Positions 1 to 64,000 of a DNA stretch of 64,000 nucleotides are shown here, piece after piece. The notes beneath the pieces are model-generated. The model had not been told where the DNA came from, ran no database searches, and saw nothing but the letters and a program-made list of their open reading frames with translations. Source of the stretch: Methylicorpusculum oleiharenae. Lineage in GTDB: Bacteria; Pseudomonadota; Gammaproteobacteria; Methylococcales; Methylomonadaceae. The position numbers and the translations under genes were made by a program. Positions within the stretch are counted from its first letter, which is position 1, and every line of letters begins with the position of its first letter. The stretch lies in the NCBI RefSeq assembly GCF_009828925.2, contig NZ_WUTY02000001.1, positions 1,828,492 to 1,892,491 of the forward strand, written 5' to 3'.

Positions 1-8
1 GATTTTAT

Positions 9-59
9 TGGTGCCCCGAACACGATTCGAACGTGTGACCTTCCCCTTAGGAGCGGGAG
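9..59 (-). other. 3' fragment of tRNA-Arg(CCT), probable att relic
   Basis: Read on the minus strand this is the 3' part of a tRNA: an anticodon loop CTCCTAA (anticodon CCT), a variable loop, a T arm with ACACG-TTCGAAT-CGTGT, a 3' acceptor strand CGGGGCA and an encoded CCA. The D arm and 5' acceptor strand expected upstream (about 60-90 on the plus strand) are absent; the sequence there is AT-rich and unrelated. Tyrosine integrases of genomic islands often use tRNA 3' halves, so a 3' fragment is what an att duplication leaves. No integrase is visible nearby. Confidence 0.7.
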
Positions 60-682
60 TAGCCATATAAAAAACCCTTATTTAACAGTTGGTTAGAGCA
101 TGCCGCCTTGCGTGCTTATGACAGGAAACGACACTGGTACTTGCCGTCCGACAAGGGTTTGTCACGTTTTAGTCACGTTTTGGTCACGGTCATTGTTAAA
201 TGATTTTACGGATACGCTGACCATAAGCCACGATATTAAGATGACAGAGATAGAGCGCAGTCAGGTCCGAAAATGCCTAGTCGATGGGTATGGACTGGAT
301 ATTCTTTTAGCAAAACAGTTATCCAGCCTGCCATAACCACAAACTCGGAAAGCTGGGACGCTATCTTTAGTTAACCACTACCGGGCACTATAGCCGATTC
401 AGAAATAACCGCGCACCTCATCATGCAAAAACGTGGGGCCTTGAAAGCCACATACGCGCTTACCTCAGTGCATCTCGACCTGCGTGTTGGCTACAGAAAG
501 CGGCAAAAACAAAAATTGACGATGCGATGCATAAAGCACGGATTAGCTTTGGTCTGTAAACTATCGTTTGACTGCCACTCCAATCAAATTTCGCAAAAAC
601 TTACATTCTCATCTATTGCCTGACCTGATTACAATTACCCGGTAAAATGGCCTTATCATTATGAATAGTAAGCCGAATAACC
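60..682. other. Non-coding stretch, one tRNA-like D-arm
   Basis: No convincing gene. Plus-strand positions about 85-106 read like a tRNA D arm (AGTTGGTTAGAGCA) followed by a non-matching continuation, perhaps another tRNA scrap. Short open frames at 100-336 and 423-623 lack ribosome binding sites and recognisable protein features. Confidence 0.4.
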
Positions 683-1426
683 ATGACATCTGCCCATTCC
701 AGTCTTTCACTGCCTCTTTCCGATGAAGAGTTGGCAGAACTCGATCAATTTTTGATGTCGGATGCCACATCCGATGAAACGATGTGGATTGATGCTTTGG
801 ATGGTTATTTGACAGCTATTGCCATCGGTCCGACGAATGTACCGATGAGCCGGTGGCTTCCAGAAGTATGGGGACCCGATGAAGAAGATGCCCCTCAATT
901 CAAATCGCAGGCCGAAGCACAGCGCATCATGAATCTGGTTTTTAGACACTTCAACGGAATTATAGCTACGCTGGAACAGAATCCCGATGACATCAACCCG
1001 ATGTTTGAATTGATTGAAGATGAAGGTAACGAAAACGCGGAAACCTATATGAACGCAGAAATGTGGAGTCATGGCTTCTTAATGGGCGTGCAATTGAGTT
1101 GGGATGATTGGAAGCCGTTGCTGAACGACCAGGATGGTGCCACGGTGATTTATCCGATCTATCTTCTAGGTGATGATAGTCTTTCGCCGGAAGAAGTGGC
1201 GCTGATCGAAACGCCAGAACAACGTGAAGAATTCACTAATTGTATTCCAGATAACATTGCCTGGATGTATCGGTTTTGGCAACCCTATCGTACAGCGAAT
1301 GCAGAACTTGTTTTAGCCAGTTCCTCGCAAAGTAACCCAGATAAAGTCGGCCGCAATGATGATTGTCCCTGTGGTAGTGGTAAGAAGTTCACGAAGTGCT
1401 GCGGTTCGGCGACGGTGTTGCATTAA
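683..1426 (+). CDS. YecA/UPF0149-family protein with SEC-C zinc motif
   Basis: A 247-residue cytosolic protein. Residues about 10-190 match the helical UPF0149 (YgfB/YecA) fold, with the characteristic LSDEELAELDQFL opening and a DALDGYLTAIAIGP stretch. The C-terminus (about residues 221-242) is a SEC-C zinc-binding motif, GRNDDCPCGSGKKFTKCCG, with the CxCxGxxxxxxxCC ligand pattern also found at the end of SecA. The molecular role of YecA-type proteins is poorly known; a link to ribosomes or protein handling is plausible but only an inference. It is transcribed alone, 79 bp ahead of the next gene. Confidence 0.9.
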   Translation: MTSAHSSLSLPLSDEELAELDQFLMSDATSDETMWIDALDGYLTAIAIGPTNVPMSRWLPEVWGPDEEDAPQFKSQAEAQRIMNLVFRHFNGIIATLEQNPDDINPMFELIEDEGNENAETYMNAEMWSHGFLMGVQLSWDDWKPLLNDQDGATVIYPIYLLGDDSLSPEEVALIETPEQREEFTNCIPDNIAWMYRFWQPYRTANAELVLASSSQSNPDKVGRNDDCPCGSGKKFTKCCGSATVLH

Positions 1427-1505
1427 GATGAAACCATCACCCATTGGCTGTATGCTGCGGGCTATTTGAGTTTAAAAACCAAAGCTATTTAATCGGGGGA
1501 ATACA

Positions 1506-2051
1506 ATGGATTACACGGCCATACTGCAAGCACTTAATAAAGCCTCACTATTTGATTTACACCGTTTACAGTCGGCCATTTATCAAGAATTGATCAATCC
1601 GGACCGGGTCGAGCAGGTCAAGGCTCAGTTGAAAATCGGGCAAGCCATCAGCTATTTTGATCCGCAAGCCAATGGCTTGATCGATGCGGTGATTTTGAAA
1701 ATTCAAAAAACCCGCTGCCTGGTCAGAAATGTCAAAGACCAGAAAAACTGGAACATCCCGTTTTACTACATCAACCTGGATGATGTCGATACGGCGATCC
1801 AGCCGGCACCCAATGCCTGCGGTATTCCCAAAACTGCATTACACATCGGCGCCAAGGTCGGTTTCAAAGATCGCAACAACCAAGAACGGTTCGGAGAAGT
1901 CATTCGGCTCAATCCCAAAACAGCCACCTTAAGACTCAACGATCAGCAGACCTGGCTGGTGGGCTACAACTATTTGTTTTACGTCATCGATAGCGCCGCC
2001 CATGAAACGCAGCCTGTACAGGAGTTACTCTTCATTGATCAAGACGGCTAG
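1506..2051 (+). CDS. Uncharacterised protein with duplicated small beta domain
   Basis: A 181-residue soluble protein with a strong ribosome binding site (GGGGGA, 6 bp before ATG). It is not recognised by family. After a helical N-terminus (about residues 1-45) there are two similar halves, about 46-97 (starting KIGQAISYFD) and 115-165 (starting HIGAKVGFKDR). Each has the order G-x-x-V/I-x-F, a charged turn, an E/D-x-V-I strand and an aromatic F/Y-Y end, suggesting two SH3- or KOW-like barrels. No signal peptide or membrane segment. Nucleic-acid or ribosome binding would be a guess from the fold only. Confidence 0.65.
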   Translation: MDYTAILQALNKASLFDLHRLQSAIYQELINPDRVEQVKAQLKIGQAISYFDPQANGLIDAVILKIQKTRCLVRNVKDQKNWNIPFYYINLDDVDTAIQPAPNACGIPKTALHIGAKVGFKDRNNQERFGEVIRLNPKTATLRLNDQQTWLVGYNYLFYVIDSAAHETQPVQELLFIDQDG

Positions 2052-2693
2052 CGGCCTATGAACCTTGTAATGCGATTCCCATAGCACGGCTAAAAGCCAG
2101 GCCATATTTTGGTCAAATAGTAGCCTTGGCAAGAATTGCAAGTCCAAGAAAAATAAAGAGAGGGAGTCTATGTCGGACGATAAATTTGCGGTACCCTCCT
2201 AATCAAAGTGTGTTGTCTCGGATAGAATTCTGAGTCTTGCGGAGATTGACAAAAAACGAACTGATATTCCGGTTCAACTGCTGCATTTTTTCTGCGAGAC
2301 TCGTCTTTACTTTGTTGAACATCTTGATAACGCCGACTGGCTAACAACCCACGGGTAGTTTCGGTTATGTAATCAAACCGCGCGCCCGGATGGGTCACCA
2401 TCGGCATTCGTCTGTCGAAGACATCGTTTTCAGCCCAAAAGCCGGCTCTTTGCGTCCCTGTGGTGATAATAGCAATGGTTTCAACTTAATAAGGTGTCGC
2501 CGCTCGCTCAGCACGATCAGCGACATCTACAAAACAGCAAAAAGCTATTTTCTTATATAAAGTATCCAACCCACTCTGAGTCAACCGGCCCTGGCTTGTC
2601 CAACGCCCGGCTCACCGAGCAAATTTTTGATGGCAGTTTTTTTGCTCCAAGCAAAAAAGGTAACAGCGGAAATTTGTCCGGGGCAGCTGCTTG
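2052..2693. other. Non-coding stretch
   Basis: About 640 bp with no supportable gene. Short open frames on both strands (2168-2407 minus, 2494-2697 plus) have no ribosome binding site and no recognised protein sequence; they may be worn-out gene remnants. Confidence 0.4.
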
Positions 2694-3749
2694 TTAAGCA
2701 TTTTCTTCCGAGAACATATGACTCTTTAAATACTTAGCAACCATTTTACGCGCGCTTTCTACTGGAAGTGTTTCTTCGTCAAATTCATTCCCATGTGAGA
2801 TGTTGTCACGTATTTTTTTCATACTTTTAAAAAGCTCTATATCTCCTGATATATCGTCACTTAAGAACGAAGCTATTAAAGAAAATTTATCGGTTAGTCT
2901 ATATTTGTCTTTCATCACATCTTTGATGCGAACCAAAAACTGATTTATTCCATGAGAGTTATGGTCATCTGCAATTCCAGAAATAAACTTCTCTTCATAT
3001 TTTGAAAATATTTTATTTGTTAATATCTCTAATGCTGTCCAGGCTGCAATAAACGCATGCAATTCATCTTGGGTGGTTTCAAGTGACTGCGTTAATAAAC
3101 GGAATGGCGTTTTAAACGTCGCATTTCCACAAGACAACCCAATGACTTTAGAGATTTCTTTTTCCTTTCCAGTATCTATTGGTTTAGCGAGGATCATGCG
3201 AGCGCGAGGGGCTTGCATAGTAAAGCTGTACAACGGCTTATCACTGCTATCAATAAAGTGTATTCCGCTGGTTGTTTTTTCCGCATGATACTCTGGGCTT
3301 GTTGAAATGGACAAAGAAGATATTATTGAATGAATTGTCTCTTCATGCTTCTTTCGAAGCGAATCTTTATCTATGGCATCAAAACATATACGGAACTTTT
3401 CTGTTTCTTTGTGAAGATTATCTTTTATATCCAATTCCGCCTGACCTTTGATGGTAATTACTGCATGAGCAGCAGAACTCTTCTTTGAGACTCGTTCTTC
3501 TTGTATTTTTGTTAGTTCAGCTTCAACTGCAATTGGAAGCTCTTGGGCTTTCTCGTCGCCAAACATTCCGCGTAAAAGGAGGCTGGCGCAAGCCAGCCCT
3601 CTATCTAGAATAAGGCAATGACGGTTAACATCATTGGTTAGAGTGACAGCAACACCCAGGGAATCATCTTCATAGACAAGCATATCCTTTTCAAGATTTG
3701 TGGCAGCTATGCCTTCAAATCTATAAATGACGGTATACGTATAATTCAT
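2694..3749 (-). CDS. HEPN-like domain protein, function unknown
   Basis: A 351-residue protein. I start it at the ATG at 3749, which has a good AGGGGG site upstream, rather than at the codon 21 bp further out. The N-terminal ~190 residues are beta-rich and unrecognised. The C-terminal ~130 residues are helical, with AWTALEILTNKIF and, about 120 residues later, KKIRDNISHGNEF. The latter contains the R-x4-H (RDNISH) pattern typical of HEPN domains, many of which are ribonucleases of defence and toxin systems. No nucleotidyltransferase partner or CRISPR array is adjacent; the next operon is a toxin-antitoxin pair. RNase activity is inferred from the motif only. Confidence 0.65.
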   Translation of the reverse strand: MNYTYTVIYRFEGIAATNLEKDMLVYEDDSLGVAVTLTNDVNRHCLILDRGLACASLLLRGMFGDEKAQELPIAVEAELTKIQEERVSKKSSAAHAVITIKGQAELDIKDNLHKETEKFRICFDAIDKDSLRKKHEETIHSIISSLSISTSPEYHAEKTTSGIHFIDSSDKPLYSFTMQAPRARMILAKPIDTGKEKEISKVIGLSCGNATFKTPFRLLTQSLETTQDELHAFIAAWTALEILTNKIFSKYEEKFISGIADDHNSHGINQFLVRIKDVMKDKYRLTDKFSLIASFLSDDISGDIELFKSMKKIRDNISHGNEFDEETLPVESARKMVAKYLKSHMFSEENA

Positions 3750-4095
3750 GATTCCCCCTATGCTTAACAAGTTATAATCCCGACCGGGCTAAAATAGGGC
3801 TGTTCATGTTCAATTTTCAAGAATGCAGCTTCAACGCCAGATTTTCTAACCGGTACAACCTATTTTTCATTTATGATAAACAGATCGGGATAATACCGAA
3901 TCCACATTTAGAATCACCGCAATGAACCTCTCAAGCGTCAAATAAACATTTATATTAAGAGACGGCTTTGGGGCGGATTAGTCTATTTTGATTTGAACCC
4001 AAAATGACATGGTTGACTGGCTGATATTGAGATGCTTGGCGTCTGTCATGAGATCCATTTTTTAAGGTCAATTAAAAAAACCTATATAAGGCGAG
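3750..4095. other. Intergenic stretch, nothing recognised
   Basis: About 345 bp containing the promoter region of the HEPN-like gene and the 3' flank of the toxin gene. I see no further gene or repeat. Confidence 0.4.
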
Positions 4096-4422
4096 TCACT
4101 TTTTACCGTAGGTGTTATCGTGGTCAGGCGCAATGGTTAGAAGACGTATAAAATCACCATCACGATAGGCAGTTGCTCGTCGGGCTTGGGTGATTCGTAA
4201 CGAATAAATTGCATCGATCCCTGTTGGTGGCTTGACGCTAATAATTTTTTCCCACTTTAGGCCGCCGTCTCGATAAATCTGGTTCCAGGTCATTTGCCGT
4301 ATTTTGTTGAGTGAGTCTAGAGCGGCGTGTCTATCGGGCTTTTGTAGAGAAAGGAGGTTTTCTTGAAAAACGGGATTGTTAAGATCAAGCCTGACCAGTT
4401 TATCTGGGTCATGCATCGCCAC
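4096..4422 (-). CDS. Putative type II toxin
   Basis: A 108-residue basic protein whose ATG lies inside the end of the upstream antitoxin-like gene (14-bp overlap), the usual arrangement for translationally coupled toxin-antitoxin pairs. The C-terminal half (IDAIYSLRITQARRATAYRDGDFIRLLTIAPDHDNTYG) has the RelE/ParE-superfamily look, with strands ending in an HDNTY tail and the basic residues R, R, Y, R, H where RelE-like RNases keep theirs. Exact family not identified. The toxin role rests on size, pairing and fold resemblance. Confidence 0.65.
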   Translation of the reverse strand: MAMHDPDKLVRLDLNNPVFQENLLSLQKPDRHAALDSLNKIRQMTWNQIYRDGGLKWEKIISVKPPTGIDAIYSLRITQARRATAYRDGDFIRLLTIAPDHDNTYGKK

Positions 4423-4687
4423 TTAATTTCTCCATCATGCTATCCAGATTATTTTCAGTAGGCTTATTGGCTTGCGCCCAAGACAAGGCCTTTTGTAAAT
4501 CCGCAGCTGCTTTTGGTTGATGCAGCCAGCTTTCGTTGTCTGGGATGATAGTTGCGGTGCGTATTAGCCAGACCCCCGGCTCTTGCTCCTCTACGAGCAC
4601 TTGTCGGCCAGCGTAATGCTTCCCCAGTGAGATTTGCCCATTAGCACCAATAACCTTGACGCTAGGTTGTGTAGTTACTGTGGACAT
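4409..4687 (-). CDS. Putative type II antitoxin
   Basis: A 92-residue acidic protein started at the ATG at 4687, which has AAGGAG at ideal distance; an ATG 30 bp further upstream lacks one. The N-terminus (PSVKVIGANGQISLGKHYAGRQVLVEEQEPGVW) resembles an AbrB/MazE-type swapped-hairpin DNA-binding domain and the C-terminal helical part would bind the toxin. It is first in the two-gene operon and overlaps the toxin gene. By analogy it would repress its own promoter just upstream of 4687. Confidence 0.65.
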   Translation of the reverse strand: MSTVTTQPSVKVIGANGQISLGKHYAGRQVLVEEQEPGVWLIRTATIIPDNESWLHQPKAAADLQKALSWAQANKPTENNLDSMMEKLSGDA

Positions 4688-4733
4688 AGACGTCTCCTTA
4701 ATAATATACGAAGGCACTATAGCACTAATATGG

Positions 4734-5080
4734 AAAAAATAATAGATTCAGACAACAGTAAAAAATCTTTGATAAATACTTCAGCGAAGATAATCGGTGA
4801 TGTAGGTTATTTACAATCTATTTCAATGCCTTATGACAATATTATTTCCATTCTCCATGCCGGACTATGGCTCATTTCAACCAATTTTGGAAGATCGGCC
4901 ATAAGCGCTCCGCCGAGTTATATGTGTCAGTGATGGCAGTTGAGTCGATAGCTGCCTGTTTGTTTGAGCTATAGGCGCTTGATTGGGTGAGTAGTCACGG
5001 GACTTACGTTACTATAGAGCGAGCTTGGTGTTTTCAAGCTCTAAATTGTAGAATTCCATTAATAGTCAAATACATGTCCA
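4734..5080. other. Non-coding stretch
   Basis: About 350 bp without a gene. A piece near 4888-4915 (cggccataagcg) resembles one end of the 105-bp repeats at 32.2 and 36.9 kb. Confidence 0.3.
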
Positions 5081-5102
5081 CAAAATCCAACATCGCCCAC
5101 GG

Positions 5103-5421
5103 GCCAAAATTTCCTTCTTTATCACGAAACGTTTGAACAGGATGCCGTCTATCTTGAGCTGGAGCGGGCTTTTTTTGAGGCCTCACCATATAAAATCACG
5201 GTTGCCATACCGATTGTTGTTTGGGAGGTCATCCGGCAGTATGCCGGTACCGATTTGTCCTGGGCCAGTAAAACTATCTTGACCATCCACTGAAAGGCGA
5301 CTGGAGAGGGTTTAGAGATGCCCACATTGAGCCGGATTGGTTGCTGATATACAAAATCCTTGGCGATGTAGTGCGCTTTGAGCGTACAGGTAGACATGTG
5401 GATTTGTTCGATGAATACTAA
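5103..5421 (+). pseudogene. Fossil toxin-antitoxin pieces, YafQ-like toxin C-terminus
   Basis: Two broken coding pieces in different frames. From about 5103 to 5290 one frame reads an acidic stretch (YHETFEQDAVYLELERAFF) that ends in a stop. From 5272 to the TAA at 5421 another frame reads HPLKGDWRGFRDAHIEPDW followed by LLIYKI and DLFDEY, the signature C-terminus of YafQ/RelE-type mRNA interferases (the DWxGxRDxHIxPDWLLIY block and the final R-T-G-x-H). Neither piece has a start or the full domain, so both are degraded. Confidence 0.6.
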
Positions 5422-5458
5422 GCGCACTTTACCATGTAAATAACCGGCCTGGACATTC

Positions 5459-6160
5459 ATGACCCGTCGATTTAAAAAAAAGTGCCTATCTTTCATTACA
5501 CTGCCTCTGCATAAACGCAGCAATGAGGTCATCCGTCTCAAAGGACGAATTAAGCGCGACTCTGACAAATATGGTGGGATGTTCACAAGCCACTTGGTTC
5601 TCGATGAACCTGGCAGACCGGATTTATACAATCAGTGGTTTGACTTCTATTTCCCCGGTCAAGATCGGTTCACAATCTGGAATGCGGAAATCGTGACTGT
5701 ACGCAAGTCATTTTGGGATGCGGCCCATGAGCTTGCTTACCAGCGCACGACCGCAATGTTGACGCTAGAAGAACAGGCTGCTGAGTCCAATATAGAGTTT
5801 GAGCCTGCAGATTTTTCCAGAACCGGCAAAGTCTTGAGTTACAAACTTATTGGGCGTAAGAAGATACAGTACGAGAAATTCAGTGGACTGACTTTTTACG
5901 AGCAGTGGGAAAAACTGGAATCCGAGATAGTCCGTGAAACGCCACCAACTATTCATGAGTCTTTCCGGCTTGATCGAAGCTATGCCTACGGTATAGGGCT
6001 ATTTATCATTCTTGATGTAGACGTAATCGACCGTGCAGCGATTGAGCAAGCCATCACTAAATTTCGATTAATTAGTGAAACCGATTGGAAAGCTGCTATT
6101 CCAGTACCGCGTGAGCGACTTCCCGTCGTGAGCGAAAAAGAAGCTTTGGCCGCTATTTAG
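5459..6160 (+). CDS. Hypothetical protein
   Basis: A 233-residue open frame with no family I recognise. It is soluble, acidic in the middle, and has no signal peptide or membrane helix. Features that read like a real protein are an alternating aromatic N-terminal half (LYNQWFDFYFPGQDRFTIWNAE) and a C-terminal GLFIILDVDVIDRAAIEQAITKF. No good ribosome binding site precedes the ATG at 5459, and the frame begins directly after toxin debris, so the true start may be internal or the gene truncated. Confidence 0.4.
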   Translation: MTRRFKKKCLSFITLPLHKRSNEVIRLKGRIKRDSDKYGGMFTSHLVLDEPGRPDLYNQWFDFYFPGQDRFTIWNAEIVTVRKSFWDAAHELAYQRTTAMLTLEEQAAESNIEFEPADFSRTGKVLSYKLIGRKKIQYEKFSGLTFYEQWEKLESEIVRETPPTIHESFRLDRSYAYGIGLFIILDVDVIDRAAIEQAITKFRLISETDWKAAIPVPRERLPVVSEKEALAAI

Positions 6161-6422
6161 GATTAATTAAAACGAAATGGAGTGTTAAAAAATCGTTTGC
6201 CGAACCTGTTAGGAAAACAACCGCTAGACCGAGCCAGTGACAGTCAGGTCTCGACCCATTTTTGCCACTCGCGCTTCTCCAAAGCGGCCATTCAGAGAAA
6301 TCCAGATCCTGCGAGTTGGAGGTCTACAAAGCAGTCATTGGCGACTTCACTGAATCGGGAAAAACCCGCTGGCCGGAGTAACGATCCAATTTCAATAGAT
6401 AAGGCAAACCAATGGCCCAGCC

Positions 6423-6480
6423 GACAGTCCGGTATTCGGCGAGCAAATTGACATTATCACTGAGTCATTACGGCCATTAT
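6423..6480 (-). repeat. Dispersed repeat, copy A (inverted)
   Basis: On the minus strand this reads atggccgtaatgactcag... then ...caatttgctcgccgaataccgg. It matches the copy at 12930-13010 over about 50 bp with few changes, and a more diverged copy at 13041. Confidence 0.75.
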
Positions 6481-6906
6481 GTGAAGTTTCTTTTATGAAC
6501 AACATCTTGGTTTCGAATAGTTGACGTTAGGAATATAGCAGATTGAGCAAGGCAGCCAGATAAAAAGCTGGTCATAATTTTTGCAAACTGCAGGAGTCGA
6601 TTTTCTGTAGTTCGATTCAGAAACTAACCCTCAGTACTACAGATAGCTTTTTCTACTTAAATATTGCTTCCAACAGGGAAACAATCACGCGGAATTTATC
6701 CATGATGTCGATAAAAAGTGAGAATTCGATACGTCTGATGACATCGACTGGAATAATCGTTGATATTGCTCCTTTTGGGTGCATTTGAAATGCTTGTTTT
6801 AAATCATGGAAATTATGCAAAGATTGCGTGCGTGGTAGAGGCTTTAAAGCCAGCTTACATCATGGTTGTGCCAAAGCCGCTGCTCATAAAAGGAAACTTC
6901 ACATTA

Positions 6907-6938
6907 TGGCCGTTATGCAAAGCTTTGCATAACGGCCA
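6907..6938. repeat. Perfect 32-bp palindrome without loop
   Basis: The half TGGCCGTTATGCAAAG is followed immediately by its exact complement CTTTGCATAACGGCCA. The outer TGGCCGTTATG resembles the edge of the dispersed repeat at 13041 (ttttggccgttatg), so it may be two repeat ends joined head to head. Confidence 0.85.
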
Positions 6939-7221
6939 AATGCGAGCCGCCACGCTATCTGAGTCAGTGACAGCAGTTGAGTCGAAAGCAGTCAGTAATT
7001 TTAATGAACCAAATGGAATTACCAGCCAAAAACGGGTATTCTGAGTTATTGCAGAACTATTTAAAGCGCCTTAACGTTAAGTATAAACGTTTTTTCTCAC
7101 TGGTTGATTCAAAGCGACGATAGTGAGGAGGGGATTGATAATTTAGTCTGAGCAGATTTAGGTGTCGGGTATAAAAAGTGCGCACAACATGTCTGCAATT
7201 CTCAACGGTAGACCGTATCGC

Positions 7222-8106
7222 TTAACGACCTATCGAAATAAAGAAATCTAACAACGTATCATTAATACCCGGCCATTGCGCATGGAGTTTATCGCCTTCG
7301 CAATACCAAGTCTTTACGCCATTAGAACAGCCAGAATAAGCCATGCAACCATTTTCAATTTGTTCAGGTATCGGCTCACATTTATTACATGCCGCCCACC
7401 AACCTGAAGACTGCACACCATATTTTGGAAACAAGTGGTCATTCGTGCTGTGCATAATCATGACAGGGATAGGCTCCGGACACTTGCGATCACGTAAATC
7501 CTGATAATCGATACCGGCGGCACTGGGTGCAATCGCATGGGGGATATGTTTGGTACCTGCCATAAACGCCAGCGCCATCGCGGCAGTCCCACCGTCAGAA
7601 TGCCCGGTAAGAAAGATACGCTGTTCGTCAATACACCATTTTTTGGCAATCAAGCCTGGAATAGTACCGAGTTCGATGGTTGAGGTAGGCGATAACTCGG
7701 GATGATCTGCATAAGCGACTATGAAACCGGCCGTCGTCGCTTTTAGCGTAAGTCCGGTCAGTTTCTCAGTCTTAGCCCGATTTGATTTTGCCGGTGAATA
7801 AACCATCAGCAATGGATGAGCGATTGTGGGATCATAATTTAACGGCGTGCGTATATTATATTTAATGCCTTCACTTGTTGATTCGCCATTGTCCGCACCT
7901 GGATCACCCGGGCGTTTACCAACTTCGCAGTGCGCCTGAACTTTATCGCTGGTATAAGACGTGTTGCCCATCTGCGAAAACTCGTCATTATCTTCGCTAA
8001 AAAAGATTAACAGCGTGATCAAGATAGGCAGAAAAAACAGCAAGATAAACACGCTGTTGCGAAAAGTCGAAACGGTTTTAAATTTATCAAAATAGGTTTT
8101 AAACAT
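7222..8106 (-). CDS. Membrane-anchored alpha/beta hydrolase (PHB depolymerase/feruloyl-esterase-like)
   Basis: A 294-residue protein with one N-terminal membrane segment (about residues 18-36) and a periplasmic alpha/beta-hydrolase domain. The nucleophile elbow is GHSDGGTAAMAL (GxSxG, Ser near residue 170); a later IMHSTNDHLFP contains the usual acidic residue, and the C-terminal KLHAQWPG supplies the likely catalytic His. Several cysteine pairs (CNKCEP, CMAYSGC) suggest disulfides, fitting an exported enzyme. It resembles LpqC/poly(3-hydroxybutyrate)-depolymerase-type esterases; substrate unknown. Its start overlaps the end of the upstream gene by 8 bp, so the two are co-translated. Confidence 0.75.
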   Translation of the reverse strand: MFKTYFDKFKTVSTFRNSVFILLFFLPILITLLIFFSEDNDEFSQMGNTSYTSDKVQAHCEVGKRPGDPGADNGESTSEGIKYNIRTPLNYDPTIAHPLLMVYSPAKSNRAKTEKLTGLTLKATTAGFIVAYADHPELSPTSTIELGTIPGLIAKKWCIDEQRIFLTGHSDGGTAAMALAFMAGTKHIPHAIAPSAAGIDYQDLRDRKCPEPIPVMIMHSTNDHLFPKYGVQSSGWWAACNKCEPIPEQIENGCMAYSGCSNGVKTWYCEGDKLHAQWPGINDTLLDFFISIGR

Positions 8107-8701
8107 CGGATGGCCCCACTACAGGTTTATTGGCTTCGCGTTTCATTAAATAAAAAACTGCTGCTATAAGGACAAAGATGAATAGCAAATTTATCGGTAA
8201 ATTGCCTGAGGATTCCTCTTCGAGACCTACCGAAAACGGTATATGGCTATCAATGCTCTTGTCTTTATGCACAATCGCGACGTGGGCCAGATAATTACCT
8301 GCACCGAATTTACTGAAATCGACCACGCCATTGACCGTACCGGATTTTATTTTTGTCGGTTCCTTATAGAAAATCCGGGTTCCTTCTGGTTCTTTGGTGA
8401 CTTCAAACTCGACAGTTAAATTGCGCAGGCCTTTGCCTTCATAATCGAATACAAGATTAGTCGCTCCTATTTGAGGAATCGACTGGCAATACTCTTTGGT
8501 GGTAAATGTTGGAGTATAGGCAGTAAAGTGTACCCGTTCATGACCCACCAGAATATTGCAGGCATCGACTTCATCATTTGCCCCCCGATGTGCATAAACG
8601 ACTGATGGTAAAGTAATGGTCAATAATCCGAATAGAGCTATAGCGCGGCAAGCATGAGCTATCGTATTGAATAATGCTGGTAACGAAAAATTCTTTTTCA
8701 T
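8099..8701 (-). CDS. Exported protein with C-terminal membrane anchor
   Basis: About 200 residues; I place the start at the ATG at 8701, with AGAGG upstream, not at the TTG two codons earlier. A signal peptide (hydrophobic run ending in VVYAHRG) is followed by a beta-rich periplasmic domain of about 120 residues with two cysteines (DACNIL, EYCQSI) that could form a disulfide, then a hydrophobic segment (INLLFIFVLIAAVFYLM) and a short basic tail. Type I membrane topology is predicted. Family not identified. Linked to the hydrolase by an 8-bp overlap. Confidence 0.65.
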   Translation of the reverse strand: MKKNFSLPALFNTIAHACRAIALFGLLTITLPSVVYAHRGANDEVDACNILVGHERVHFTAYTPTFTTKEYCQSIPQIGATNLVFDYEGKGLRNLTVEFEVTKEPEGTRIFYKEPTKIKSGTVNGVVDFSKFGAGNYLAHVAIVHKDKSIDSHIPFSVGLEEESSGNLPINLLFIFVLIAAVFYLMKREANKPVVGPSDV

Positions 8702-8759
8702 CTTCAAAACCTCTTTTGTATTTTGTTGAAGGCAGAATTATCAATTCATCTTCACTCAT

Positions 8760-9284
8760 TCAACCGATATAGTTAAAAGTAAACAGCATCTTATGAGTAT
8801 TATTGATGCCGGATGAATTGGCGAGAATACGTATAGCGGTAACAAAACGGTTCATGCAATTCATGAGGGCGCAGATACAAACGGAATCAAAATACGCATG
8901 CTCGTCCCAACCCGCATCGAAGATGTTTTGAGCGTCTGCAGGGGTAATTTGCTTAGGCGACAGGGTGAGTTTTTTAAGAAAGCAAAGTATCGGTATTAGC
9001 TTGTCATCGATTTTTGCGCTGTTAATAAGCGTTTTTAAAGCTGCAAATACCGATTCGTTAGGACCTGAGGGTAACGAAGCGGCTTTATGGTATTCATAGC
9101 TCAGGCTGCATTGGTTCAAATATGACGTATAAGCAAACAGTAATTGGCGCGTTTCCTTGCTGAAAGGTGAATGATTTCTCATGATTTCTTCCATGATCTT
9201 AAATAGTAATACCCGGCGATGCGGATATTTTTCCTGCATGTCGGGTAAGGAATTAAGGTCTGGGTTTCGTGTCAGGTATAACAT
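8760..9284 (-). CDS. AhpD/carboxymuconolactone-decarboxylase-like protein
   Basis: A 174-residue protein started at the ATG at 9284, which has an AGGAG site 7 bp upstream. It has the all-helical peroxidase-related AhpD-like layout: a first helix pair with LLFAYTSYLNQCSLSYEYH, where AhpD has its Cys-x-x-Cys-x3-His active site but here only one Cys remains with the Tyr and His, and a later helix CALMNCMNRFV matching the family's C-x2-N-x2-NR ending. With one active-site Cys missing, classical alkylhydroperoxidase activity is doubtful. It is the second gene of the operon. Confidence 0.7.
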   Translation of the reverse strand: MLYLTRNPDLNSLPDMQEKYPHRRVLLFKIMEEIMRNHSPFSKETRQLLFAYTSYLNQCSLSYEYHKAASLPSGPNESVFAALKTLINSAKIDDKLIPILCFLKKLTLSPKQITPADAQNIFDAGWDEHAYFDSVCICALMNCMNRFVTAIRILANSSGINNTHKMLFTFNYIG

Positions 9285-9353
9285 CGTAGCTCCTGATGAT
9301 ATTGGTATAAAATCGGCAATCGGCTCATATATCTTGCCCAATTGCCAGGGGGA

Positions 9354-9680
9354 TTAAAAATCGAAACTTTCAACTTCCGCAATTAAAAACAACGGCGCAC
9401 CGCCTGTCGAAATATCAACGGCATGTTGTGCGGTTTCCTGTCCGCCCGGTGAATTTAAACAGGCTTCCAAATCCTGCATTGACGGAAAATAAACTTCGGC
9501 AATGCGATGGAAAGGCGTTTGTTCCTGACCAACACTGGATTTAACCAGCGACGCGACAAAGCGGGTTTTTCCGGCCATTTTTTCTACCGCCATCGGCACA
9601 TGCTCCTCTGCATAGCGTTGTTCAAATGTATCGACATCGGCAGGTGTTGGGTACATAACAATGAGTTTTGCAGTTTTCAT
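9354..9680 (-). CDS. EthD-family protein
   Basis: A 108-residue dimeric alpha/beta-barrel protein of the EthD family. Visible hallmarks are an N-terminal KLIVMYPTPADVDTFEQRY, the HVPMA segment and the C-terminal GAPLFLIAEVESFDF. EthD proteins accompany oxidative degradation enzymes, but the biochemical role is rarely known. It is first in the minus-strand operon and divergent from the LysR gene at 9799, so it is the probable regulatory target. Confidence 0.85.
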   Translation of the reverse strand: MKTAKLIVMYPTPADVDTFEQRYAEEHVPMAVEKMAGKTRFVASLVKSSVGQEQTPFHRIAEVYFPSMQDLEACLNSPGGQETAQHAVDISTGGAPLFLIAEVESFDF

Positions 9681-9753
9681 GGTTTTTCATAGGATTCGAT
9701 TATGGTGATGTAATCATATTCTCTGCTTATAAGTCTTGTAAAATACTAACTTT

Positions 9754-9767
9754 CTATGGAAGAATAG
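9754..9767. promoter_or_regulatory. CTAT-N6-ATAG palindrome in divergent promoter
   Basis: CTAT-GGAAGA-ATAG lies between the EthD-family gene and the divergent LysR gene, 32 bp before the LysR start. Similar palindromes recur at 10807, 11222 and 11377. The surrounding 35 bp (cttgtaaaatact... ataggt... ggctat) are also repeated near 11360. Position and symmetry fit a LysR operator. Confidence 0.5.
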
Positions 9768-9798
9768 GTTTTGGCTATATAAGTTCGAGGAAGACACT

Positions 9799-10671
9799 AT
9801 GGAAATGCATCAAATCCGTTATTTTTTAGCGGTTTGCGATCATGGCAGTTTTACCCGTGCCGCGCAATTCAGCTATATTTCCCAGCCATCTTTAACGCAA
9901 TCCATTAAAAAACTGGAAGATGAATTGGGCGGGGAATTATTCACTCGCGACCGTTCCGGCTGTTTGCTGACTTCGCTCGGCCGCTTGGTGGAGCCTAACT
10001 TTCGTAAGATATACAAGGAAACAGTCACGACTAAGGCCGATGCCCTTCGTTTTACCAAGTTGAACAATATCCCGTTGCGGATAGGCCTGATGGCAACGAT
10101 AGGCGCACAACGTTTAAGCCCGATTTTTGCCCATTACAAGCATGAGTTTCCCAATATTGAATTTGAATTGATTATCGACTGTGAAACTTTATTATTGCAG
10201 CAACTGGAATCGGATTTGCTTGATTTGGTGATTAGCGCCCCTTTGCAATTGCTGGGTTCGCCCTATCAATCCACGTTGCTGTATACCGAAAAGTACGTAG
10301 TTGCGTTTAACAACAAGCACCGTTTTAATCACTTGAGCAAAATCGACCTCAAGGAAATCCAGTCTGAGCCTTATTTGGATCGGTTGAACTGCGAACTTAG
10401 GGATACTCTGCGGGCAATCTGCCAGGACCAGGAAGTCAACCTCTACGCCGCATACCGTAGCAATAGCGAGGATTGGATCGTCAGCTTGGTGCGCGCTGGC
10501 ATGGGGGTTGCCTTGATGCCAGAGTACAGCCTGCCTGCAAACGCCGATGACGTGCGTTGCCGTTATTTGAGCAATCCGGAAATCAGTCGCCAAATATATG
10601 CGATTTATCATCCGAAGAATCAGAAAAATACTGAAATTAATAACTTACTTACAGTTTTAATTCATAGGTAA
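9799..10671 (+). CDS. LysR-family transcriptional regulator
   Basis: A 290-residue regulator. Residues 1-60 are the winged helix-turn-helix (QIRYFLAVCDHGSFTRAAQ, then SQPSLTQSIKKLEDELGGELF). Residues about 90-290 are the periplasmic-binding-fold effector domain. It is divergent from the EthD/AhpD/hydrolase operon across a 118-bp gap, the classic LysR arrangement, so control of that operon is the simplest inference. The effector is unknown. It has no CysB or OxyR sequence signature that I can recognise. Confidence 0.92.
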   Translation: MEMHQIRYFLAVCDHGSFTRAAQFSYISQPSLTQSIKKLEDELGGELFTRDRSGCLLTSLGRLVEPNFRKIYKETVTTKADALRFTKLNNIPLRIGLMATIGAQRLSPIFAHYKHEFPNIEFELIIDCETLLLQQLESDLLDLVISAPLQLLGSPYQSTLLYTEKYVVAFNNKHRFNHLSKIDLKEIQSEPYLDRLNCELRDTLRAICQDQEVNLYAAYRSNSEDWIVSLVRAGMGVALMPEYSLPANADDVRCRYLSNPEISRQIYAIYHPKNQKNTEINNLLTVLIHR

Positions 10672-10951
10672 ATACTATGTTTTCATAGGTAATTAGTCTT
10701 TTACAAACGCGCCTGATTTCTTGTAATATTAATTCAGACACATGAATAATAAAGCTTATGCTCATTAGCTTATTTTCCTACAGCCAAATAATAACTATGT
10801 GCCACTCTATAAGATATAGGATAAAACTATGGTAAGCAGTATAAATACCAAATATTTTGATCTGATTGACTGACTTGCCTTTTCTCAACTTCTTAGTCTA
10901 AATAAAGTAATTTAAGGCGAGACAGGATGCCTGTATCTGAGGTGGTACATA
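10672..10951. promoter_or_regulatory. Regulatory-looking intergenic DNA
   Basis: Contains ATAG-GTAAATA-CTAT near 10667-10681 (an OxyR-like spacing with an imperfect centre), an ATAGGT copy nearby, and CTAT-AAGAT-ATAG at 10807-10819. No gene. Confidence 0.35.
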
Positions 10952-11059
10952 ATGAATGATGTGAAAAAACTCTTGTTAGCGCTTGGACTGCTTTTTTTAT
11001 TGGTTCAATTGATCACCTTCTTTCTGGTTGGGACAAAAGGAATTTGGGCTGGATTTTGA
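10952..11059 (+). CDS. Small membrane protein, 35 aa
   Basis: A short frame with a ribosome binding site (GAGGTGG about 9 bp upstream). The product is a single hydrophobic helix (LLLALGLLFLLVQLITFF) between a charged MNDVKK start and a GTKGIWAGF end, as in many regulatory small membrane proteins. It sits between two CTAT/ATAG palindromes downstream of the LysR gene. Function unknown. Confidence 0.45.
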   Translation: MNDVKKLLLALGLLFLLVQLITFFLVGTKGIWAGF

Positions 11060-11458
11060 CTTTTAATGCGAATAACGCGAAATTTAGCCAAAAAAATGAT
11101 ACTGAATATTCAAAGATGCAGTTGTCCACTGTGTTGATTGAGCAAACTGGGCCTCATTGTGGCGATTAAACGGATGTATCAACATAAAACTAGACATGCT
11201 GGCTACTTAGATACTGCTTACCTATAGTTATATAGGACAAAACTATGTATATAATTACGATCCATCGTTAAACACAACGGTAGAAAACTTAATATACCTT
11301 TTAGCATTTATTGAACATAGCGTATCTTTTGCAGAAATATTATAGGGGGAATATCAGCTTGTAAAATACTGATTATCTATGTACCAATAGGCTAAGGCTA
11401 TTTATTAGATGAGGTGAAACAGAGCTGTTATTTTTATTTTATTGGAGCATGGGTTTTT
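11060..11458. promoter_or_regulatory. Intergenic DNA with two CTAT-N6-ATAG palindromes
   Basis: CTAT-AGTTAT-ATAG is at 11222-11235 and CTAT-GTACCA-ATAG at 11377-11390. The second lies in a 35-bp stretch resembling the promoter at 9737-9775. The gene it once served was probably replaced by the IS5 relic and the MFS fragment that follow. Confidence 0.45.
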
Positions 11459-12090
11459 CTAAGTTGGAAAAAAGACATCTGCAACCCATTTAATACACCA
11501 CTCTTTCGCTGAGATTGGCTTAGGTGTCCCATTGGATTGCTTAATCAGTATTTTGTAATCACGAAAGTGACTAAGTGCGTGTAAATTGAGCATCAAATTA
11601 ATCATGGCAATATGCTCAAAGGCTCGACTGGTTTGAATACTGACTTCATAATCCTTACTCAACCGGTGGTAGCGATAAAGCCATGCAAAGGTTCGCTCTA
11701 CGACCCAGCGACGTGGAACAATTCAAAGCCTTTTGCCTTATAGGATCGAAGAACTACGGCCCAGGCGATACGAAATCGCTCCGGTATTCACGCGCTATAT
11801 TCTTGGCCACGGTAGCCACCATCGACCCAAAAGCGCCGCAGTTTTTTGCAGCTGCCCGTCAGTGACGCCAGGATTAATTTCGCCCCTTCTCGTTCCGGCA
11901 CATTCGCAGCGGTCACGACGACCACCAGCAACAGACCCATGGTATCCACCAGAATATGGCGTTTACGACCTTGGATGCATTTGGCCGCATCCGTACCCTT
12001 TGATACCGGCCAAGGCAGTGATTTTAACGCTTTGGCTATCCATACTGCCCGCAGTAGGATGTTTATGACGCCCGGCTTTCGCCTGACCTG
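11459..12090 (-). pseudogene. IS5-family transposase relic
   Basis: Minus-strand pieces in different frames reproduce an IS5-group DDE transposase: IQGRKRHILVDTMGLLL and FWVDGGYRGQEYSA in one frame, then [20 protein letters not shown] and a tail of [16 protein letters not shown] in another. Order and spacing are those of the catalytic and C-terminal parts of IS5 transposases. The frameshift and missing N-terminus make it inactive. It abuts the truncated MFS gene, so it probably broke it. Confidence 0.8.
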
Positions 12091-12096
12091 AGCCCG

Positions 12097-12657
12097 ATGC
12101 GTTTGGCAATGATCAGTCCTCAGTTCTGGTTGCTGGCTTTCAGCTTTGGTATCTGCGGTTTTACCACCTCTGGCCTGTTTCAGACACATTTGATTTCTCA
12201 CGGCATCGAACATGGTTTTTCAGAAATGACGATGGCCGTGTCATTAGGCATAATGGGCGCGACCGATATTGCAGGCACCATTTTTTCCGGTTGGCTATGT
12301 GATCGCTTTGGTAAGCGATGGCCAATGGCGATTTATTACGCACTGCGGGGCGTTTCATTAATCCTGTTGCCTTATGTTGAATCGACCGGGCAACTGATGG
12401 CTTTTTCCATGGTTTACGGTCTGAATTGGTTGTCGACGGTTCCGGCAACCTCTGCGCTCACGGCGGATCTATTCGGCAAGCAAAATGTCGGAATCGTTTT
12501 CGGCTGGATCTGTTTTGCCCATCAGCTCGGCGCGGCTTTAGCCAGTTACGGAGCTGGCTATTTGCATGGCTTGTTCGGGAATTACACCTTGACCTTTATG
12601 ATCTCTGGTCTTTTTGCCTTAGCGGCCACCGGGCTTGTTATGAAAATACGGGAATGA
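12097..12657 (+). pseudogene. MFS transporter, C-terminal half only
   Basis: About 180 residues corresponding to the last six helices of a major-facilitator transporter of the monocarboxylate/oxalate-formate type: SPQFWLLAFSFGICGF, GIMGATDIAGTIFSGWLCDRFGKRW, and GIVFGWICFAHQLGAAL are recognisable helix and loop motifs. The first six helices are missing; upstream sequence is IS5 transposase on the other strand. Codons from about 12097 to 12108 belong to the junction. Non-functional unless part of a split gene elsewhere. Confidence 0.8.
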
Positions 12658-12729
12658 AGTTAAATTTATTGCCGGCTAGTATTATTTTCGCAGTTAAACT
12701 GCTTCAAAACTAAAACAGGAGATATAAAA

Positions 12730-12852
12730 ATGCTCTTTATTCGCATCTCGTTAATGAAAAACAGGCCGAATGGCTTTGAAGAAAATTGTCGTTTTGCTAT
12801 CACCAAAAACGACCTACCGGTTATCGATTTTTACATCGAGTTGTTTTTTTGA
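12730..12852 (+). pseudogene. Tautomerase-like N-terminal fragment
   Basis: A 40-residue frame with an AGGAG site starts MLFIRISLMKNRPNGF, like tautomerase-family proteins (MPFxRISLxKG...), but the otherwise conserved proline-1 is Leu-2 and the frame diverges after about 20 residues. It lies just after the MFS fragment and is probably a truncated remnant of the same catabolic locus. Confidence 0.4.
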
Positions 12853-12929
12853 CTTGATTTCTTTAATTTTAGACGGCCGCTTTATGTCTCACTTTCGTCT
12901 TTGAAAAAACCAGTCCATGTACATCTCAT

Positions 12930-13010
12930 TTTGGCCCTAATGACTCAGTGATTAAGTCAATTTGCTCGCCGAATACCGGACAGTCAAATGGATCACAGGT
13001 TGCCTAAACT
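12930..13010 (+). repeat. Dispersed repeat, copy B
   Basis: Starts ttttggccctaatgactcag and continues through caatttgctcgccgaatacc to gtcaaatgg and ggttgcctaaactat. Same element as 6423-6480 (inverted) and 13041-13105, the latter interrupted by the insertion sequence and continuing at 14547. Confidence 0.75.
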
Positions 13011-13040
13011 ATCGATATTGGACACCGACCCCGACGGTCC

Positions 13041-13105
13041 GGTTTTGGCCGTTATGACGCAGTGATAATTTCAATTTGCTTGCCTAAAACTAGACAGTCA
13101 AATGG
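13041..13105 (+). repeat. Dispersed repeat, copy C, split by an IS
   Basis: Diverged copy of the 12930 repeat. Its end GTCAAATGG is the target duplicated by the insertion sequence, and the rest (ggttgccttaactat) resumes at about 14562-14576. Confidence 0.7.
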
Positions 13106-14546
13106 CAGCAATTCTCAATTTAAAACCTTAGCTTGTATAATGTTTAATTTTTGCAACCTGCACGGAAGCTTATGGCCAGTCCCTTTCATCCCTCAACGAA
13201 ACCGGTACCCTTTACAGCGCGCTCATTGATTGACAAAACCCGCACCGCATTTAGCACGCTGCCGGACAGCCGAAAAACCGCCACCAGCAACAACCTGAAA
13301 TATGCCGTTGAAGATGCCGCGTTAAGCGCATTTTCCGTATTTTTTACTCAAAGTCCCTCGTTTTTAGATTATCAGGTGCGCATGCAAAAAACCTATGGGA
13401 AAAATAATGCGCAATCGCTGTTTGGCGTGCACTCAATTCCCAGTATGAATCAAGTCCGGACCATTCTCGACCCAATCCCGCCGCAGCAGGTCTATCCGGT
13501 ATTCGCGGACATTAGCGAGGGGCTCCATCAAAACGGTTATTTAGATCCTTTCCGGCGTACCGGCAACACCCTGCTCATCGCACTGGATGGCACTGACTTT
13601 TTTGCCTCGGAGAAAATCGCCTGCCCACAGTGCACTCGGCAAACGATGAAGAGCGGCAAAACCTTGCATCGCCATACCGCCGTGACGCCGGTCATCGTGG
13701 CGCCAGGGCAAACCCAGGTTGTGCCCTTGCCGCCAGAGTTTGTCCAGCCGCAAGACGGCCAGGAAAAGCAAGACTGCGAACTGGCCGCGGCCAAGCGGTG
13801 GCTGGATGCCTGGGGCGCACGGTATGCACCGTGGCGTGCCACCTTACTCGGCGACGATCTGTATTGTCATCACGACTTTTGCCAAAGGGCCATCGAGCAG
13901 GGCTTTCATCTCCTGCTGGTTTGCAAACCGGATTCCCATTCCACGTTATACGACTGGCTCGCCGATTTTGACCGTACCGGGCAGGTGCAAGTCGTGGAAC
14001 GCAAACGCTGGAACGGTAAACGGCACATCACCGAGCATTATCGTTACATGCATCACTTGCCGCTACGTAACAGCGACGACACCTTGATGCTCAATTGGTG
14101 CGAATTGACGGAAACCGACGAAATCGGCAAACAGCTCTACCGCAATGCCTGGGTGACGACCCATGCCATCGACGATGAGACGGTCATCGACATCGCCGCT
14201 TCAGGCCGGTGCCGTTGGAAAATTGAAAACGAAAACAATAACGTACTCAAAAACCACGGTTATCATTTCGACCATAACTTCGGTCACGGTCAACACCATT
14301 TAGCGAATTTGATAGCCACCCTGGTGCTACTCGCCTATTTGCTTCATACCACGCTGGATTGGGTCGATTCCTATTTCCGTGCCGTGCGCGGCTTGCTACC
14401 CTCACGGCGGACTTTTTTTGAACATCTTCGTGCTTTAATGCAGTATCTTCCATTCGATGACTGGGATCATTTAATGCAGTTTATGCTTAAAGGACTTAAC
14501 GGCACAATTCCTGACTCCGGGTAGGGTTTTAAAATGAGAATTGCTG
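13106..14546 (+). mobile_element. Complete DDE insertion sequence with 9-bp target duplication
   Basis: 1,441 bp. Left end CAGCAATTCTCA-A-TTTAAAACC matches the complement of the right end with one mismatch in 22 bp. The direct repeat GTCAAATGG flanks it at 13097-13105 and 14547-14555. Intact transposase inside. Ends and duplication were read directly; family naming would need a comparison with reference IS elements. Confidence 0.9.
13172..14524 (+). CDS. DDE transposase (IS4-like / ISNCY-type)
   Basis: A 450-residue transposase started at the ATG at 13172 (GGAAG upstream), rather than at an earlier TTG. The catalytic triad is visible as LIALDGTDFF (first D), TLLGDDLYC (second D) and WKIENENNN (E). 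A CPQC...H cluster near residue 150 (ACPQCTRQTMKSGKT) is characteristic of this group. It fills the element, is intact, and transposition was probably recent since the ends and target duplication are clean. Family assignment between IS4-related and unclassified IS groups is uncertain. Confidence 0.9.
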   Translation: MASPFHPSTKPVPFTARSLIDKTRTAFSTLPDSRKTATSNNLKYAVEDAALSAFSVFFTQSPSFLDYQVRMQKTYGKNNAQSLFGVHSIPSMNQVRTILDPIPPQQVYPVFADISEGLHQNGYLDPFRRTGNTLLIALDGTDFFASEKIACPQCTRQTMKSGKTLHRHTAVTPVIVAPGQTQVVPLPPEFVQPQDGQEKQDCELAAAKRWLDAWGARYAPWRATLLGDDLYCHHDFCQRAIEQGFHLLLVCKPDSHSTLYDWLADFDRTGQVQVVERKRWNGKRHITEHYRYMHHLPLRNSDDTLMLNWCELTETDEIGKQLYRNAWVTTHAIDDETVIDIAASGRCRWKIENENNNVLKNHGYHFDHNFGHGQHHLANLIATLVLLAYLLHTTLDWVDSYFRAVRGLLPSRRTFFEHLRALMQYLPFDDWDHLMQFMLKGLNGTIPDSG

Positions 14547-14555
14547 GTCAAATGG

Positions 14556-14881
14556 GCTTTAGGTTGCCTTAACTATTTAAATTCGGTAGCTACCCTCAAC
14601 AGTGCGTATTGGTCTTTAACCAACCTCTATTATTATGAATTTTAGGGATCTATATGTCGGGCTGCAGGCTTCATATTTCCTGATTTGTATAAAGCCCCTA
14701 CTACAAGTTTCATGAGCAATGTTATCGCCAAAATGTTGCCAACGCAGTTTCGATTGCTGATGATTTTTCGGTTTTTTGTCCATAATCCACGAATATCGAC
14801 CCTAAGGGGTATTTTTCAAACCAGTATTCTTCGCTAACAGGTTTTACACTTTCATTAACGTTTATTTAATGAGAGCCTGCC
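14556..14881. other. Intergenic stretch upstream of the transglycosylase gene
   Basis: Holds the tail of repeat copy C (to about 14578) and the promoter region of the slt-setDC-like operon. No gene recognised. Confidence 0.4.
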
Positions 14882-15520
14882 ATGTTATTGAGTCGACCTG
14901 AAGTCTTACCTTTACGCAGACCATTACCGCTTGTACCTAGCTATTTCGCTCTATTTTTAGGCCTAGCACCCTGTTTTTCCAGCTTGTCTTGCTTGGCAGG
15001 TGAAAACCAGCCAATTGGACTATCGGCCAGCATCCTTCCTGCTAATACCTCGCTGCAAAACACCGTCTGGGGACAAGTCGCCGCACGGCATCAACTGGAT
15101 CCCTATGTTTTATATGCCGTGGCGTTGGTTGAGTCCCGAAAACAGGATCCCAAACACCAAGTGACGCCCTGGCCCTGGGCACTCAATCATGCCGGCAAAG
15201 CCATCATGCCAGGCAACAAACAAGACGCTGTCATCCTGCTTAAGCAGATGCTGGATGAAGGTTACCGTAATGTGGATATAGGCATGATGCAAGTCAATTT
15301 GCGCTGGCAGGGACACCGGGTTGAAAAACCCGAACACTTGCTCGATCCACTCACCAACCTTGAAGTGGGCGCCATGTTGCTCGCCGAAGCGATTCAATCG
15401 GCACCGGATAACCTGGCTTTGGGTGTGGGGCGTTACTACAACTGGAAAAACGTACCGGCCGCCATTGAGTATGGTCAAAAAGTCATTGCCATCGCCGAAC
15501 AGATCAGAACGGTCATTTAG
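14882..15520 (+). CDS. Conjugation-associated lytic transglycosylase (SLT domain)
   Basis: A 212-residue exported muramidase. The signal sequence is about residues 1-40 (FALFLGLAPCFSSLSCLAG). The SLT fold follows: LDPYVLYAVALVESRK with the catalytic Glu (about residue 84), DIGMMQVNLRW in place of the usual GLMQI motif, and a C-terminal RYYNWKN. It would cut peptidoglycan to let the mating channel through. It heads a run with FlhD-like and FlhC-like activators, as the comparable genes do in SXT/R391 and IncC elements. Confidence 0.88.
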   Translation: MLLSRPEVLPLRRPLPLVPSYFALFLGLAPCFSSLSCLAGENQPIGLSASILPANTSLQNTVWGQVAARHQLDPYVLYAVALVESRKQDPKHQVTPWPWALNHAGKAIMPGNKQDAVILLKQMLDEGYRNVDIGMMQVNLRWQGHRVEKPEHLLDPLTNLEVGAMLLAEAIQSAPDNLALGVGRYYNWKNVPAAIEYGQKVIAIAEQIRTVI

Positions 15521-15531
15521 GCGCGTAATCA

Positions 15532-15837
15532 ATGGACGACAACCTGTATAACCTCAACCTGGATTACTTGCTGGTTGCCAAAGAGATGATTGCGGCTGGC
15601 AATACGCATAAAGCCCAGTTTTATCTTGGCTTGCCGCCAGAAGCCATTGCCATACTGCGCAACATGACGACCAAACAGCTGAAAGCGTTGGCTCGAAGTA
15701 ACTATCTAAAATTCAGTCCCCGTTTCAATCCCAGTCACTGGCAGGAATTTATGCAAGCACAAGCATTGGGCGCCGATTCTCACGAACAGCGGGCCAAGGA
15801 ACTGTTGATGTTCCTGATCAATGACAATCCGTCATGA
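15532..15837 (+). CDS. FlhD-like transcriptional activator subunit (SetD/AcaD-like)
   Basis: A 101-residue protein closely patterned on FlhD: NLDYLLVAKEMIAAGNTHKAQFYLGLPPEA lines up with FlhD's NLSYLLLAQRLI...AMFRLGI, and MTTKQLKALARSNYLKFSPRF with its LTLPQMVKLAETNQL...FRF. FlhD-type proteins form a heterohexamer with FlhC and activate sigma-70 promoters. No flagellar genes are near; instead it sits in a conjugation block, so the SetD/AcaD role (master activator of transfer genes) is far more likely. Its stop overlaps the next start. Confidence 0.82.
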   Translation: MDDNLYNLNLDYLLVAKEMIAAGNTHKAQFYLGLPPEAIAILRNMTTKQLKALARSNYLKFSPRFNPSHWQEFMQAQALGADSHEQRAKELLMFLINDNPS

Positions 15838-16376
15838 AGCCGGACTATCCTTACCACGTCAATTTGCATGAGCATCGGTTGGTGTATGAGTTACTGAAGC
15901 GAAAATTGCGCACGGCGATCGTCCAGAAAGTCATCACCAGGCTGCGAGCTAAAGATTTACGCCACATTTTTTATACCCTACACCGGGAAAAGCCGCAGCC
16001 TGGGCAAATCCCGAGTCTGGAGATGATGACCCAAACCCGGGAATCCTTCTTATACATGGCGGTATTTGCCTCCATTTATCGCTGTGCCCATCGAGGTGAC
16101 TTTAAAGCCAATATGGACATCGAGGCGGTGATGTTTGCCTGGGATTACTTTTGTGAGACTTTTCCAGGCCATATCCGTGAACGTCGACCCTTCGGCAGGA
16201 TTAGGCCAGCCAATTTCGATGAAGCTTGGGTGATTGCTGAAGCCATGCAGACTGGCTTGGTAGAACTGCAGTATTGCTTTCGCTGTCATCATAATTTCCT
16301 GGTCACCTACTGCACCCGCTATCAGCCAGTTTGCCAAGTCTGTGCGCTAAAAAGCAAAAATAAACGAGGCATATAA
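15834..16376 (+). CDS. FlhC-like transcriptional activator subunit (SetC/AcaC-like)
   Basis: A 180-residue partner of the FlhD-like protein; its ATG overlaps the previous stop by 4 bp. The C-terminus carries the zinc site of FlhC: QYCFRCHHNFLV (C-x2-C) and VCQVCALKSK (C-x2-C) about 18 residues on. The helical N-terminal two thirds fits FlhC. As in SXT (SetC) and IncC (AcaC), it should supply DNA binding and switch on tra operons. Candidate targets are the palindromes at 22897, 22965 and 25611. Confidence 0.82.
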   Translation: MKPDYPYHVNLHEHRLVYELLKRKLRTAIVQKVITRLRAKDLRHIFYTLHREKPQPGQIPSLEMMTQTRESFLYMAVFASIYRCAHRGDFKANMDIEAVMFAWDYFCETFPGHIRERRPFGRIRPANFDEAWVIAEAMQTGLVELQYCFRCHHNFLVTYCTRYQPVCQVCALKSKNKRGI

Positions 16377-16452
16377 ATTGGGTGCAAACGGACTTGGCAC
16401 GCTAGCCAATTCGCAGTACGATAATCCTGTCGCGAAAGACCGGAGATCATCA

Positions 16453-17055
16453 ATGTCCTCGTTTCCATCACACTCACGTCGCTTAAGACTGCCAACGAAA
16501 CCGAACCAAACTGAGTCCGTCAAGTCTATATTTGCCGGTCATCATGCCACGGTCAATTGCCTTGAATGTCATCGCACCATGGTGCCCAGAGTGGTGACCT
16601 ACTATGGTCAACCTCTACGTTCGATTTGTCCGTTTTGCGGGGCAACGTTTGCCCGGTTTCCGAGTGGAGTGCAGAGGTTTTTGCAGCGATTTTCCCAAAA
16701 AACGCTTTCATTCGATGCTTTTATAAGAATAGTGTTGGCGGCTAGTGGTTTTGGCTTGATTTGGTTTTTTGCAGGACTGGGAGTGTTGCCTACAGAACTG
16801 GAAGCTCTGGGTATATTCGGTTGCATCATTTTCATCGCCTTCGGGTTGGCAGAATTGTTTTATCAAACCATCGAAATGATTGCAGGAAAGCTATCGCATG
16901 ACAGCAGTTCTTATTGGTGGGCTTTAGCATTGCTCGCGATATTAATTTCGTATTTGCAAGAGGGTGTAACTGGCTACATCGTATTTTTTTCTTTATTAAT
17001 GACGATTCGATGGCTAATTGCTGGTTTTGCTGCAGCCAAAAACTCTTCTAACTGA
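16453..17055 (+). CDS. Zinc-ribbon integral membrane protein
   Basis: A 200-residue protein started at the ATG at 16453, with GGAG 8 bp upstream; an in-frame TTG at 16378 is less likely. The N-terminal half is soluble with a CLECHRTMVPRVVTYYG...CPFCG zinc ribbon. The C-terminal half holds three or four hydrophobic helices (IVLAASGFGLIWFFAGL, LGIFGCIIFIAFGLA, WWALALLAILISYL, GYIVFFSLLMTIRWLIAGF). Function unknown; perhaps an entry-exclusion or envelope factor given its place after the setDC-like genes and 3 bp from convergent traG. Confidence 0.65.
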   Translation: MSSFPSHSRRLRLPTKPNQTESVKSIFAGHHATVNCLECHRTMVPRVVTYYGQPLRSICPFCGATFARFPSGVQRFLQRFSQKTLSFDAFIRIVLAASGFGLIWFFAGLGVLPTELEALGIFGCIIFIAFGLAELFYQTIEMIAGKLSHDSSSYWWALALLAILISYLQEGVTGYIVFFSLLMTIRWLIAGFAAAKNSSN

Positions 17056-17058
17056 ACG

Positions 17059-20000
17059 CTAATAGTTTATGCGGCCACGCGCCCGATTGTAGTTTCCAAT
17101 TTGATCAATTAAATCCATACGGTTTTGACCAGCCGCGCTTCTAAGTAATTTAGCGATATCATTTCCCTCGACACTTCCTTCCTCTTCAATTAACTGGCTT
17201 TTTGATATACCAAGAGTACCTCCGTACTCACCGACAACGGCGATGCCAGCAAACGCTTCAAACATCGCCGCATAATAATAGGCTTGTTGGCTTGGTGTTA
17301 ATTTGTCTGCAACTTCGTTTACTCTTTGCGTTGCCCATGCATGAGATGCATCCTTAAATCCGGAGTAGGATTGGCTTGAGGCATATTTTATCGAATCCCA
17401 GATTTCCATACCTTGTGATTGGCCCTGTTGAACATAATCTGCAAATTCCTTGATATGCTGATTACTGACTGCTCCCAATGCTTCCAGGTTTTTGGCCGAG
17501 TTGTACAAGCTCCCACCCAAATAATTATAGGAAGCCTCCGCTGCCGAAGGCGTGTCATTGGCCGCTGCGGCAATCGATTGCCTAAAATGCTCTGCTTTGA
17601 TGTTCGCTAATTGGCCGAAGCCTTCTTTTGAATTTTGTTCACGTTCGGCCAGATTGCGATCATGTTGAACCTCGATGCTTTTCTCGCCACTGGCAATTTT
17701 GCCAGACGCTGAACTGATTCGGGCTTGAGCACGTTGCTCCAGCGTTTGGGCTTCGTCGCGCGGATCGTGAAGATGGGCTTGCTCGACCCTGGATTGAATC
17801 ATTCCGGATTCTGGTGCGTTGGCTTTCAGGGATTCGTTTCGGTTGGCATTCCATGTCTTATCGGCTTGCGGTGCATTAAAGGTATCGCCCAGTAGTTGAT
17901 ACCCCGAGATTTGCGCCTGGTGCGATTGTTGATCATCCAGCTTGCGGTAACTGGGTGACGAGAATCCGGTCAACAACGACATCCCGGCGGCGGCATAGGC
18001 TTGATCGGCATCATTGATCCAACCCGCCGCTTTCCATTGCGAGGCCAGTCGTTGTGTATCACCGCGCAAGCCGTACTGGTCCAGGGTTCGATCCAGTTTC
18101 TCCATCAAGGTTGAGTCTTGAGCCATTTGATAACCCGTTTCCGCCGCGCCAAAGCTGGCTTGAGCACCAAAACGTTGTTGTGCCGATAAGGTTTGCTGAT
18201 AGGATTCATTGGCTGATAGGACATCGGTGGCACTGTGTTGCAACGATGACAACGATTGGTTTTGCAAACCCATAGATGCCACAGTGCGGGTACCGGTTTG
18301 CGCATCCATCGCCAGGCTTTTGGCCAAGCCGGCTTGATAGCCCTGACTGTCATTCACGGTTTGACTGATATCGGCGGCAATGGCATCGGACTTATCCTGA
18401 CCGACTGTAAAATCATTCTGCAGTCGTCCGGAAATGGCACCACTCACTATGTCGTTTGACACCTTGGCACCCGCATTGGCACTGCCGGCCACCAGTGCCG
18501 AGAAGTGATCCGCTGAGATGCCGGTATCGGCATGCTTCTTGGCAAAGGCTTCACCGAACTGCCGATTATAGGCATCGGTATAACTGGAGCTGCTGGCGAT
18601 CTGATTACCCAGCGAACGACTATCGAAAGCATCACTGCTAATACTCGCGGACTTCGATGCGGTCGACGACACAGTGCGCATGAAACTACTGGTGGCTTGC
18701 TCGGACGCGGAATAGGCAGACGAAACGGCCGCACTCATGTCCTTGCCGGCGGTAAAGGTGGGCAACACCTTATCGACACCCGTTTGGGTGACCGCTGATA
18801 ACGGGCTGTATTGATGCTGCGCTTGCGCATTTAACACCGGTGCTGGACCGATCACATCCGGCGTGGCGATGCGTTCGTTGATGGTATCGCCACCGTCCAT
18901 GCGTCCCAGAAAATGCGTCGCGGTGACCGCACCGCGATAAATCAGCATCAACGTGATCGCCGGTGTCGACGCCGCCAACATGCCGCCTATCGACAACCAT
19001 TGCTGCAATTCCATATCCAGCTGGTAAATGCCCATCATGGATGGCAAGTTATACGTGGCCGTGGTCAGCGCCGCCATCTTGCCGACCGCCGACATCTGGA
19101 TGAATAAATTGATCACCGCCAGGATCGGCATCCACAATTGAATCCACAGCAACATCGAAAAATAGCCGATATTCATCCGAATGCCGACACTACCCAGCAT
19201 CACCACAAACGCCATGATCGGTGCGATGGCATAACTCAACCCTTCGATGAAGGCCATCATCGGCCGCACGATCTTGGCAAACAGGGTTTGTTCTGCCGCC
19301 CATTGGGTATTGCGCTGCTGAATCGCTTGTTCGACCATGGCCGCCTTATTCCAATGTAAGCCGTCTTCATGCCGGCCGATGACGCCTTTCTCGAACATCG
19401 GCAAAATCGCCGACATCAGCATGTAATCGGCCGCATCGATAACGCCGGGACCGGCCAGCGCATCGAAGGCATCCTGTATTTTCGGCACCGTGTCGGCTGC
19501 CGCCGGCACACCCAGCGTCGGTTGCAACAAGCCCTCCAGCGCCGTCGCGAAATTACCGTTGGCCACCCCACTTAAGTCGGCCCAAGCGTCGGTACAGGTT
19601 TTGGTTTGCGGTTGGCCACCGACATAGATTTGAGTCATGTAGATGTCGGAATCAAAGCGAATGGCATTCAGCGGATCGGCATCCCGCAAGATGGCATCCA
19701 CCGATTTCTGGTTCAAGTCCACGCCGGTCAAGGTGCATTCACGCACATAATTGGCAAACGAGGTTTCCATGTCGCTACCGGCATTCGGCACGTTGGCCGC
19801 TCCCAAATTCACTCGCGACAACAGATTCTTCCGCACCGCCGTTAAGGTCTGCAAACTGTCGGCAAAGCCATTGCCGGTCATCGACGGTGTGCCAAAGCCT
19901 TGTTCGAACAAGCGCGTGGTGCGATAGCCCATGTTCGACATCACGCTACCGACCACCGCCGGTCCCAGCGGCACGTTGTCGACCACCACCACGCTGCCGG

Positions 20001-20256
20001 TATAGGCATCTTCGATCGACACTCGCACCGACGGCGCATAGAGCATCAGCCACAACACATAGGCCAGCAATAAATCCTGATAACGAATGCCACGGCCATC
20101 CCATTGCAACAAAGCCCGAAGCATGACGATGATGACACCCAGCAAACCACCGACGGCCGCCGCAGTCCTATAATCTCCGGTACCGGAAATCATCGCCACG
20201 CCATTGAGGACGGCTTGTAGATAGGCGGAATCGCCGACGGAAAAGATTTCAAACAT
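17059..20256 (-). CDS. traG: TraG-type mating-pair stabilisation protein
   Basis: A 1,065-residue inner-membrane protein. Residues about 1-460 are the TraG_N domain: hydrophobic helices (VGGLLGVIIVMLRALLQWDG, LLAYVLWLMLYAPSV, YAIAPIMAFVVMLG, MLLWIQLWMPILAVINLF) framing a periplasmic loop. The rest is a long Ser/Ala/Gln-rich, mainly helical periplasmic region with a ~40-residue heptad-like stretch. In F-type systems TraG stabilises mating pairs and, through its C-terminal part, contributes to entry exclusion. It is last in the traF-traH-traG order. Somewhat shorter than TraG of SXT-type elements. Confidence 0.9.
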   Translation of the reverse strand: MFEIFSVGDSAYLQAVLNGVAMISGTGDYRTAAAVGGLLGVIIVMLRALLQWDGRGIRYQDLLLAYVLWLMLYAPSVRVSIEDAYTGSVVVVDNVPLGPAVVGSVMSNMGYRTTRLFEQGFGTPSMTGNGFADSLQTLTAVRKNLLSRVNLGAANVPNAGSDMETSFANYVRECTLTGVDLNQKSVDAILRDADPLNAIRFDSDIYMTQIYVGGQPQTKTCTDAWADLSGVANGNFATALEGLLQPTLGVPAAADTVPKIQDAFDALAGPGVIDAADYMLMSAILPMFEKGVIGRHEDGLHWNKAAMVEQAIQQRNTQWAAEQTLFAKIVRPMMAFIEGLSYAIAPIMAFVVMLGSVGIRMNIGYFSMLLWIQLWMPILAVINLFIQMSAVGKMAALTTATYNLPSMMGIYQLDMELQQWLSIGGMLAASTPAITLMLIYRGAVTATHFLGRMDGGDTINERIATPDVIGPAPVLNAQAQHQYSPLSAVTQTGVDKVLPTFTAGKDMSAAVSSAYSASEQATSSFMRTVSSTASKSASISSDAFDSRSLGNQIASSSSYTDAYNRQFGEAFAKKHADTGISADHFSALVAGSANAGAKVSNDIVSGAISGRLQNDFTVGQDKSDAIAADISQTVNDSQGYQAGLAKSLAMDAQTGTRTVASMGLQNQSLSSLQHSATDVLSANESYQQTLSAQQRFGAQASFGAAETGYQMAQDSTLMEKLDRTLDQYGLRGDTQRLASQWKAAGWINDADQAYAAAGMSLLTGFSSPSYRKLDDQQSHQAQISGYQLLGDTFNAPQADKTWNANRNESLKANAPESGMIQSRVEQAHLHDPRDEAQTLEQRAQARISSASGKIASGEKSIEVQHDRNLAEREQNSKEGFGQLANIKAEHFRQSIAAAANDTPSAAEASYNYLGGSLYNSAKNLEALGAVSNQHIKEFADYVQQGQSQGMEIWDSIKYASSQSYSGFKDASHAWATQRVNEVADKLTPSQQAYYYAAMFEAFAGIAVVGEYGGTLGISKSQLIEEEGSVEGNDIAKLLRSAAGQNRMDLIDQIGNYNRARGRINY

Positions 20257-20372
20257 GACTGATCGTCTTTAAAGAAATAAAATCAAACAAAGCAACGCCT
20301 ACGACTGAGTGAAAACATCGGTAAGCACCTCTTGTAGTGCTATTCGGACAGAGCCTCATACGGTTGACTCCG

Positions 20373-21830
20373 TTAAGGCGTCGGCCAGGCGGTGCCAGAC
20401 GCCGGCAACTGCGCCACGGTTCCGTAATGTTTGGGCTTCACGGTGGCCATCAACTGCTGGTAAAACGCCATCAGGGTTTGCGGATTGCCATACCGACCCG
20501 CGATGGTGACGTATTCGTCCTGAATCTGCTCGCGGGCATCCTTCAAGGCATCCATCAGCAATTTGGCGTAGGCATGGTCATTCATGTGGGCGGCCGTTTG
20601 CACAGCATTCAGCAAATCGTTGACGATCAGTTGTGCCAATTCCAACGCAATCACTGGCGCCGCTTCCTCGGCCCACAGTTTGGCAATGCCGGCATCCTCC
20701 CGAGCCAGGTTATGGATCATGCCGCCGATGGCATCCGGCACGGTTTGCATGAAAGCTTTTTCACTGTCGGTAATTTGACCGGTGTTGGTGGAGAATTTAT
20801 AGATCAGGCCATTACCGTTATTGACCGAACCCAACAGGATTTCCATTACCCGTTGTTTCAATCCGACCAGATTGACGGCCTGCACGACGGGTTTCAGGCA
20901 CTGATCGGCATCATGGCCGTCCGAACAGGTGTACATCCGAACGGTTTGATAACTGTTGTCGGCATCGTTGCCATACATCAAATCCTTGATGCGCAGAATC
21001 GGTGGGGGCGCACTGATGGCATTGTTTTCACCTTGACCATCCGGTGCAGCTTCCGGGGCATCGACGATCACGGTACCGGAAATACTCATCGCGGCTTCCA
21101 GCAAACTGTTGCCGCCGAAGCGGAACCAGCCGCCGGCGTTCTGATTGACTAAGGCTCGCCAGACTAAATTACCCTGGATTTTTTGGGTCATGTCCGCCGG
21201 TGCGTTTTGTTTGATCTGCTGCACCGGATCGCCCAGGGTGCTGGTATTGGTCCAACTGGAAAAGACATCAGAAATACCTTCGGTAAACGAGGCATTGGAC
21301 AGATTGGTCTTACTCTGCAGATCGAAGGCTTTGACGGTATCGTTCACCAGGCCTTGCGCCAAACGACAGGAGTTGCTGAACATTTGATTCATTTCCTGAA
21401 TTTTCTTTTGCAGGTCGGTCATCACCGAGGCACACCAGGGGCACATCGCGCCGATGGCCAACTGAAAGGCATACCCCGCGGCATTGCCGGCCACGTTGCG
21501 CATCAATTGCACGAACTGGTTGAAGTTGATAAAACTAAAACTGCCGGCAAACAAATCGATTCCGCCACAACCGGCACTGAACGACGGTGGCACGAATGAC
21601 ACCAGGTTGGTATTGGTGATGCCGTTGCGCGCCACCAAGCTGCCGCCGGTAATCACCCCGCGGCGTTGCCCCAGATGGGCGGTCGGTGCCGTAAAATTGG
21701 TCATGGTGCCGAACATGCTGTCCATTTCCTGTTGCAGGTCGGCATGAACCGGTGCTGCGGTCTCGACCAACAGGATCAACACCAGGACCTGGCGAAAGCG
21801 AAGTGGGAGCGAAAGCAACAATGAAATCAT
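20373..21830 (-). CDS. traH: TraH conjugal transfer protein
   Basis: A 485-residue exported protein. A signal peptide (residues about 1-30, ending VHADLQQEMDSMFG) leads into the TraH family core: CGGIDLFAGSFSFIN, then VQLMRNVAGNAAGYAFQLAI and MCPWCASVMTDLQKKIQEMN with its conserved cysteines. TraH is required for pilus assembly and mating-pair formation in F-like type IV secretion. Its ATG overlaps the traF stop (ATGA) and it has GGGGGA upstream. 116 bp separate it from traG. Confidence 0.93.
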   Translation of the reverse strand: MISLLLSLPLRFRQVLVLILLVETAAPVHADLQQEMDSMFGTMTNFTAPTAHLGQRRGVITGGSLVARNGITNTNLVSFVPPSFSAGCGGIDLFAGSFSFINFNQFVQLMRNVAGNAAGYAFQLAIGAMCPWCASVMTDLQKKIQEMNQMFSNSCRLAQGLVNDTVKAFDLQSKTNLSNASFTEGISDVFSSWTNTSTLGDPVQQIKQNAPADMTQKIQGNLVWRALVNQNAGGWFRFGGNSLLEAAMSISGTVIVDAPEAAPDGQGENNAISAPPPILRIKDLMYGNDADNSYQTVRMYTCSDGHDADQCLKPVVQAVNLVGLKQRVMEILLGSVNNGNGLIYKFSTNTGQITDSEKAFMQTVPDAIGGMIHNLAREDAGIAKLWAEEAAPVIALELAQLIVNDLLNAVQTAAHMNDHAYAKLLMDALKDAREQIQDEYVTIAGRYGNPQTLMAFYQQLMATVKPKHYGTVAQLPASGTAWPTP

Positions 21831-22858
21831 GGTGTGTTCCCCCTTTGCGCACTCCGTTGCAATGCTTGAATCAATGACAACGGATCTTGAGCCGTTGCTG
21901 GGCTAATGCTGCCAGCCGTCGGCAATAGCATCGGCGTGTTACGAATGCCCTGGGTAGTTTCATACTGCGAGGCATCAAGCCAACCGGCTTCCTTGGCCGC
22001 CAGTAGAATCCGACCGGTGATTTCTTCCAACGACAACGCGCCTTGTGCCAATGGCACCATCTGTCGAGGTGGCTTCATCAAGAACAGTGCAGGGGTTTGC
22101 TCAACCCCCAATAGTGCCGCTTGCCCTTGATCGCGTTTGAACTGACTGAAAAAGCCGTTCGGCATGGATAAACCATCGAGCGACACCGGATAGATTTTAA
22201 AACCGTAAGCGTTTTCCAGCATGGCCAGAATCGGTGCTTGCACATGGCAATAGGGACAATCGGAGCGAAAGAAAAACAAAATGCCGGCTTGTGCGGCAAT
22301 CGCTTTCAAGGCCTGTTCGGCCACCACACGGGCTTGATGATTGGCTTCATTGGCCGCATAGGTAGCGACCGGTCGACGCACCGTTTCATCGAGTTGCGGA
22401 TCCGACATCACCACGTAACGGGCGGCATGGGTAAAGCGCTCGGCTTTGTCCATCATCACCCGTTGCAGGTAATAAAACGCGGCTACGTTTTCTGGGCTGG
22501 GATCGTCAATGGCTTGATTCAGGTAATGCTCCAAATTTTGTTTTAGCCAGGCCGACGACAAAGGGTGTGGTGCTGCAGATTGTTGTGACGTCGGGTTTGA
22601 TTGGTCCCCTGCTGTGAGTGGCGCGGGTTCTCGTTTGGCCGGTGTCTGCTCTTGAGTGACGGGGAGAACGGGCGTGGATTTGAGTTCGGGCTCGATTTTT
22701 TTGACCGGTTCCGGCACCACCTCGTACCAAAACCAGCCGCGCTGTTTGTCGGCAAAATAGGAAATCGACTGCGTATCAATAGCCTCATCACCCCAGGCAG
22801 TCAATGCCTGCAGCAATAACGTCAACATCATCAGCAATAGGGCGAGGTTTGGGTTCAT
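21827..22858 (-). CDS. traF: TraF conjugal transfer protein, thioredoxin-like
   Basis: A 343-residue periplasmic protein with a short signal sequence (MNPNLALLLMMLTLLLQALTAWG). The middle is Pro/Glu-rich. The C-terminal half is a thioredoxin fold: ILFFFRSDCPYCHVQAP carries a CPYC redox motif, unlike F-plasmid TraF, which lacks both cysteines. It may act as disulfide isomerase for TraH and TraU-type proteins. First gene of the traFHG operon; the intergenic region upstream (22859-23357) also holds the mobI-like promoter and the putative oriT. Confidence 0.92.
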   Translation of the reverse strand: MNPNLALLLMMLTLLLQALTAWGDEAIDTQSISYFADKQRGWFWYEVVPEPVKKIEPELKSTPVLPVTQEQTPAKREPAPLTAGDQSNPTSQQSAAPHPLSSAWLKQNLEHYLNQAIDDPSPENVAAFYYLQRVMMDKAERFTHAARYVVMSDPQLDETVRRPVATYAANEANHQARVVAEQALKAIAAQAGILFFFRSDCPYCHVQAPILAMLENAYGFKIYPVSLDGLSMPNGFFSQFKRDQGQAALLGVEQTPALFLMKPPRQMVPLAQGALSLEEITGRILLAAKEAGWLDASQYETTQGIRNTPMLLPTAGSISPATAQDPLSLIQALQRSAQRGNTP

Positions 22859-22894
22859 GGCCGTATTGTCAACCCAGATAATGGGTCACTAGCC

Positions 22895-22994
22895 TGCAAT
22901 AAATGACGAATTCGAAAAAAAATGCACGCATGGGCAAACTTTTTTCACTTTTTTCATTCTGGCTGCAATAAAGGGCGCTTTCGAGCTTTATTGC
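22895..22994. promoter_or_regulatory. Operator-like palindromes upstream of traF
   Basis: CTGCAATAAATG at 22895-22906 followed by a-CGAATTCG repeats the sequence upstream of traI. GCAATAAAG-N12-CTTTATTGC at 22965-22994 is a perfect inverted repeat of the same core. The sharing between the traF and traI promoters suggests one regulator, perhaps the FlhDC-like pair. Confidence 0.5.
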
Positions 22995-23039
22995 CAAGGG
23001 CAAGGGTTTTTCCACGCCTAGAATCCAGCACGAGGTTTG

Positions 23040-23340
23040 ATTAGACTCAGGTCAAAACCCTGTACAGGATTACTGTCCCCCGCTTCCCTGAGCTATCAGG
23101 GAAATACACCCTGATTTTTCAGTCTTTCGCGGTGTGTTGTGTCTGAACAGGGACGAGCCGTAAGACCCGTTGTCAGGGAACAGCAGAGCCAACCCGGCAC
23201 TTTTTCGCTGAACAAATCCCTGACTATTCAGGGACGCAGGGTCTAGCTGTCTGTACAGGTTTTTTTGCCTCAGCCCTGTGACAAACCGGAAAACCCGCCT
23301 CAAAAGCCCTCAGGGACGACCCCCCTCAATCCCTGAAGTT
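23040..23340. other. Putative origin of transfer (oriT)
   Basis: A palindrome-rich, gene-free stretch just upstream of the mobI-like gene, where oriT lies in SXT and IncC elements. It contains TTCCCTGA-GCTA-TCAGGGAA (23084-23103), TCCCTGA-CTAT-TCAGGGA (23217-23234) sharing the same arm, CCTGTACAGG (23059-23068), and further single CAGGGAC/GTCCCTG copies. A nic site cannot be placed by eye. Confidence 0.5.
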
Positions 23341-23357
23341 AAGTATTAGGAATTTGT

Positions 23358-23828
23358 ATGCGAAACGAAACGGTTGAGCAAGAACGGCTTCTACCCACCG
23401 ATGCAGTCGTCCAGTTGTGGCTAGAGAACAAAGCCGAGCAATTACATGCCCACGCTCGAATGCTGGTGGATGATTATTGGCGACAATTGAATCAGCGCCA
23501 TCAACAGGTGACTGCCAAAGAACGCGGTCGTATTGGACTGCGGATTCGTCGCCGCGAGAGTCGTCTGTCGTTCAGCATCGAGTGGTACCGGATGGCCACC
23601 CTGCGCCAAAACGGTCAGCGTAAACCGATCTGCCAATACCTGAAAAAAGGTCCTGGCTATCGCTATCCCTTGCAGCGGATTTTGCAAGGTGAACCCGACT
23701 GGGCGCAGCAGTTGGTCGAAGCCTTGGAAAACGAATTTGCCGATATCCGCAAGCAGATGGCCTTACTGGGCAAACTGCGCGATGCCTATCACCACTTCCA
23801 GACAGCCACAAAAGAGCGCAACGCGTGA
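23358..23828 (+). CDS. MobI-like mobilisation protein (putative)
   Basis: A 156-residue basic protein, mostly helical. The central RGRIGLRIRRRESRLSFSIEWYR, the short basic QRKPICQYLKKGPGYRYP and the helical end resemble MobI of SXT/R391 and IncC, an auxiliary protein needed for oriT function alongside MobH relaxases. The likeness is from memory of the family and moderate. Position supports it: a palindrome-rich gap upstream, traF divergent, and a MobH-type traI 1.8 kb away. AGGA lies 9 bp before the ATG. Confidence 0.55.
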   Translation: MRNETVEQERLLPTDAVVQLWLENKAEQLHAHARMLVDDYWRQLNQRHQQVTAKERGRIGLRIRRRESRLSFSIEWYRMATLRQNGQRKPICQYLKKGPGYRYPLQRILQGEPDWAQQLVEALENEFADIRKQMALLGKLRDAYHHFQTATKERNA

Positions 23829-23859
23829 GGCATTTTCGGAGGACTGTGAGGGATCCCCT

Positions 23860-24195
23860 ACCCAAAAGTTATCCACAGAAGTGGATTTCCCTATTAAAAG
23901 ATTAAAAAAAGATTATAAATAGATTAGCAGTCGTTTTTTAGCTGTTTTAAAAATCGCTACAGGCCATATCATCCGTAGCCTGCAGCGATTTCAAAATAGC
24001 GACTGAGCGTCGGTCGAATGCCGTGCCTTTTGTCAGTCGAATGCCGTGCTTTTTGTCGGCCGAATGCCGTGTCTGTCGGTCGAATGCCGTGCCACCGTCG
24101 GCCGAATGCCGTGTCCGTGTCGGTCGAATGCCGTTAGTGCGTCGGCCGAATGCCGTATCGACCGCGCCAAAATAGCGTCGGTCGAATGCCGTGCT
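23860..24195. other. TrfA-type replication origin: DnaA box plus eight iterons
   Basis: A DnaA box TTATCCACA (23869-23877) and an AT-rich run (23891-23950) precede eight direct repeats with the core GTCGG(T/C)CGAATGCCGTG, the second reading GTCAG. CGAATGCCG cores begin at 24015, 24038, 24061, 24081, 24103, 24125, 24147 and 24183, so spacing is 20-23 bp except the last (36). This matches the RK2 oriV plan of iterons about one to two helical turns apart next to DnaA boxes. The trfA-like gene lies immediately beside it. Confidence 0.85.
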
Positions 24196-24199
24196 TTTT

Positions 24200-25066
24200 T
24201 CAACAGCTGTTGCCCTGTAAATAACGTTGCTGACTCGCTGTGGGTTGTTTTTTGACTTTGACGGTATCCTCGCCGATCTCAAAGCTTTCCAAGCTTCCGC
24301 AGTCGACCAAGGCTTCTAATGCTTTGCGTAGACGGTATTTGAAGTCACGCAGGGTCGTGGCACTGCTGCCGCTCAAACGGTGGATGGTGTTGATTTTCAA
24401 CGGATAAGGCTCTGCATGGGACGACATAAAGCCGTGTAACCAGAGTGCCAAGGGATGTTTACGTAATTTCCGACGTTGCTCGAATTCGATGTAGGTGTAA
24501 CCCTCTTCAAACAATCGCAGCATGGATTCGGTCAGTTCCACCACGTAGCGCTGGGTCACTTCATCACGGTGATAACGTAAAAAGCCCTTTTCGCCAAAGG
24601 TATCGCGGCCCTGAAAGGTGATTTCCACAAAGGCACCGCCCAAGCGGGCCATGGACTCCTTCAGCCATTCATGCTGACTTTTACCATTGCCTCTCACCAA
24701 AGCCGTCAACATGCCATAGGCGCTGAACGTGACGCTAAAGCCCGGTAATTGCTGCCGGGACAAATGCACGATTTGCATCCACACATCCAGATCCGACTGA
24801 TTCAGTTGGACGCCCAAATAGCGGACTTCGATACCGTCCACAGCGGCTAACAAGGTCCGTTTTTTATAGGCGATTCGCTCGTTACCTTGTACCCCGGCAA
24901 ACAAGGCGCTGCGCAAACAGGCATTCGGCGTGCCACGAATGCCGGCTGGCCAATGCGGTAAAGTCGCCAAGGGTTCGACTGTTGTTGGTTTTGATTTTTT
25001 ACGGGCCACCAGTTTTTGAAAGCGGTCGTCGAGATTGCCTAACGCGTCGTTACTTCTGATATTCAT
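24200..25066 (-). CDS. trfA: TrfA-type plasmid replication initiator
   Basis: A 288-residue initiator of the RK2 TrfA family. Typical stretches are ATLPHWPAGIRGTPNACLRSALF near residue 35, the DVWMQIVHLSRQQ and FSAYGMLTAL segments, and the second winged-helix half LALWLHGFMSSHAEPYPLKI to TLRDFKYRLRKALEAL. It would bind the iterons that start only 5 bp beyond its stop codon and recruit DnaA and helicase. A GGGGGCGGC stretch precedes the ATG. A replicon inside an F/SXT-type transfer block shows plasmid ancestry or an ICE with replication functions. Confidence 0.85.
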   Translation of the reverse strand: MNIRSNDALGNLDDRFQKLVARKKSKPTTVEPLATLPHWPAGIRGTPNACLRSALFAGVQGNERIAYKKRTLLAAVDGIEVRYLGVQLNQSDLDVWMQIVHLSRQQLPGFSVTFSAYGMLTALVRGNGKSQHEWLKESMARLGGAFVEITFQGRDTFGEKGFLRYHRDEVTQRYVVELTESMLRLFEEGYTYIEFEQRRKLRKHPLALWLHGFMSSHAEPYPLKINTIHRLSGSSATTLRDFKYRLRKALEALVDCGSLESFEIGEDTVKVKKQPTASQQRYLQGNSC

Positions 25067-25075
25067 GCCGCCCCC

Positions 25076-25549
25076 TTATTTCATCAGGCTGCTGGGATTG
25101 CAGGCGTGCTGCAAGGCAGTTGGCATGGCTGTCGAGTCGATCAGTGCGCGTTCCTCAATCGACAGATCAAGCTGATGATGGCAATATTTTCGCCAGGCGC
25201 GTTCCAGTCGAGACGGGTCGTCGATCTGCGTTAATTCGATTGAACCCGCAAGGCTGTTTTCAGGGATAGGCTTGGCATCGGTTACTGCTCGCCATGGCTG
25301 AGCCACTTGCCTGACGACATGTTCTATCGACGCGGTCCGTAACGCTGAACCGCCCAGCCCTCCGGTTTGCCAAGCACAATCCAGGCGCCAAGGCGGGTTG
25401 GAATCGGTCATCATCGATGCGATGACGGTTTCGTGGTCACGAATCTCCGGTGATACCGAAGTGGTGCAGGCCGTGCAGAACACCAGCGGTAACAAGCCGT
25501 ATACCGGGCTAGATGATCGAATTTTGGGGTGATGGGTGTGCGTGTTCAT
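25076..25549 (-). CDS. Putative lipoprotein
   Basis: A 157-residue protein 9 bp upstream of trfA on the same strand, with a CTGGAGG ribosome site. The N-terminus has a hydrophobic segment (VYGLLPLVFCTACTTS) in which TAC is a plausible lipobox, so the mature protein would begin at the Cys. The remainder is Asp/Arg-rich with three later cysteines and no recognised domain. It may be a surface or entry-exclusion factor, but that is only a guess from its position in a conjugative block. Confidence 0.5.
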   Translation of the reverse strand: MNTHTHHPKIRSSSPVYGLLPLVFCTACTTSVSPEIRDHETVIASMMTDSNPPWRLDCAWQTGGLGGSALRTASIEHVVRQVAQPWRAVTDAKPIPENSLAGSIELTQIDDPSRLERAWRKYCHHQLDLSIEERALIDSTAMPTALQHACNPSSLMK

Positions 25550-25610
25550 GCTGCCTCCAGATGAATCAGAAAGCGCAACACAGTAATAACAATTTTTTTG
25601 GATCAGGCTG

Positions 25611-25638
25611 CAATAAATGTCGAATTCGCCATTTATTG
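25611..25638. promoter_or_regulatory. Perfect inverted repeat upstream of traI
   Basis: CAATAAATG-N10-CATTTATTG, 40 bp before the traI start. The same core occurs at 22897 and 22965 upstream of traF. The middle TCGAATTCG is also shared with 22907-22914. Confidence 0.55.
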
Positions 25639-25677
25639 TAGAAAAGAGTTAAAAACTTTCTGTCACGATGTGGCACC

Positions 25678-28017
25678 ATGGAAAACACCCCGTCATCCTT
25701 CATCCAACGTATCGGCCAACGTCTCTGGGGCGAGAAGACCGCTTTGCCTACTGTTATCCCGGCATCGCCCAGCGAAGAGATTCCCCGGTATCCGCCGTTC
25801 ATGAAGGGCCTGCCAGCAGCCTCGGTAGATCGCATCCTGAGCACTCAAACCGAACTGATCCAGGCCATCGAGCAGGCTCTGGCATTACCGGATGCACTGT
25901 ACCAAACGATTGCCTTGCCGGTGATGACCCGCTATGCCGCCTTTAGCCACCTATTGCCCGCCTCGGAATCGCATCATCATCGCGGTGCCGGTGGTTTGTT
26001 TCGGCATGGATTGGAAGTGGCGCATTGGGCGACCCTGGCAGCGCAAGGCTGCTTGTTTGCAGCCGATGCTACACCCAGCGTACGCAAAGGCTTGGAGCTA
26101 CGCTGGCGACTGGCCGTGTGTTTTGCTGGTTTGCTGCATGACATCGGCAAACCGGTGTCCGACATGGCCGTGGTCGATAGCCAAGGTCGGCATACCTGGA
26201 ATCCCTGTGATGAAAACTTGACTGAGTGGGCCGCGCAGCATCACATCGAACGCTATTTTTTACGTTGGCGGGAAAACCGGCATAAACGCCATGAACAATT
26301 TTCGGCCTTGGTCATCGAACGGGTGTTGACCCGGGAGTCCCGTGCTTACCTGTTGGAACCCGGACCTGACATCATGCAAGCCATGCTGGAAACCATTCAC
26401 GGGCTGGATCGTGGCAGTAAATTGTATGAACTGGTCGTGACCGCGGATTGCAAAAGTGTCGAGCGGGATTTGAAAGCCCATGTCCAGTCGGTGGATGTCG
26501 CTTTGGGTATGCCGGTCGAGAAATACCTGTTCGACGCCATGCGCCGCTTGCTCAAATCGGGCCAATGGGCCGTCAACGAAAAAGGCGCCCGGCTGTGGCG
26601 ATTCCAGGAAGGCCTACATATCGTCTGGCGTAGTGGGGCCCAAGATATTGTCAGCCTGCTGGCCAAAGACAAAGTCCCCGGCATTCCGCGCGACGAAGAT
26701 ACCTTGGCGGATATTTTGATCGAGCGCGGCTTGGCGATACCCAAGGTTTTACCCGATGGCCGGCAATTTCGCTATTGGCGTATGCAGCCAGTCGGACTGG
26801 ATGCGGTTTTCTACCTGCTGCGCCTTACTTCGATCGAATCCATTTTCAGCAATGAGCCGCCAGTGGCAATAGAGGGGATTGAAGTCGGTGCAGAGACTGA
26901 GGCTAAAACGCCCTCGGATAGTGGTTCACCCGAGCAGACCCGTCCAGTTAAAGCCTCGCCAATGACGTCGGCAAAAGCGAGTGAAAATAAAGCCACCAAA
27001 ATCAATTTTAAACCGCCTGCGCAAGAGCCCACTCCCCAGCAGCTCGCTGAAGCCGTTGAAGCCAACCCTGATTTGATAACAGATGTGGTGAGCCAAGATT
27101 GGGAAGTCGCTGCAGAACCCCTGCAAGCCAAACCTGATGGGTTGACAACCAGCGAAACTAAAAACGTCGCTGTAACCCAAGCGATATCTGAAATCGATAA
27201 AACGACGACAAAATCGACCCGCCAGGAACAAGCATTGCCTGTCGACAATACAGCTGAATTGACCGCAGACCCTCATGCAATGGCCCGACAATGGCTCAAA
27301 AGCCAAGGTCAAGCCGGCGCGTGGCTGCTTGAAATGACCTCACTTATCCATCAAGGTGAGGTGGAAAGTGCTCAGGCCGTGTTGATTAAGCAGGGTAAAT
27401 GCCTGTTGCCTTTTCCGGAAACGCCACAAAAGCTAAAGGTCGAAAGCGATCTGTTCATACAAGTCTTGGCCGAGAAAGGCTGGCTGGTCACCGACCTACT
27501 GTCCCCCATGCGCAAAGTACAAACCATCAATCAAAAGCGCGTCGTGCAATTGGCGACAGAACCGGCTGAGATGATGCAAATCTTGATGATGCCGGCAGGT
27601 TCTGATCAAACAACGGATGGCAAACAATCTGAACAGCCCAAAACAAAAGCCATGCCGAGCAAGTCCCGTAAGGCCGCCAACGGCACCTCACAAATGAATT
27701 TGCAGGTACTGTCTACTCCCTCAGCTAAACCGGCAACTTCTGCAATGTGCTCCGCCATTGACTCCACGGACAAGCATGCCAAAGATTCCTCGAAGGCCGT
27801 TAATGAGTGGCTACAGTCAGTACGCAGTGCCCAATCGGCAATGAACCACGCGCAACCGGATAGTCACTGGCAAACGGTCTCTGATGACGAGTTATTCCGC
27901 TACCTGGATGCGCATCCGGAACTGCAGCGTTATGATTTTTTACGTGATATCAGCCAACACAGTGATTGCCAGGTGATCGGTCGCGGACAAGGCATTAAAG
28001 TGCGCATCAAACCATGA
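25678..28017 (+). CDS. traI: MobH-family relaxase TraI
   Basis: A 779-residue relaxase of the MobH type (TraI_2 domain). Residues about 30-330 carry the family core: ASESHHHRGAGGLFRHG with its His cluster, and CFAGLLHDIGKPVSDM with the HD-hydrolase-like metal motif. A low-complexity linker rich in Lys, Glu, Ala and Thr follows (about 400-560). The C-terminal ~90 residues (DELFRYLDAHPELQRYDF) form the usual TraI_2 C-terminal domain. It nicks oriT and pilots DNA to TraD, whose start overlaps its stop. No classical ribosome site is seen. Confidence 0.92.
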   Translation: MENTPSSFIQRIGQRLWGEKTALPTVIPASPSEEIPRYPPFMKGLPAASVDRILSTQTELIQAIEQALALPDALYQTIALPVMTRYAAFSHLLPASESHHHRGAGGLFRHGLEVAHWATLAAQGCLFAADATPSVRKGLELRWRLAVCFAGLLHDIGKPVSDMAVVDSQGRHTWNPCDENLTEWAAQHHIERYFLRWRENRHKRHEQFSALVIERVLTRESRAYLLEPGPDIMQAMLETIHGLDRGSKLYELVVTADCKSVERDLKAHVQSVDVALGMPVEKYLFDAMRRLLKSGQWAVNEKGARLWRFQEGLHIVWRSGAQDIVSLLAKDKVPGIPRDEDTLADILIERGLAIPKVLPDGRQFRYWRMQPVGLDAVFYLLRLTSIESIFSNEPPVAIEGIEVGAETEAKTPSDSGSPEQTRPVKASPMTSAKASENKATKINFKPPAQEPTPQQLAEAVEANPDLITDVVSQDWEVAAEPLQAKPDGLTTSETKNVAVTQAISEIDKTTTKSTRQEQALPVDNTAELTADPHAMARQWLKSQGQAGAWLLEMTSLIHQGEVESAQAVLIKQGKCLLPFPETPQKLKVESDLFIQVLAEKGWLVTDLLSPMRKVQTINQKRVVQLATEPAEMMQILMMPAGSDQTTDGKQSEQPKTKAMPSKSRKAANGTSQMNLQVLSTPSAKPATSAMCSAIDSTDKHAKDSSKAVNEWLQSVRSAQSAMNHAQPDSHWQTVSDDELFRYLDAHPELQRYDFLRDISQHSDCQVIGRGQGIKVRIKP

Positions 28018-29840
28018 AGTCCGATTACGACTATCAGTTTCCCTGGCGACCGATATTTGAGAGATATGCCATCAGCGGCTGGCTGGGTGGTGCCGGATTA
28101 GCTTATCTGATCAGTCATTGGTCGGGCTTGCCGCGCGAGCCATTCAACTGGTTGATGACCGTGTGTGGGGTGATGGTCTGTTGGCGGCTGCCGTCGGCAT
28201 TAGTACTTTGGTACTGTAAACGGCGTTTAAGGCAATTTCGATTTCAATACCTGGACGCCAAGAAACTTGGGCAAAGGGTCAAGCGACATCCTGACGAGTT
28301 GTGGTTCGGCTGGGGATTCGATTGGGTGCAAAAACATGCGCAGTTGGCGTATGAGATTTTGAAACGCGATGTCTCGACGTTGATTCCGAGTGATCATCAA
28401 CGCATGGGCTCGGCCTGGATCCATGGCTTGGAAATTTCTGAAAGCGATATCCGGCAGCCTTTACAGCATACCGCTGGCCATACCCTGTTAGTCGGCACCA
28501 CCGGCGCCGGCAAAACCCGTGCTTTCGATATTCTGGTCACGCAAGCGGTGTTGCGCGGCGAAGCCGTGATCATCATCGATCCCAAAGGCGACAAGGATCT
28601 GATGGCCTGCGCCAAGCGCGCCTGTGCCTTAGCCAAGCGGCCGGATCGCTTCGTGTATTTCCATCCGGCGTTTCCGGAAGACAGTGTGCGACTGGATCCT
28701 TTGCACAATTTCAACCGGCCTTCTGAAATCGCCAGCCGTATCAGCGCCATTTCGCCCAGCGAAAGCAGCAACGATCCGTTCAAAGCCTTTGGCCAAAAAT
28801 CGCTGGATAACGTGATTCAAGGCTTGATGGTGATCGAGGAGCGGCCAACGTTGGTGAAATTGCGCCGTTATCTGGAGGGGGGGCCTTCGACCTTGGTGAT
28901 TCAGGCGTTGGAACGCTATTACGATAATAGCTTGGGCCATTGGCGGCAAGAGGCGCGGCCTTACCTGAAAAATGCCAAGGACATCGACTCAAAAGCGTTG
29001 GGATTAGTGCATTTTTACCGAGAAGTCGTGCAGTACCAAGCAGCCAACCTGGATCTGGAAGGCTTGTTATCGCTGTTCGAACATGACCGGGCCCACTTCA
29101 GTAAGATGGTCGCCTCGCTAATTCCACTCATGAACATGTTGACTTCAGGTTCGTTGGGGCCTTTATTGTCGCCCAATCCGCAGGATATCGACGACTTAAG
29201 ACCCATCACGAATACCGGCTACATTATTCAAAAAGCCCAGGTCGCTTATATCGGCCTGGACTCGTTATCGGATGGCATGGTTGGTAGTGCGATTGGTTCG
29301 ATTCTGTTGGCCGACTTGGCCGCCGTCGCCGGCGATCGTTACAACTACGGCGTCTCGGACCGGCCCGTGAATGTGTTTGTCGACGAGGCTGCCGAAGTCA
29401 TCAACGATCCGTTCATTCAAGTGCTGAACAAAGGCCGCGGCGCCAAGATTCGCTTGTTCATTGCCACCCAAACCTTTGCCGACTTTGCCGCCCGCACCGG
29501 TTCCCAGGACAAAGCCCGCCAGGTACTGGGCAACGTCAACAACCTGATTGCCCTGCGGATCATGGACAGTGAAACCCAGCAGTACATTACCGACAATCTG
29601 CCGAAGACCCGATTGAAATACATCATGCGTACCCAGGGCGTCGCCACCAGCGCCACCAATCCCAGCATGTTTTCCGGTAATGTCGGTGAACGTCTGATGG
29701 AAGAAGAAGGCGATTTGTTTGCACCCCAACTGTTGGGTCAACTGCCTGACCTGCATTATATTGCCAAGTTATCCGGCGGCCGCATTGTCAAAGGCCGCTT
29801 GCCGATACTGCGTTCGCATTTGGACAAGCGTCAAGCTTAA
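28014..29840 (+). CDS. traD: TraD coupling ATPase (SXT/TOL type)
   Basis: A 608-residue type IV coupling protein. Two N-terminal membrane helices (about residues 20-75) precede the cytosolic ATPase: Walker A LLVGTTGAGKTRAF (about residue 160), VIIIDPKGDKDLM after it, Walker B VNVFVDEAAEVIND (about 455) and a downstream FIATQTFADFAA motif. It links the relaxosome to the secretion channel. ATG overlaps the traI stop, and the DUF4400-like gene follows after 2 bp, giving the SXT/R391 order traI-traD-membrane protein. Confidence 0.95.
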   Translation: MKSDYDYQFPWRPIFERYAISGWLGGAGLAYLISHWSGLPREPFNWLMTVCGVMVCWRLPSALVLWYCKRRLRQFRFQYLDAKKLGQRVKRHPDELWFGWGFDWVQKHAQLAYEILKRDVSTLIPSDHQRMGSAWIHGLEISESDIRQPLQHTAGHTLLVGTTGAGKTRAFDILVTQAVLRGEAVIIIDPKGDKDLMACAKRACALAKRPDRFVYFHPAFPEDSVRLDPLHNFNRPSEIASRISAISPSESSNDPFKAFGQKSLDNVIQGLMVIEERPTLVKLRRYLEGGPSTLVIQALERYYDNSLGHWRQEARPYLKNAKDIDSKALGLVHFYREVVQYQAANLDLEGLLSLFEHDRAHFSKMVASLIPLMNMLTSGSLGPLLSPNPQDIDDLRPITNTGYIIQKAQVAYIGLDSLSDGMVGSAIGSILLADLAAVAGDRYNYGVSDRPVNVFVDEAAEVINDPFIQVLNKGRGAKIRLFIATQTFADFAARTGSQDKARQVLGNVNNLIALRIMDSETQQYITDNLPKTRLKYIMRTQGVATSATNPSMFSGNVGERLMEEEGDLFAPQLLGQLPDLHYIAKLSGGRIVKGRLPILRSHLDKRQA

Positions 29841-29842
29841 CC

Positions 29843-30475
29843 ATGCCACGCAACCTGCTGTTCAGTCTACTGATCTGGCTGCTGGAAATCGTGGTGGTGG
29901 CCGGTTTTGTCTCGGATGATTGGACCCGACAGTTCCAGCTGGAGGAAGACCAAAGGCTGCTGGATTATTTCGGCACTCAAAAAGCACGTGAAATCCAAGC
30001 CACCAGCCAATACTGGTTTGACCGATTATTTGTGCAAACCGGCATCCGTCCAAGCGTGTATCACTACTTCATTCCGACCGAGCATGAGCGGCAGCTATCC
30101 AAAGGCTTTGAAGACGTGGGGCGTTATGACCTGTTTCCCTTTATCCAAAGCCGACTGGATGTGTTGTGGGATACCGTGTATCAGATGATCAAGCGCTTCA
30201 TCACGGCTTGTATCTGGTGTCCCTTTCTGCTGGTTGCGCTACTACCCTTTGTCATCGACGGCTTGATACGTCGCAAAATCAGCCAAACCAATTTTGATTA
30301 TCCCAGCCCCATGGCACATCGCTATAGCCTGTATGCCCTCTTGGCGGCATGTTATCTGCTGTTCATAAGCTTGACCTTGCCGTTTGCAATTCCGCCGCAA
30401 GCGTTGCCGATCGGGGTGTTGATCGTGGCTTATGCCGTGCATGTGTTGTTGGCCAATACCCAAAAACGGGTGTAA
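29843..30475 (+). CDS. ICE membrane protein, DUF4400-like
   Basis: A 210-residue inner-membrane protein with four hydrophobic helices: LLFSLLIWLLEIVVVAGF, CIWCPFLLVALLPFVIDGLI, YSLYALLAACYLLFISLTLPF and IGVLIVAYAVHVLLA. The periplasmic loop after the first helix holds EDQRLLDYFG...SVYHYFIPTE. DUF4400-type proteins follow traD in SXT/R391 elements and related ICEs. The function is unknown; coupling of TraD to the channel is inferred from position alone. Confidence 0.75.
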   Translation: MPRNLLFSLLIWLLEIVVVAGFVSDDWTRQFQLEEDQRLLDYFGTQKAREIQATSQYWFDRLFVQTGIRPSVYHYFIPTEHERQLSKGFEDVGRYDLFPFIQSRLDVLWDTVYQMIKRFITACIWCPFLLVALLPFVIDGLIRRKISQTNFDYPSPMAHRYSLYALLAACYLLFISLTLPFAIPPQALPIGVLIVAYAVHVLLANTQKRV

Positions 30476-30527
30476 GGCGGCTGATACCTGAACGAACCCA
30501 TAACGTGGTTGACGCCCCGAGCCTCAG

Positions 30528-30550
30528 TTATCCACAAAAGCTGTGGATAA
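30528..30550. other. Inverted pair of DnaA boxes
   Basis: TTATCCACA-AAAGC-TGTGGATAA: two perfect DnaA boxes head to head with a 5-bp gap; the inverted repeat is 10 bp per arm counting the outer G/C. It lies 130 bp before a small operon, so it may regulate that promoter or be part of an origin. Confidence 0.6.
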
Positions 30551-30680
30551 CCTTGTGACAAGTCGGTGACCAATGACGCCAACCTCTTGCTATACCAAGA
30601 AAAGCGTTACACTGACCAAAGCTTGACCATTAAACCGAGCGATTTGAATTTCACCATTAGGCAGCCAAGGACCCTAACGC

Positions 30681-30962
30681 ATGAAAACTCAGGGCTTAAC
30701 CCCTCAACGGGAAGGCTTACAGCTTCCCGTCACTGTATCAGCTATGATTGAGCCGTTGTTACTGATACTAAGCGATGCTGATCAATCACCCCTGGCCGTG
30801 AAGCCGGAACACGAACTTGTCGATTATCACCTGAATCTAGGGCCGGCGATTCGCAATGCTTGGCTGTATGCCCTGGGCAATAGGCTATTACAGGATTGTG
30901 GCGAGCGCCATCCAGAAGATGAATCCGCTGTTATTATTCATGCCCTATGGAAAAAACTATGA
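30681..30962 (+). CDS. Hypothetical protein
   Basis: A 93-residue acidic soluble protein, first of a two-gene operon, with AAGGA upstream. It is not recognised. It contains HELVDYHLNLGPAIRNAWL and a C-terminal HALWKKL and appears helical. Gene density and context suggest an accessory function of the conjugative block. Confidence 0.45.
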   Translation: MKTQGLTPQREGLQLPVTVSAMIEPLLLILSDADQSPLAVKPEHELVDYHLNLGPAIRNAWLYALGNRLLQDCGERHPEDESAVIIHALWKKL

Positions 30963-31168
30963 CACAACCGATTAACTTAGCCAGTGAAAGGCTATGGCGG
31001 GCTATACCGGATACCCGCCGAAAGGTGATTCTGCAATCGGTTTGGTGTAGTCAATGCCGCGGCAGTACCACCATAATCGATTATGCGGTATTAGCCAATG
31101 GCGTAGACATCCTGTTGGATGGGAAATGCCATACCTGTGGCGCCCAAGTTAGGCGTGTGCTGGATTGA
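30959..31168 (+). CDS. Small zinc-ribbon protein
   Basis: A 69-residue protein started at the ATG at 30959 because it overlaps the previous stop as ATGA; an ATG four codons earlier is possible. Two cysteine pairs, WCSQC and CHTCGAQ, about 30 residues apart, would bind one zinc. It belongs with the upstream gene. Role not known; similar small zinc proteins act as anti-restriction, regulatory or DNA-binding accessory factors. Confidence 0.5.
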   Translation: MTQPINLASERLWRAIPDTRRKVILQSVWCSQCRGSTTIIDYAVLANGVDILLDGKCHTCGAQVRRVLD

Positions 31169-31247
31169 ATACAGAGTCAATGATGAAGAAAAGGCGATTA
31201 TCATCAAATTGGCAAAGCGTTAACACTCGGCTTAGCGCTTAAATACC

Positions 31248-32024
31248 ATGAATTTTTTTAAGCGTGCCAAAACCCGCACCATTCTGCACCGTCACCCTAT
31301 TGAGCAAGCTGTCTGGCATGCCGTTACAGAAAATTTAGATGTACTGCAAGGATTAAGCGCGGTCGAAAAAGCCCACTTGCGGGAATTAAGTACATTATTT
31401 CTCCAAGAAAAAACCATTATCGGGGTCAATCTATCCATCACCGACAACATGCGCGTTACCCTAGCAGTGCACGCGTGCCTGCCGGTACTGCATTTAGGCT
31501 TGAGTCTATTATCTGGGTGGAGCGACCTACTGATTTACCCCTCAGCGTTTCATGTTGCTCGCGACGAAAAGGATGCTGATGGCATCGTCCATCATCAGGA
31601 TCGTATCTTGAGTGGGGAGGCTTGGTCGAGAGGTCCGGTGATTTTGTCCTGGGAAGATATCGAATGGGACATAAAAGAGGGTCATCACGGTCACAGCGTG
31701 ATTATTCATGAGATAGCCCACAAGCTGGATATATTGAATGGCAGTTGTAATGGCATGCCACCTTTACATGTTGCTATGTCGATTCCGGATTGGACTCAAA
31801 CACTCAGCGCAGCCTACCAACAGCTGGAGCAAAGTCTGATGAATGAGCGCCCAACGACAGTGAATTCCTATGCAGCTAGCAGTCCAGCCGAATTCTTTGC
31901 TGTATTCAGTGAATACTTTTTCACTGCACCGCAAGTAATATACATGCATTTTTCAGACGTTTACGAACAACTGCAACTTTACTACCGACAAGATCCCCTG
32001 AACCGACGCCAGTCAGATATGTAA
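31248..32024 (+). CDS. mtfA: MtfA zinc metallopeptidase (Mlc titration factor)
   Basis: A 258-residue M90-family peptidase. The zinc site is HSVIIHEIAHKLDILNG (HExxH), with YAASSPAEFFAVFSEYFF downstream carrying the third ligand Glu. In Escherichia coli MtfA binds the glucose repressor Mlc and so derepresses ptsG; whether a Mlc target exists here is unknown. It begins after the conjugative block, has no clear ribosome site, and is probably chromosomal backbone. Confidence 0.92.
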   Translation: MNFFKRAKTRTILHRHPIEQAVWHAVTENLDVLQGLSAVEKAHLRELSTLFLQEKTIIGVNLSITDNMRVTLAVHACLPVLHLGLSLLSGWSDLLIYPSAFHVARDEKDADGIVHHQDRILSGEAWSRGPVILSWEDIEWDIKEGHHGHSVIIHEIAHKLDILNGSCNGMPPLHVAMSIPDWTQTLSAAYQQLEQSLMNERPTTVNSYAASSPAEFFAVFSEYFFTAPQVIYMHFSDVYEQLQLYYRQDPLNRRQSDM

Positions 32025-32176
32025 TATCCAGTTGCTATGTCTTGGGAGGCGCGGGAAAAAGTTTAAATGGTTCGGTATAGCTTCCGTTTTTGTGTCTCTA
32101 CAAAGTTAGCTTTTTGGATATTGACGCAAAGCTGACGCACAATTCACTTGAGGTTAGTCTAGGCTGATCGTGTCAA
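32025..32176. other. Intergenic stretch
   Basis: No gene or terminator recognised between mtfA and the repeat pair. Confidence 0.3.
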
Positions 32177-32391
32177 CTCGGCCAAAACCGGCTGTTAGCG
32201 ATGCCGGCGTAATTTTTCGTCGCTAAATTCAACGAATGGCAGCTTTGCGGCGAGCTACCTTGAGTCCTCTTTGACTTGACCCGGCCATAACCGGCCGTTG
32301 AGGATGCTGGCGAAATTTTCGATACCTAAGTTGAGCGAATGACAGCTTTTCGGCAAGCAACTTTGCATTCTCTTTGGCTCGACTCGGGCTT
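32177..32391 (+). repeat. Two tandem copies of a ~105-bp repeat
   Basis: Copy 1 (about 32177-32279) and copy 2 (32280-32391) share the plan cggcca-aaccggc...gatgccggcg...aattttcg...gaatg-cagctttt-cgg...tctttggctcgac. A closer relative of copy 2 lies at 36851-36954. The ends are GC-rich with internal ccggcc symmetry, as in REP or MITE-like elements. Confidence 0.7.
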
Positions 32392-32499
32392 AAACAGTCG
32401 ATCGATTTTTCCAAAGCTGACGTCGAAAACAAAAAAACGGACGTTTAGTTGACGAATGTTCAAGGACATCGGATGTCAATCAGCTTCGATAAATTCCCA

Positions 32500-32955
32500 G
32501 ATTTTTTACTCAAATGGCGCTCACAATTTTTCAGTTTAGTATTGCAACTTATCTTCTTATTGAGGATGAGATTGGTTACGGTGTTGATGTCGGCACTGTT
32601 GCGTATTCCAGAGATGGTTATCAAGGAGATTGGGTGTTATTTGCTGGCCTATAATCTGATCCGCTTGCTGATTATGCAAGCTGCCATCCTGGCCGGTATT
32701 CTACCGAGCGAAATCAGCTTCAAACACAGTCTGCAACTGTAGCTGATAGGGAGCAGGCAAACAAACACTTCAGACAACCACATGCTGTGGGTGGTTTGCG
32801 AATTAATGGCGCAACAGCGGGTTGGAAATCGTTCCGGTCGTATCGAACCAAGAGCTGTAAAACGAAGACCGAAACCCTATCCATTACTTGTTGTGCCAAG
32901 AGGTCAGGCGAGGGAACACGTGAAAAAATATGGGCATCCGAAGAAGCTTAAGTAA
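32500..32955 (+). pseudogene. IS4-type transposase C-terminal relic
   Basis: Coding pieces in two frames: LLRIPEMVIKEIGCYLLAYN, LLIMQAAILAGI and ISFKHSL match the C-terminal half of IS4-family transposases, and after a frameshift RIEPRAVKRRPKPYPLLVV to the KYGHPKKLK end at 32955 matches their characteristic tail. No catalytic region remains. Confidence 0.75.
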
Positions 32956-32996
32956 GTGCCATTCGTATCTGGCACTACTTTTTCAATTCCAACGAA

Positions 32997-34733
32997 TCAC
33001 GACGAGCAACTAAGGTGGGACAATCCACCCACCTCAAAGAACTCCGGCGGTTTCAACCTATAGTATTTATCTTCCACGTCCTTCGACTGCTCTTCATATG
33101 GCTGCGTCATCACGTCCTGAAGTTCTCGAATTAGAGAATAATTTCCCACAGCTGCTTGCTGATATGCCGGCACAACAAACCACTCTCGCAAAATGTACTT
33201 TGGGTTTACAAGCTTCATCTGCCTAGAAGTTTCCTCACTGGAACTGCTGAGAAGTGTTTTCCACTTCGCGAGCCACGCTGCCCAACGCTTATCTATCTCT
33301 TTGGTGGGAGTATCATGCGCCGCGTTATTGTAGAAGCTTTTCTTGAGTGAGCCAATGTCGTCGGGTACCGACGAGAGCTCGCGGAAGAAAATAGTGTAAT
33401 CGACAGGCGTTTGCACCATGAGTGTTCCTAGCTCGCTGAGTAGTGCGCTGCAAAGTGCCTTATGAGACGCTGTTTTCAAATTACTAAGACCCAGCTTGGC
33501 GGCCCACATCTTTTCCATTTGCGTTTCCATAACTTTCGAGAATCCACTTTGAATCTCGTCGAGCTTTAGCAAATAGTCCTGATGCGATGCCAGCAAAGGC
33601 CGCAACGACGAACAAAACATATCGAAATTGCTTTGCGCTGCGTTTGGTTGATTCATGAACGAGAAGTGATGACCGCCTCCCGTCCAAGGCTGATAATGGG
33701 GGTTAAACACATCGCAAAAGCCGAAGGGGCCATAATCAAGTGTAAAACCACCGACTGCACAGTTGTCGCTGTTGAAGTTACCCTGGCAGAAGCCGACGCG
33801 GATCCAGTTCGCCACCAATGACGTGAGGCGGCTACGAAACTCGCGTGCCAGCAACATCAATTTATCGGGAGTTGTGAATTGCTTATTGACAACGTCAGCG
33901 TACTCACGATCAATCAAGTGCAGCACAATCTTCTCCAGTTCTTCCAGCGCTTTCGGATGTTCGTTTTTACGGGTACGGCGAGCGAAAAGTTCAAGTTGGC
34001 CGACGCGAATGAACGACGGCGCGACTCGTGTCGATATGGCGACAGCCTCAGATATAAGCATGTCAGGATTCTCCGAGCGCGAACCCTCCGAGTACCACGG
34101 TCGCTTTACCTTCTCCGTTTTTGAAACGTACAAACTCAAAGACCGCGATGTCGGCACGCCCAGTACGTGCATGTGCTCCTGAGCCAAGAACTCGCGGATA
34201 CTCGACCGCAAGACAGCGCGACCGTCTGCGCCGCGGCAATATGGCGTGCGGCCGCCACCTTTCAGCTGCATCTCCCAGCGTCGACCGTTGATGACGGCCT
34301 CAAGCACAGAAACTGCACGACCGTCTCCATATCCGTTGCCAGTTTGGAACGGACACTGCTGGATGTATTCAGTGCCGTAAATGGAAAGTGCGTACCCACT
34401 CGCCCAACCGACCTTGCGCATCGGCTCTGGAACCTGAGAGATGTCGCCGGAGAACATGCGGACGAAATCGGAGGACTCTGCCATGCTGTCGGCAAAGCCA
34501 AGCTCGGAAAAAAAGTTTTTGCTGTGAGCTACATACTCAGGGTCTATGATTGGAGTCGGCTTGACGGGGACATAATGTCCCGTAAAGACTTGTCGCGGCG
34601 CGTGGTCGTCACCGTTTTTTGTCGCGTCAGGGTCACAGTTGAGCGTGTCCATGAGAGAATAGTTTGCCAACTTCGCAAGATCCTGGAGCATCGATATAGT
34701 CGAGGAGGCTTTCTGGGGCAGTCGGTTTGTCAT
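32997..34733 (-). CDS. selO: SelO protein AMPylase (pseudokinase)
   Basis: A 578-residue member of the SelO/YdiU family, which transfers AMP to protein Ser/Thr/Tyr residues and helps with redox stress. Visible signatures are [43 protein letters not shown] (nucleotide-binding core with the inverted active site), [13 protein letters not shown], and [16 protein letters not shown] followed by [12 protein letters not shown], where Asn and Asp hold the metal. It lacks the C-terminal selenocysteine of animal SelO. It is monocistronic. Confidence 0.95.
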
Positions 34734-35063
34734 AATTGTTTATGCCAAGGCTCGTTAAGATAAATTCCAATACTTTGTATCTGATCCCGTTATTTGTCTA
34801 GATATCTGTACTTTCACCAAGTTATAACGATTCAGCTCAGGCGTCTACCTGAGTGGCTTGTATGGTTTCATATCCCTGTTTTTCAAAATTTATTCTTTGC
34901 TAAAGTGAAGCACGTGGACATCAGTAACTAGTTACCGGAGGATTAGTCCGATGCGCGCCAGGTACTTTGATACTGTAAACAAGCCTGGACGCTTCTCCGA
35001 CCCGATTTTTGTTTCGAACAGTCGGATGGGCTTCGAGCCCGAATTTAGCAAGTAAGGAACACT
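34734..35063. other. Intergenic stretch
   Basis: Promoter side of selO. No gene; a GGAGGATTAGTCCGATG at about 34936-34952 looks like a ribosome site but no protein is recognised after it. Confidence 0.35.
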
Positions 35064-35177
35064 ATGACAAACAAAAATGAGAAAACGTGCATCGATGTGG
35101 GTAAATTCCAACTGGATATTTATCTGAGGGAGCGCCATAAACATTTTACGGCTATTTGCAGAATGAGGTTGGATTGA
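35064..35177 (+). pseudogene. IS110-family transposase N-terminal fragment
   Basis: A 37-residue frame, MTNKNEKTCIDVGKFQLDIY..., is the start of an IS110-type DEDD transposase (the IDVGK motif with the first catalytic Asp). It ends in a stop after about 37 residues; nothing further of the element is visible. Confidence 0.65.
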
Positions 35178-35280
35178 TAGCCGACAGTCTTGATCGCTGA
35201 ATTTGATCAACTGGTTGGTATTTGACTTTCGGATATCTTTTGGCTTGGTTGATTAGAGATTGATCGTATTGTTACGGCCG

Positions 35281-36851
35281 ATTCTGTTGAAAAAGTCCCC
35301 TGACATTCGGCTCCCACCGTAGTAAAATACCGCCAACAGCCATTCAATCATGAGGTGACGCCATGATGGGACAACAATCCGGGATTCAGGAGCAGTTGTT
35401 TTTCTGTTTCAGTCTCGAAAACCACATTCCCAAAGATCATCTGCTTCGAGGCATTAATCATTTTCTCGACCTAGGTGATTTTCGTCAGCAATTGGCGGAG
35501 CATTACAGCCCTATCGGTCGGCCATCGATTGCACCCGAACTGATGATCCGCATGTTGATTCTCGGCTATTGTTTTGGCATTCGTTCCGAACGTCGTCTGT
35601 GTGAAGAAGTGCATGTCAACTTGGCTTATCGTTGGTTTTGCAAACTGGATTTAGACGATCCCGTGCCGGATCATTCCACCTTTTCCAAGAATCGCCTGGG
35701 CCGTTTTCGGGACAGTCAGGCTTTTCGGCTAGTGTTTGAAACGGTCCTGAAACGATGCATGGCAGAAGGTCTGGTGCGTGGCGAGGGTTTTGCCACCGAC
35801 GCCAGCATCATCAAAGCCGATGCCCAACGGCAACGTCGAGTTGAAAGTGGTGATGACATTGATTGGGGTGATCCTGACCAAGCCACACTGCCGGTTCGTG
35901 AATATCTCGCGGCACTAGAAGAAACGAATGATCCCAAAGAATCCACTCGGACTCTTTCACTGACTGATCCGTCGGCTACCTGGACGGCCGCACCCGGTGG
36001 TCCAGCATTCTTTGCCTATTCAACCAATTACTTGATCGACTTGGAAGCCGGCATCATCCTCGACGTAGAAGCCTCAGCGGTCAATAAAGCGGCCGAAGTG
36101 GAGGCGACTCGGACCATGATTGATCGGGTAGAAGAGACGTTTGGTTTGAAACCCGAACGTTTGGTGGGTGATACCAACTATGGTTCAGCCGCCATGCTCG
36201 GATGGTTGGTCGATGAAAAAAACATAGAACCGCATGTACCCGTATTTGATAAGTCAGAACGCACCGATGGCACTTTTGGCCGCTCTGACTTTACCTATGA
36301 TGCGGAGAATAATCAGTATATCTATCCAGCGGGTAAGTGTCTGAAACCCGCTTGGCGCAGCAAACAGAAAAACCCTTATCGCTATCGCGCCAGCCAATTG
36401 GATTGCCAAGCCTGTCCGCTCAAAGCGCGGTGTTGTCCTAACATGGCTAATCGTCAAATCGATCGAAGCCCCCACGAATCGGCCCGTGATGTCGCTCGTG
36501 CCATTACCAAAACCGATGCTTATCAGCAGTCACGCAAGGAGCGCAAGAAGGTGGAAATGCTGTTTGCCCATCTCAAGCGCATCTTAAAAATGGACAAGCT
36601 ACGGTTACGAGGCTTCAGTAATGCCAAAGATGAGTTTCTATTGGCGGCGACGGCCCAAAATCTAAGGCGAATGGCCAAGAGGTTGGCAATAAATGAACCA
36701 GTAAACCAATTAATACCCGCATAACGGCAATAGAAGTCGTATTCATGCACCAAAAAGCAAAAAACTCACCTGCCAGCTGCTGAAAAACCACGGCAATCAA
36801 TCAAAACGCCCTTCCGCTTAACTCTCAAAAAACCGACTTTTTCAACAGAAT
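35281..36851 (+). mobile_element. IS1182-family insertion sequence, intact
   Basis: About 1.57 kb with terminal inverted repeats ATTCTGTTGAAAAAGTC (35281-35297) and its exact complement at 36835-36851. The symmetry continues outward as GGCCG/CGGCC, so the target was probably palindromic. The right edge abuts repeat copy 3. Confidence 0.85.
35363..36724 (+). CDS. IS1182-family transposase
   Basis: A 453-residue DDE transposase. N-terminal helix-turn-helix region (SPIGRPSIAPELMIRMLILG, then RSERRLCEEVHVNLAYRWF) precedes the catalytic core with FATDASIIKADAQ (first D), LVGDTNYGS (second D) and KKVEMLFAHLKRILK (E). A CPLKARCCPN cysteine cluster lies before the last block, as is usual in the group. 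The frame is uninterrupted, so the element is probably active. Confidence 0.93.
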   Translation: MMGQQSGIQEQLFFCFSLENHIPKDHLLRGINHFLDLGDFRQQLAEHYSPIGRPSIAPELMIRMLILGYCFGIRSERRLCEEVHVNLAYRWFCKLDLDDPVPDHSTFSKNRLGRFRDSQAFRLVFETVLKRCMAEGLVRGEGFATDASIIKADAQRQRRVESGDDIDWGDPDQATLPVREYLAALEETNDPKESTRTLSLTDPSATWTAAPGGPAFFAYSTNYLIDLEAGIILDVEASAVNKAAEVEATRTMIDRVEETFGLKPERLVGDTNYGSAAMLGWLVDEKNIEPHVPVFDKSERTDGTFGRSDFTYDAENNQYIYPAGKCLKPAWRSKQKNPYRYRASQLDCQACPLKARCCPNMANRQIDRSPHESARDVARAITKTDAYQQSRKERKKVEMLFAHLKRILKMDKLRLRGFSNAKDEFLLAATAQNLRRMAKRLAINEPVNQLIPA

Positions 36852-36954
36852 CGGCCATAACCGGCCGTTGAGGATGCCGGCGAAATTTTCGATACCAAAG
36901 TTGAGCAAATGACAGCTTTTCGGCAAGCAACCTTGAGTCGTCTTTGGCTCGAAC
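36851..36954 (+). repeat. Third copy of the ~105-bp repeat
   Basis: Nearly identical to the copy at 32280-32391: cggccataaccggccgttg, then gaaattttcgatacc, gacagcttttcggcaagcaa and tctttggctcga. It is directly adjacent to the right end of the IS1182 element. Confidence 0.75.
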
Positions 36955-37469
36955 AGGCCATAAGCGGTCAGAGAGAATAAGTTATTGTTTTGGGTATGTA
37001 CGAGCAACTTACTCAAAAGCGGCCACTCACGCATATGATCCAAAGCCTAAACCTCAGTTTGCTCTGAAAGCTCCAGTGGGTCATCCACCTCAATACCCAA
37101 ATTTCGAACTATGCTTTCTAATTTCGTATAGTCGAGTAATAACTGCACCACTCGCAGATTTTTTGTTTTCCGATAGACCAACGTTGCTGTTAATGGCCAA
37201 TAAAACTGAGCCAAAAATGGCCATTAATTTTCCATCATAAGGTTTAAACCAACGGCTTCAGCTGGTTAGCTTTAGCTACAAACCTTTCTGATGCTTAGGT
37301 GAAAAGCTGGTTTAGAAAGCGCTACATTGGCATGAATACGGCTTTTTGTGGATTACAGATTAAGCAAAAGTTGATCAACAAAAGTTGATGTGCAACAGAA
37401 TCTATCCATAATTTTGATGCCTAACGACGCGTCGTTCAGTCGACGCGTATCCGGCTTTCAGTCCGTTAT
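36955..37469. other. Non-coding stretch
   Basis: No supportable gene. The end (about 37425-37465) contains the hairpin ACGCGTCG-TTCAGT-CGACGCGT, which is typical of IS200/IS605 ends and fits the relic next to it. Confidence 0.4.
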
Positions 37470-37690
37470 TCAAACCCACCTGCTTTAGCAGAGGGTTGTT
37501 TAGTGATCTCTCCCGCTTCTTGTTTCCTGATGTAATTTCTAGCCATTTCATTCAAACCTACCGTTATCACAGAGTAACCTCTGGCCTAAAAATTATCATC
37601 TGTGAAATTTTTGGTCCCTCTGAAATTTCTCACTATCGCAATTGCACTTTTCCCTTTTGTAAACTCCATCACGTTACCGTGAAAGTATAT
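37470..37690 (-). pseudogene. IS200/IS605 TnpA C-terminal relic
   Basis: On the minus strand the sequence reads MEFTKGKSAIAIVRNFRG, NFTDDNF, a stop, ARGYSVITVGLNEMARNYIR and KQEAGE, matching the C-terminal part of IS200-type Y1 transposases (the GKSAIxIAR... and FWARGYFVSTVG blocks). An in-frame stop replaces the usual Trp before ARGY. Confidence 0.75.
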
Positions 37691-37693
37691 TAG

Positions 37694-38001
37694 TTGTGTA
37701 AGCGCAATAAATTCGCCCGGCGACATTGCTTTGATGGTGGGGGCGAGTGATCTTTAAACATTATGGATTAGGATACAGATTACTCAGGTGCAATATATGA
37801 ACCTGTTCCACCATCAGGTTCCCTTCCGCTACTTAGCATCCTTTCTGCTTCGCCAGTTTGTGAAAAACTTTATCCAAATGCTTTCGCAAAGAGCCGCAAA
37901 GTTGAAATATCAACACCACATCAACAGCAGATGCTGAAAAATCAACAGTTATGAAGTAATAAAATGTGAATTACTTCAAATAAATCACTAACTTAAGTGT
38001 T
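37694..38001. other. Intergenic region upstream of the surface-system cluster
   Basis: AT-rich, no gene. It would hold enhancer-binding sites for the sigma-54 promoter that follows; I see no clear symmetrical site. Confidence 0.35.
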
Positions 38002-38017
38002 TGGCACTAAAAATGCA
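38002..38017 (+). promoter_or_regulatory. Sigma-54 promoter
   Basis: TGGCAC-TAAAAA-TGCA: GG-N10-GC spacing is exact, with TGGCAC at -24 and TGCA at -12. It is 74 bp ahead of the VPLPA-CTERM gene. PEP-CTERM genes are known sigma-54 targets in several proteobacteria. Confidence 0.7.
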
Positions 38018-38090
38018 AAAGTCAGGATAGAAGGCCTGTGGTTTCAGTCCTCAAAACTTTTTGGCTTACTTAGAAATTAAGGGTGATTTT

Positions 38091-38942
38091 ATGAAAAAAC
38101 TATATCAGTTAGCAGCATTAGCTTCGCTGACGTTGGTCGCAGGTCAGGCATCGGCGACGCTGGTCAACGGTAAGACGTCCGGGCAACCATCATCGGTGGT
38201 GTTAGGTGTAGTCGACCGGGATCAAAACAGCGCGAATTTTGGTTATACGTTTGTTGCCGATACCGGATTGAACTATTCCGACTTTGTTAATGGCAAAGTG
38301 ACTTCCGAGCAAAATTGGGACTTAACAAAAATACCCGCCTTCGCCAGTTTCATAGGCAGTACAAATCTTCAATATTCGATTGTGGGTGCTTACTCGTTAC
38401 AAGCTTCTGGTGCTACACGAAACTTGAATAGAGATGCCGCCACTTTTGGTGATCCTGCCGATACCCAATGGGGTGTAGTGACTTTAAGTCAGTCAGCGGG
38501 TGATTTTAATCTGGGAAAAAACAATCTTATTGAAGCTGCCGGCCAGCAAACCGGATCAACCGGCCGAGTTAATTCATGGATTAATGACATCTTATCTAAG
38601 GGAATTACCACTAACGGTGTCCTTGCACCTGAAGGAACGGATTCTTTCTTCGATCTTTACTTTACTCTAGGTTCAGCTTCTCTTTTTGCAAACCAAATCT
38701 TCAGTCTTGATGAAACTGCGCCGTTCTGGTGGATCAGCGACCCAAATATCGGAACTTCCAATGCGCTACCTAAAATTGCTCAAGAATTGTGGTCGTTTAA
38801 GCTGACCAGTGATTATCAATTGGCTTACGCACCCGCACCTGCTGCAGTGCCTTTGCCAGCCGCCGTCTGGCTTTTCGGAACGGCGCTGGCAGGTTTATTG
38901 GGCTTGGGTCGCCGTAAAGCCGGACTGGCAACAGCCGCCTGA
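38091..38942 (+). CDS. VPLPA-type PEP-CTERM surface protein
   Basis: A 283-residue exported protein. I start it at the ATG at 38091 (AAGGGTG upstream); the in-frame ATG at 38061 is before any ribosome site and spoils the signal peptide. Signal peptide MKKLYQLAALASLTLVAGQASA. Mature part is Ser/Asn/Thr-rich beta protein without cysteines. The C-terminus has the exosortase tripartite signal: VPLPAAVWLFG, a hydrophobic helix, then GRRK. It would be cut and attached to exopolysaccharide or the envelope by an exosortase encoded elsewhere. First gene of the surface cluster. Confidence 0.85.
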   Translation: MKKLYQLAALASLTLVAGQASATLVNGKTSGQPSSVVLGVVDRDQNSANFGYTFVADTGLNYSDFVNGKVTSEQNWDLTKIPAFASFIGSTNLQYSIVGAYSLQASGATRNLNRDAATFGDPADTQWGVVTLSQSAGDFNLGKNNLIEAAGQQTGSTGRVNSWINDILSKGITTNGVLAPEGTDSFFDLYFTLGSASLFANQIFSLDETAPFWWISDPNIGTSNALPKIAQELWSFKLTSDYQLAYAPAPAAVPLPAAVWLFGTALAGLLGLGRRKAGLATAA

Positions 38943-38949
38943 TGTTCCA

Positions 38950-38971
38950 GGAGCGGAGTCAAGTCCGCTCC
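38950..38971 (+). terminator. Hairpin after the VPLPA-CTERM gene
   Basis: GGAGCGGA-GTCAAG-TCCGCTCC, 8-bp perfect stem followed by TTCTTCT. It may partly terminate or stabilise the 5' transcript so that the first gene is made in excess. Confidence 0.6.
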
Positions 38972-39035
38972 TTCTTCTATGAATTTCAGCCGGGCGCAAC
39001 GCTTCCGGTAACACAATCGCAAACGGAGTTTTACT

Positions 39036-40742
39036 ATGAAAACCAGCTTTTCTTTTAACAAGATTGCTACGGCAGTCGCTTTACTGGTGGGCGCCCATTC
39101 TGCGCAAGCCTTGACGCCCTGGACAGACGGTGCGCCGGATATCGTTATCTATACCTCGGGTGGCGCAGCGCAAGACAGAGCCATCGACTTGGCTGTAGAA
39201 AGTGCACTCGTTGAACCTGGAACTTCAGATTGGTTCAGTGACGTGACTTCAGCCACCGGGCAAAGGGGTTCGCGCTGGCGTACTTATTATTTCCGGGGTA
39301 AAAGCACGTTGGGTGCCGGTCTGGCTGGCGCCAAAATCGCGCTGGAGAAACGTTCTTACGGTGCTGCAGGTTACGGGGTTGTGCCGTTGTTGGCCAATAA
39401 CGGCAATGGACTCCCTTTGGAGCATTTGAACATCGTCGGTTTGCCTCAATCAGCGTGGACCTCCGATGGGTCTAAACGCTGGGTTGCCACGATCAATGCC
39501 GGTAATGCAACTACTTATTTGACCAAAGCCACTTCCGATGGCGGATTTTTAGGTGTAGACCCTGAAATTTTGCTGAAACCGGGTACTGAAAATTATCCCG
39601 AACAGGTCAATGAATTCACAACCGGTTCGCCGGAAGCGAATTGGCCGACAAACCTAAGAACCGTTCCAAGATCTGGTGCCAATGGCTTCAATGTCGTTGC
39701 GACCGGGGGGCTCGTTTACGGTATTGGTGTGACTCAAGACTTGTATAAGGTTTTACAGGCAGCTCAGGTAAAAGCCGGTAAATTGCCTGCCGACGTGGTC
39801 ATTGGCCGATACGACGACCGGAGCATTCCCAGTCTGAACAGAGATTTTCTGGGGTCTTTGCTAGCCGGAAAGATCAAGGCTTGGGACCAAGTCAAGATTG
39901 TCGACAAAACCGATGGTAATCAGGTCAAAAGCTTGACCGATCCAGACATCCTTGATGCTGCTGGCGTCGATGCACCTTACAAGGAGCAAGGCACCGGTGA
40001 GGAATTGACCCCTGTTGCGATAGGTCGTCGCAATCGTGGTGCAGCGATTGGTGCGGTTGCCTACGCCAAGCTACTGCACTACCCCGCGCTAAAAAGCACC
40101 AATATTCCGGCACCAACAACCGAAAATGATGCGGATGAAGAAGAGTTTACATTGCCCATTGCTAAATCACCCGGGGGCGTCAACGGCACCATCGCCTTGC
40201 TGACTGACTGGCAAAACGGTACCAATAATACCGGTTTTAACAACGTTCCGGACGGTGCAGGCTTTGCCAAACGCTGGGGCTTTGCAGTCAACAGTGGCGA
40301 CCGTAACGCCGGTGTGACGGCTAATGGAACCGGTGGCGAGCCTTGGCGTTATATCAAGATCGACGGATATGCGCCGACGTTGGCGAACGTGGCTTCAGGC
40401 TCTTATCCGTATTGGGCGGAAGGCGTGGTCTTGTACCGCAACTTCAAACCGTCTGATGCCCAATGGAGTTTGAAAACACGGGTATTGAAAGCCTTTGCCG
40501 ACGATTTGGGTAGCCCAACCATTGCTGCTGCCGCCAATGCCAACGCGAACCTGGCTTTCGGCCGTTCCGGCATCTTTGCCACAACCCGTGATCCGCGCGG
40601 CTTTACTTCTAGCATCCCCTTCAATGACAACAACCCTGTCGTGCCGTTTACACACAATAACGCCGGCATAACCAGTTTGGAAATCGTACCGGTCGTTGAT
40701 GAAAATGCGAACGATGGTTTTGTCAATGTCGAGTTGAGATAA
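39036..40742 (+). CDS. Secreted PstS-like (periplasmic-binding-fold) protein
   Basis: A 568-residue exported protein; signal peptide about residues 1-25 (VALLVGAHSAQALTPW). Several stretches recall PstS-type binding proteins: DIVIYTSGGAAQDRAIDLAV at the N-terminus, FLGSLLAGKIKAWDQVKI (compare PstS IFLGKITNWND) and IGAVAYAKLL. It is longer than PstS, has long Asn/Gly-rich inserts and no ABC permease beside it. It could bind an anion or small ligand, or serve a structural role. CGGAG lies 7 bp before the ATG. Lies between the CTERM gene and the exporter. Confidence 0.6.
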   Translation: MKTSFSFNKIATAVALLVGAHSAQALTPWTDGAPDIVIYTSGGAAQDRAIDLAVESALVEPGTSDWFSDVTSATGQRGSRWRTYYFRGKSTLGAGLAGAKIALEKRSYGAAGYGVVPLLANNGNGLPLEHLNIVGLPQSAWTSDGSKRWVATINAGNATTYLTKATSDGGFLGVDPEILLKPGTENYPEQVNEFTTGSPEANWPTNLRTVPRSGANGFNVVATGGLVYGIGVTQDLYKVLQAAQVKAGKLPADVVIGRYDDRSIPSLNRDFLGSLLAGKIKAWDQVKIVDKTDGNQVKSLTDPDILDAAGVDAPYKEQGTGEELTPVAIGRRNRGAAIGAVAYAKLLHYPALKSTNIPAPTTENDADEEEFTLPIAKSPGGVNGTIALLTDWQNGTNNTGFNNVPDGAGFAKRWGFAVNSGDRNAGVTANGTGGEPWRYIKIDGYAPTLANVASGSYPYWAEGVVLYRNFKPSDAQWSLKTRVLKAFADDLGSPTIAAAANANANLAFGRSGIFATTRDPRGFTSSIPFNDNNPVVPFTHNNAGITSLEIVPVVDENANDGFVNVELR

Positions 40743-40913
40743 GCAAGATGCCAGGGTCTCTTTCATCTCGCAGAGTGACATTGCAATCATTTGACGAGTC
40801 GATGCTGATGAACATGAAAGGATACCGGAGTAAACAATGAACTAGGGAAATTACTTTAATCATGGATGTGTCGGGTGTTTGTGTATAAGCAATTATCCGG
40901 CAAAAAAAAGTTG

Positions 40914-40943
40914 AAATCCCGGTGGTTTAACCCTCCGGGATTT
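40914..40943 (+). terminator. Hairpin in the exporter leader
   Basis: AAATCCCGG-N12-CCGGGATTT, 9-bp perfect stem, between the PstS-like gene and the exporter start at 40992. No strong T run follows, so it could be a weak terminator or RNA-stability element. It also argues against starting the exporter at 40866. Confidence 0.5.
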
Positions 40944-40991
40944 CGGCATTTTACGAACTATCAAATTTTATTTTGGAATGACAAACAATCG

Positions 40992-42611
40992 ATGAATCGA
41001 TTCGTGCCCGCAGTTTTGATAATGAGTAGCTTTGTTTTGAGCACCGCCCCCGTATTTTCACAGGAGCCTGATTCGAATCAAGAAGATGCCTCCAACCCGC
41101 CGACGAGTGAGGAAGCTTTCGACTTGATGGTACTGCAGGTCGACGGAAATACAGTACTGGATCAACAAGTGATAGAAAAAACCGTTTACCCCTTTCTTGG
41201 ACCCGGTAAGTCAATAGACGATGTCGAAAAAGCGCGTCAGACACTGGAAGAAAAATACCGCGAACAGGGATATCCGACTGCGCTGGTTGAAATTCCGGAA
41301 CAGGATGTCGTAGACGGCTTGGTCCGTCTCAACGTCGTCGAAGGTTCGATCGAGCGCTTGAAAATAACCGGCTCGCGTTATTACTCCTTGGGCAGTATTC
41401 GCGAAAAAGTACCCTCGTTGACCAAAGGGCAGGTGCCGTATATGCCAGCCGTGCAAGAACAGATTAGCGCATTGAGTGAGGAATCGGCTGACCGAAAAGT
41501 AACGCCGATCTTCCGGGCGGGATCAACACCTGGAAAAACCGAGGTTGAATTGCGTATCGATGATGAACTGCCGTTACACGGCAGCGTCGAGCTCAACATC
41601 AACAATCCGGAGAGTACGACCCGGCCTCGGGTGATCGGATCGATACGGTATGACAACTTATGGCAGAAATTTCACAGTGCCTCGCTGCAGTATCAGGTCT
41701 CACCGGAAAATCCGGACGAAGTCGATGTATGGTCAGGAACTTATGTCATGCCCACTGGTTTGTTTGATACCCGTTTGGCTTTCTACGGCGTCGGCATCAG
41801 TTCCAATACCGAGTTGGGTGCTTCTCTGGGCGGCCTGTCGGTAATCGGCACCGGGACGATCTTTGGTGCAAGGCTGGTCAAACCGCTGGCAACCATGGAC
41901 ACCTATCATCACAGCGTTACTTTGGGGTTCGACCACAAAAGCTTCGATCAAGGCGTGACGGCTCAGGGACAAGACCTGGATTCAACGCCAATTACTTATG
42001 CCCCGTTTCAAGTCGGGTATGACGGCAGTTGGCGGGGTGACGCCTATCTGACTACGCTGAATACGGCGCTCAACTTTTCTATCCGAGGCCTGGGCAACGA
42101 GCAAGAGGAGTTTGAGAATCGGCGTTTCAAGGCCCAGTCCAATTACACTTACTTGACGACTACTGTCAGACACTTGCACGAACTACCCAAGGATTTCAGA
42201 TTTGCAGGCCGCCTTGCAGGGCAAAAAGCCGATTCACCTCTGATCAGTAACGAGCAATTTTCAGCGGGGGGGCAGCAAAGCGTGAGAGGTTACTATCAAA
42301 CTCAGCAGTTGGGTGATGATGGTTTTAATTTATCGATTGAGTTTCAAACGCCGATTCTGAAACAAGAGGACTGGGACTTTGTACAAAATTTAAGGGCCCA
42401 TATATTTTTTGATTATGCCTATTTATGGATTCAGAGCCCGTTGCCTCTCAATCCTACACATTACAAGTTGGCCGGGAGTGGCGCAGGTTTCAGGATGCAG
42501 TTGTTCAAGCATTTCGTAGGGGAATTTGATTGGGCATATCCCTGGTACCAACAGAGTACGGTCGATGTAGGCAATCAACGTGTCGATTTTCGGCTTGCTT
42601 ACGAGTTCTAG
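40992..42611 (+). CDS. Two-partner secretion exporter (FhaC/ShlB/TpsB family)
   Basis: A 539-residue outer-membrane transporter; start at the ATG at 40992, giving a signal peptide MNRFVPAVLIMSSFVLSTAP...VFS. Two POTRA domains follow (about residues 50-200; FDLMVLQVDGNTVLDQQVIE, then YREQGYPTALVEIPEQDV and RLKITGSRYYSLGSI). The remaining ~330 residues form the 16-strand barrel with the L6 motif QQSVRGYYQTQQLGDDG, the VRGY lid conserved in all TpsB proteins, and a C-terminal aromatic strand RVDFRLAYEF. It exports the exoprotein encoded 34 bp downstream. Confidence 0.95.
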   Translation: MNRFVPAVLIMSSFVLSTAPVFSQEPDSNQEDASNPPTSEEAFDLMVLQVDGNTVLDQQVIEKTVYPFLGPGKSIDDVEKARQTLEEKYREQGYPTALVEIPEQDVVDGLVRLNVVEGSIERLKITGSRYYSLGSIREKVPSLTKGQVPYMPAVQEQISALSEESADRKVTPIFRAGSTPGKTEVELRIDDELPLHGSVELNINNPESTTRPRVIGSIRYDNLWQKFHSASLQYQVSPENPDEVDVWSGTYVMPTGLFDTRLAFYGVGISSNTELGASLGGLSVIGTGTIFGARLVKPLATMDTYHHSVTLGFDHKSFDQGVTAQGQDLDSTPITYAPFQVGYDGSWRGDAYLTTLNTALNFSIRGLGNEQEEFENRRFKAQSNYTYLTTTVRHLHELPKDFRFAGRLAGQKADSPLISNEQFSAGGQQSVRGYYQTQQLGDDGFNLSIEFQTPILKQEDWDFVQNLRAHIFFDYAYLWIQSPLPLNPTHYKLAGSGAGFRMQLFKHFVGEFDWAYPWYQQSTVDVGNQRVDFRLAYEF

Positions 42612-42645
42612 TTTTAGCGGATTTCGATTCTGCAAGAGGTTCACC

Positions 42646-45600
42646 ATGACAAACAACCTGTTATTCATTCCTTTTTTACCGGTTAGCCGTCCCAAGCCGC
42701 TGGCTTCAGCAGTACGTGCCTTGATAGCCGGTGGACTGGTGCTGGGAGTTGGCTTGGATGAGGTTCGTGCAGAACTGCCTATCCCTTTGAATGTTTCGGC
42801 CCTAGCCTCGCAGGGACAAGCGGCAGCGCAGGTCAATGGTAATACTATGACCATTAAACAAAGCACAGACCGGGCAACCCTGCAGTGGCAAAGTTTCAAT
42901 ATCGGCGCGCAAAATAGTGTGCATTTTGATCAACCGTCGGCATCTTCGATTGCACTGAACAATATTCACCAGGCCGACCCCAGCCGGATCATGGGATCTC
43001 TAAGTGCCAACGGACAGATCTATCTGGTCAATCAAAACGGTTTCGTCTTCGGCAGAAATTCCCAAATCAATGTTAATTCGTTGGTTGCCACGACATTGGG
43101 TATCACCGATGAAACTTTTGAACGGGGCATCACTAAAGTCTTCGATATCAATAATGCCGCAGCTTTGGAACGCAACAACGGGGAACTTTATTTAAGAAAT
43201 GATCAGGGGCAGTTTGTGCTTGATCAGAACGGGGAAAAGGTCAAAATTCAGATTTTTATCGAAGCGGGTGCGCAAATCAAAACCAACGCGCCCGGTGGAC
43301 GGGTCATCATTGCCGCGCCGGTCGTGACGAATGCCGGCACTGTTGAAACTCACGACGGACAAACCTTGTTGGTTGGCGCTCAGGATAAAGTTTATTTGCA
43401 GGAAGCGGGTGCCGATTCGGATGTCCGCGGCTTGGTGGTCGAGGTCGGTAAAGGCGGTAAAGTCGATAATATCGGCAAGGTCATTGCCGAACGCGGTAAT
43501 GTCAGCCTCATCGGTTTTGCCGTCAATCAACAAGGTATCGCATCTGCAACGACCTCGGTCCGATTAAACGGCACAGTCAGATTATTGGCTCGCGAAGGCA
43601 TACGAGATCCGATCGCTACCGGCGGTCGACTGTTGGGTAATACGACCAAACGCAACACCGACTTGGGTGATGGTTTGGGAACCAGTGCAACGGTCAATCT
43701 TGCCGAGAACAGCCTAACCAGTGTCAATTTGGATGCCGACAAATCGGCTACCGCTATCGATGCACAACCCCAACTCAAATCCAGAATAGAAATCAGCGGG
43801 CATAAGGTAATTTTACGGCAAGACTCGACGGTACAAGCACAATCGGGAACGGTCGATATCGCGGCACTGGACAATTTGGCTGATCCGACGATTCGCGGCG
43901 ATGCCAGAATCTACATGGAGAAAGGCAGCAAGATAGATGTGTCCGGCGTCAAGAATGTCAGCAAGGCAATGGAAAGCAATGTTGTCGAGGTGGAACTGCG
44001 CAAAAACGAATTACGTGATGCACCGCTACAGCGTGATGGCGTGTTGTTTGCCGAAAAGGTCAAGGTCGATCTGCGTGACGCCAATCTGGTTTATGACCCT
44101 GATAGCGGTGAGTTGATCAGTGCAACGATACCGGTTGCTGACATCAAAGGCGCAGTCGACAGGATTGCCCGCAACATAGACGAAAGAAGCACAGATGGGG
44201 GTACCATCAATCTGACTTCCAGCGGCGATGTGGTGACTCGCCCAGGGAGCTTGCTGGACTTTTCGGGTGGGTCGGTTGCTTACCGGGATGGCTTTGTCGA
44301 AACGACCAAACTGGTTTCCGACGGACTCATTTTTGATATTTCAAAGGCCGATCCGAATCGTCGATACGACAGCATACTCGGTCAGTTCGTCAAGATTTAT
44401 CCGAAGTGGGGCATAACCGAGCGTTGGTCAATTAATGGCTTGTCGCTCAAACGCTTCGAAAAAGGTTATGTCGAAGGTAAAGATGCTGGTCAATTGCGAA
44501 TCACTGCCTATGAAAGTTTGCTGGACGGTGCGTTGAATGGTCAAACGATTATGGGTCCTTTACAGAGAACCCCCGATCAGAGAGCGTTGGGCAGTTTGTT
44601 TACGCTCAACCTCAGTAATGGTAATGTCTTCGGTAGGCAAAACATTGTTTTCAATCATCTTGCTGCGATCAACTCATTGGATGCTGACGATGCCTTTCCT
44701 CGAAACAACGATGGGTCGGGTGAGTCGGCGACTTTGAATCTTGCGGCTGATTTATTCAAAAACGCAGGCATTCATCGCGTTGATATCACCACTAACGGTT
44801 CAGTTCGAATAGTTGAGGGTGCGCGGATTGAGTTGCCGGTAGATGGCAGTCTACATTTGGCCGCCTCAGGATTCGACCTGCAAGGCTCGATCATCTCACC
44901 GTCCGGCGAGGTCAGACTGCATCCGACTGTCATTGATGAAATCAATTCACCCAGTTCAATTGTATTGGGTGCCAATGCCGTCATCGATGTCAGCGGCCAG
45001 TGGGTCAACGATTTGTTGGCCGTCAGTCAAGGCCGGGCATTGGGCGTGGTATCCGTGGCTGGCGGCACGGTGTCCTTAGTTGCTGAACAAGGCGATCTGC
45101 ACTTGTCAAGTGGGAGTCGCATCGATGTCAGCGGCGGGGCCTGGCTTAAAAATAAAGCAAAGGTCGAGGCAGGCCATGGCGGTGCCATCGAATTGGTAGC
45201 CGCTACCACGTTATCCGGCGGAGCCGCTGCGAATCTGATTTTGGACGGCGAGTTGTCCGGTTGGGCGCTCTATCACGGCGGCAGTCTCAGCTTGAGCGCC
45301 AACGAGGTTGTGATTGGTTCGGCAATTGATGCACCGGTTCGGCCTGTTTCCGCATATCAACCGTTGATTCTGTCGCCTGAATTCTTCCAGCAAGGAGGAT
45401 TTTCCGATTACAGCGTGACGGCAAATCTATACGGCTTGAAAGTAGCTGACAACGTTCAATTAAAGCCTGTTCAAAAGAACTTACAGTTGGATTCGGAAGC
45501 CTTTTTACAACACACTGGCGCTGATTTGAAAAGCTTTGCAGCCAAAGTCACGTTGCCCGAACAGTTTCGCTCACCGACTCATTTGACGCTGTCCCTGGCG

Positions 45601-48600
45601 CAGTTGCTGGCGCAAAATCGTCAGGAATCGCTGACTATCGGTCAAGGGTCGCTAATCAAAACCGGTTTAGAAGGGACCGTAACGCTGAATTCAGATACGT
45701 CTATTTTTATCGACGGAACCATCGATACTCCCGCGGGGCATATTGTTGCGACGATCAAGCCTCCTGCGGCGGGAGACAGCGGATTTTTCGCATCCCAGGG
45801 CATCTGGTTAGGCCCAGATAGCCGTTTAAGCGCTAGAGGTGGTTTTAAACCAAGTCTCAATGCTTTTGGTCTGACCACGGGTGATGTGTTGAACGGGGGC
45901 ACTGTCGAACTGATTGCCAATCGTGGCTATATCGTCAGCTATGCCGGATCGACTATCGACGTTTCCGGCACAGCACAGGTCCTGGATTTTCTCCAGCCTG
46001 GTTCTAGAGCCTTATCCAGAACCATACCGTCAGGTGCCGGCAGTATAGTCATGAAGGCCGGCGAGGGGATTTTGACTGACGGATCATTCATCGCCGTTAA
46101 AGGGGGGGAAGGTGCAAAAGGCGGGGCACTGACTTTAGAGATCAATCGTGGTTTACGCGACAAACCGGAGTTTCCGGTTGGCGATGGCTTATTTCCCGAC
46201 GATATCATAGCGAACCGAAATCGTCCGCGCAGCATCGTTATTTCGGCAGGATCGAATCGGGTCATATCGGACACCCTAAGGCCTGGCGACGTTATTTCGA
46301 CGCCAGACTATAACGGTCTGGCCCTGCTGAAAAGCAGCCAATTGAATAATTCAGGCTTTAGCGCGCTGACTCTTAAAACAGATGTATTGGGAGCCGATGG
46401 GCAGTATCAAGGCAGCATTCGTTTTGACGGTGATGTGACTTTGACGACGGCCGGCAAAATAGTCCTGGATACACCAAGTATTCAAACCGATTCATCCAAG
46501 GTTACCCTCAATACGGCTTATGCAGTGCTGGGTTCGACAATGAGCCGTCTCGATACCCAAATCAATCAGGGCGAATTTTCGACGATCCTGGCGCCCGAGG
46601 CCAGAGGCGGTGAAGGGGTGTTCTCGGTCCAGGCAAAAGGCATAGATTTGGTCGGTGGCTTGAGTTTTAACGGTTTTAACCAAGCCAATTTGAACAGTGT
46701 GGGGGATATAAGAGCCGTCGGTATTCGAATCAGAAACGATACCAAGGATTTTCTGGGCGAATTGAAACTGGCCGGTGATCTCACTATTAGTGCAGCTCAA
46801 TTATATCCTTCGACGTTGACCCGCTATACCTTTTCCGTTGAGAACAACGGCACTAATACGATAACGATTTCTAACAGTGGCGGTACACCGGGCCCCGTGT
46901 ATTCAGCGGGCGGCAATCTGACGTTCGCAGCGCCGAATATCATTCAAAGAGGTGTGGTCAAGGCGCCTTTCGGGACGTTAACTTTTAATGCTCAAAACAC
47001 GCTCGAATTGGTCCCGGGCAGTCTGACGTCGGTCGCTGGGAATGGCTTGACGGTGTTGTTCGGACGTGGCTCAGGCGGTATGAGCTGGCTTTATCCGATC
47101 ACAGCGGATGGTTCGGTGAACCTGGTCATTGATGAGCCGCCTGAAAAACGTTTAACACTGACCGGCCGCGATGTGTTACTGCAGGATGGCGCCAATATCG
47201 ATTTAGCGGGCGGTGGTGATTTGTACGCCTATGAATTTATTCCAGGACCCGGCGGATCCAGGGACTTATTGGATGCCAGCCAGCCTGATTTCGTTGAAAA
47301 ATTCGCGGTGCTGCCGGCGCTTGGTAGTGCGCTGACGCCTTATGATCCGCTCGAATTTCCATCTTCCGATCTGCATGTTGGCGATAGCGTCTATCTGGCC
47401 GGTAGTGCTGGTTTGAGCGCGGGCTGGTATAAGCTCTTGCCTGCCCGATATGCCCTGTTGCCGGGAGCTTTTCTGGTTACGCCCAGGGCCGGCAACCAGG
47501 ATATGCTCCCCAATCAGTCATTTGTCGACTTTGCCGGCGTCACGGTGGTGGCCGGCCGCTATGGAGCGCCAGCCGCTGGAATAGAAGATGCACGATGGCA
47601 AGGCTTTGCGGTAGAGCCGGGTTCGGTTGCACGAACTTATTCAGAATTTGCGGATTATTCAGCAAATACCTTCTTTGCCGATAAAGCCCGCCTCAATGGC
47701 ACCTTGGCGCCGCAATTGCCTGATGATGCCGGCACTCTGGCAATTGCGGCACAAGCTAGCTTGACTTTGGCTGCGAATTTATCCGCTGCGCCAGTCGCGA
47801 ACGGTCAAGGCGGTCAGGTCGATATCAGTGCGGATCGCCTGGCAGTAGTCGGCCGCCGAGTAGATCTGACATCGAGCGCTCCGGGCACGGTGACCTTGTG
47901 GGCTGAGGATCTGAACAATCTGAACGCACCCAGTCTGCTGCTCGGCGGTTTGCGCAGCAAGGATAAAAAAGGTCAACGGATAACGGTTACGACGCAAACC
48001 CTGACTGTCGACGGCGACAGTCAATTGTCCGGTGCTGAAATTATTTTGGCTGCCAAGGATGCGCTGACGCTCAAATCCGGATCAGCCATCGAAAGCACTG
48101 GCTCTAACAATGCCAATGGCATTGATTTGCTGATTGAGAACCGGACCCTGGGTAACGAACCGGAAAACAGTGACGGCGCATTATTGCGCGTATCGGCTGC
48201 CGGCCAGATCGATGTCATCCGAGACAAGACCGTTACCGGCAATACCGGAATACTGACAGTTGAGGCAGGCGCCAGACTCAGTGCAAAGGGCTCAATGTTG
48301 CTCGATGCCAGCCAAAATACCGTGTTCGACGGCGATATCGACATGCAGGGTGGCTCGCTTGCCTTGAAGTCGAGACGGATCAGCATTGGTGCCGTGCCGG
48401 ATAATACGCCGGGTTTGGTATTGTCTTCCACGCAGTTCAATCTTGACGAATTAAGGCTGATCAGTGCGACCGATTTTGATATTTACGGTAGCGTTGATGT
48501 ATCGACGCGGCAATTGATTTTGGGCGCGGCGAATATCAATGGTTTCAATAATCAAGGCGGCAATGCATCGATCACCGCCGAGCATATTACGCTGCTTGGT

Positions 48601-51600
48601 GGCGGTGCTACGGCCGATCGGATTGGAACTGGAACAGGCCTCTTGTCGTTCAATGCACGTGATATCGAACTTGGCAGCGGTAGCTATGCGATCCAGGGTT
48701 TCAGTCAGGTTGACTTCAATGCAACCGGCGGAATTTTAGGGGCAGGTCAATTTACCGATGCGACTGGAAGCGCAATATCCGCTCCTGGCTATTTGCGAGT
48801 GGCCGGAAATCTCGGCTTGAACGCCGGAACTTTATCCGGAGGCCACGGAGCCACGACAACGATTGATGCGTCAGGTTATCGTGTCGACATCACATCGCCA
48901 GGGACAGTTGATACCGAACGCCCCCCTATCGGTTTGGGTGTCAAATGGACCATCGTGGCGAATGACATTGTCAGTACGGGAGGGCATTTCGATCTGCCGT
49001 CCGGGATACTGGAACTCACTAGCTTGACCGGTGATATTTCACTGAACAGCGGCACACATATCGATGTTGCGGGTAGAGTCATTCAATTTGCTGATCATTA
49101 CCGGTATTCACCGGCGGGCACGGTGCAACTGACGTCCAATTTAGGCAACATTAACTTGGCGGATGGCACGAGCATAAATCTTAGAGGTGCTGGTTTGGTC
49201 GGCGACACCCAGGGCAGCAACGCGCAACAGGCCAGTAATGCCGGGTCATTGAAAGTCAGTGCCGCGCAGGGATCGTTCCAGTGGCTTGGTTTGATCGATG
49301 CGGGTTCGGGCGGGTTTGCCGAGCCTCAATTGCGTCAAGGTAGTTTCAGCCTGGATGTCGATACTTTCGGTGTCGGGGGCTTTTCATTGCTCAACGATAA
49401 ACTGGCTGAGGCAGGATTTGCTGAGGAACTGCGGCTGCGGCAGCGAAACGGTGACGTCATGATTACGGACAGCGATTCAGTCAAAGCCAAACGTTTCGAT
49501 TTGACTCTGGATCAGGGGCAGGTTTCAATCGACGGTCGGATCGATGTCAGCGGCGCCGAAGGCGGCGTGGTCGATATTTACGGTAGAAACGGCATTGTTT
49601 TGGGAGCCAATGGCGCTATCGACGCACGGGCAATGACGCCGGGCGGAGAAGGTGGTCGAGTCAAGCTCGATACGGTACATCGGGATGCGGCCGGTTCCGG
49701 ATTATTGGACCTTTCAGCTCAAGGCGGTTCTATCAATGTCTCTGCTGGCGCTAATGGTTCCGGTGGTTCGGTGCACCTGCGGACTGGACGGGATGCTGAT
49801 GGTAGCGTCGCTGTAACCGCTATCAATAGCGCCATCATTGGTTCAGAGCCATTTCGCACTGCCTTGGAAGCGACGCGGACTTTTATCCCGGCTGCCGGGA
49901 TTATCACGGCCTCGGATATCAGTAACTGGAAAGCCGATACCGCTTCATTCATGAGCATCTCTCACGCACCTGTCAATCTGTCGGGTGCCGACATTCAGCT
50001 CTTGCCCGGACTGGAAATCAGCAGCGTCGGTGATCTGACGTTACAGGATAAATGGGATTTCATGGATGGCAGTTGGAATACGGTGACGCAAAGTTGGGTT
50101 TCCAACTGGCGTTATGCCGATGCGACCGGCAATAAATCATTGCCTGGCTTTCTAACCCTGAGGTCTTCGGGCGACTTGAACATTGCTGCGTCACTGACTG
50201 ATGCGTTCGCAACTGCGCCGATTCCTGGCGGCAATCAAAATCAAAGATTTCAGGACATGTTGCAACCCGGACTTTCCTGGAGTTACCAGCTCATCGCAGG
50301 GGGTGATGTCAAGTTATCAAGTTCCTACATGGGGCCCAATCCGCTGAGTTCCAACCCTAATAATTTAGTGAAAACCCAGGTTATGGTCAGAACCGGCACG
50401 GGTGATATTCGCATAGATGCCAACGGTGATATCAGTTTTTTGAAAGATGCAAACGATGCGAAGGCGGCGGCGGCAGTTTACACGATGGGCTCACCGGCCA
50501 AATTCACACGAGCTCAGTTGATAGCCGGCATACCCGAGGCACCTGCTCGAAATCCTGGAGAGACAGATATCGATTACCTGAACCGTTTGGTTCCTGATGC
50601 TATGGATGAGTTAATGCGGTATGGTTATTTCAACTCTCCTCAATTAGGCCTGCAATTTCTGTTGGCTGAATATCCTACAGAAGGCGGCTCCATCGATTTA
50701 CGTGCGGGTGGTGATATCGAAGGCATCATGACCGGTCAGAAGATAACAGACTGGTTGGTTAAGAGCGGAGCCTTTGACATCAATGGACGCCCTACCGCCT
50801 GGGGTATCAATATCAACGGTGTACGTTCCGGCGCAGTGAACATCGGCGGCGGAATCTCGGTTTTTCCAAAAAGCGTGCATTTCTTCAATCAGAACGTGGG
50901 TGCCTTGGGTGGCGGCCATGTCACGGTTGATGCCGGCGGCGATGTTCGCGACCTGTCAGTGATGATGCCCACGACAGGTAAACCGTTCGGAAAGTTCGGT
51001 GCCAATCTGACGACCTGGAGCGAGAACGGTACCGTAATCAATGGCGGCGGTAATCTGCACGTTAATGCCGGAAACGATATCGTCGGCGGTGAATACTATG
51101 TTGGATTGGGAAGTGGCAAGCTTCAAGCGGGCGGCAGTATCGCCCAAGCTGCATCCGGTCTCGGGGTCCTTTTGAATTTGGGTGATGGTATCTATGACCT
51201 GCAGGCACGTCGTGATCTGAATCTGGCATCGGTGCTCAATCCGACAGCGCTTAGACAGATCCAGCTACCGCCCGGTGGAGGCTCTGATTCGCGCTTCTTC
51301 TCATACAGTGGTTCCAGTGCAGTTAATCTTGCTGCGACGGCAGGTAATATCGTGCTCCAAAACGATGTTGCCGGAATCAAACGGGTTAAAAACTTGTTGA
51401 ACGACAGTGAGTCGGGGTTCGAATATGCTATTTATCCGGGTACCTTAAAAGCCTCCGCTTATGCCGGTGACATCAGGATCAATAACGCCATGACTTTGTT
51501 TCCGTCGACACAGGGTCAATTGGAGTTGCTTGCACAAAATAATTTCGGTGCAGATCTCAATTCCGCCAAATTGTTCAGTATCAATATGTCCGACACCGAT

Positions 51601-53139
51601 ATTTCGTTGCTGCCGGGCATTTTGCGTCCGGCGGTCCAGCTTGAAGGCAGCTTGAATGATGGCATTTTCAGAGCACGGGAACGTCTCGATCCCGCCAATC
51701 CGTTCCCGAATATCGTGCATGCGTCGACTCCGTTGCACGTAAATAACCCGCTCAGACCGCTGATTATCGCAAATCAAGGTGATATCGGATTTTCGTCCGA
51801 TACCGAAGTCACCTTCTTTTTACCCAAGGCTGCGACACTTCAAGCGGGTAGAGATATTCTCAATGTTGCTGTGAACAGCCAGAATCTGGCGGCGAACGAT
51901 ATCACCCTGATTCAAGCTGGCCGCGATATCGTCTTCGATACGGTCATGAACGACGATGGGAATATTCTTTCCAACATCAGGAAGTTTCAGCTTGGGGGAC
52001 CCGGCGAGTTGCAGGTTTTGGCCGGTAGAAATATCAATCTCGGCAGCGCCGAAGGCATTCAGACGATAGGCAATTTATTCAATTCGTCATTGAGTGTGAC
52101 GGGGGCGGGAATCAATATCCTGACCGGTTTGGACGGCACGCTCGATTATGCGGGTTTTGTCGACAAATACCGCTCCGTGCCCGAATACAGTGAGTTGCTC
52201 TCCAGTTTGGAAGGTTTAAGCGACCAGGAACTGCGCGTTAATCAGCAAACGCTATTAAGGATCTTTTTCAATGAATTAAAAGAGTCTGCCAGCGCTGCCG
52301 CTGCAGTCGACGAGTCGCAACGCGCCGCATTATACCAGCGCGGTTTCGATGCGGTAAAAGCCTTGTTTCCGGATGAATCGTATCAGGGCGATCTTCGCCT
52401 TGTATTCAGCCAGGTTAAAACCCTTGCCGGAGGCGATATCAATCTGGCGGTGCCCGGCGGCGATATCGATGTCGGCTTGGCGGGGCAATTAGCCGGTATT
52501 CGTAAAACGGCCGATCAATTGGGTATTGTCGTACAGCAGTTGGGAAACCTGAGTGCGTTTGTTAAAGGTGATTTCAGTGTCAATCAGTCGCGGGTCTTTA
52601 CCTTGCGCGGTGGCGATATTCTGGTGTGGTCATCCGAAGGCAGCATAGATGCCGGAAAAGGTGCCAAGTCTGCTATTTCCGCCCCGCCTCCGATATCGGT
52701 CATAGATGCGAAAGGTAACGTCGTAACGATTTTTCCGCCGATTGTCTCAGGTAGCGGTATACAAGCGATAGGTGATGGACAAGTGACATTGGCCGCACCC
52801 TTCGGGATTGTTGATGCCGGTGAGGCGGGTATCAGCGGAGGGCGCATAGTGATTGCTGCCACTGCCGTAATCGGGGCTTCAAATATTCAAGCTTCTGGCG
52901 GTACCGTCGGAGTACCCACGACGGTTTCTGTTCCTGTGGCGATCTCCGGGGTCGATGGTGCTGCAACCAGCGCCGCGCAATCCGCTTCACAATCGGCTAG
53001 CGGTGATGGTTCGAGTCAGGAGGCTAATAATGCGGACGGATCAACGACAGCAGTCAGTATGCTCAGTGCCGACGTGGTCGGTTACGGTGAATGCAGTGTC
53101 GGGGATATTCGCGAAGGTAAAGCCGGTTGCGGCGGTTAA
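42646..53139 (+). CDS. Filamentous-haemagglutinin-like exoprotein (TpsA)
   Basis: About 3,497 residues from the ATG at 42646 (AAGAGG upstream); the frame is open 66 bp further but overlaps the exporter. An N-terminal extended signal region precedes the TPS domain (about residues 40-170), with QWQSFNIGAQNSVHFDQP, ALNNIHQADPSRIMGSL and NQNGFVFGRNSQINVNSLV, the NPNG-type secretion motifs. The rest is repetitive parallel beta-helix: repeated V/I-D-V-S-G and A-G-G-x-I/V units. Near the end ISAPPPISVIDAKGNVV is typical of DUF3739-type haemagglutinins. There are only two cysteines, GECSVGD...KAGCGG, at the extreme C-terminus. It should form a long fibre on the surface. Confidence 0.93.
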   Translation: MTNNLLFIPFLPVSRPKPLASAVRALIAGGLVLGVGLDEVRAELPIPLNVSALASQGQAAAQVNGNTMTIKQSTDRATLQWQSFNIGAQNSVHFDQPSASSIALNNIHQADPSRIMGSLSANGQIYLVNQNGFVFGRNSQINVNSLVATTLGITDETFERGITKVFDINNAAALERNNGELYLRNDQGQFVLDQNGEKVKIQIFIEAGAQIKTNAPGGRVIIAAPVVTNAGTVETHDGQTLLVGAQDKVYLQEAGADSDVRGLVVEVGKGGKVDNIGKVIAERGNVSLIGFAVNQQGIASATTSVRLNGTVRLLAREGIRDPIATGGRLLGNTTKRNTDLGDGLGTSATVNLAENSLTSVNLDADKSATAIDAQPQLKSRIEISGHKVILRQDSTVQAQSGTVDIAALDNLADPTIRGDARIYMEKGSKIDVSGVKNVSKAMESNVVEVELRKNELRDAPLQRDGVLFAEKVKVDLRDANLVYDPDSGELISATIPVADIKGAVDRIARNIDERSTDGGTINLTSSGDVVTRPGSLLDFSGGSVAYRDGFVETTKLVSDGLIFDISKADPNRRYDSILGQFVKIYPKWGITERWSINGLSLKRFEKGYVEGKDAGQLRITAYESLLDGALNGQTIMGPLQRTPDQRALGSLFTLNLSNGNVFGRQNIVFNHLAAINSLDADDAFPRNNDGSGESATLNLAADLFKNAGIHRVDITTNGSVRIVEGARIELPVDGSLHLAASGFDLQGSIISPSGEVRLHPTVIDEINSPSSIVLGANAVIDVSGQWVNDLLAVSQGRALGVVSVAGGTVSLVAEQGDLHLSSGSRIDVSGGAWLKNKAKVEAGHGGAIELVAATTLSGGAAANLILDGELSGWALYHGGSLSLSANEVVIGSAIDAPVRPVSAYQPLILSPEFFQQGGFSDYSVTANLYGLKVADNVQLKPVQKNLQLDSEAFLQHTGADLKSFAAKVTLPEQFRSPTHLTLSLAQLLAQNRQESLTIGQGSLIKTGLEGTVTLNSDTSIFIDGTIDTPAGHIVATIKPPAAGDSGFFASQGIWLGPDSRLSARGGFKPSLNAFGLTTGDVLNGGTVELIANRGYIVSYAGSTIDVSGTAQVLDFLQPGSRALSRTIPSGAGSIVMKAGEGILTDGSFIAVKGGEGAKGGALTLEINRGLRDKPEFPVGDGLFPDDIIANRNRPRSIVISAGSNRVISDTLRPGDVISTPDYNGLALLKSSQLNNSGFSALTLKTDVLGADGQYQGSIRFDGDVTLTTAGKIVLDTPSIQTDSSKVTLNTAYAVLGSTMSRLDTQINQGEFSTILAPEARGGEGVFSVQAKGIDLVGGLSFNGFNQANLNSVGDIRAVGIRIRNDTKDFLGELKLAGDLTISAAQLYPSTLTRYTFSVENNGTNTITISNSGGTPGPVYSAGGNLTFAAPNIIQRGVVKAPFGTLTFNAQNTLELVPGSLTSVAGNGLTVLFGRGSGGMSWLYPITADGSVNLVIDEPPEKRLTLTGRDVLLQDGANIDLAGGGDLYAYEFIPGPGGSRDLLDASQPDFVEKFAVLPALGSALTPYDPLEFPSSDLHVGDSVYLAGSAGLSAGWYKLLPARYALLPGAFLVTPRAGNQDMLPNQSFVDFAGVTVVAGRYGAPAAGIEDARWQGFAVEPGSVARTYSEFADYSANTFFADKARLNGTLAPQLPDDAGTLAIAAQASLTLAANLSAAPVANGQGGQVDISADRLAVVGRRVDLTSSAPGTVTLWAEDLNNLNAPSLLLGGLRSKDKKGQRITVTTQTLTVDGDSQLSGAEIILAAKDALTLKSGSAIESTGSNNANGIDLLIENRTLGNEPENSDGALLRVSAAGQIDVIRDKTVTGNTGILTVEAGARLSAKGSMLLDASQNTVFDGDIDMQGGSLALKSRRISIGAVPDNTPGLVLSSTQFNLDELRLISATDFDIYGSVDVSTRQLILGAANINGFNNQGGNASITAEHITLLGGGATADRIGTGTGLLSFNARDIELGSGSYAIQGFSQVDFNATGGILGAGQFTDATGSAISAPGYLRVAGNLGLNAGTLSGGHGATTTIDASGYRVDITSPGTVDTERPPIGLGVKWTIVANDIVSTGGHFDLPSGILELTSLTGDISLNSGTHIDVAGRVIQFADHYRYSPAGTVQLTSNLGNINLADGTSINLRGAGLVGDTQGSNAQQASNAGSLKVSAAQGSFQWLGLIDAGSGGFAEPQLRQGSFSLDVDTFGVGGFSLLNDKLAEAGFAEELRLRQRNGDVMITDSDSVKAKRFDLTLDQGQVSIDGRIDVSGAEGGVVDIYGRNGIVLGANGAIDARAMTPGGEGGRVKLDTVHRDAAGSGLLDLSAQGGSINVSAGANGSGGSVHLRTGRDADGSVAVTAINSAIIGSEPFRTALEATRTFIPAAGIITASDISNWKADTASFMSISHAPVNLSGADIQLLPGLEISSVGDLTLQDKWDFMDGSWNTVTQSWVSNWRYADATGNKSLPGFLTLRSSGDLNIAASLTDAFATAPIPGGNQNQRFQDMLQPGLSWSYQLIAGGDVKLSSSYMGPNPLSSNPNNLVKTQVMVRTGTGDIRIDANGDISFLKDANDAKAAAAVYTMGSPAKFTRAQLIAGIPEAPARNPGETDIDYLNRLVPDAMDELMRYGYFNSPQLGLQFLLAEYPTEGGSIDLRAGGDIEGIMTGQKITDWLVKSGAFDINGRPTAWGININGVRSGAVNIGGGISVFPKSVHFFNQNVGALGGGHVTVDAGGDVRDLSVMMPTTGKPFGKFGANLTTWSENGTVINGGGNLHVNAGNDIVGGEYYVGLGSGKLQAGGSIAQAASGLGVLLNLGDGIYDLQARRDLNLASVLNPTALRQIQLPPGGGSDSRFFSYSGSSAVNLAATAGNIVLQNDVAGIKRVKNLLNDSESGFEYAIYPGTLKASAYAGDIRINNAMTLFPSTQGQLELLAQNNFGADLNSAKLFSINMSDTDISLLPGILRPAVQLEGSLNDGIFRARERLDPANPFPNIVHASTPLHVNNPLRPLIIANQGDIGFSSDTEVTFFLPKAATLQAGRDILNVAVNSQNLAANDITLIQAGRDIVFDTVMNDDGNILSNIRKFQLGGPGELQVLAGRNINLGSAEGIQTIGNLFNSSLSVTGAGINILTGLDGTLDYAGFVDKYRSVPEYSELLSSLEGLSDQELRVNQQTLLRIFFNELKESASAAAAVDESQRAALYQRGFDAVKALFPDESYQGDLRLVFSQVKTLAGGDINLAVPGGDIDVGLAGQLAGIRKTADQLGIVVQQLGNLSAFVKGDFSVNQSRVFTLRGGDILVWSSEGSIDAGKGAKSAISAPPPISVIDAKGNVVTIFPPIVSGSGIQAIGDGQVTLAAPFGIVDAGEAGISGGRIVIAATAVIGASNIQASGGTVGVPTTVSVPVAISGVDGAATSAAQSASQSASGDGSSQEANNADGSTTAVSMLSADVVGYGECSVGDIREGKAGCGG

Positions 53140-53327
53140 GTTTTAAGCAATACCGGTCGCTGTAATGCGCTGCGGTTATTAGTGTGACAGGTGATATAGG
53201 TCAAAACCTCTATTGCCTTAAGGAGGTGCCTAAATTTGATCAGTGACTAGGATAGAAACTCACAAATCAACGGCGTTTACGTAGTTTAAAGCTCAAATAT
53301 AATTTTTAACGTGGGAATAAAAAATTG
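53140..53327. other. Intergenic gap before the energy-transducer genes
   Basis: 188 bp. Contains AAGGAGGTG at 53219-53227 with no gene behind it and imperfect symmetry ATAGGT-CAAAA-CCTCTAT at 53198-53215. No terminator is evident, so readthrough from the exoprotein gene is possible. Confidence 0.35.
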
Positions 53328-55139
53328 ATGACCAAAAACTTATTGCGCCGGATCAAGTTCGGCCTTGCTCTATTGTTAATCCCGGTAGTGGCGCACGCCT
53401 GGTGGAATGACAGCTGGCCGTCGCGCAAACAATTGACAGTGGATGCTTCTGCTACCGGCGCCGATATTCAGGAGACGCTCAATGAGTTTCCGGTCTTGGT
53501 GCGTTTACATGCCGGCAATTTCGGATTCTTTTTCGATTTGGCAGAAAATGGCAAAGATCTGCGTTTTATGCTGGACGATAAGACTGCGCTCAAACATCAC
53601 GTCGAAAAAATCGATGCACTGACCGAATTGGGTTTGGTTTGGGTCAAGCTGCCTGTCGTTCGGGGTGGTGTCGGCACCGACGGCTTTGCCATGTACTATG
53701 GAAACGCCAATGCCGCGGATGGCTCCGATCCGAAAGGTATTTACGATGTCAATCAATCGTTGGTGTTCCATTTTGCCGAAGGCGAAGTATTACCTCTGGA
53801 TGCCACTGCCTATGGCGTCAATGCGGCAGAGTCGAAAGCATCTATCGATAATGCGGGGTTGATTGGAGCAGCGGCGAAATTTGACGGTCAGGGTGGGATT
53901 ACTGTCAATGCGAATCCAGCCTTAGAGCTCAACGTTGATAATGGCTTTACCTTCAATAGCTGGGTCAAGTTCGATCAAAATCAGGCCAATGCCACTTTGT
54001 TTAAGGCCCAGGATGATAAAATCCTGGTTAGATTGGTCCTTCAGGATGCTTCGATCAGTGCGAACTATCAAGTGACAGGGGGCCCATTGGCCCAAACTGC
54101 TGGCGTCAATCTAACTCCAGGTCAGTGGCATCATATTGCTTTAGTGCTTCAGAAAGAGGCTCTTCAGTTGTATGTCGACGGTCAATCGGTCGCGCAAATC
54201 AGCATTCAACTGGTCGGTGCCAACCCCGCCTTGCTGATCGGTGACGCATTTTCCGGTTGGCTGGATGAAGTGCAGGTCGCCAAACAGGCACGGACTCCCG
54301 ATTGGCTCAAATTACAATTTCGCAGCCAAAGCCCCGATCATAATGTGCTTAATTTCGGTCAGGATGAATCGGCCGGGGCAGCTTCAGGACCAAACTATGC
54401 CTTAACCATTCTGCAAAGTCTGACTACTGACGGTTGGGTGGTCATTGGCTTATGTGGGGCGATGTTGGTGATGAGCTTGCTGGTCATGTTCACCAAGGGT
54501 TTTGCTCTTAGGCGTGCCCAACAGGATAACATTGCTTTTTTAAAGCAATACCGGAGAGTCGAAACGGGCGATTTGGAGTCATTAGACCGAGACGAGACCG
54601 AAGAAGAGCAGGAACTTGAGGAATCCGAATTTCTGAAAACCTTGCTGGGTGAGCATGATCACTTTCAAAGCTCGCCGATTTACCATGTCTATCATGCCGG
54701 CGTTCAAGAGTTGAAAAAACGCTTGGGGGATAAGCAATCTAACTCGACTTTGAGTGTGGAAGCACTGAATGTCGTGCGGGCACGCCTGGATGCTGCCGTC
54801 GTTCAGGAATATCAAAAGCTGAACAAAAACATGGTATTGCTGACCATTGCTATTTCTGGAGGACCCTTTTTAGGTCTATTCGGGACGGTCATGGGTGTCA
54901 TGATTACCTTTGCGGTGATTGCGGCAACAGGCGATGTCAATATCAACACCATTGCGCCGGGTATTTCAGCGGCCCTGGCTACAACGGTTGCCGGGCTTTT
55001 GGTGGCGATTCCAACGCTTTTTGCCTACAACTATTTGTTATCCCAGGTCAAGACACTGACCGCCGATATGCGCATATTCACCGATGAGTTTCTGGCCGTT
55101 GTGTCGGAACGTATCGCCGACCGCAATAGAGGAGAATAA
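53328..55139 (+). CDS. DUF2341-LamG-ExbB/TolQ fusion protein
   Basis: A 603-residue three-part protein. Signal peptide MTKNLLRRIKFGLALLLIPVVAHA. Residues about 25-130 are DUF2341 (WWNDSWPSRKQLTVDASATG, FAMYYGNANA). About 160-345 are a LamG/concanavalin-like fold (FTFNSWVKFDQ, GQWHHIALVLQKEALQLYVDG, LLIGDAFSGWLDEVQVAKQ). A membrane helix at about 370-390 and the MotA/TolQ/ExbB domain follow, with ISGGPFLGLFGTVMGVMITF and ISAALATTVAGLLVAIPTLFAYN. So an extracytoplasmic carbohydrate- or protein-binding domain is joined to a proton-channel subunit. ExbD is encoded 3 bp on. Confidence 0.9.
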   Translation: MTKNLLRRIKFGLALLLIPVVAHAWWNDSWPSRKQLTVDASATGADIQETLNEFPVLVRLHAGNFGFFFDLAENGKDLRFMLDDKTALKHHVEKIDALTELGLVWVKLPVVRGGVGTDGFAMYYGNANAADGSDPKGIYDVNQSLVFHFAEGEVLPLDATAYGVNAAESKASIDNAGLIGAAAKFDGQGGITVNANPALELNVDNGFTFNSWVKFDQNQANATLFKAQDDKILVRLVLQDASISANYQVTGGPLAQTAGVNLTPGQWHHIALVLQKEALQLYVDGQSVAQISIQLVGANPALLIGDAFSGWLDEVQVAKQARTPDWLKLQFRSQSPDHNVLNFGQDESAGAASGPNYALTILQSLTTDGWVVIGLCGAMLVMSLLVMFTKGFALRRAQQDNIAFLKQYRRVETGDLESLDRDETEEEQELEESEFLKTLLGEHDHFQSSPIYHVYHAGVQELKKRLGDKQSNSTLSVEALNVVRARLDAAVVQEYQKLNKNMVLLTIAISGGPFLGLFGTVMGVMITFAVIAATGDVNINTIAPGISAALATTVAGLLVAIPTLFAYNYLLSQVKTLTADMRIFTDEFLAVVSERIADRNRGE

Positions 55140-55142
55140 GTC

Positions 55143-55547
55143 ATGTTATTTGGCGAAGACGATAAAGTTTACGATGATATCAACGTTACACCCATGCTCG
55201 ATGTGGCTTATGTTTTGGTGATCATCTTCATCATCATGACGACTGCGACCGTTCAGGGGATAACCGTCAATCTGCCCAAGGCCAGCAGCACCCCCGCATT
55301 GAGCAAACCCAAAACCAAAGCGATCTCAATAGCTCAGGACGGCACGATTTATCTGGATACTTATCCAGTTTCGATCCTGGAATTGGAAACCCGGCTGGGT
55401 CAATACAAAGCGGCCAATCCAGATTTGCCGGTCGTTTTAAAAGCCGATGCAGCGATTCAATACGAAAAAGTCATTGAAGTACTGGATGTGGTTACACGCC
55501 TTGAAATCAGTCAATTGGGACTGGTGACTCAAAAACTGGTCAAATAA
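55143..55547 (+). CDS. exbD: ExbD/TolR-family proton-channel subunit
   Basis: A 134-residue protein with a single helix (MLDVAYVLVIIFIIMTTATVQ) preceded by INVTPMLDV, which carries the conserved proton-relay Asp. The C-terminal periplasmic domain of about 80 residues (KAISIAQDGTIYLDTYPVSI) is of normal ExbD length. It should form the stator with the preceding ExbB-like fusion. GGAG lies 8 bp before the start and it is 3 bp after the upstream stop, so translation is coupled. Confidence 0.93.
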   Translation: MLFGEDDKVYDDINVTPMLDVAYVLVIIFIIMTTATVQGITVNLPKASSTPALSKPKTKAISIAQDGTIYLDTYPVSILELETRLGQYKAANPDLPVVLKADAAIQYEKVIEVLDVVTRLEISQLGLVTQKLVK

Positions 55548-55553
55548 TTTCCC

Positions 55554-56219
55554 ATGGATAAGCGTAAGCGATTACTGCGGTATCTGCCGCTGGGGGTCGG
55601 TTTTGTCCTGACTTTACTGTTGGCGATTGCGCTGTATGTCATTCAAGGCAAATTCGAAAAGCCTGTGCAGCAGAAAAAGCAAATTCAGCAAATTACGATG
55701 ATTCAACCACCGCCACCTCCACCCCCGCCGCCAGAAGTCAAACCGCCGGAACCGGAGCCTGAAAAAATTGAGGAACCTGAGCCGGAAGAAGAGCCCGAGC
55801 CTTCACCGGAAGAATCTGAAGAGCCGGCAGGGGAAGAGTTAGGCCTGGATGCCGAAGGCGGCGCGGGTGCGGATGGGTTTGGTCTGGTTGGCAAAAAAGG
55901 CGGACGCGGATTGTTGGGCGGCGGCGGTGGTAGCGCAATTCTTTGGTATGGCGGTCAGGTAAAACGCGGTCTGGAAGAGGACTTGCAGAGCTTGTTGGCC
56001 GGAACCAGCGCCAGAAAAAGCCGTTACACCGTCCAACTCAATATATGGGTTGGTCCCGATGGGCGAGTCAAGCGGGCGGAATTGGCCGGTACTAGCGGCA
56101 AAAAAGAGGTGGATAGCGCGATAGAGGCTGTGTTGCCGAAGTTGAACTTCTCTGTGAATAAGCCACCGCCGGAAAATATGCCGCAACCTTTGAAGATTCG
56201 GGTTACCTCCAGAATATGA
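55554..56219 (+). CDS. TonB-like energy transducer
   Basis: A 221-residue protein with the TonB plan: a membrane anchor (residues about 9-30, LPLGVGFVLTLLLAIALYV), a Pro-rich span starting with nine consecutive prolines and turning to Glu/Pro repeats (about 51-95), a Gly-rich segment, and a C-terminal domain (about 135-221: YTVQLNIWVGPDGRVKRAELAG...KIRVTSRI). This matches the TonB_C fold. It probably spans the periplasm and passes energy from ExbBD to an outer-membrane partner. It ends in an ATGA overlap with the porin gene. Confidence 0.88.
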   Translation: MDKRKRLLRYLPLGVGFVLTLLLAIALYVIQGKFEKPVQQKKQIQQITMIQPPPPPPPPPEVKPPEPEPEKIEEPEPEEEPEPSPEESEEPAGEELGLDAEGGAGADGFGLVGKKGGRGLLGGGGGSAILWYGGQVKRGLEEDLQSLLAGTSARKSRYTVQLNIWVGPDGRVKRAELAGTSGKKEVDSAIEAVLPKLNFSVNKPPPENMPQPLKIRVTSRI

Positions 56220-58114
56220 GCAAAAAAATTATGAATAGAGTACCGGTAAATACGATAACGATTGTAAAAAAGTCAGCGTTCTTAGTGCTGGCAAGTTCTC
56301 TTTTTACCCCGGTTATGGCGGATGAAAAAGATGAGCTTCTGAAACTGAAAAGCAAAATGGCAGCTGAGAAAGAAGAGCTTTTGAAACTCAAAAATACCAC
56401 AGTCAATTTAATGGACTTACTCGTCCAGGAAGGTGTTCTCGATAAAAAGAAAACCGAGAGTCTGATCAAAGCAGCTGAAGATAAGGCGGCAATCGAGGCC
56501 AAACAACAGATTGCTCAGGAAACGACTGAAGAACTCGAAGAGACCAGGCCAGCAAACGCTGCACCGGCATTGCCTGCCAAACAAAATGGCTCGGTGTATG
56601 TGGGTTATGTTCCGGAGTTTGTCAAGGAAGAGATTCGTCAACAGGTCCGCGCCGATCTGAAAGATGAAGTGGTTAAGGAAGTCAAGGCGGATGCCAAGGA
56701 GGAACTCTGGGGTATCCCCGCTGCGTTACCTGATTGGGTGAGCCGCATGCACTTTACGTTCGATTCGCGTTTTCGCTTCGCCAACGATTTTTTCGATAGT
56801 GAGAACGCACCTTATCTCGATTATTTGTCGATCAATAAAGATGGCGGCAATCTGGCTGCATTTAATCGTAATGAAGAATTTTTGAATACCACCAAGGATG
56901 ATCTGCGTCTGAGCCAGCGCTTTCGGGCCGGCTTGAACCTGGATATCACCGAAGGCGTCAAAGCCGGAGTGCGGGTTGGGACCAGTAATATTCGTAATCC
57001 GGTGTCGAACGAACAAACATTGGGTAATACCGGTGAATCCTTCGAGTTTGCGGTCGATAGGGCTTACATCCAGTATGATTTTATCGATGAGCAGGGTAAA
57101 GACTGGTTCAGTCTTTATGCCGGGCGTTTTGCGAATCCCTGGCTCTCTACCGATGTGTTGTATGATCCCGACTTGAGTTTTCAGGGCTTTGCCGGAACCT
57201 TTCGTTACCGTTTCAATCAGAACAGCGTGAATGTGCGCTCGTATCGAGCGGCGATGACCAACGACCTGGGCGGACGGGCCGGAGTCAATTTTGGGCCGCA
57301 GACGCCGGATTCGGTTTTCGCGACGCTGGGTATCTTCCCCATCGAGGAAATCAATCTATCGGTAAAGGATAAATGGTTGCTGGGTGGGCAGTTGGGTGCG
57401 GACTGGCTGGTATACGGCCAAAATAGACTCAAAGTTGGGGCCGCTTATTATCATTATCGCAATACCCGGGCACGAGCCAATACGCGTAACAGTTTTGAAT
57501 ACGACTGGACCGCGCCAGAGTTCATCCAGAAAGGCAATACGATGGTGCCGATCAATATCAACGAGGGCAACGACCTGGCGGGTAATCCGTTAAATAGCCG
57601 GTGTACGGATGCAACGACCAAGCTTCCTGGTGATGCCTGCTTGTGGGGTCTGGCTTCTGATTTCAATATTTTCAATGCCACGATGATCTACGATTATTCC
57701 GGCTTCGAGCCGGTGCACGTGATGCTGACCCTGGATTACGCCAAAAATCTCGGCTATGACGAGTCTAGAATTCGGAAAGAGTTCGGTGATCGTCTCGATC
57801 CGGATAAAAGTTTCGCAGGAAAAACCAATGCGTTCCAAGTCCGGCTCGATGTCGGCGATCAGGATGTTGTCAAATTCAATGATTGGAACCTTTTCTGGGC
57901 TTACCGCTATATCCAGCGTGATGCCGTACTCGATGCATTTACCGAGTCGTTGTTCCACGCAGGCGGCACCGATGCGAAAGGCTGGTGGTTAGGCGCGAAT
58001 TACGGATTGGCCAAAAATACGTGGGTCAATCTCCGTTGGAGCAGCAGCGATGCAATCGATGGCCCACCGTTAAGTATCGATACCGGTGCGGTTGATCTGA
58101 ATGTCCGTTTTTAA
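56216..58114 (+). CDS. Putative outer-membrane porin with N-terminal coiled coil
   Basis: A 632-residue exported protein. A long signal sequence (residues about 1-36, ending SSLFTPVMADE) precedes a charged coiled coil (DELLKLKSKMAAEKEELLKL and EAKQQIAQETTEELEETRPA), then a beta barrel of about 440 residues with alternating strands (MHFTFDSRFRFANDFFDS, FSLYAGRFANPWLSTDVLYD) and an aromatic C-terminal strand ending VDLNVRF. It fits the putative-porin (Porin_5-like) family. Its start overlaps the TonB-like stop, and no TonB-box plug is recognisable, so how it couples to TonB is open. Confidence 0.85.
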   Translation: MSKKIMNRVPVNTITIVKKSAFLVLASSLFTPVMADEKDELLKLKSKMAAEKEELLKLKNTTVNLMDLLVQEGVLDKKKTESLIKAAEDKAAIEAKQQIAQETTEELEETRPANAAPALPAKQNGSVYVGYVPEFVKEEIRQQVRADLKDEVVKEVKADAKEELWGIPAALPDWVSRMHFTFDSRFRFANDFFDSENAPYLDYLSINKDGGNLAAFNRNEEFLNTTKDDLRLSQRFRAGLNLDITEGVKAGVRVGTSNIRNPVSNEQTLGNTGESFEFAVDRAYIQYDFIDEQGKDWFSLYAGRFANPWLSTDVLYDPDLSFQGFAGTFRYRFNQNSVNVRSYRAAMTNDLGGRAGVNFGPQTPDSVFATLGIFPIEEINLSVKDKWLLGGQLGADWLVYGQNRLKVGAAYYHYRNTRARANTRNSFEYDWTAPEFIQKGNTMVPININEGNDLAGNPLNSRCTDATTKLPGDACLWGLASDFNIFNATMIYDYSGFEPVHVMLTLDYAKNLGYDESRIRKEFGDRLDPDKSFAGKTNAFQVRLDVGDQDVVKFNDWNLFWAYRYIQRDAVLDAFTESLFHAGGTDAKGWWLGANYGLAKNTWVNLRWSSSDAIDGPPLSIDTGAVDLNVRF

Positions 58115-58130
58115 GGGTGGAAGGTGTTCG

Positions 58131-58811
58131 ATGGTGATGCGTTTGGGTAAACCGGTCTTGTGTTGTGCGATGAGCTTGATGTTGAATCTCCCGATCGCGC
58201 ATGCCCAAGCGGTCAAGCAAAGCGGTGCTGCCGATCAGGCACTGAGAAAAGCGCAAGGGATGCTGCGCCAATTGACACAGGAGAAAGCCACATTGGAGGC
58301 TGAAAAAACGGCGGCTCTGGAACAGGTGGGCAAGTTAGAAAATGTCATCAGACAACTGGAGCCCTTGCAAGGCGAAATTGAACGTTATCGGGCCGGTGTG
58401 GAGTCTTTGGAAAGGGTTAGCAGCTCTTTGCAGGGGCAATTGGTCAGCGCCAAAGAGAGAGAACAAAAACTTTTGCAGCAACAAAAAACAATCATTGCCC
58501 AGGCCCGGCAAATTCAAAGCGATAACCAGCTATTGGTCGCAGCAGTCAAGGAACGTGAGCGTTGGATAGCCGAATGCAGCACTAAAAACACTCAATTGAT
58601 TGAAGCTAATCTGGAATTGGTGGAAAAGTACAAGGCCAAAGGATTTTGGCAAAAACTGGGCGAATTGGAACCCTTTACCGGGATTGCCACGGTTGACACT
58701 GAAAATGCCGTTGAAAGTTACCAGTTCAAATTGGAAGACTTGACTGTGACCGAGTTTCAAGAGACTCAAAATTCAGAAGAGGGGACAGAAGAAGCAGTTG
58801 CTGATGAGTGA
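58131..58811 (+). CDS. Periplasmic coiled-coil protein
   Basis: A 226-residue protein started at the ATG at 58131, which has GGAAGGTG upstream, instead of an ATG inside the porin gene. Signal peptide VLCCAMSLMLNLPIAHAQA. Residues about 30-165 are one long coiled coil (LRQLTQEKATLEAEKTAALE, VGKLENVIRQLEPLQGEIERY, RVSSSLQGQLVSAKEREQKL) ending in IAECSTKNTQLIEANLELVEKY. An acidic tail closes it. Last gene of the cluster; a bridging or scaffold role in the periplasm is an inference from shape. Confidence 0.75.
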   Translation: MVMRLGKPVLCCAMSLMLNLPIAHAQAVKQSGAADQALRKAQGMLRQLTQEKATLEAEKTAALEQVGKLENVIRQLEPLQGEIERYRAGVESLERVSSSLQGQLVSAKEREQKLLQQQKTIIAQARQIQSDNQLLVAAVKERERWIAECSTKNTQLIEANLELVEKYKAKGFWQKLGELEPFTGIATVDTENAVESYQFKLEDLTVTEFQETQNSEEGTEEAVADE

Positions 58812-59132
58812 AGAATTGTTCAACACACAGTCACTGCTGAAAACGAGTTATCTAAAAATTAGAATTATAAATCTAATTATATCGTTTAATTTAAACGAAT
58901 TAGACCGCTAAGATGTCCCTCAAGCGTTGATTGAATCGGTCCAGCATTAACGTCGTCTTACCTCTCTCATTGCTATAGGGATACTTTTAGGCGGGGTTGC
59001 CCCGCCTCTTTTTCGGCGAGTCCAACACGGCTTGGGAGCAGAGGTTCCGTTCGGTAATTAGGATGACTTCAAACCTTAACGCAATCAACTTTGTAAAAAA
59101 TACGCGTCTCGCGTTGACATCAGGAATTCGTC
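58812..59132. other. Intergenic stretch with one terminator
   Basis: About 320 bp without a gene; carries the terminator at 58989 and the promoter region of the EAL-like gene. Confidence 0.5.
58989..59013 (+). terminator. Rho-independent terminator of the surface cluster
   Basis: AGGCGGGG-TTG-CCCCGCCT followed by CTTTTT: a perfect GC-rich 8-bp stem with a T run. Confidence 0.9.
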
Positions 59133-60005
59133 ATGCCCTTACAACAATTAGTAGAATATTTTAATGATCGTCTGGAATGGGAACACCATACTAATTTCCG
59201 GCCTTTCATCATTGACAATGGCGTCGCCCGCGGGTTGTTCGGACCGGTCCAGATCAGCAGTGAATTAACCCCTCTGCGCGAGTTGGCAAAGCCTGAACAG
59301 ATTGCCGGGTACACAGCCCAATTAAATGTAACGACGGCCGAGATCCCGGATTTATTGAGTCATGAACTGGATTTGTTGTTGTCTTTACCCGCACAGCAGG
59401 GTATCAATTCCGATTCCATCGTCAACTTTGACCGCTTGACGCGAACCGTTCATATGCTCAATTTTTTGCCACTGGCTCATGACGGCGGATTTTTGCAACT
59501 GGACGTTGATCCTCGCCATATCCTGGGTGTTAAGAAAGATCATGGCGCCTATTTCCAGGAAGTGATCAGTAAATGCGGATTGGAAGCGCATAACGTGGTC
59601 ATCACGTTACGGGTCACCAGCACGTATAGAGCTTATTATCCGGCGTTGCTCAAAGGTCTGGAAAACTACCGTGAAAGAGGTTACAGGCTCGCCCTTCGCT
59701 TTGACTATCAAGCGCTGGGCAAGGCGACAAATGACTTGATTGCTGCGCTTGCCCCTGATTTTGTCAGTCTCTCCGGACGGCAACTGAGTACGCACCAGGA
59801 TAATCAATTACTTGAAAAACTGGCGCGTTTACAGCTATTGACTCATAAAGAATTGGGCAAAACCATCCTGTTGGAAATTGGCGATAAACAGACCGCCGCC
59901 TTAGCCCGGAAAATTGGCTTTAATCTGGTTCAAGGCGCTTATTTTGAGTCCTACGGTCATCAAGAGGTGAAAGAACCGGTTCGTTTAGCGGCCAGTGGCG
60001 GCTAA
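59133..60005 (+). CDS. Degenerate EAL-like domain protein
   Basis: A 290-residue soluble protein with an EAL-type TIM-barrel layout: DNGVARGLFGPVQISSELTP near the start, ILGVKKDHGAYFQEVISKCG, RGYRLALRFDYQALGKATND where active enzymes have the LALDDFG motif, LAPDFVSLSGRQL, and a final GFNLVQGAYFES. The catalytic EAL triplet, the DDFG acids and the ExLE motif are replaced, so it is probably a c-di-GMP sensor or protein-interaction domain, not a phosphodiesterase. CAGGA precedes the ATG. It is 215 bp before the cysteine operon. Confidence 0.65.
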   Translation: MPLQQLVEYFNDRLEWEHHTNFRPFIIDNGVARGLFGPVQISSELTPLRELAKPEQIAGYTAQLNVTTAEIPDLLSHELDLLLSLPAQQGINSDSIVNFDRLTRTVHMLNFLPLAHDGGFLQLDVDPRHILGVKKDHGAYFQEVISKCGLEAHNVVITLRVTSTYRAYYPALLKGLENYRERGYRLALRFDYQALGKATNDLIAALAPDFVSLSGRQLSTHQDNQLLEKLARLQLLTHKELGKTILLEIGDKQTAALARKIGFNLVQGAYFESYGHQEVKEPVRLAASGG

Positions 60006-60153
60006 TCCCTGGAAGATTTTGATAATTTTTGAACAGCACGCGCTGTCATTGACAGCAAAAACCGATTTAACGCCGATTAACCGTATTGACAGGTTTGGGT
60101 TAATCGGACAGACTTACCACCATATTGCTACACGCTGACCGGACAACCGGAAG

Positions 60154-60189
60154 CCAGTGAGCCTCTTGATGGGGCCACTGGCTTTTTTT
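60154..60189 (+). terminator. Terminator or attenuator before cysK
   Basis: AGCCAGTG-N16-CACTGGCT followed by eight T residues. It lies 32 bp upstream of the cysteine synthase start, so it either ends the EAL-like transcript or attenuates the cysteine operon. Confidence 0.75.
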
Positions 60190-60220
60190 TGGCTTGTAGA
60201 AAATACACAGAGAGACAAAC

Positions 60221-61198
60221 ATGGCTCATTGGTATCCTGACAATTCACAATCCATCGGTAATACACCCCTGGTTAGGCTTAATCGCATTACCGAAGGTGC
60301 CCCGGTCACCTTATTGGCTAAAATCGAAGGCCGTAATCCGGCTTATTCCGTTAAATGCCGTATCGGTGCAGCCATGATCAATGACGCCGAACGCCAGGGT
60401 CTTTTAGGTGCAGGCAAAGAATTGATCGAACCGACCAGCGGCAATACCGGCATTGCCTTGGCCTTTGTTGCCGCCGCAAGAGGCATCCCGCTCACCTTGA
60501 CGATGCCGGACACGATGAGTATTGAACGCCGCAAACTGCTGGTTGCTTATGGCGCCAAACTGGTCTTGACCGAAGGCGCCCAAGGCATGAAGGGGGCTAT
60601 CGCCAAGGCCGAAGCAATTGCCGCGTCAGACCCTGACCGCTATATCCTGCTGCAGCAGTTCAAAAATCCTGCCAATCCCGCCATACACGAAGCGACCACG
60701 GGACCTGAAATCTGGGCCGACACCGAAGGCGCCATCGATATCCTGATCTCAGGGGTTGGCACGGGCGGCACGATCACCGGCGTTTCCCGGTATATCAAGC
60801 GTACCCAACATAAAGCGATACTGTCGGTAGCCGTCGAGCCATCCGACAGTCCCGTCCTAAGTCAGTTCCGTAACGGTGAGCCATTAGCACCCGGACCGCA
60901 TAAAATTCAAGGCATCGGTGCCGGCTTCGTACCGGAAGTACTGGATTTATCCCTGGTTGATGAAATTGAATCGGTCAGCAATGAAGAGGCCATCACCTAT
61001 GCCCGCCGCTTAGCGAAAGAGGAGGGCATATTAGCCGGTATTTCCTGCGGTGCCGCTGTGGCGGTCGCCGTGCGCGTCGCTAAACGCCCGGAACACAAGG
61101 GCAAAACCCTGGTGGTTATCCTGCCCGATTCCGGTGAGCGGTATTTGAGCTCAGCGCTGTTTGAAGGTGTTTTCGATGGTCAAGGCGCTGCCGTATGA
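60221..61198 (+). CDS. cysK: Cysteine synthase (O-acetylserine sulfhydrylase)
   Basis: A 325-residue PLP enzyme that makes cysteine from O-acetylserine and sulfide. IGNTPLVRL is at the N-terminus, the PLP lysine is in [30 protein letters not shown] binds substrate, [15 protein letters not shown] holds the PLP phosphate, and [11 protein letters not shown] carries the base of the pyridine site. Full family length. Its stop overlaps the serine acetyltransferase start, giving a two-step cysteine module in the encapsulin operon. Confidence 0.96.
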
Positions 61199-62124
61199 GC
61201 TTGCCGGATAACGAGAAACGGTGGGACATCGATGCCCTGGTAACCGAACTCAGAGCCTTGCGTCTGCACTCTTTGGAAACGCGTCGCCGCCGCCATCACC
61301 CGCCAAAGCTGCCGTCTCGCAAGCGCTTGGGTCAGATTGTCGATAACCTAGGGGCCGTGCTGTTTCCCAATCGCTTGGGTCTGCCCGATCTAACCGATGA
61401 AGGCATCGATTACTTCGTCGGCCACACGCTGGATACCTTGTTGCGCGAGCTCAACCAGCAGATTCTGCTGGAACTGCAATTTATCGCCGAAGAGCAAAAA
61501 AGTCAGGGGGATACGGTCAAACAAGCCGCGGTCATCACCCATGAATTTGCCACCCGCTTACCCCGTGTCAGAACCCTGATAGACAGCGATATTCAGGCTG
61601 CTTATGAAGGTGATCCGGCCGCGCGAAGCTCGGATGAAGTGCTGGTGTGCTATCCGGGCATTCTGGCCATCCTCCATCATCGTCTCGCGCACCTGCTTTA
61701 TAAACTCGGCGCCCCGCTGGTCGCGCGCATCATTACCGAAATTGCCCATTCGGCCACGGGTATCGATATTCACCCCGGCGCTCAAATTGCCGACAGCTTC
61801 TTTATCGACCATGGGACGGGCGTCGTCATCGGAGAAACCGCCGTGATCGGCCGCCATGTCAGGCTCTATCAAGCCGTAACCTTAGGTGCCAAGCGCTTTG
61901 ACAAAGACGAACAGGGCCTGTTGGTTAAAGGCCATGCCCGCCATCCGATTGTCGAGGATGATGTAGTCATTTATGCCGGTGCGACGATACTCGGCCGGAT
62001 CACCATCGGCCGCGGCTCGACCATCGGCGGTAACGTTTGGCTGACGCACAGCGTCGCCCCCGGCAGTCACATCAGTCAGGCACAAGTGCGCAGCGAGCTG
62101 TTCGAAGGCGGGGGAGGCATTTAA
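61195..62124 (+). CDS. cysE: Serine O-acetyltransferase (EpsC type)
   Basis: A 309-residue enzyme that makes O-acetylserine from serine and acetyl-CoA, the substrate of the preceding gene's product. The N-terminal helical region (about 1-180) is followed by the left-handed beta-helix: [25 protein letters not shown] has the catalytic His and Asp, then [19 protein letters not shown] and [19 protein letters not shown]. The longer N-terminus is the EpsC form. ATGA overlap with cysK. The usual C-terminal peptide that docks into CysK is not recognisable (it ends [11 protein letters not shown], with the final Ile kept). Confidence 0.95.
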
Positions 62125-62243
62125 CCGTTAACTTCTCAAGCTTGCGATTATCGCCAAGCGCTAGCAGCTAAATAACTAAAAAATGCGTCGCATCAGCGGC
62201 CCATACCCACACTCCATTACCATCAATACAATAGGAAACAACC

Positions 62244-63161
62244 ATGTCAGATATTCATCAAGCCCATACCGCATTGGGCGACGTAGCCGCCCGCACCTTA
62301 TCGAACGCCACCAAGACCGTGCCCATGATGGGCACCATCACCCCGCGCTGGCTGGTTCATCTGCTCCAATGGGTGCCGGTTGAAGCCGGTATTTACCGGG
62401 TCAACAAAGTTAAAAGTGAAACCAGCATTGCTGTCGACTGTTCCAGTCTGGATGAAAAAGTACTGCCGCAAACCTATGTCGATTATGAGGAATGGGGCCG
62501 TGAATACCGTTTGAATGCCGTCAACACCGTCCTTGACGTGCACACGCGCGTTGCGGATTTATACAGCAGTCCACACAATCAAATTCATGAACAGTTACGC
62601 CTGACCATAGAAACAGTCAAAGAACGTCAGGAAAGCGAGCTGATCAACAATGGCGAATACGGACTGTTGAACAATGTTGCCGAATCCCAAAAAGTTCAAC
62701 CGCGCAACGGCGCACCCACGCCGGATGATTTGGACGAACTGATTGCCCGGGTTTGGAAGGAACCGGCGTTCTTTCTGGCCCACCCGCGTGCGATTGCGGC
62801 ATTTGGCAGGGAAGCAACCCGTCGGGGCACGCCACCGCCCACAATCAGTTTGTTCGGTTCACAATTTTTGACGTGGCGCGGTTTGCCGTTGATTCCCACC
62901 GACAAGTTAAGGATTGTAGACGGCAAAACCAATATCTTATTGTTACGCACCGGCGAAAGCCGTCAAGGGGTTGTCGGTTTGTATCAACCTAATCTGACCG
63001 ACGAATTGAGCATGGGCTTATCGGTGCGTTTTATGGGTATTAACCACAAAGCCATTGCGTCCTACCTCGTTTCGTTATATTGCTCATTGGCCATCTTGAC
63101 CGAAGACGCAATTGGCGTATTGGAGAATGTCGAAATAGGCCAATACTATGACTATAAGTAA
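62244..63161 (+). CDS. Encapsulin shell protein, family 2A (SrpI-like)
   Basis: A 305-residue HK97-fold shell protein like SrpI of Synechococcus. Recognisable stretches are LGDVAARTLSNATKTVPMMG at the N-terminus, PRWLVHLLQWVPVEAGIYRVNK, PTPDDLDELIARVWKEPAFF, HPRAIAAFGREATRRGTPPP and the C-terminal DAIGVLENVEIGQYYDYK. Family 2A shells form about 24-nm, 60-subunit compartments loaded with cysteine desulfurase. AGGAAA precedes the ATG. The desulfurase gene starts inside the end of this gene (14-bp overlap). Confidence 0.95.
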   Translation: MSDIHQAHTALGDVAARTLSNATKTVPMMGTITPRWLVHLLQWVPVEAGIYRVNKVKSETSIAVDCSSLDEKVLPQTYVDYEEWGREYRLNAVNTVLDVHTRVADLYSSPHNQIHEQLRLTIETVKERQESELINNGEYGLLNNVAESQKVQPRNGAPTPDDLDELIARVWKEPAFFLAHPRAIAAFGREATRRGTPPPTISLFGSQFLTWRGLPLIPTDKLRIVDGKTNILLLRTGESRQGVVGLYQPNLTDELSMGLSVRFMGINHKAIASYLVSLYCSLAILTEDAIGVLENVEIGQYYDYK

Positions 63162-64000
63162 CACCCTTGATTTGCCGGCAGGGCTGGCGCAAGCGCAGCG
63201 TGGCACTGACACCGAACTTGCGGGATTACCCGATCTTGCCGAGTTGAACCGGTTGGCCAATCAGTTCTTTAACGCAGTACCTGGCACTCCCGAGGCGATA
63301 GATAACGTGTCTGGTTTTGCCATTCCTCAAACGGTTCCTGTGGCTTCAGCCGACCCGTTCGCGCATTTTTCCGGCATTGATGACTCGGCTTTGACAGAGT
63401 TGGCAGAGCGCAGTCATGGCGTTCCCTTGGAGCCTGAGTTGAAAGCCTTACTGAGAGCGCCCGTTCCAGGCCTTGATCGCAGGTCGGGTGCCGAAGAAGG
63501 GCAGGCGTCAGCCTATTATTTTTTGACCTCTATCGCTCAGCAAGCCCGGGACCCTTACCTGCCCGGCTTGGGTTCGGCGCATCCGCCGTTTGACGTGCAT
63601 GCCGTGCGCCGGGATTTTCCAATACTGCAACAACGGGTTAATGGTTACCCGTTGGCCTGGTTGGATAATGCCGCCACCACCCAAAAACCGCAAGTCGTCA
63701 TCGACAGGATCGCCGCGTTCTATCAAACCGAAAATTCTAACATTCACCGCGCCGCGCATGAACTTGCGGCGCGGGCGACAGACGCTTATGAAGGGGCACG
63801 GGAGCGTGTTGCGCGTTTTCTCAATGCCGCTTCCGCCAATGAAATTGTCTTTGTTCGAGGTTCCACCGAGGCCATCAATCTCGTTGCGCAAAGCTGGGGT
63901 CGACAACATATTGGCGAAGGTGATGAGATCGTGATCAGCTGGCTGGAGCATCATGCTAATATCGTACCTTGGCAGCAACTCTGCCAGGAAACCGGGGCCA
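63148..64000 (+). CDS. Cysteine desulfurase with encapsulin-targeting extension (partial)
   Basis: The first 284 codons; the gene continues past the window. Residues 1 to about 147 are a low-complexity, Pro/Ala/Leu-rich extension (DLPAGLAQAQRGTDTELAG, FAIPQTVPVASADPFAHF) that ends at FDVHAVRRDFPILQ, where a SufS-like class II desulfurase begins: LAWLDNAATTQKP, NIHRAAHELAARAT, IVFVRGSTEAINLVAQSWG and ISWLEHHANIVPW. The PLP lysine and active cysteine lie beyond 64000. In family 2A systems this extension drives packaging into the shell. It removes sulfur from cysteine and holds it as persulfide or sulfur. Confidence 0.95.
   Translation, partial: MTISNTLDLPAGLAQAQRGTDTELAGLPDLAELNRLANQFFNAVPGTPEAIDNVSGFAIPQTVPVASADPFAHFSGIDDSALTELAERSHGVPLEPELKALLRAPVPGLDRRSGAEEGQASAYYFLTSIAQQARDPYLPGLGSAHPPFDVHAVRRDFPILQQRVNGYPLAWLDNAATTQKPQVVIDRIAAFYQTENSNIHRAAHELAARATDAYEGARERVARFLNAASANEIVFVRGSTEAINLVAQSWGRQHIGEGDEIVISWLEHHANIVPWQQLCQETGA

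Follow-up and report, generated by a model that had tools for sequence, protein, structure and literature searches.

Giant DUF3739 exoproteins of two-partner secretion are encoded as a conserved unit with Porin_5 and a DUF2341-ExbB proton motor

The locus at positions 38091..58811 of the window, a 64,000-nucleotide stretch of the genome of Methylicorpusculum oleiharenae, probably a methanotroph, encodes the parts of one conserved unit in which DUF3739 (the end of the exoprotein TpsA), Porin_5 and DUF2341-ExbB go together. The distribution of these parts suggests that in Proteobacteria the giant DUF3739 TpsA is nearly always paired with a private proton motor and a stalked pore, and that they make up one machine. 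All nine co-directed open reading frames (ORFs) of the original prediction lie where it had placed them and in the order it gave, their starts checked and their domains assigned with Pfam and NCBIfam. The features are:

38091..38942, + strand: PEP-CTERM/VPLPA-CTERM-like secreted protein (PEP-CTERM 16.9 bits, cut-off 20.7; floc_PepA 31.5 bits, cut-off 80)
39036..40742, + strand: secreted PstS-like (periplasmic-binding-protein-like) protein, with a homologue that matches PBP_like_2
40992..42611, + strand: TpsB, ShlB/FhaC-type Omp85 exporter (ORF from 40866; ATG 40992 is the likely start)
42646..53139, + strand: TpsA, filamentous-haemagglutinin-type exoprotein of about 3,500 aa (ORF from 42580; ATG 42646 is the likely start)
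42811..43545, + strand: TPS secretion domain of TpsA, ORF aa 78-322 (PF05860)
52609..52920, + strand: DUF3739, aa 3344-3447, forming the final rungs of the TpsA beta-helix (PF12545, AF2 model)
52921..53088, + strand: linker and motif of TpsA, aa 3448-3503, predicted to be disordered (pLDDT <50)
53068..53088, + strand: strand motif of the TpsA tail, here ADVVGYG (family form about SVEVLGFG)
53328..55139, + strand: ExbB with a DUF2341-LamG region fused to its N terminus (ORF from 53325, TTG)
53547..53744, + strand: DUF2341 in the ExbB fusion (PF10102)
53886..54305, + strand: LamG/concanavalin-like domain in the ExbB fusion (PF13385)
55143..55547, + strand: ExbD, membrane Asp conserved (Pfam)
55554..56219, + strand: TonB-like protein (TonB_2)
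56216..58114, + strand: Porin_5, long N-terminal helices and a barrel (Porin_5 at 600 bits; AF2 model)
58101..58811, + strand: secreted coiled-coil protein, presumably periplasmic (coiled-coil type matches below cut-off)

The tight spacing reported for the last five genes is real, with junctions of +3, +6, −4 and −14 bp if the ORFs are taken as listed. A gap of about 185 bp separates TpsA from ExbB and contains a promoter-like match, which comes from a scan whose total was at chance level. Three of the four counts from our promoter and terminator scans were no higher than chance, and the fourth was 10 terminators between 37200 and 43000 against 7.0 expected (sd 2.7). With three mismatches allowed, the window copy has 14 Pho-box-like sites where 12.9 are expected, so we do not claim one. 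The CTERM assignment is weak: the protein scores below the family cut-off, and its counterpart in a second, diverged copy of the locus in the same genome passes it at 20.9 bits; the two proteins can be aligned over just 18 residues, at the sorting signal, and may therefore be non-homologous outside it. The PstS-like protein itself has no match by sequence in Pfam, NCBIfam or the PDB, profile search included, but a homologue sharing 26% identity with it (L151:12283-13869, 4e-20) passes PBP_like_2 with 28.4 bits against a cut-off of 27; the counterpart in the second copy is 29% identical. The host's Porin_5, DUF2341 and TPS-domain genes are found only in these two loci.

The original prediction had called for a search for co-occurrence in other genomes, and the outcome was positive in samples of 398 and 190 genomes, which rules out an absence of co-occurrence. 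Among the 398, DUF3739 and full-length Porin_5 occupied identical sets of 14 genomes; DUF2341-ExbB was found in no genome outside this set and in 13 within it, a contig end truncating the locus of the remaining one, and TPS domains were present in 141. The second sample, searched for DUF3739 and Porin_5, had DUF3739 in 21 of 21 Porin_5 genomes and Porin_5 in 21 of the 22 genomes with DUF3739 over the family cut-off (a match in G474 fell below it and was left out). Over both samples only one DUF3739 genome in 34, a draft, lacked Porin_5, counts that kinship among the sampled genomes inflates. Weak, partial Porin_5 matches in six of the 398 genomes (G154, G237, G286, G310, G344 and G356) were not counted as the system; the stretches around those in G154, G237, G310 and G356 held no other operon protein. 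At the level of the locus, 80 relatives were kept. The named ones with 3.7 kb or more of sequence ahead of the porin numbered 57, and ExbB, ExbD and TonB had the same order and strand in every one of them; the coiled-coil gene was present in 76 of the 77 relatives with room for it. Together with the second copy in the host, the 57 relatives put the gene arrangement far beyond chance. The linkage persists in the absence of vre genes and in rearranged loci (L134, L135, L142), a comparison in which matches weaker than 1e-5 were dropped except for the coiled coil, and G268 retains the ExbB-ExbD-TonB trio even though it sits on a separate contig there. The harmless methanotroph Methylomonas sp. LW13 has the porin operon twice (L078 and L134). 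Several DUF3739 TpsAs can accompany one porin (3:1 in G200 and G379, 2:1 in G284), as expected if a platform serves exoproteins.

The gene set had been put forward as undescribed, but it is already published within the PUMA3/Pdt regulon of Pseudomonas aeruginosa (PMC2729926, PMC4971064, PMC7035377). According to these papers, the locus PA0674-PA0701 comprises vreAIR, hxc, lapA, pdtA and phdA-pdtB-exbB2-exbD2-tonB4-PA0696-PA0697 (PMC7035377), the regulon is tied to phosphate starvation, its TonB system is called "still uncharacterized", and a link to tpsA/tpsB, exbBD and PA0696 in other species was noted in 2009 (PMC2729926). Compared through the published gene order, the window shares with PUMA3/Pdt the succession tpsB-exbB-exbD-tonB-porin-next gene (PMC7035377, PMC4971064), its porin and coiled-coil genes standing in the places of PA0696 and PA0697, but has tpsA inserted between tpsB and exbB, and the CTERM and PstS-like genes upstream. 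Next to the window copy we saw neither vre nor YbjN, PpiC or LysR genes, some neighbours being judged by Pfam and others by reading; without vreA-vreI-vreR, the window locus is a relative and not a PUMA3 locus. Much of the published order is found on a Klebsiella plasmid, where a gene annotated as a TonB-dependent receptor is followed by a sigma factor, DUF4880, TpsA, TpsB, ExbB, ExbD, TonB, a putative porin, a hypothetical protein, YbjN, a peptidylprolyl isomerase and LysR. A two-partner system is also described in the methanotroph Methylococcus capsulatus (MCA2226-MCA2227), with a haemagglutinin-like protein of 3,349 aa (PMC4257694); the likeness is one of description, and the word TonB is absent from the main text of that paper. 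In the open-access literature (subscription papers may hold more) we found no description of a function for the gene set, and nothing under the term DUF3739. New here are the linkage of DUF3739, Porin_5 and DUF2341-ExbB, the TpsA tail motif and the OmpM1-like fold of the porin.

The TPS domain of TpsA (PF05860, 74.5 bits; TIGR01901, 75 bits) places the protein in two-partner (type Vb) secretion, and the adjoining tpsB gene encodes POTRA_2 (PF08479) and ShlB (PF03865) domains, with PDB matches to CdiB and FhaC. An N-terminal plug helix H1 with its linker is described as a specific feature of TpsB proteins (PMC9355242). In 21 operon TpsBs the distance from the hydrophobic signal core to POTRA1 was 6 residues at minimum, 22 at the median and 45 at maximum (12 in the second copy, 26 in the window), which is short for H1 and linker in several of them; a search of the control loci turned up no TpsB for comparison. 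The DUF3739 TpsAs end in a tail that is conserved and predicted to be disordered, most of the modelled C-terminus being otherwise confident (AF2), and that carries a strand motif of about [ST]V-x-V-[LIV]-G-[FY]-G; the tail may resemble a TonB box. The motif was present in 46 of 54 TpsAs, a count not independent of its definition as the same set defined it, and 11 further TpsAs had been dropped beforehand (from 65), the majority because they ran into the end of a contig or locus. Outside the defining set it was found in 10 of 16 tails (9 of 15 once a tail seen earlier is set aside); the 16 included one of the dropped TpsAs (G324), recovered whole as L167. The six tails off the strict pattern comprised the variants VRVLGFG (three), VRVLSTG and VDVLGLY and the clearly divergent L161. 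None of 18 other TPS exoproteins had the motif, two of the 20 controls (L169, L177) having been dropped as their frames stayed open. The Klebsiella counterpart of PdtA (PA0690), L149, has the tail.

The AF2 monomer model of Porin_5 consists of N-terminal helices followed by a barrel with 16 strands, each at least ten residues long. A TonB-dependent transporter has a plug domain inside a 22-strand barrel; the model has no plug domain, Pfam gives Porin_5 only, and the protein was not assigned to that class. Its nearest fold is the tether porin OmpM1 of Veillonella, and as a predicted monomer it shares with the OmpM stalked porins the 16-strand barrel and helical stalk; it differs in sequence (13-17% identity to OmpM1), in lying within an ExbBD-TonB and TPS operon, and in having no SLH domain among Pfam matches to E 0.05. 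The phosphate porins OprP and OprO both came close, but since OprB, chitoporin and general porins scored almost level we claim no specificity. DUF2341, Laminin_G_3 and MotA_ExbB are joined in a single chain. The presence of ExbB, ExbD and TonB together, with the membrane Asp of ExbD intact in 79 of 79, fits a TonB energy-transduction complex, the TonB-like protein having a hydrophobic N-terminal segment, a Pro/Glu-rich stretch, a conserved Gly-rich motif and a TonB_2 C-terminal domain. Two Thr of ExbB are present in all 75 operon ExbBs examined (three short ones of 78 were dropped). At the position of Glu 176, which we take to be the expected ExbB residue, these have Ala (70) or Gly (5), so that we did not file them as classical ExbB.

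With confidence a little short of even, we favour the reading in which the exported TpsA fibre would remain docked, through its tail, on a dedicated envelope platform driven by the proton motive force. Here we infer the tail's location and binding partner, the direction of the force and the physiological outcome. TpsB would export the giant fibre, whose DUF3739 rungs and disordered tail would remain on or within the outer membrane; TonB, or the porin or coiled-coil partners, would bind the tail, and ExbBD would provide a proton-driven pull through TonB, the DUF2341-LamG region of ExbB and the helical porin stalk spanning the periplasm. The pull may hold, tension or release the fibre, open an adjacent pore, or both, under nutrient limitation, for which phosphate is the best-supported cue. 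Several points weigh against a docked fibre: TonB pulls inward and so would give no obvious help to export, the operon ExbBs have Ala or Gly at the Glu 176 position, six of the 16 further tails depart from the strict motif, and published single mutants of tpsA, tpsB, tonB (PA0695) and PA0696 in a VreI-overexpressing background were counted against it.

Nutrient uptake is possible, though we regard it as rather doubtful. TpsA would capture a phosphorus-bearing or other anionic ligand, which the PstS-like protein would bind, and ExbBD-TonB would drive its entry via the stalked porin, making the locus a counterpart of HxuA/HxuB/HxuC in which a porin replaces the TonB-dependent receptor. However, the porin model offers no plug for TonB to move, the near-tied matches below OmpM1 mean that the fold gives no substrate, Pho boxes are not in excess at the window copy, and a receptor would not most simply be laid out with one porin shared by several TpsAs. 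The Haemophilus system likewise joins a TPS exoprotein to a TonB-energised outer-membrane protein (PMC5422565), but HxuC is a TonB-dependent transporter, whereas the porin of the window locus shows no plug and comes with its own ExbBD-TonB.

That the platform is a passive anchor or a sensor, which would do no more than fasten the fibre to the inner membrane and the cell wall, or signal its occupancy to the cell-surface-signalling genes that accompany it in other species, we consider unlikely. It would fit a tether porin as nearest fold, the extra coiled coil, and the sigma factor, FecR/DUF4880 and TonB/STN-type genes that adjoin copies on Klebsiella and Methylosinus plasmids; but a pure tether would not need the intact proton path of ExbD, no cell-surface-signalling genes were seen beside the window copy, and VreA is reported to be apparently dispensable for sigma-VreI activation (PMC7035377). 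Quite unlikely is also a split TonB-dependent transporter, with TpsB as barrel, a role suggested by its seeming lack of a plug helix, and the disordered TpsA tail, in or beneath it, as plug and TonB box; ExbBD-TonB would pull the tail and turn the secretion pore into a proton-gated import or retraction gate, the fibre serving as receptor. Very unlikely, finally, are starvation genes that merely travel together with no physical coupling. A single conserved regulon could hold them together, and in P. aeruginosa pdtA is under its own promoter while a shared transcript covers tpsB, exbBD-tonB and the genes after them (PMC4971064). Nevertheless, the linkage outlasts the absence of vre, rearrangement and a split over two contigs, and in the samples searched the pairing of DUF3739 with Porin_5 in all but one of 34 genomes and the restriction of DUF2341 to genomes with the rest argue against mere co-regulation.

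Type V secretion is described as free of cellular energy, yet in the samples searched the DUF3739 class of TpsA nearly always travels with a stalked porin and, where DUF2341-ExbB was looked for, with a proton motor. The role of exbB2-exbD2-tonB4 and PA0696, a side question in P. aeruginosa, becomes testable in harmless methanotrophs, the TpsA tail is a defined peptide for binding tests, and DUF3739, DUF2341-ExbB and Porin_5 gain working hypotheses.

All nine co-directed genes of the original prediction were found on the + strand of the window by ORF reading and family scans. The scans confirmed the POTRA_2 and ShlB domains of TpsB, the TPS domain of the ~3,500-aa TpsA, which carries DUF3739 at its C-terminal end, and the union of DUF2341, LamG, and ExbB domains in a single chain; ExbD, a TonB_2 protein, and the porin (Porin_5, 600 bits) were also confirmed, with the coiled-coil gene next after the porin. 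Two identities are weaker calls: the CTERM protein falls under the Pfam cut-off, and the PstS-like assignment is based on a distant homologue matching PBP_like_2. In TonB, a strongly conserved Gly-rich motif (LGLDAEGGAGADGFGLVGKKGGRGLLGGGGG; window 55839-55931; alignment, n = 87) precedes the C-terminal domain. The surroundings of the operon, and a diverged second locus in the host genome (copy 2), are as follows:

Window about 20373-30475: conjugation-module-like genes (by reading), farther upstream of the operon
Window 35363-36724: transposase-like ORF (by reading), adjoining the operon
Window 60221-63161: shortly 3′ of the operon, genes resembling those for cysteine synthase and serine acetyltransferase (by reading), and after them an encapsulin shell protein of type 2A (SrpI-like, 350 bits)
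Host genome, G000:C1 about 3,494,745-3,515,262: copy 2, the same nine gene kinds as in the window, in identical order

A scan of the host genome (5.85 Mb, 3 contigs) found Porin_5, DUF2341, and TPS-domain genes, two of each, all confined to these two loci. Eight gene pairs align across a large part of their sequences, with identities from 26% (coiled coil) to 63% (ExbD), and the match between the two CTERM proteins is confined to the sorting signal. Among the matches listed, the closest relatives of the copy-2 porin come from Methylomicrobium (97%) and Methylicorpusculum (94%), which makes a methanotroph near these genera the probable host. On the 3′ side of copy 2 lie genes for a TPR protein, a choice-of-anchor-I protein, and PhoX, and then a phosphoesterase gene on the opposite strand. 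The host genome holds 15 ExbB-family matches, one of them under the cut-off, so the operon's ExbB-ExbD-TonB motor is one of several.

The system is real, widely conserved, and of the two-partner secretion kind. A profile scan of genomes returned at least 578 porin relatives, and among the best 80 of these, all 57 with at least 3.7 kb upstream of the porin carry ExbB, ExbD, and TonB there in this order, co-directed with it, a coiled coil follows the porin in 76 of the 77 with room downstream, and a TpsA match precedes it in 48 of the 53 with at least 9 kb upstream. Three Methylomonas loci are rearranged, with the CTERM and PstS-like genes 5′ of ExbB, TpsB downstream, and TpsA on the opposite strand. 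Outside the host genome, the order TpsB, ExbB, ExbD, TonB, porin was present in 12/14 full-length Porin_5 loci fetched from a 398-genome phylum sample; in genomes G019 and G360 (the latter with two ExbD), TpsA separates TpsB from ExbB, as it does in the window. In Methylomonas sp. SURF-1 (L085:16756-21608), the TPR gene of the operon is immediately followed by a CTERM-, PstS-, and TpsA-type set, so the two kinds of copy can be neighbours.

The co-occurrence check proposed with the original prediction was run on the same 398 genomes, in which TPS domains occur in 141, Porin_5 in 20 (full-length in 14), DUF3739 in 14, and DUF2341 in 13. Exactly the same 14 genomes carry full-length Porin_5 and DUF3739, and all of them but G284, whose locus starts within an ExbB cut by the contig end, make up the DUF2341 set. 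The 14 positive genomes span 8 families; the chance of identical sets is 4e-26 ignoring kinship, a figure too small given that kinship. The porin locus of genome G268 comprises TpsB, porin, and coil only, and its ExbB-ExbD-TonB is kept on another contig, which indicates that the linkage is more than neighbourhood. A second sample of 190 genomes from one family, which overlaps the first in G019 and G379 (both positive) and in one or more negatives, was scored for Porin_5 and DUF3739. Full-length Porin_5 was found in 21 genomes, all 21 with DUF3739, at a distance of 6 kb or less in 17. DUF3739 was over the cut-off in 22 (a 23rd match fell under it), the exception without full-length Porin_5 being G413, a 130-contig draft.

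The operon had been put forward as a candidate undescribed system, which does not hold for the gene set, already known from P. aeruginosa. Two papers describe pdtA plus an operon phdA-pdtB-exbB2-exbD2-tonB4-PA0696-PA0701, linked to PhoB, the sigma factor VreI, and low phosphate (PMC4971064, PMC7035377). PA0696 is there a putative outer-membrane porin and PA0697 has structural homology to channel-forming colicins, both with function listed as unknown (PMC7035377). The window locus is a relative of this cluster, but its upstream part differs and no vre genes were seen. Much of the published PUMA3/Pdt order is present on a Klebsiella plasmid (L149), with sigma-factor and DUF4880 genes 5′ of TpsA and YbjN, peptidylprolyl isomerase, and LysR genes 3′ of the "putative porin"; ExbB-ExbD-TonB-porin is plasmid-borne in this and a second Klebsiella record (L150). 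The record of a Leclercia plasmid (L154) shows a single diverged "putative porin" gene only. On a Methylomagnum plasmid (L151:106-23738), TpsA, TpsB, and PstS-like genes lie opposite a porin gene, which is followed by cax and phoU, and no ExbBD-TonB is annotated in 41.6 kb of this record, whose gene table is incomplete. No description of the system's function was found in the open-access literature searched.

At the TpsA C-terminus, DUF3739 is followed by a variable linker and a strand-like motif that often forms the last residues (for example LSVEVLGFGE, ISVDILGFGD, FTVRVLGFG). A strict seven-residue pattern lies within the last 90 residues in 46/54 TpsAs, the set that also served to define it, and occurs only three times in their remaining 119,570 residues. 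It is present in 10 of 16 further TpsAs, or 9 of the 15 strictly unseen (L167 is the already seen G324); the six misses are VRVLGFG (three times), VRVLSTG, VDVLGLY, and L161, a clear departure. None of 18 TPS exoproteins without DUF3739 has the pattern, and a second similar copy (about VQVLGxG) occurs in the Klebsiella TpsA and several TpsAs of the sampled genomes. AF2 models the 460 C-terminal residues of the window TpsA (pLDDT 83) mostly as a confident beta-helix, broken by a predicted helical insertion (aa 3190-3262; window about 52147-52365) that might act as an export stop or handle. A stretch with pLDDT <50 starts at the end of DUF3739 and takes in the tail motif, the final 16 residues being at about 55-69; in this model, a docking role for the motif thus seems more plausible than a place in the fold. 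The motif may resemble the TonB box of TonB-dependent receptors.

In the most likely reading, to which we give slightly less than an even chance, ExbBD-TonB would act upon the TpsA-TpsB complex from the periplasmic side, through the TpsA tail. Four features favour it: the platform is shared, the proton path is private to the system, the free tail is conserved, and in three genomes TpsAs stand to porins as n:1. The main rival is uptake through the porin, favoured by the phosphate context. Pho-box-like sites number 12 in L004, the stretch with the PhoX gene of copy 2, against 3.7 expected, a count reached in 0/200 shuffles, and three overlapping matches (L004:7753-7791) lie near the PhoX ORF start downstream of copy 2; no such excess was seen in the window copy. 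Because TonB pulls inward, a motor working on TpsA-TpsB would suit retention, tensioning, or gated release of TpsA more than assistance in its export. The system offers specific new experimental handles.
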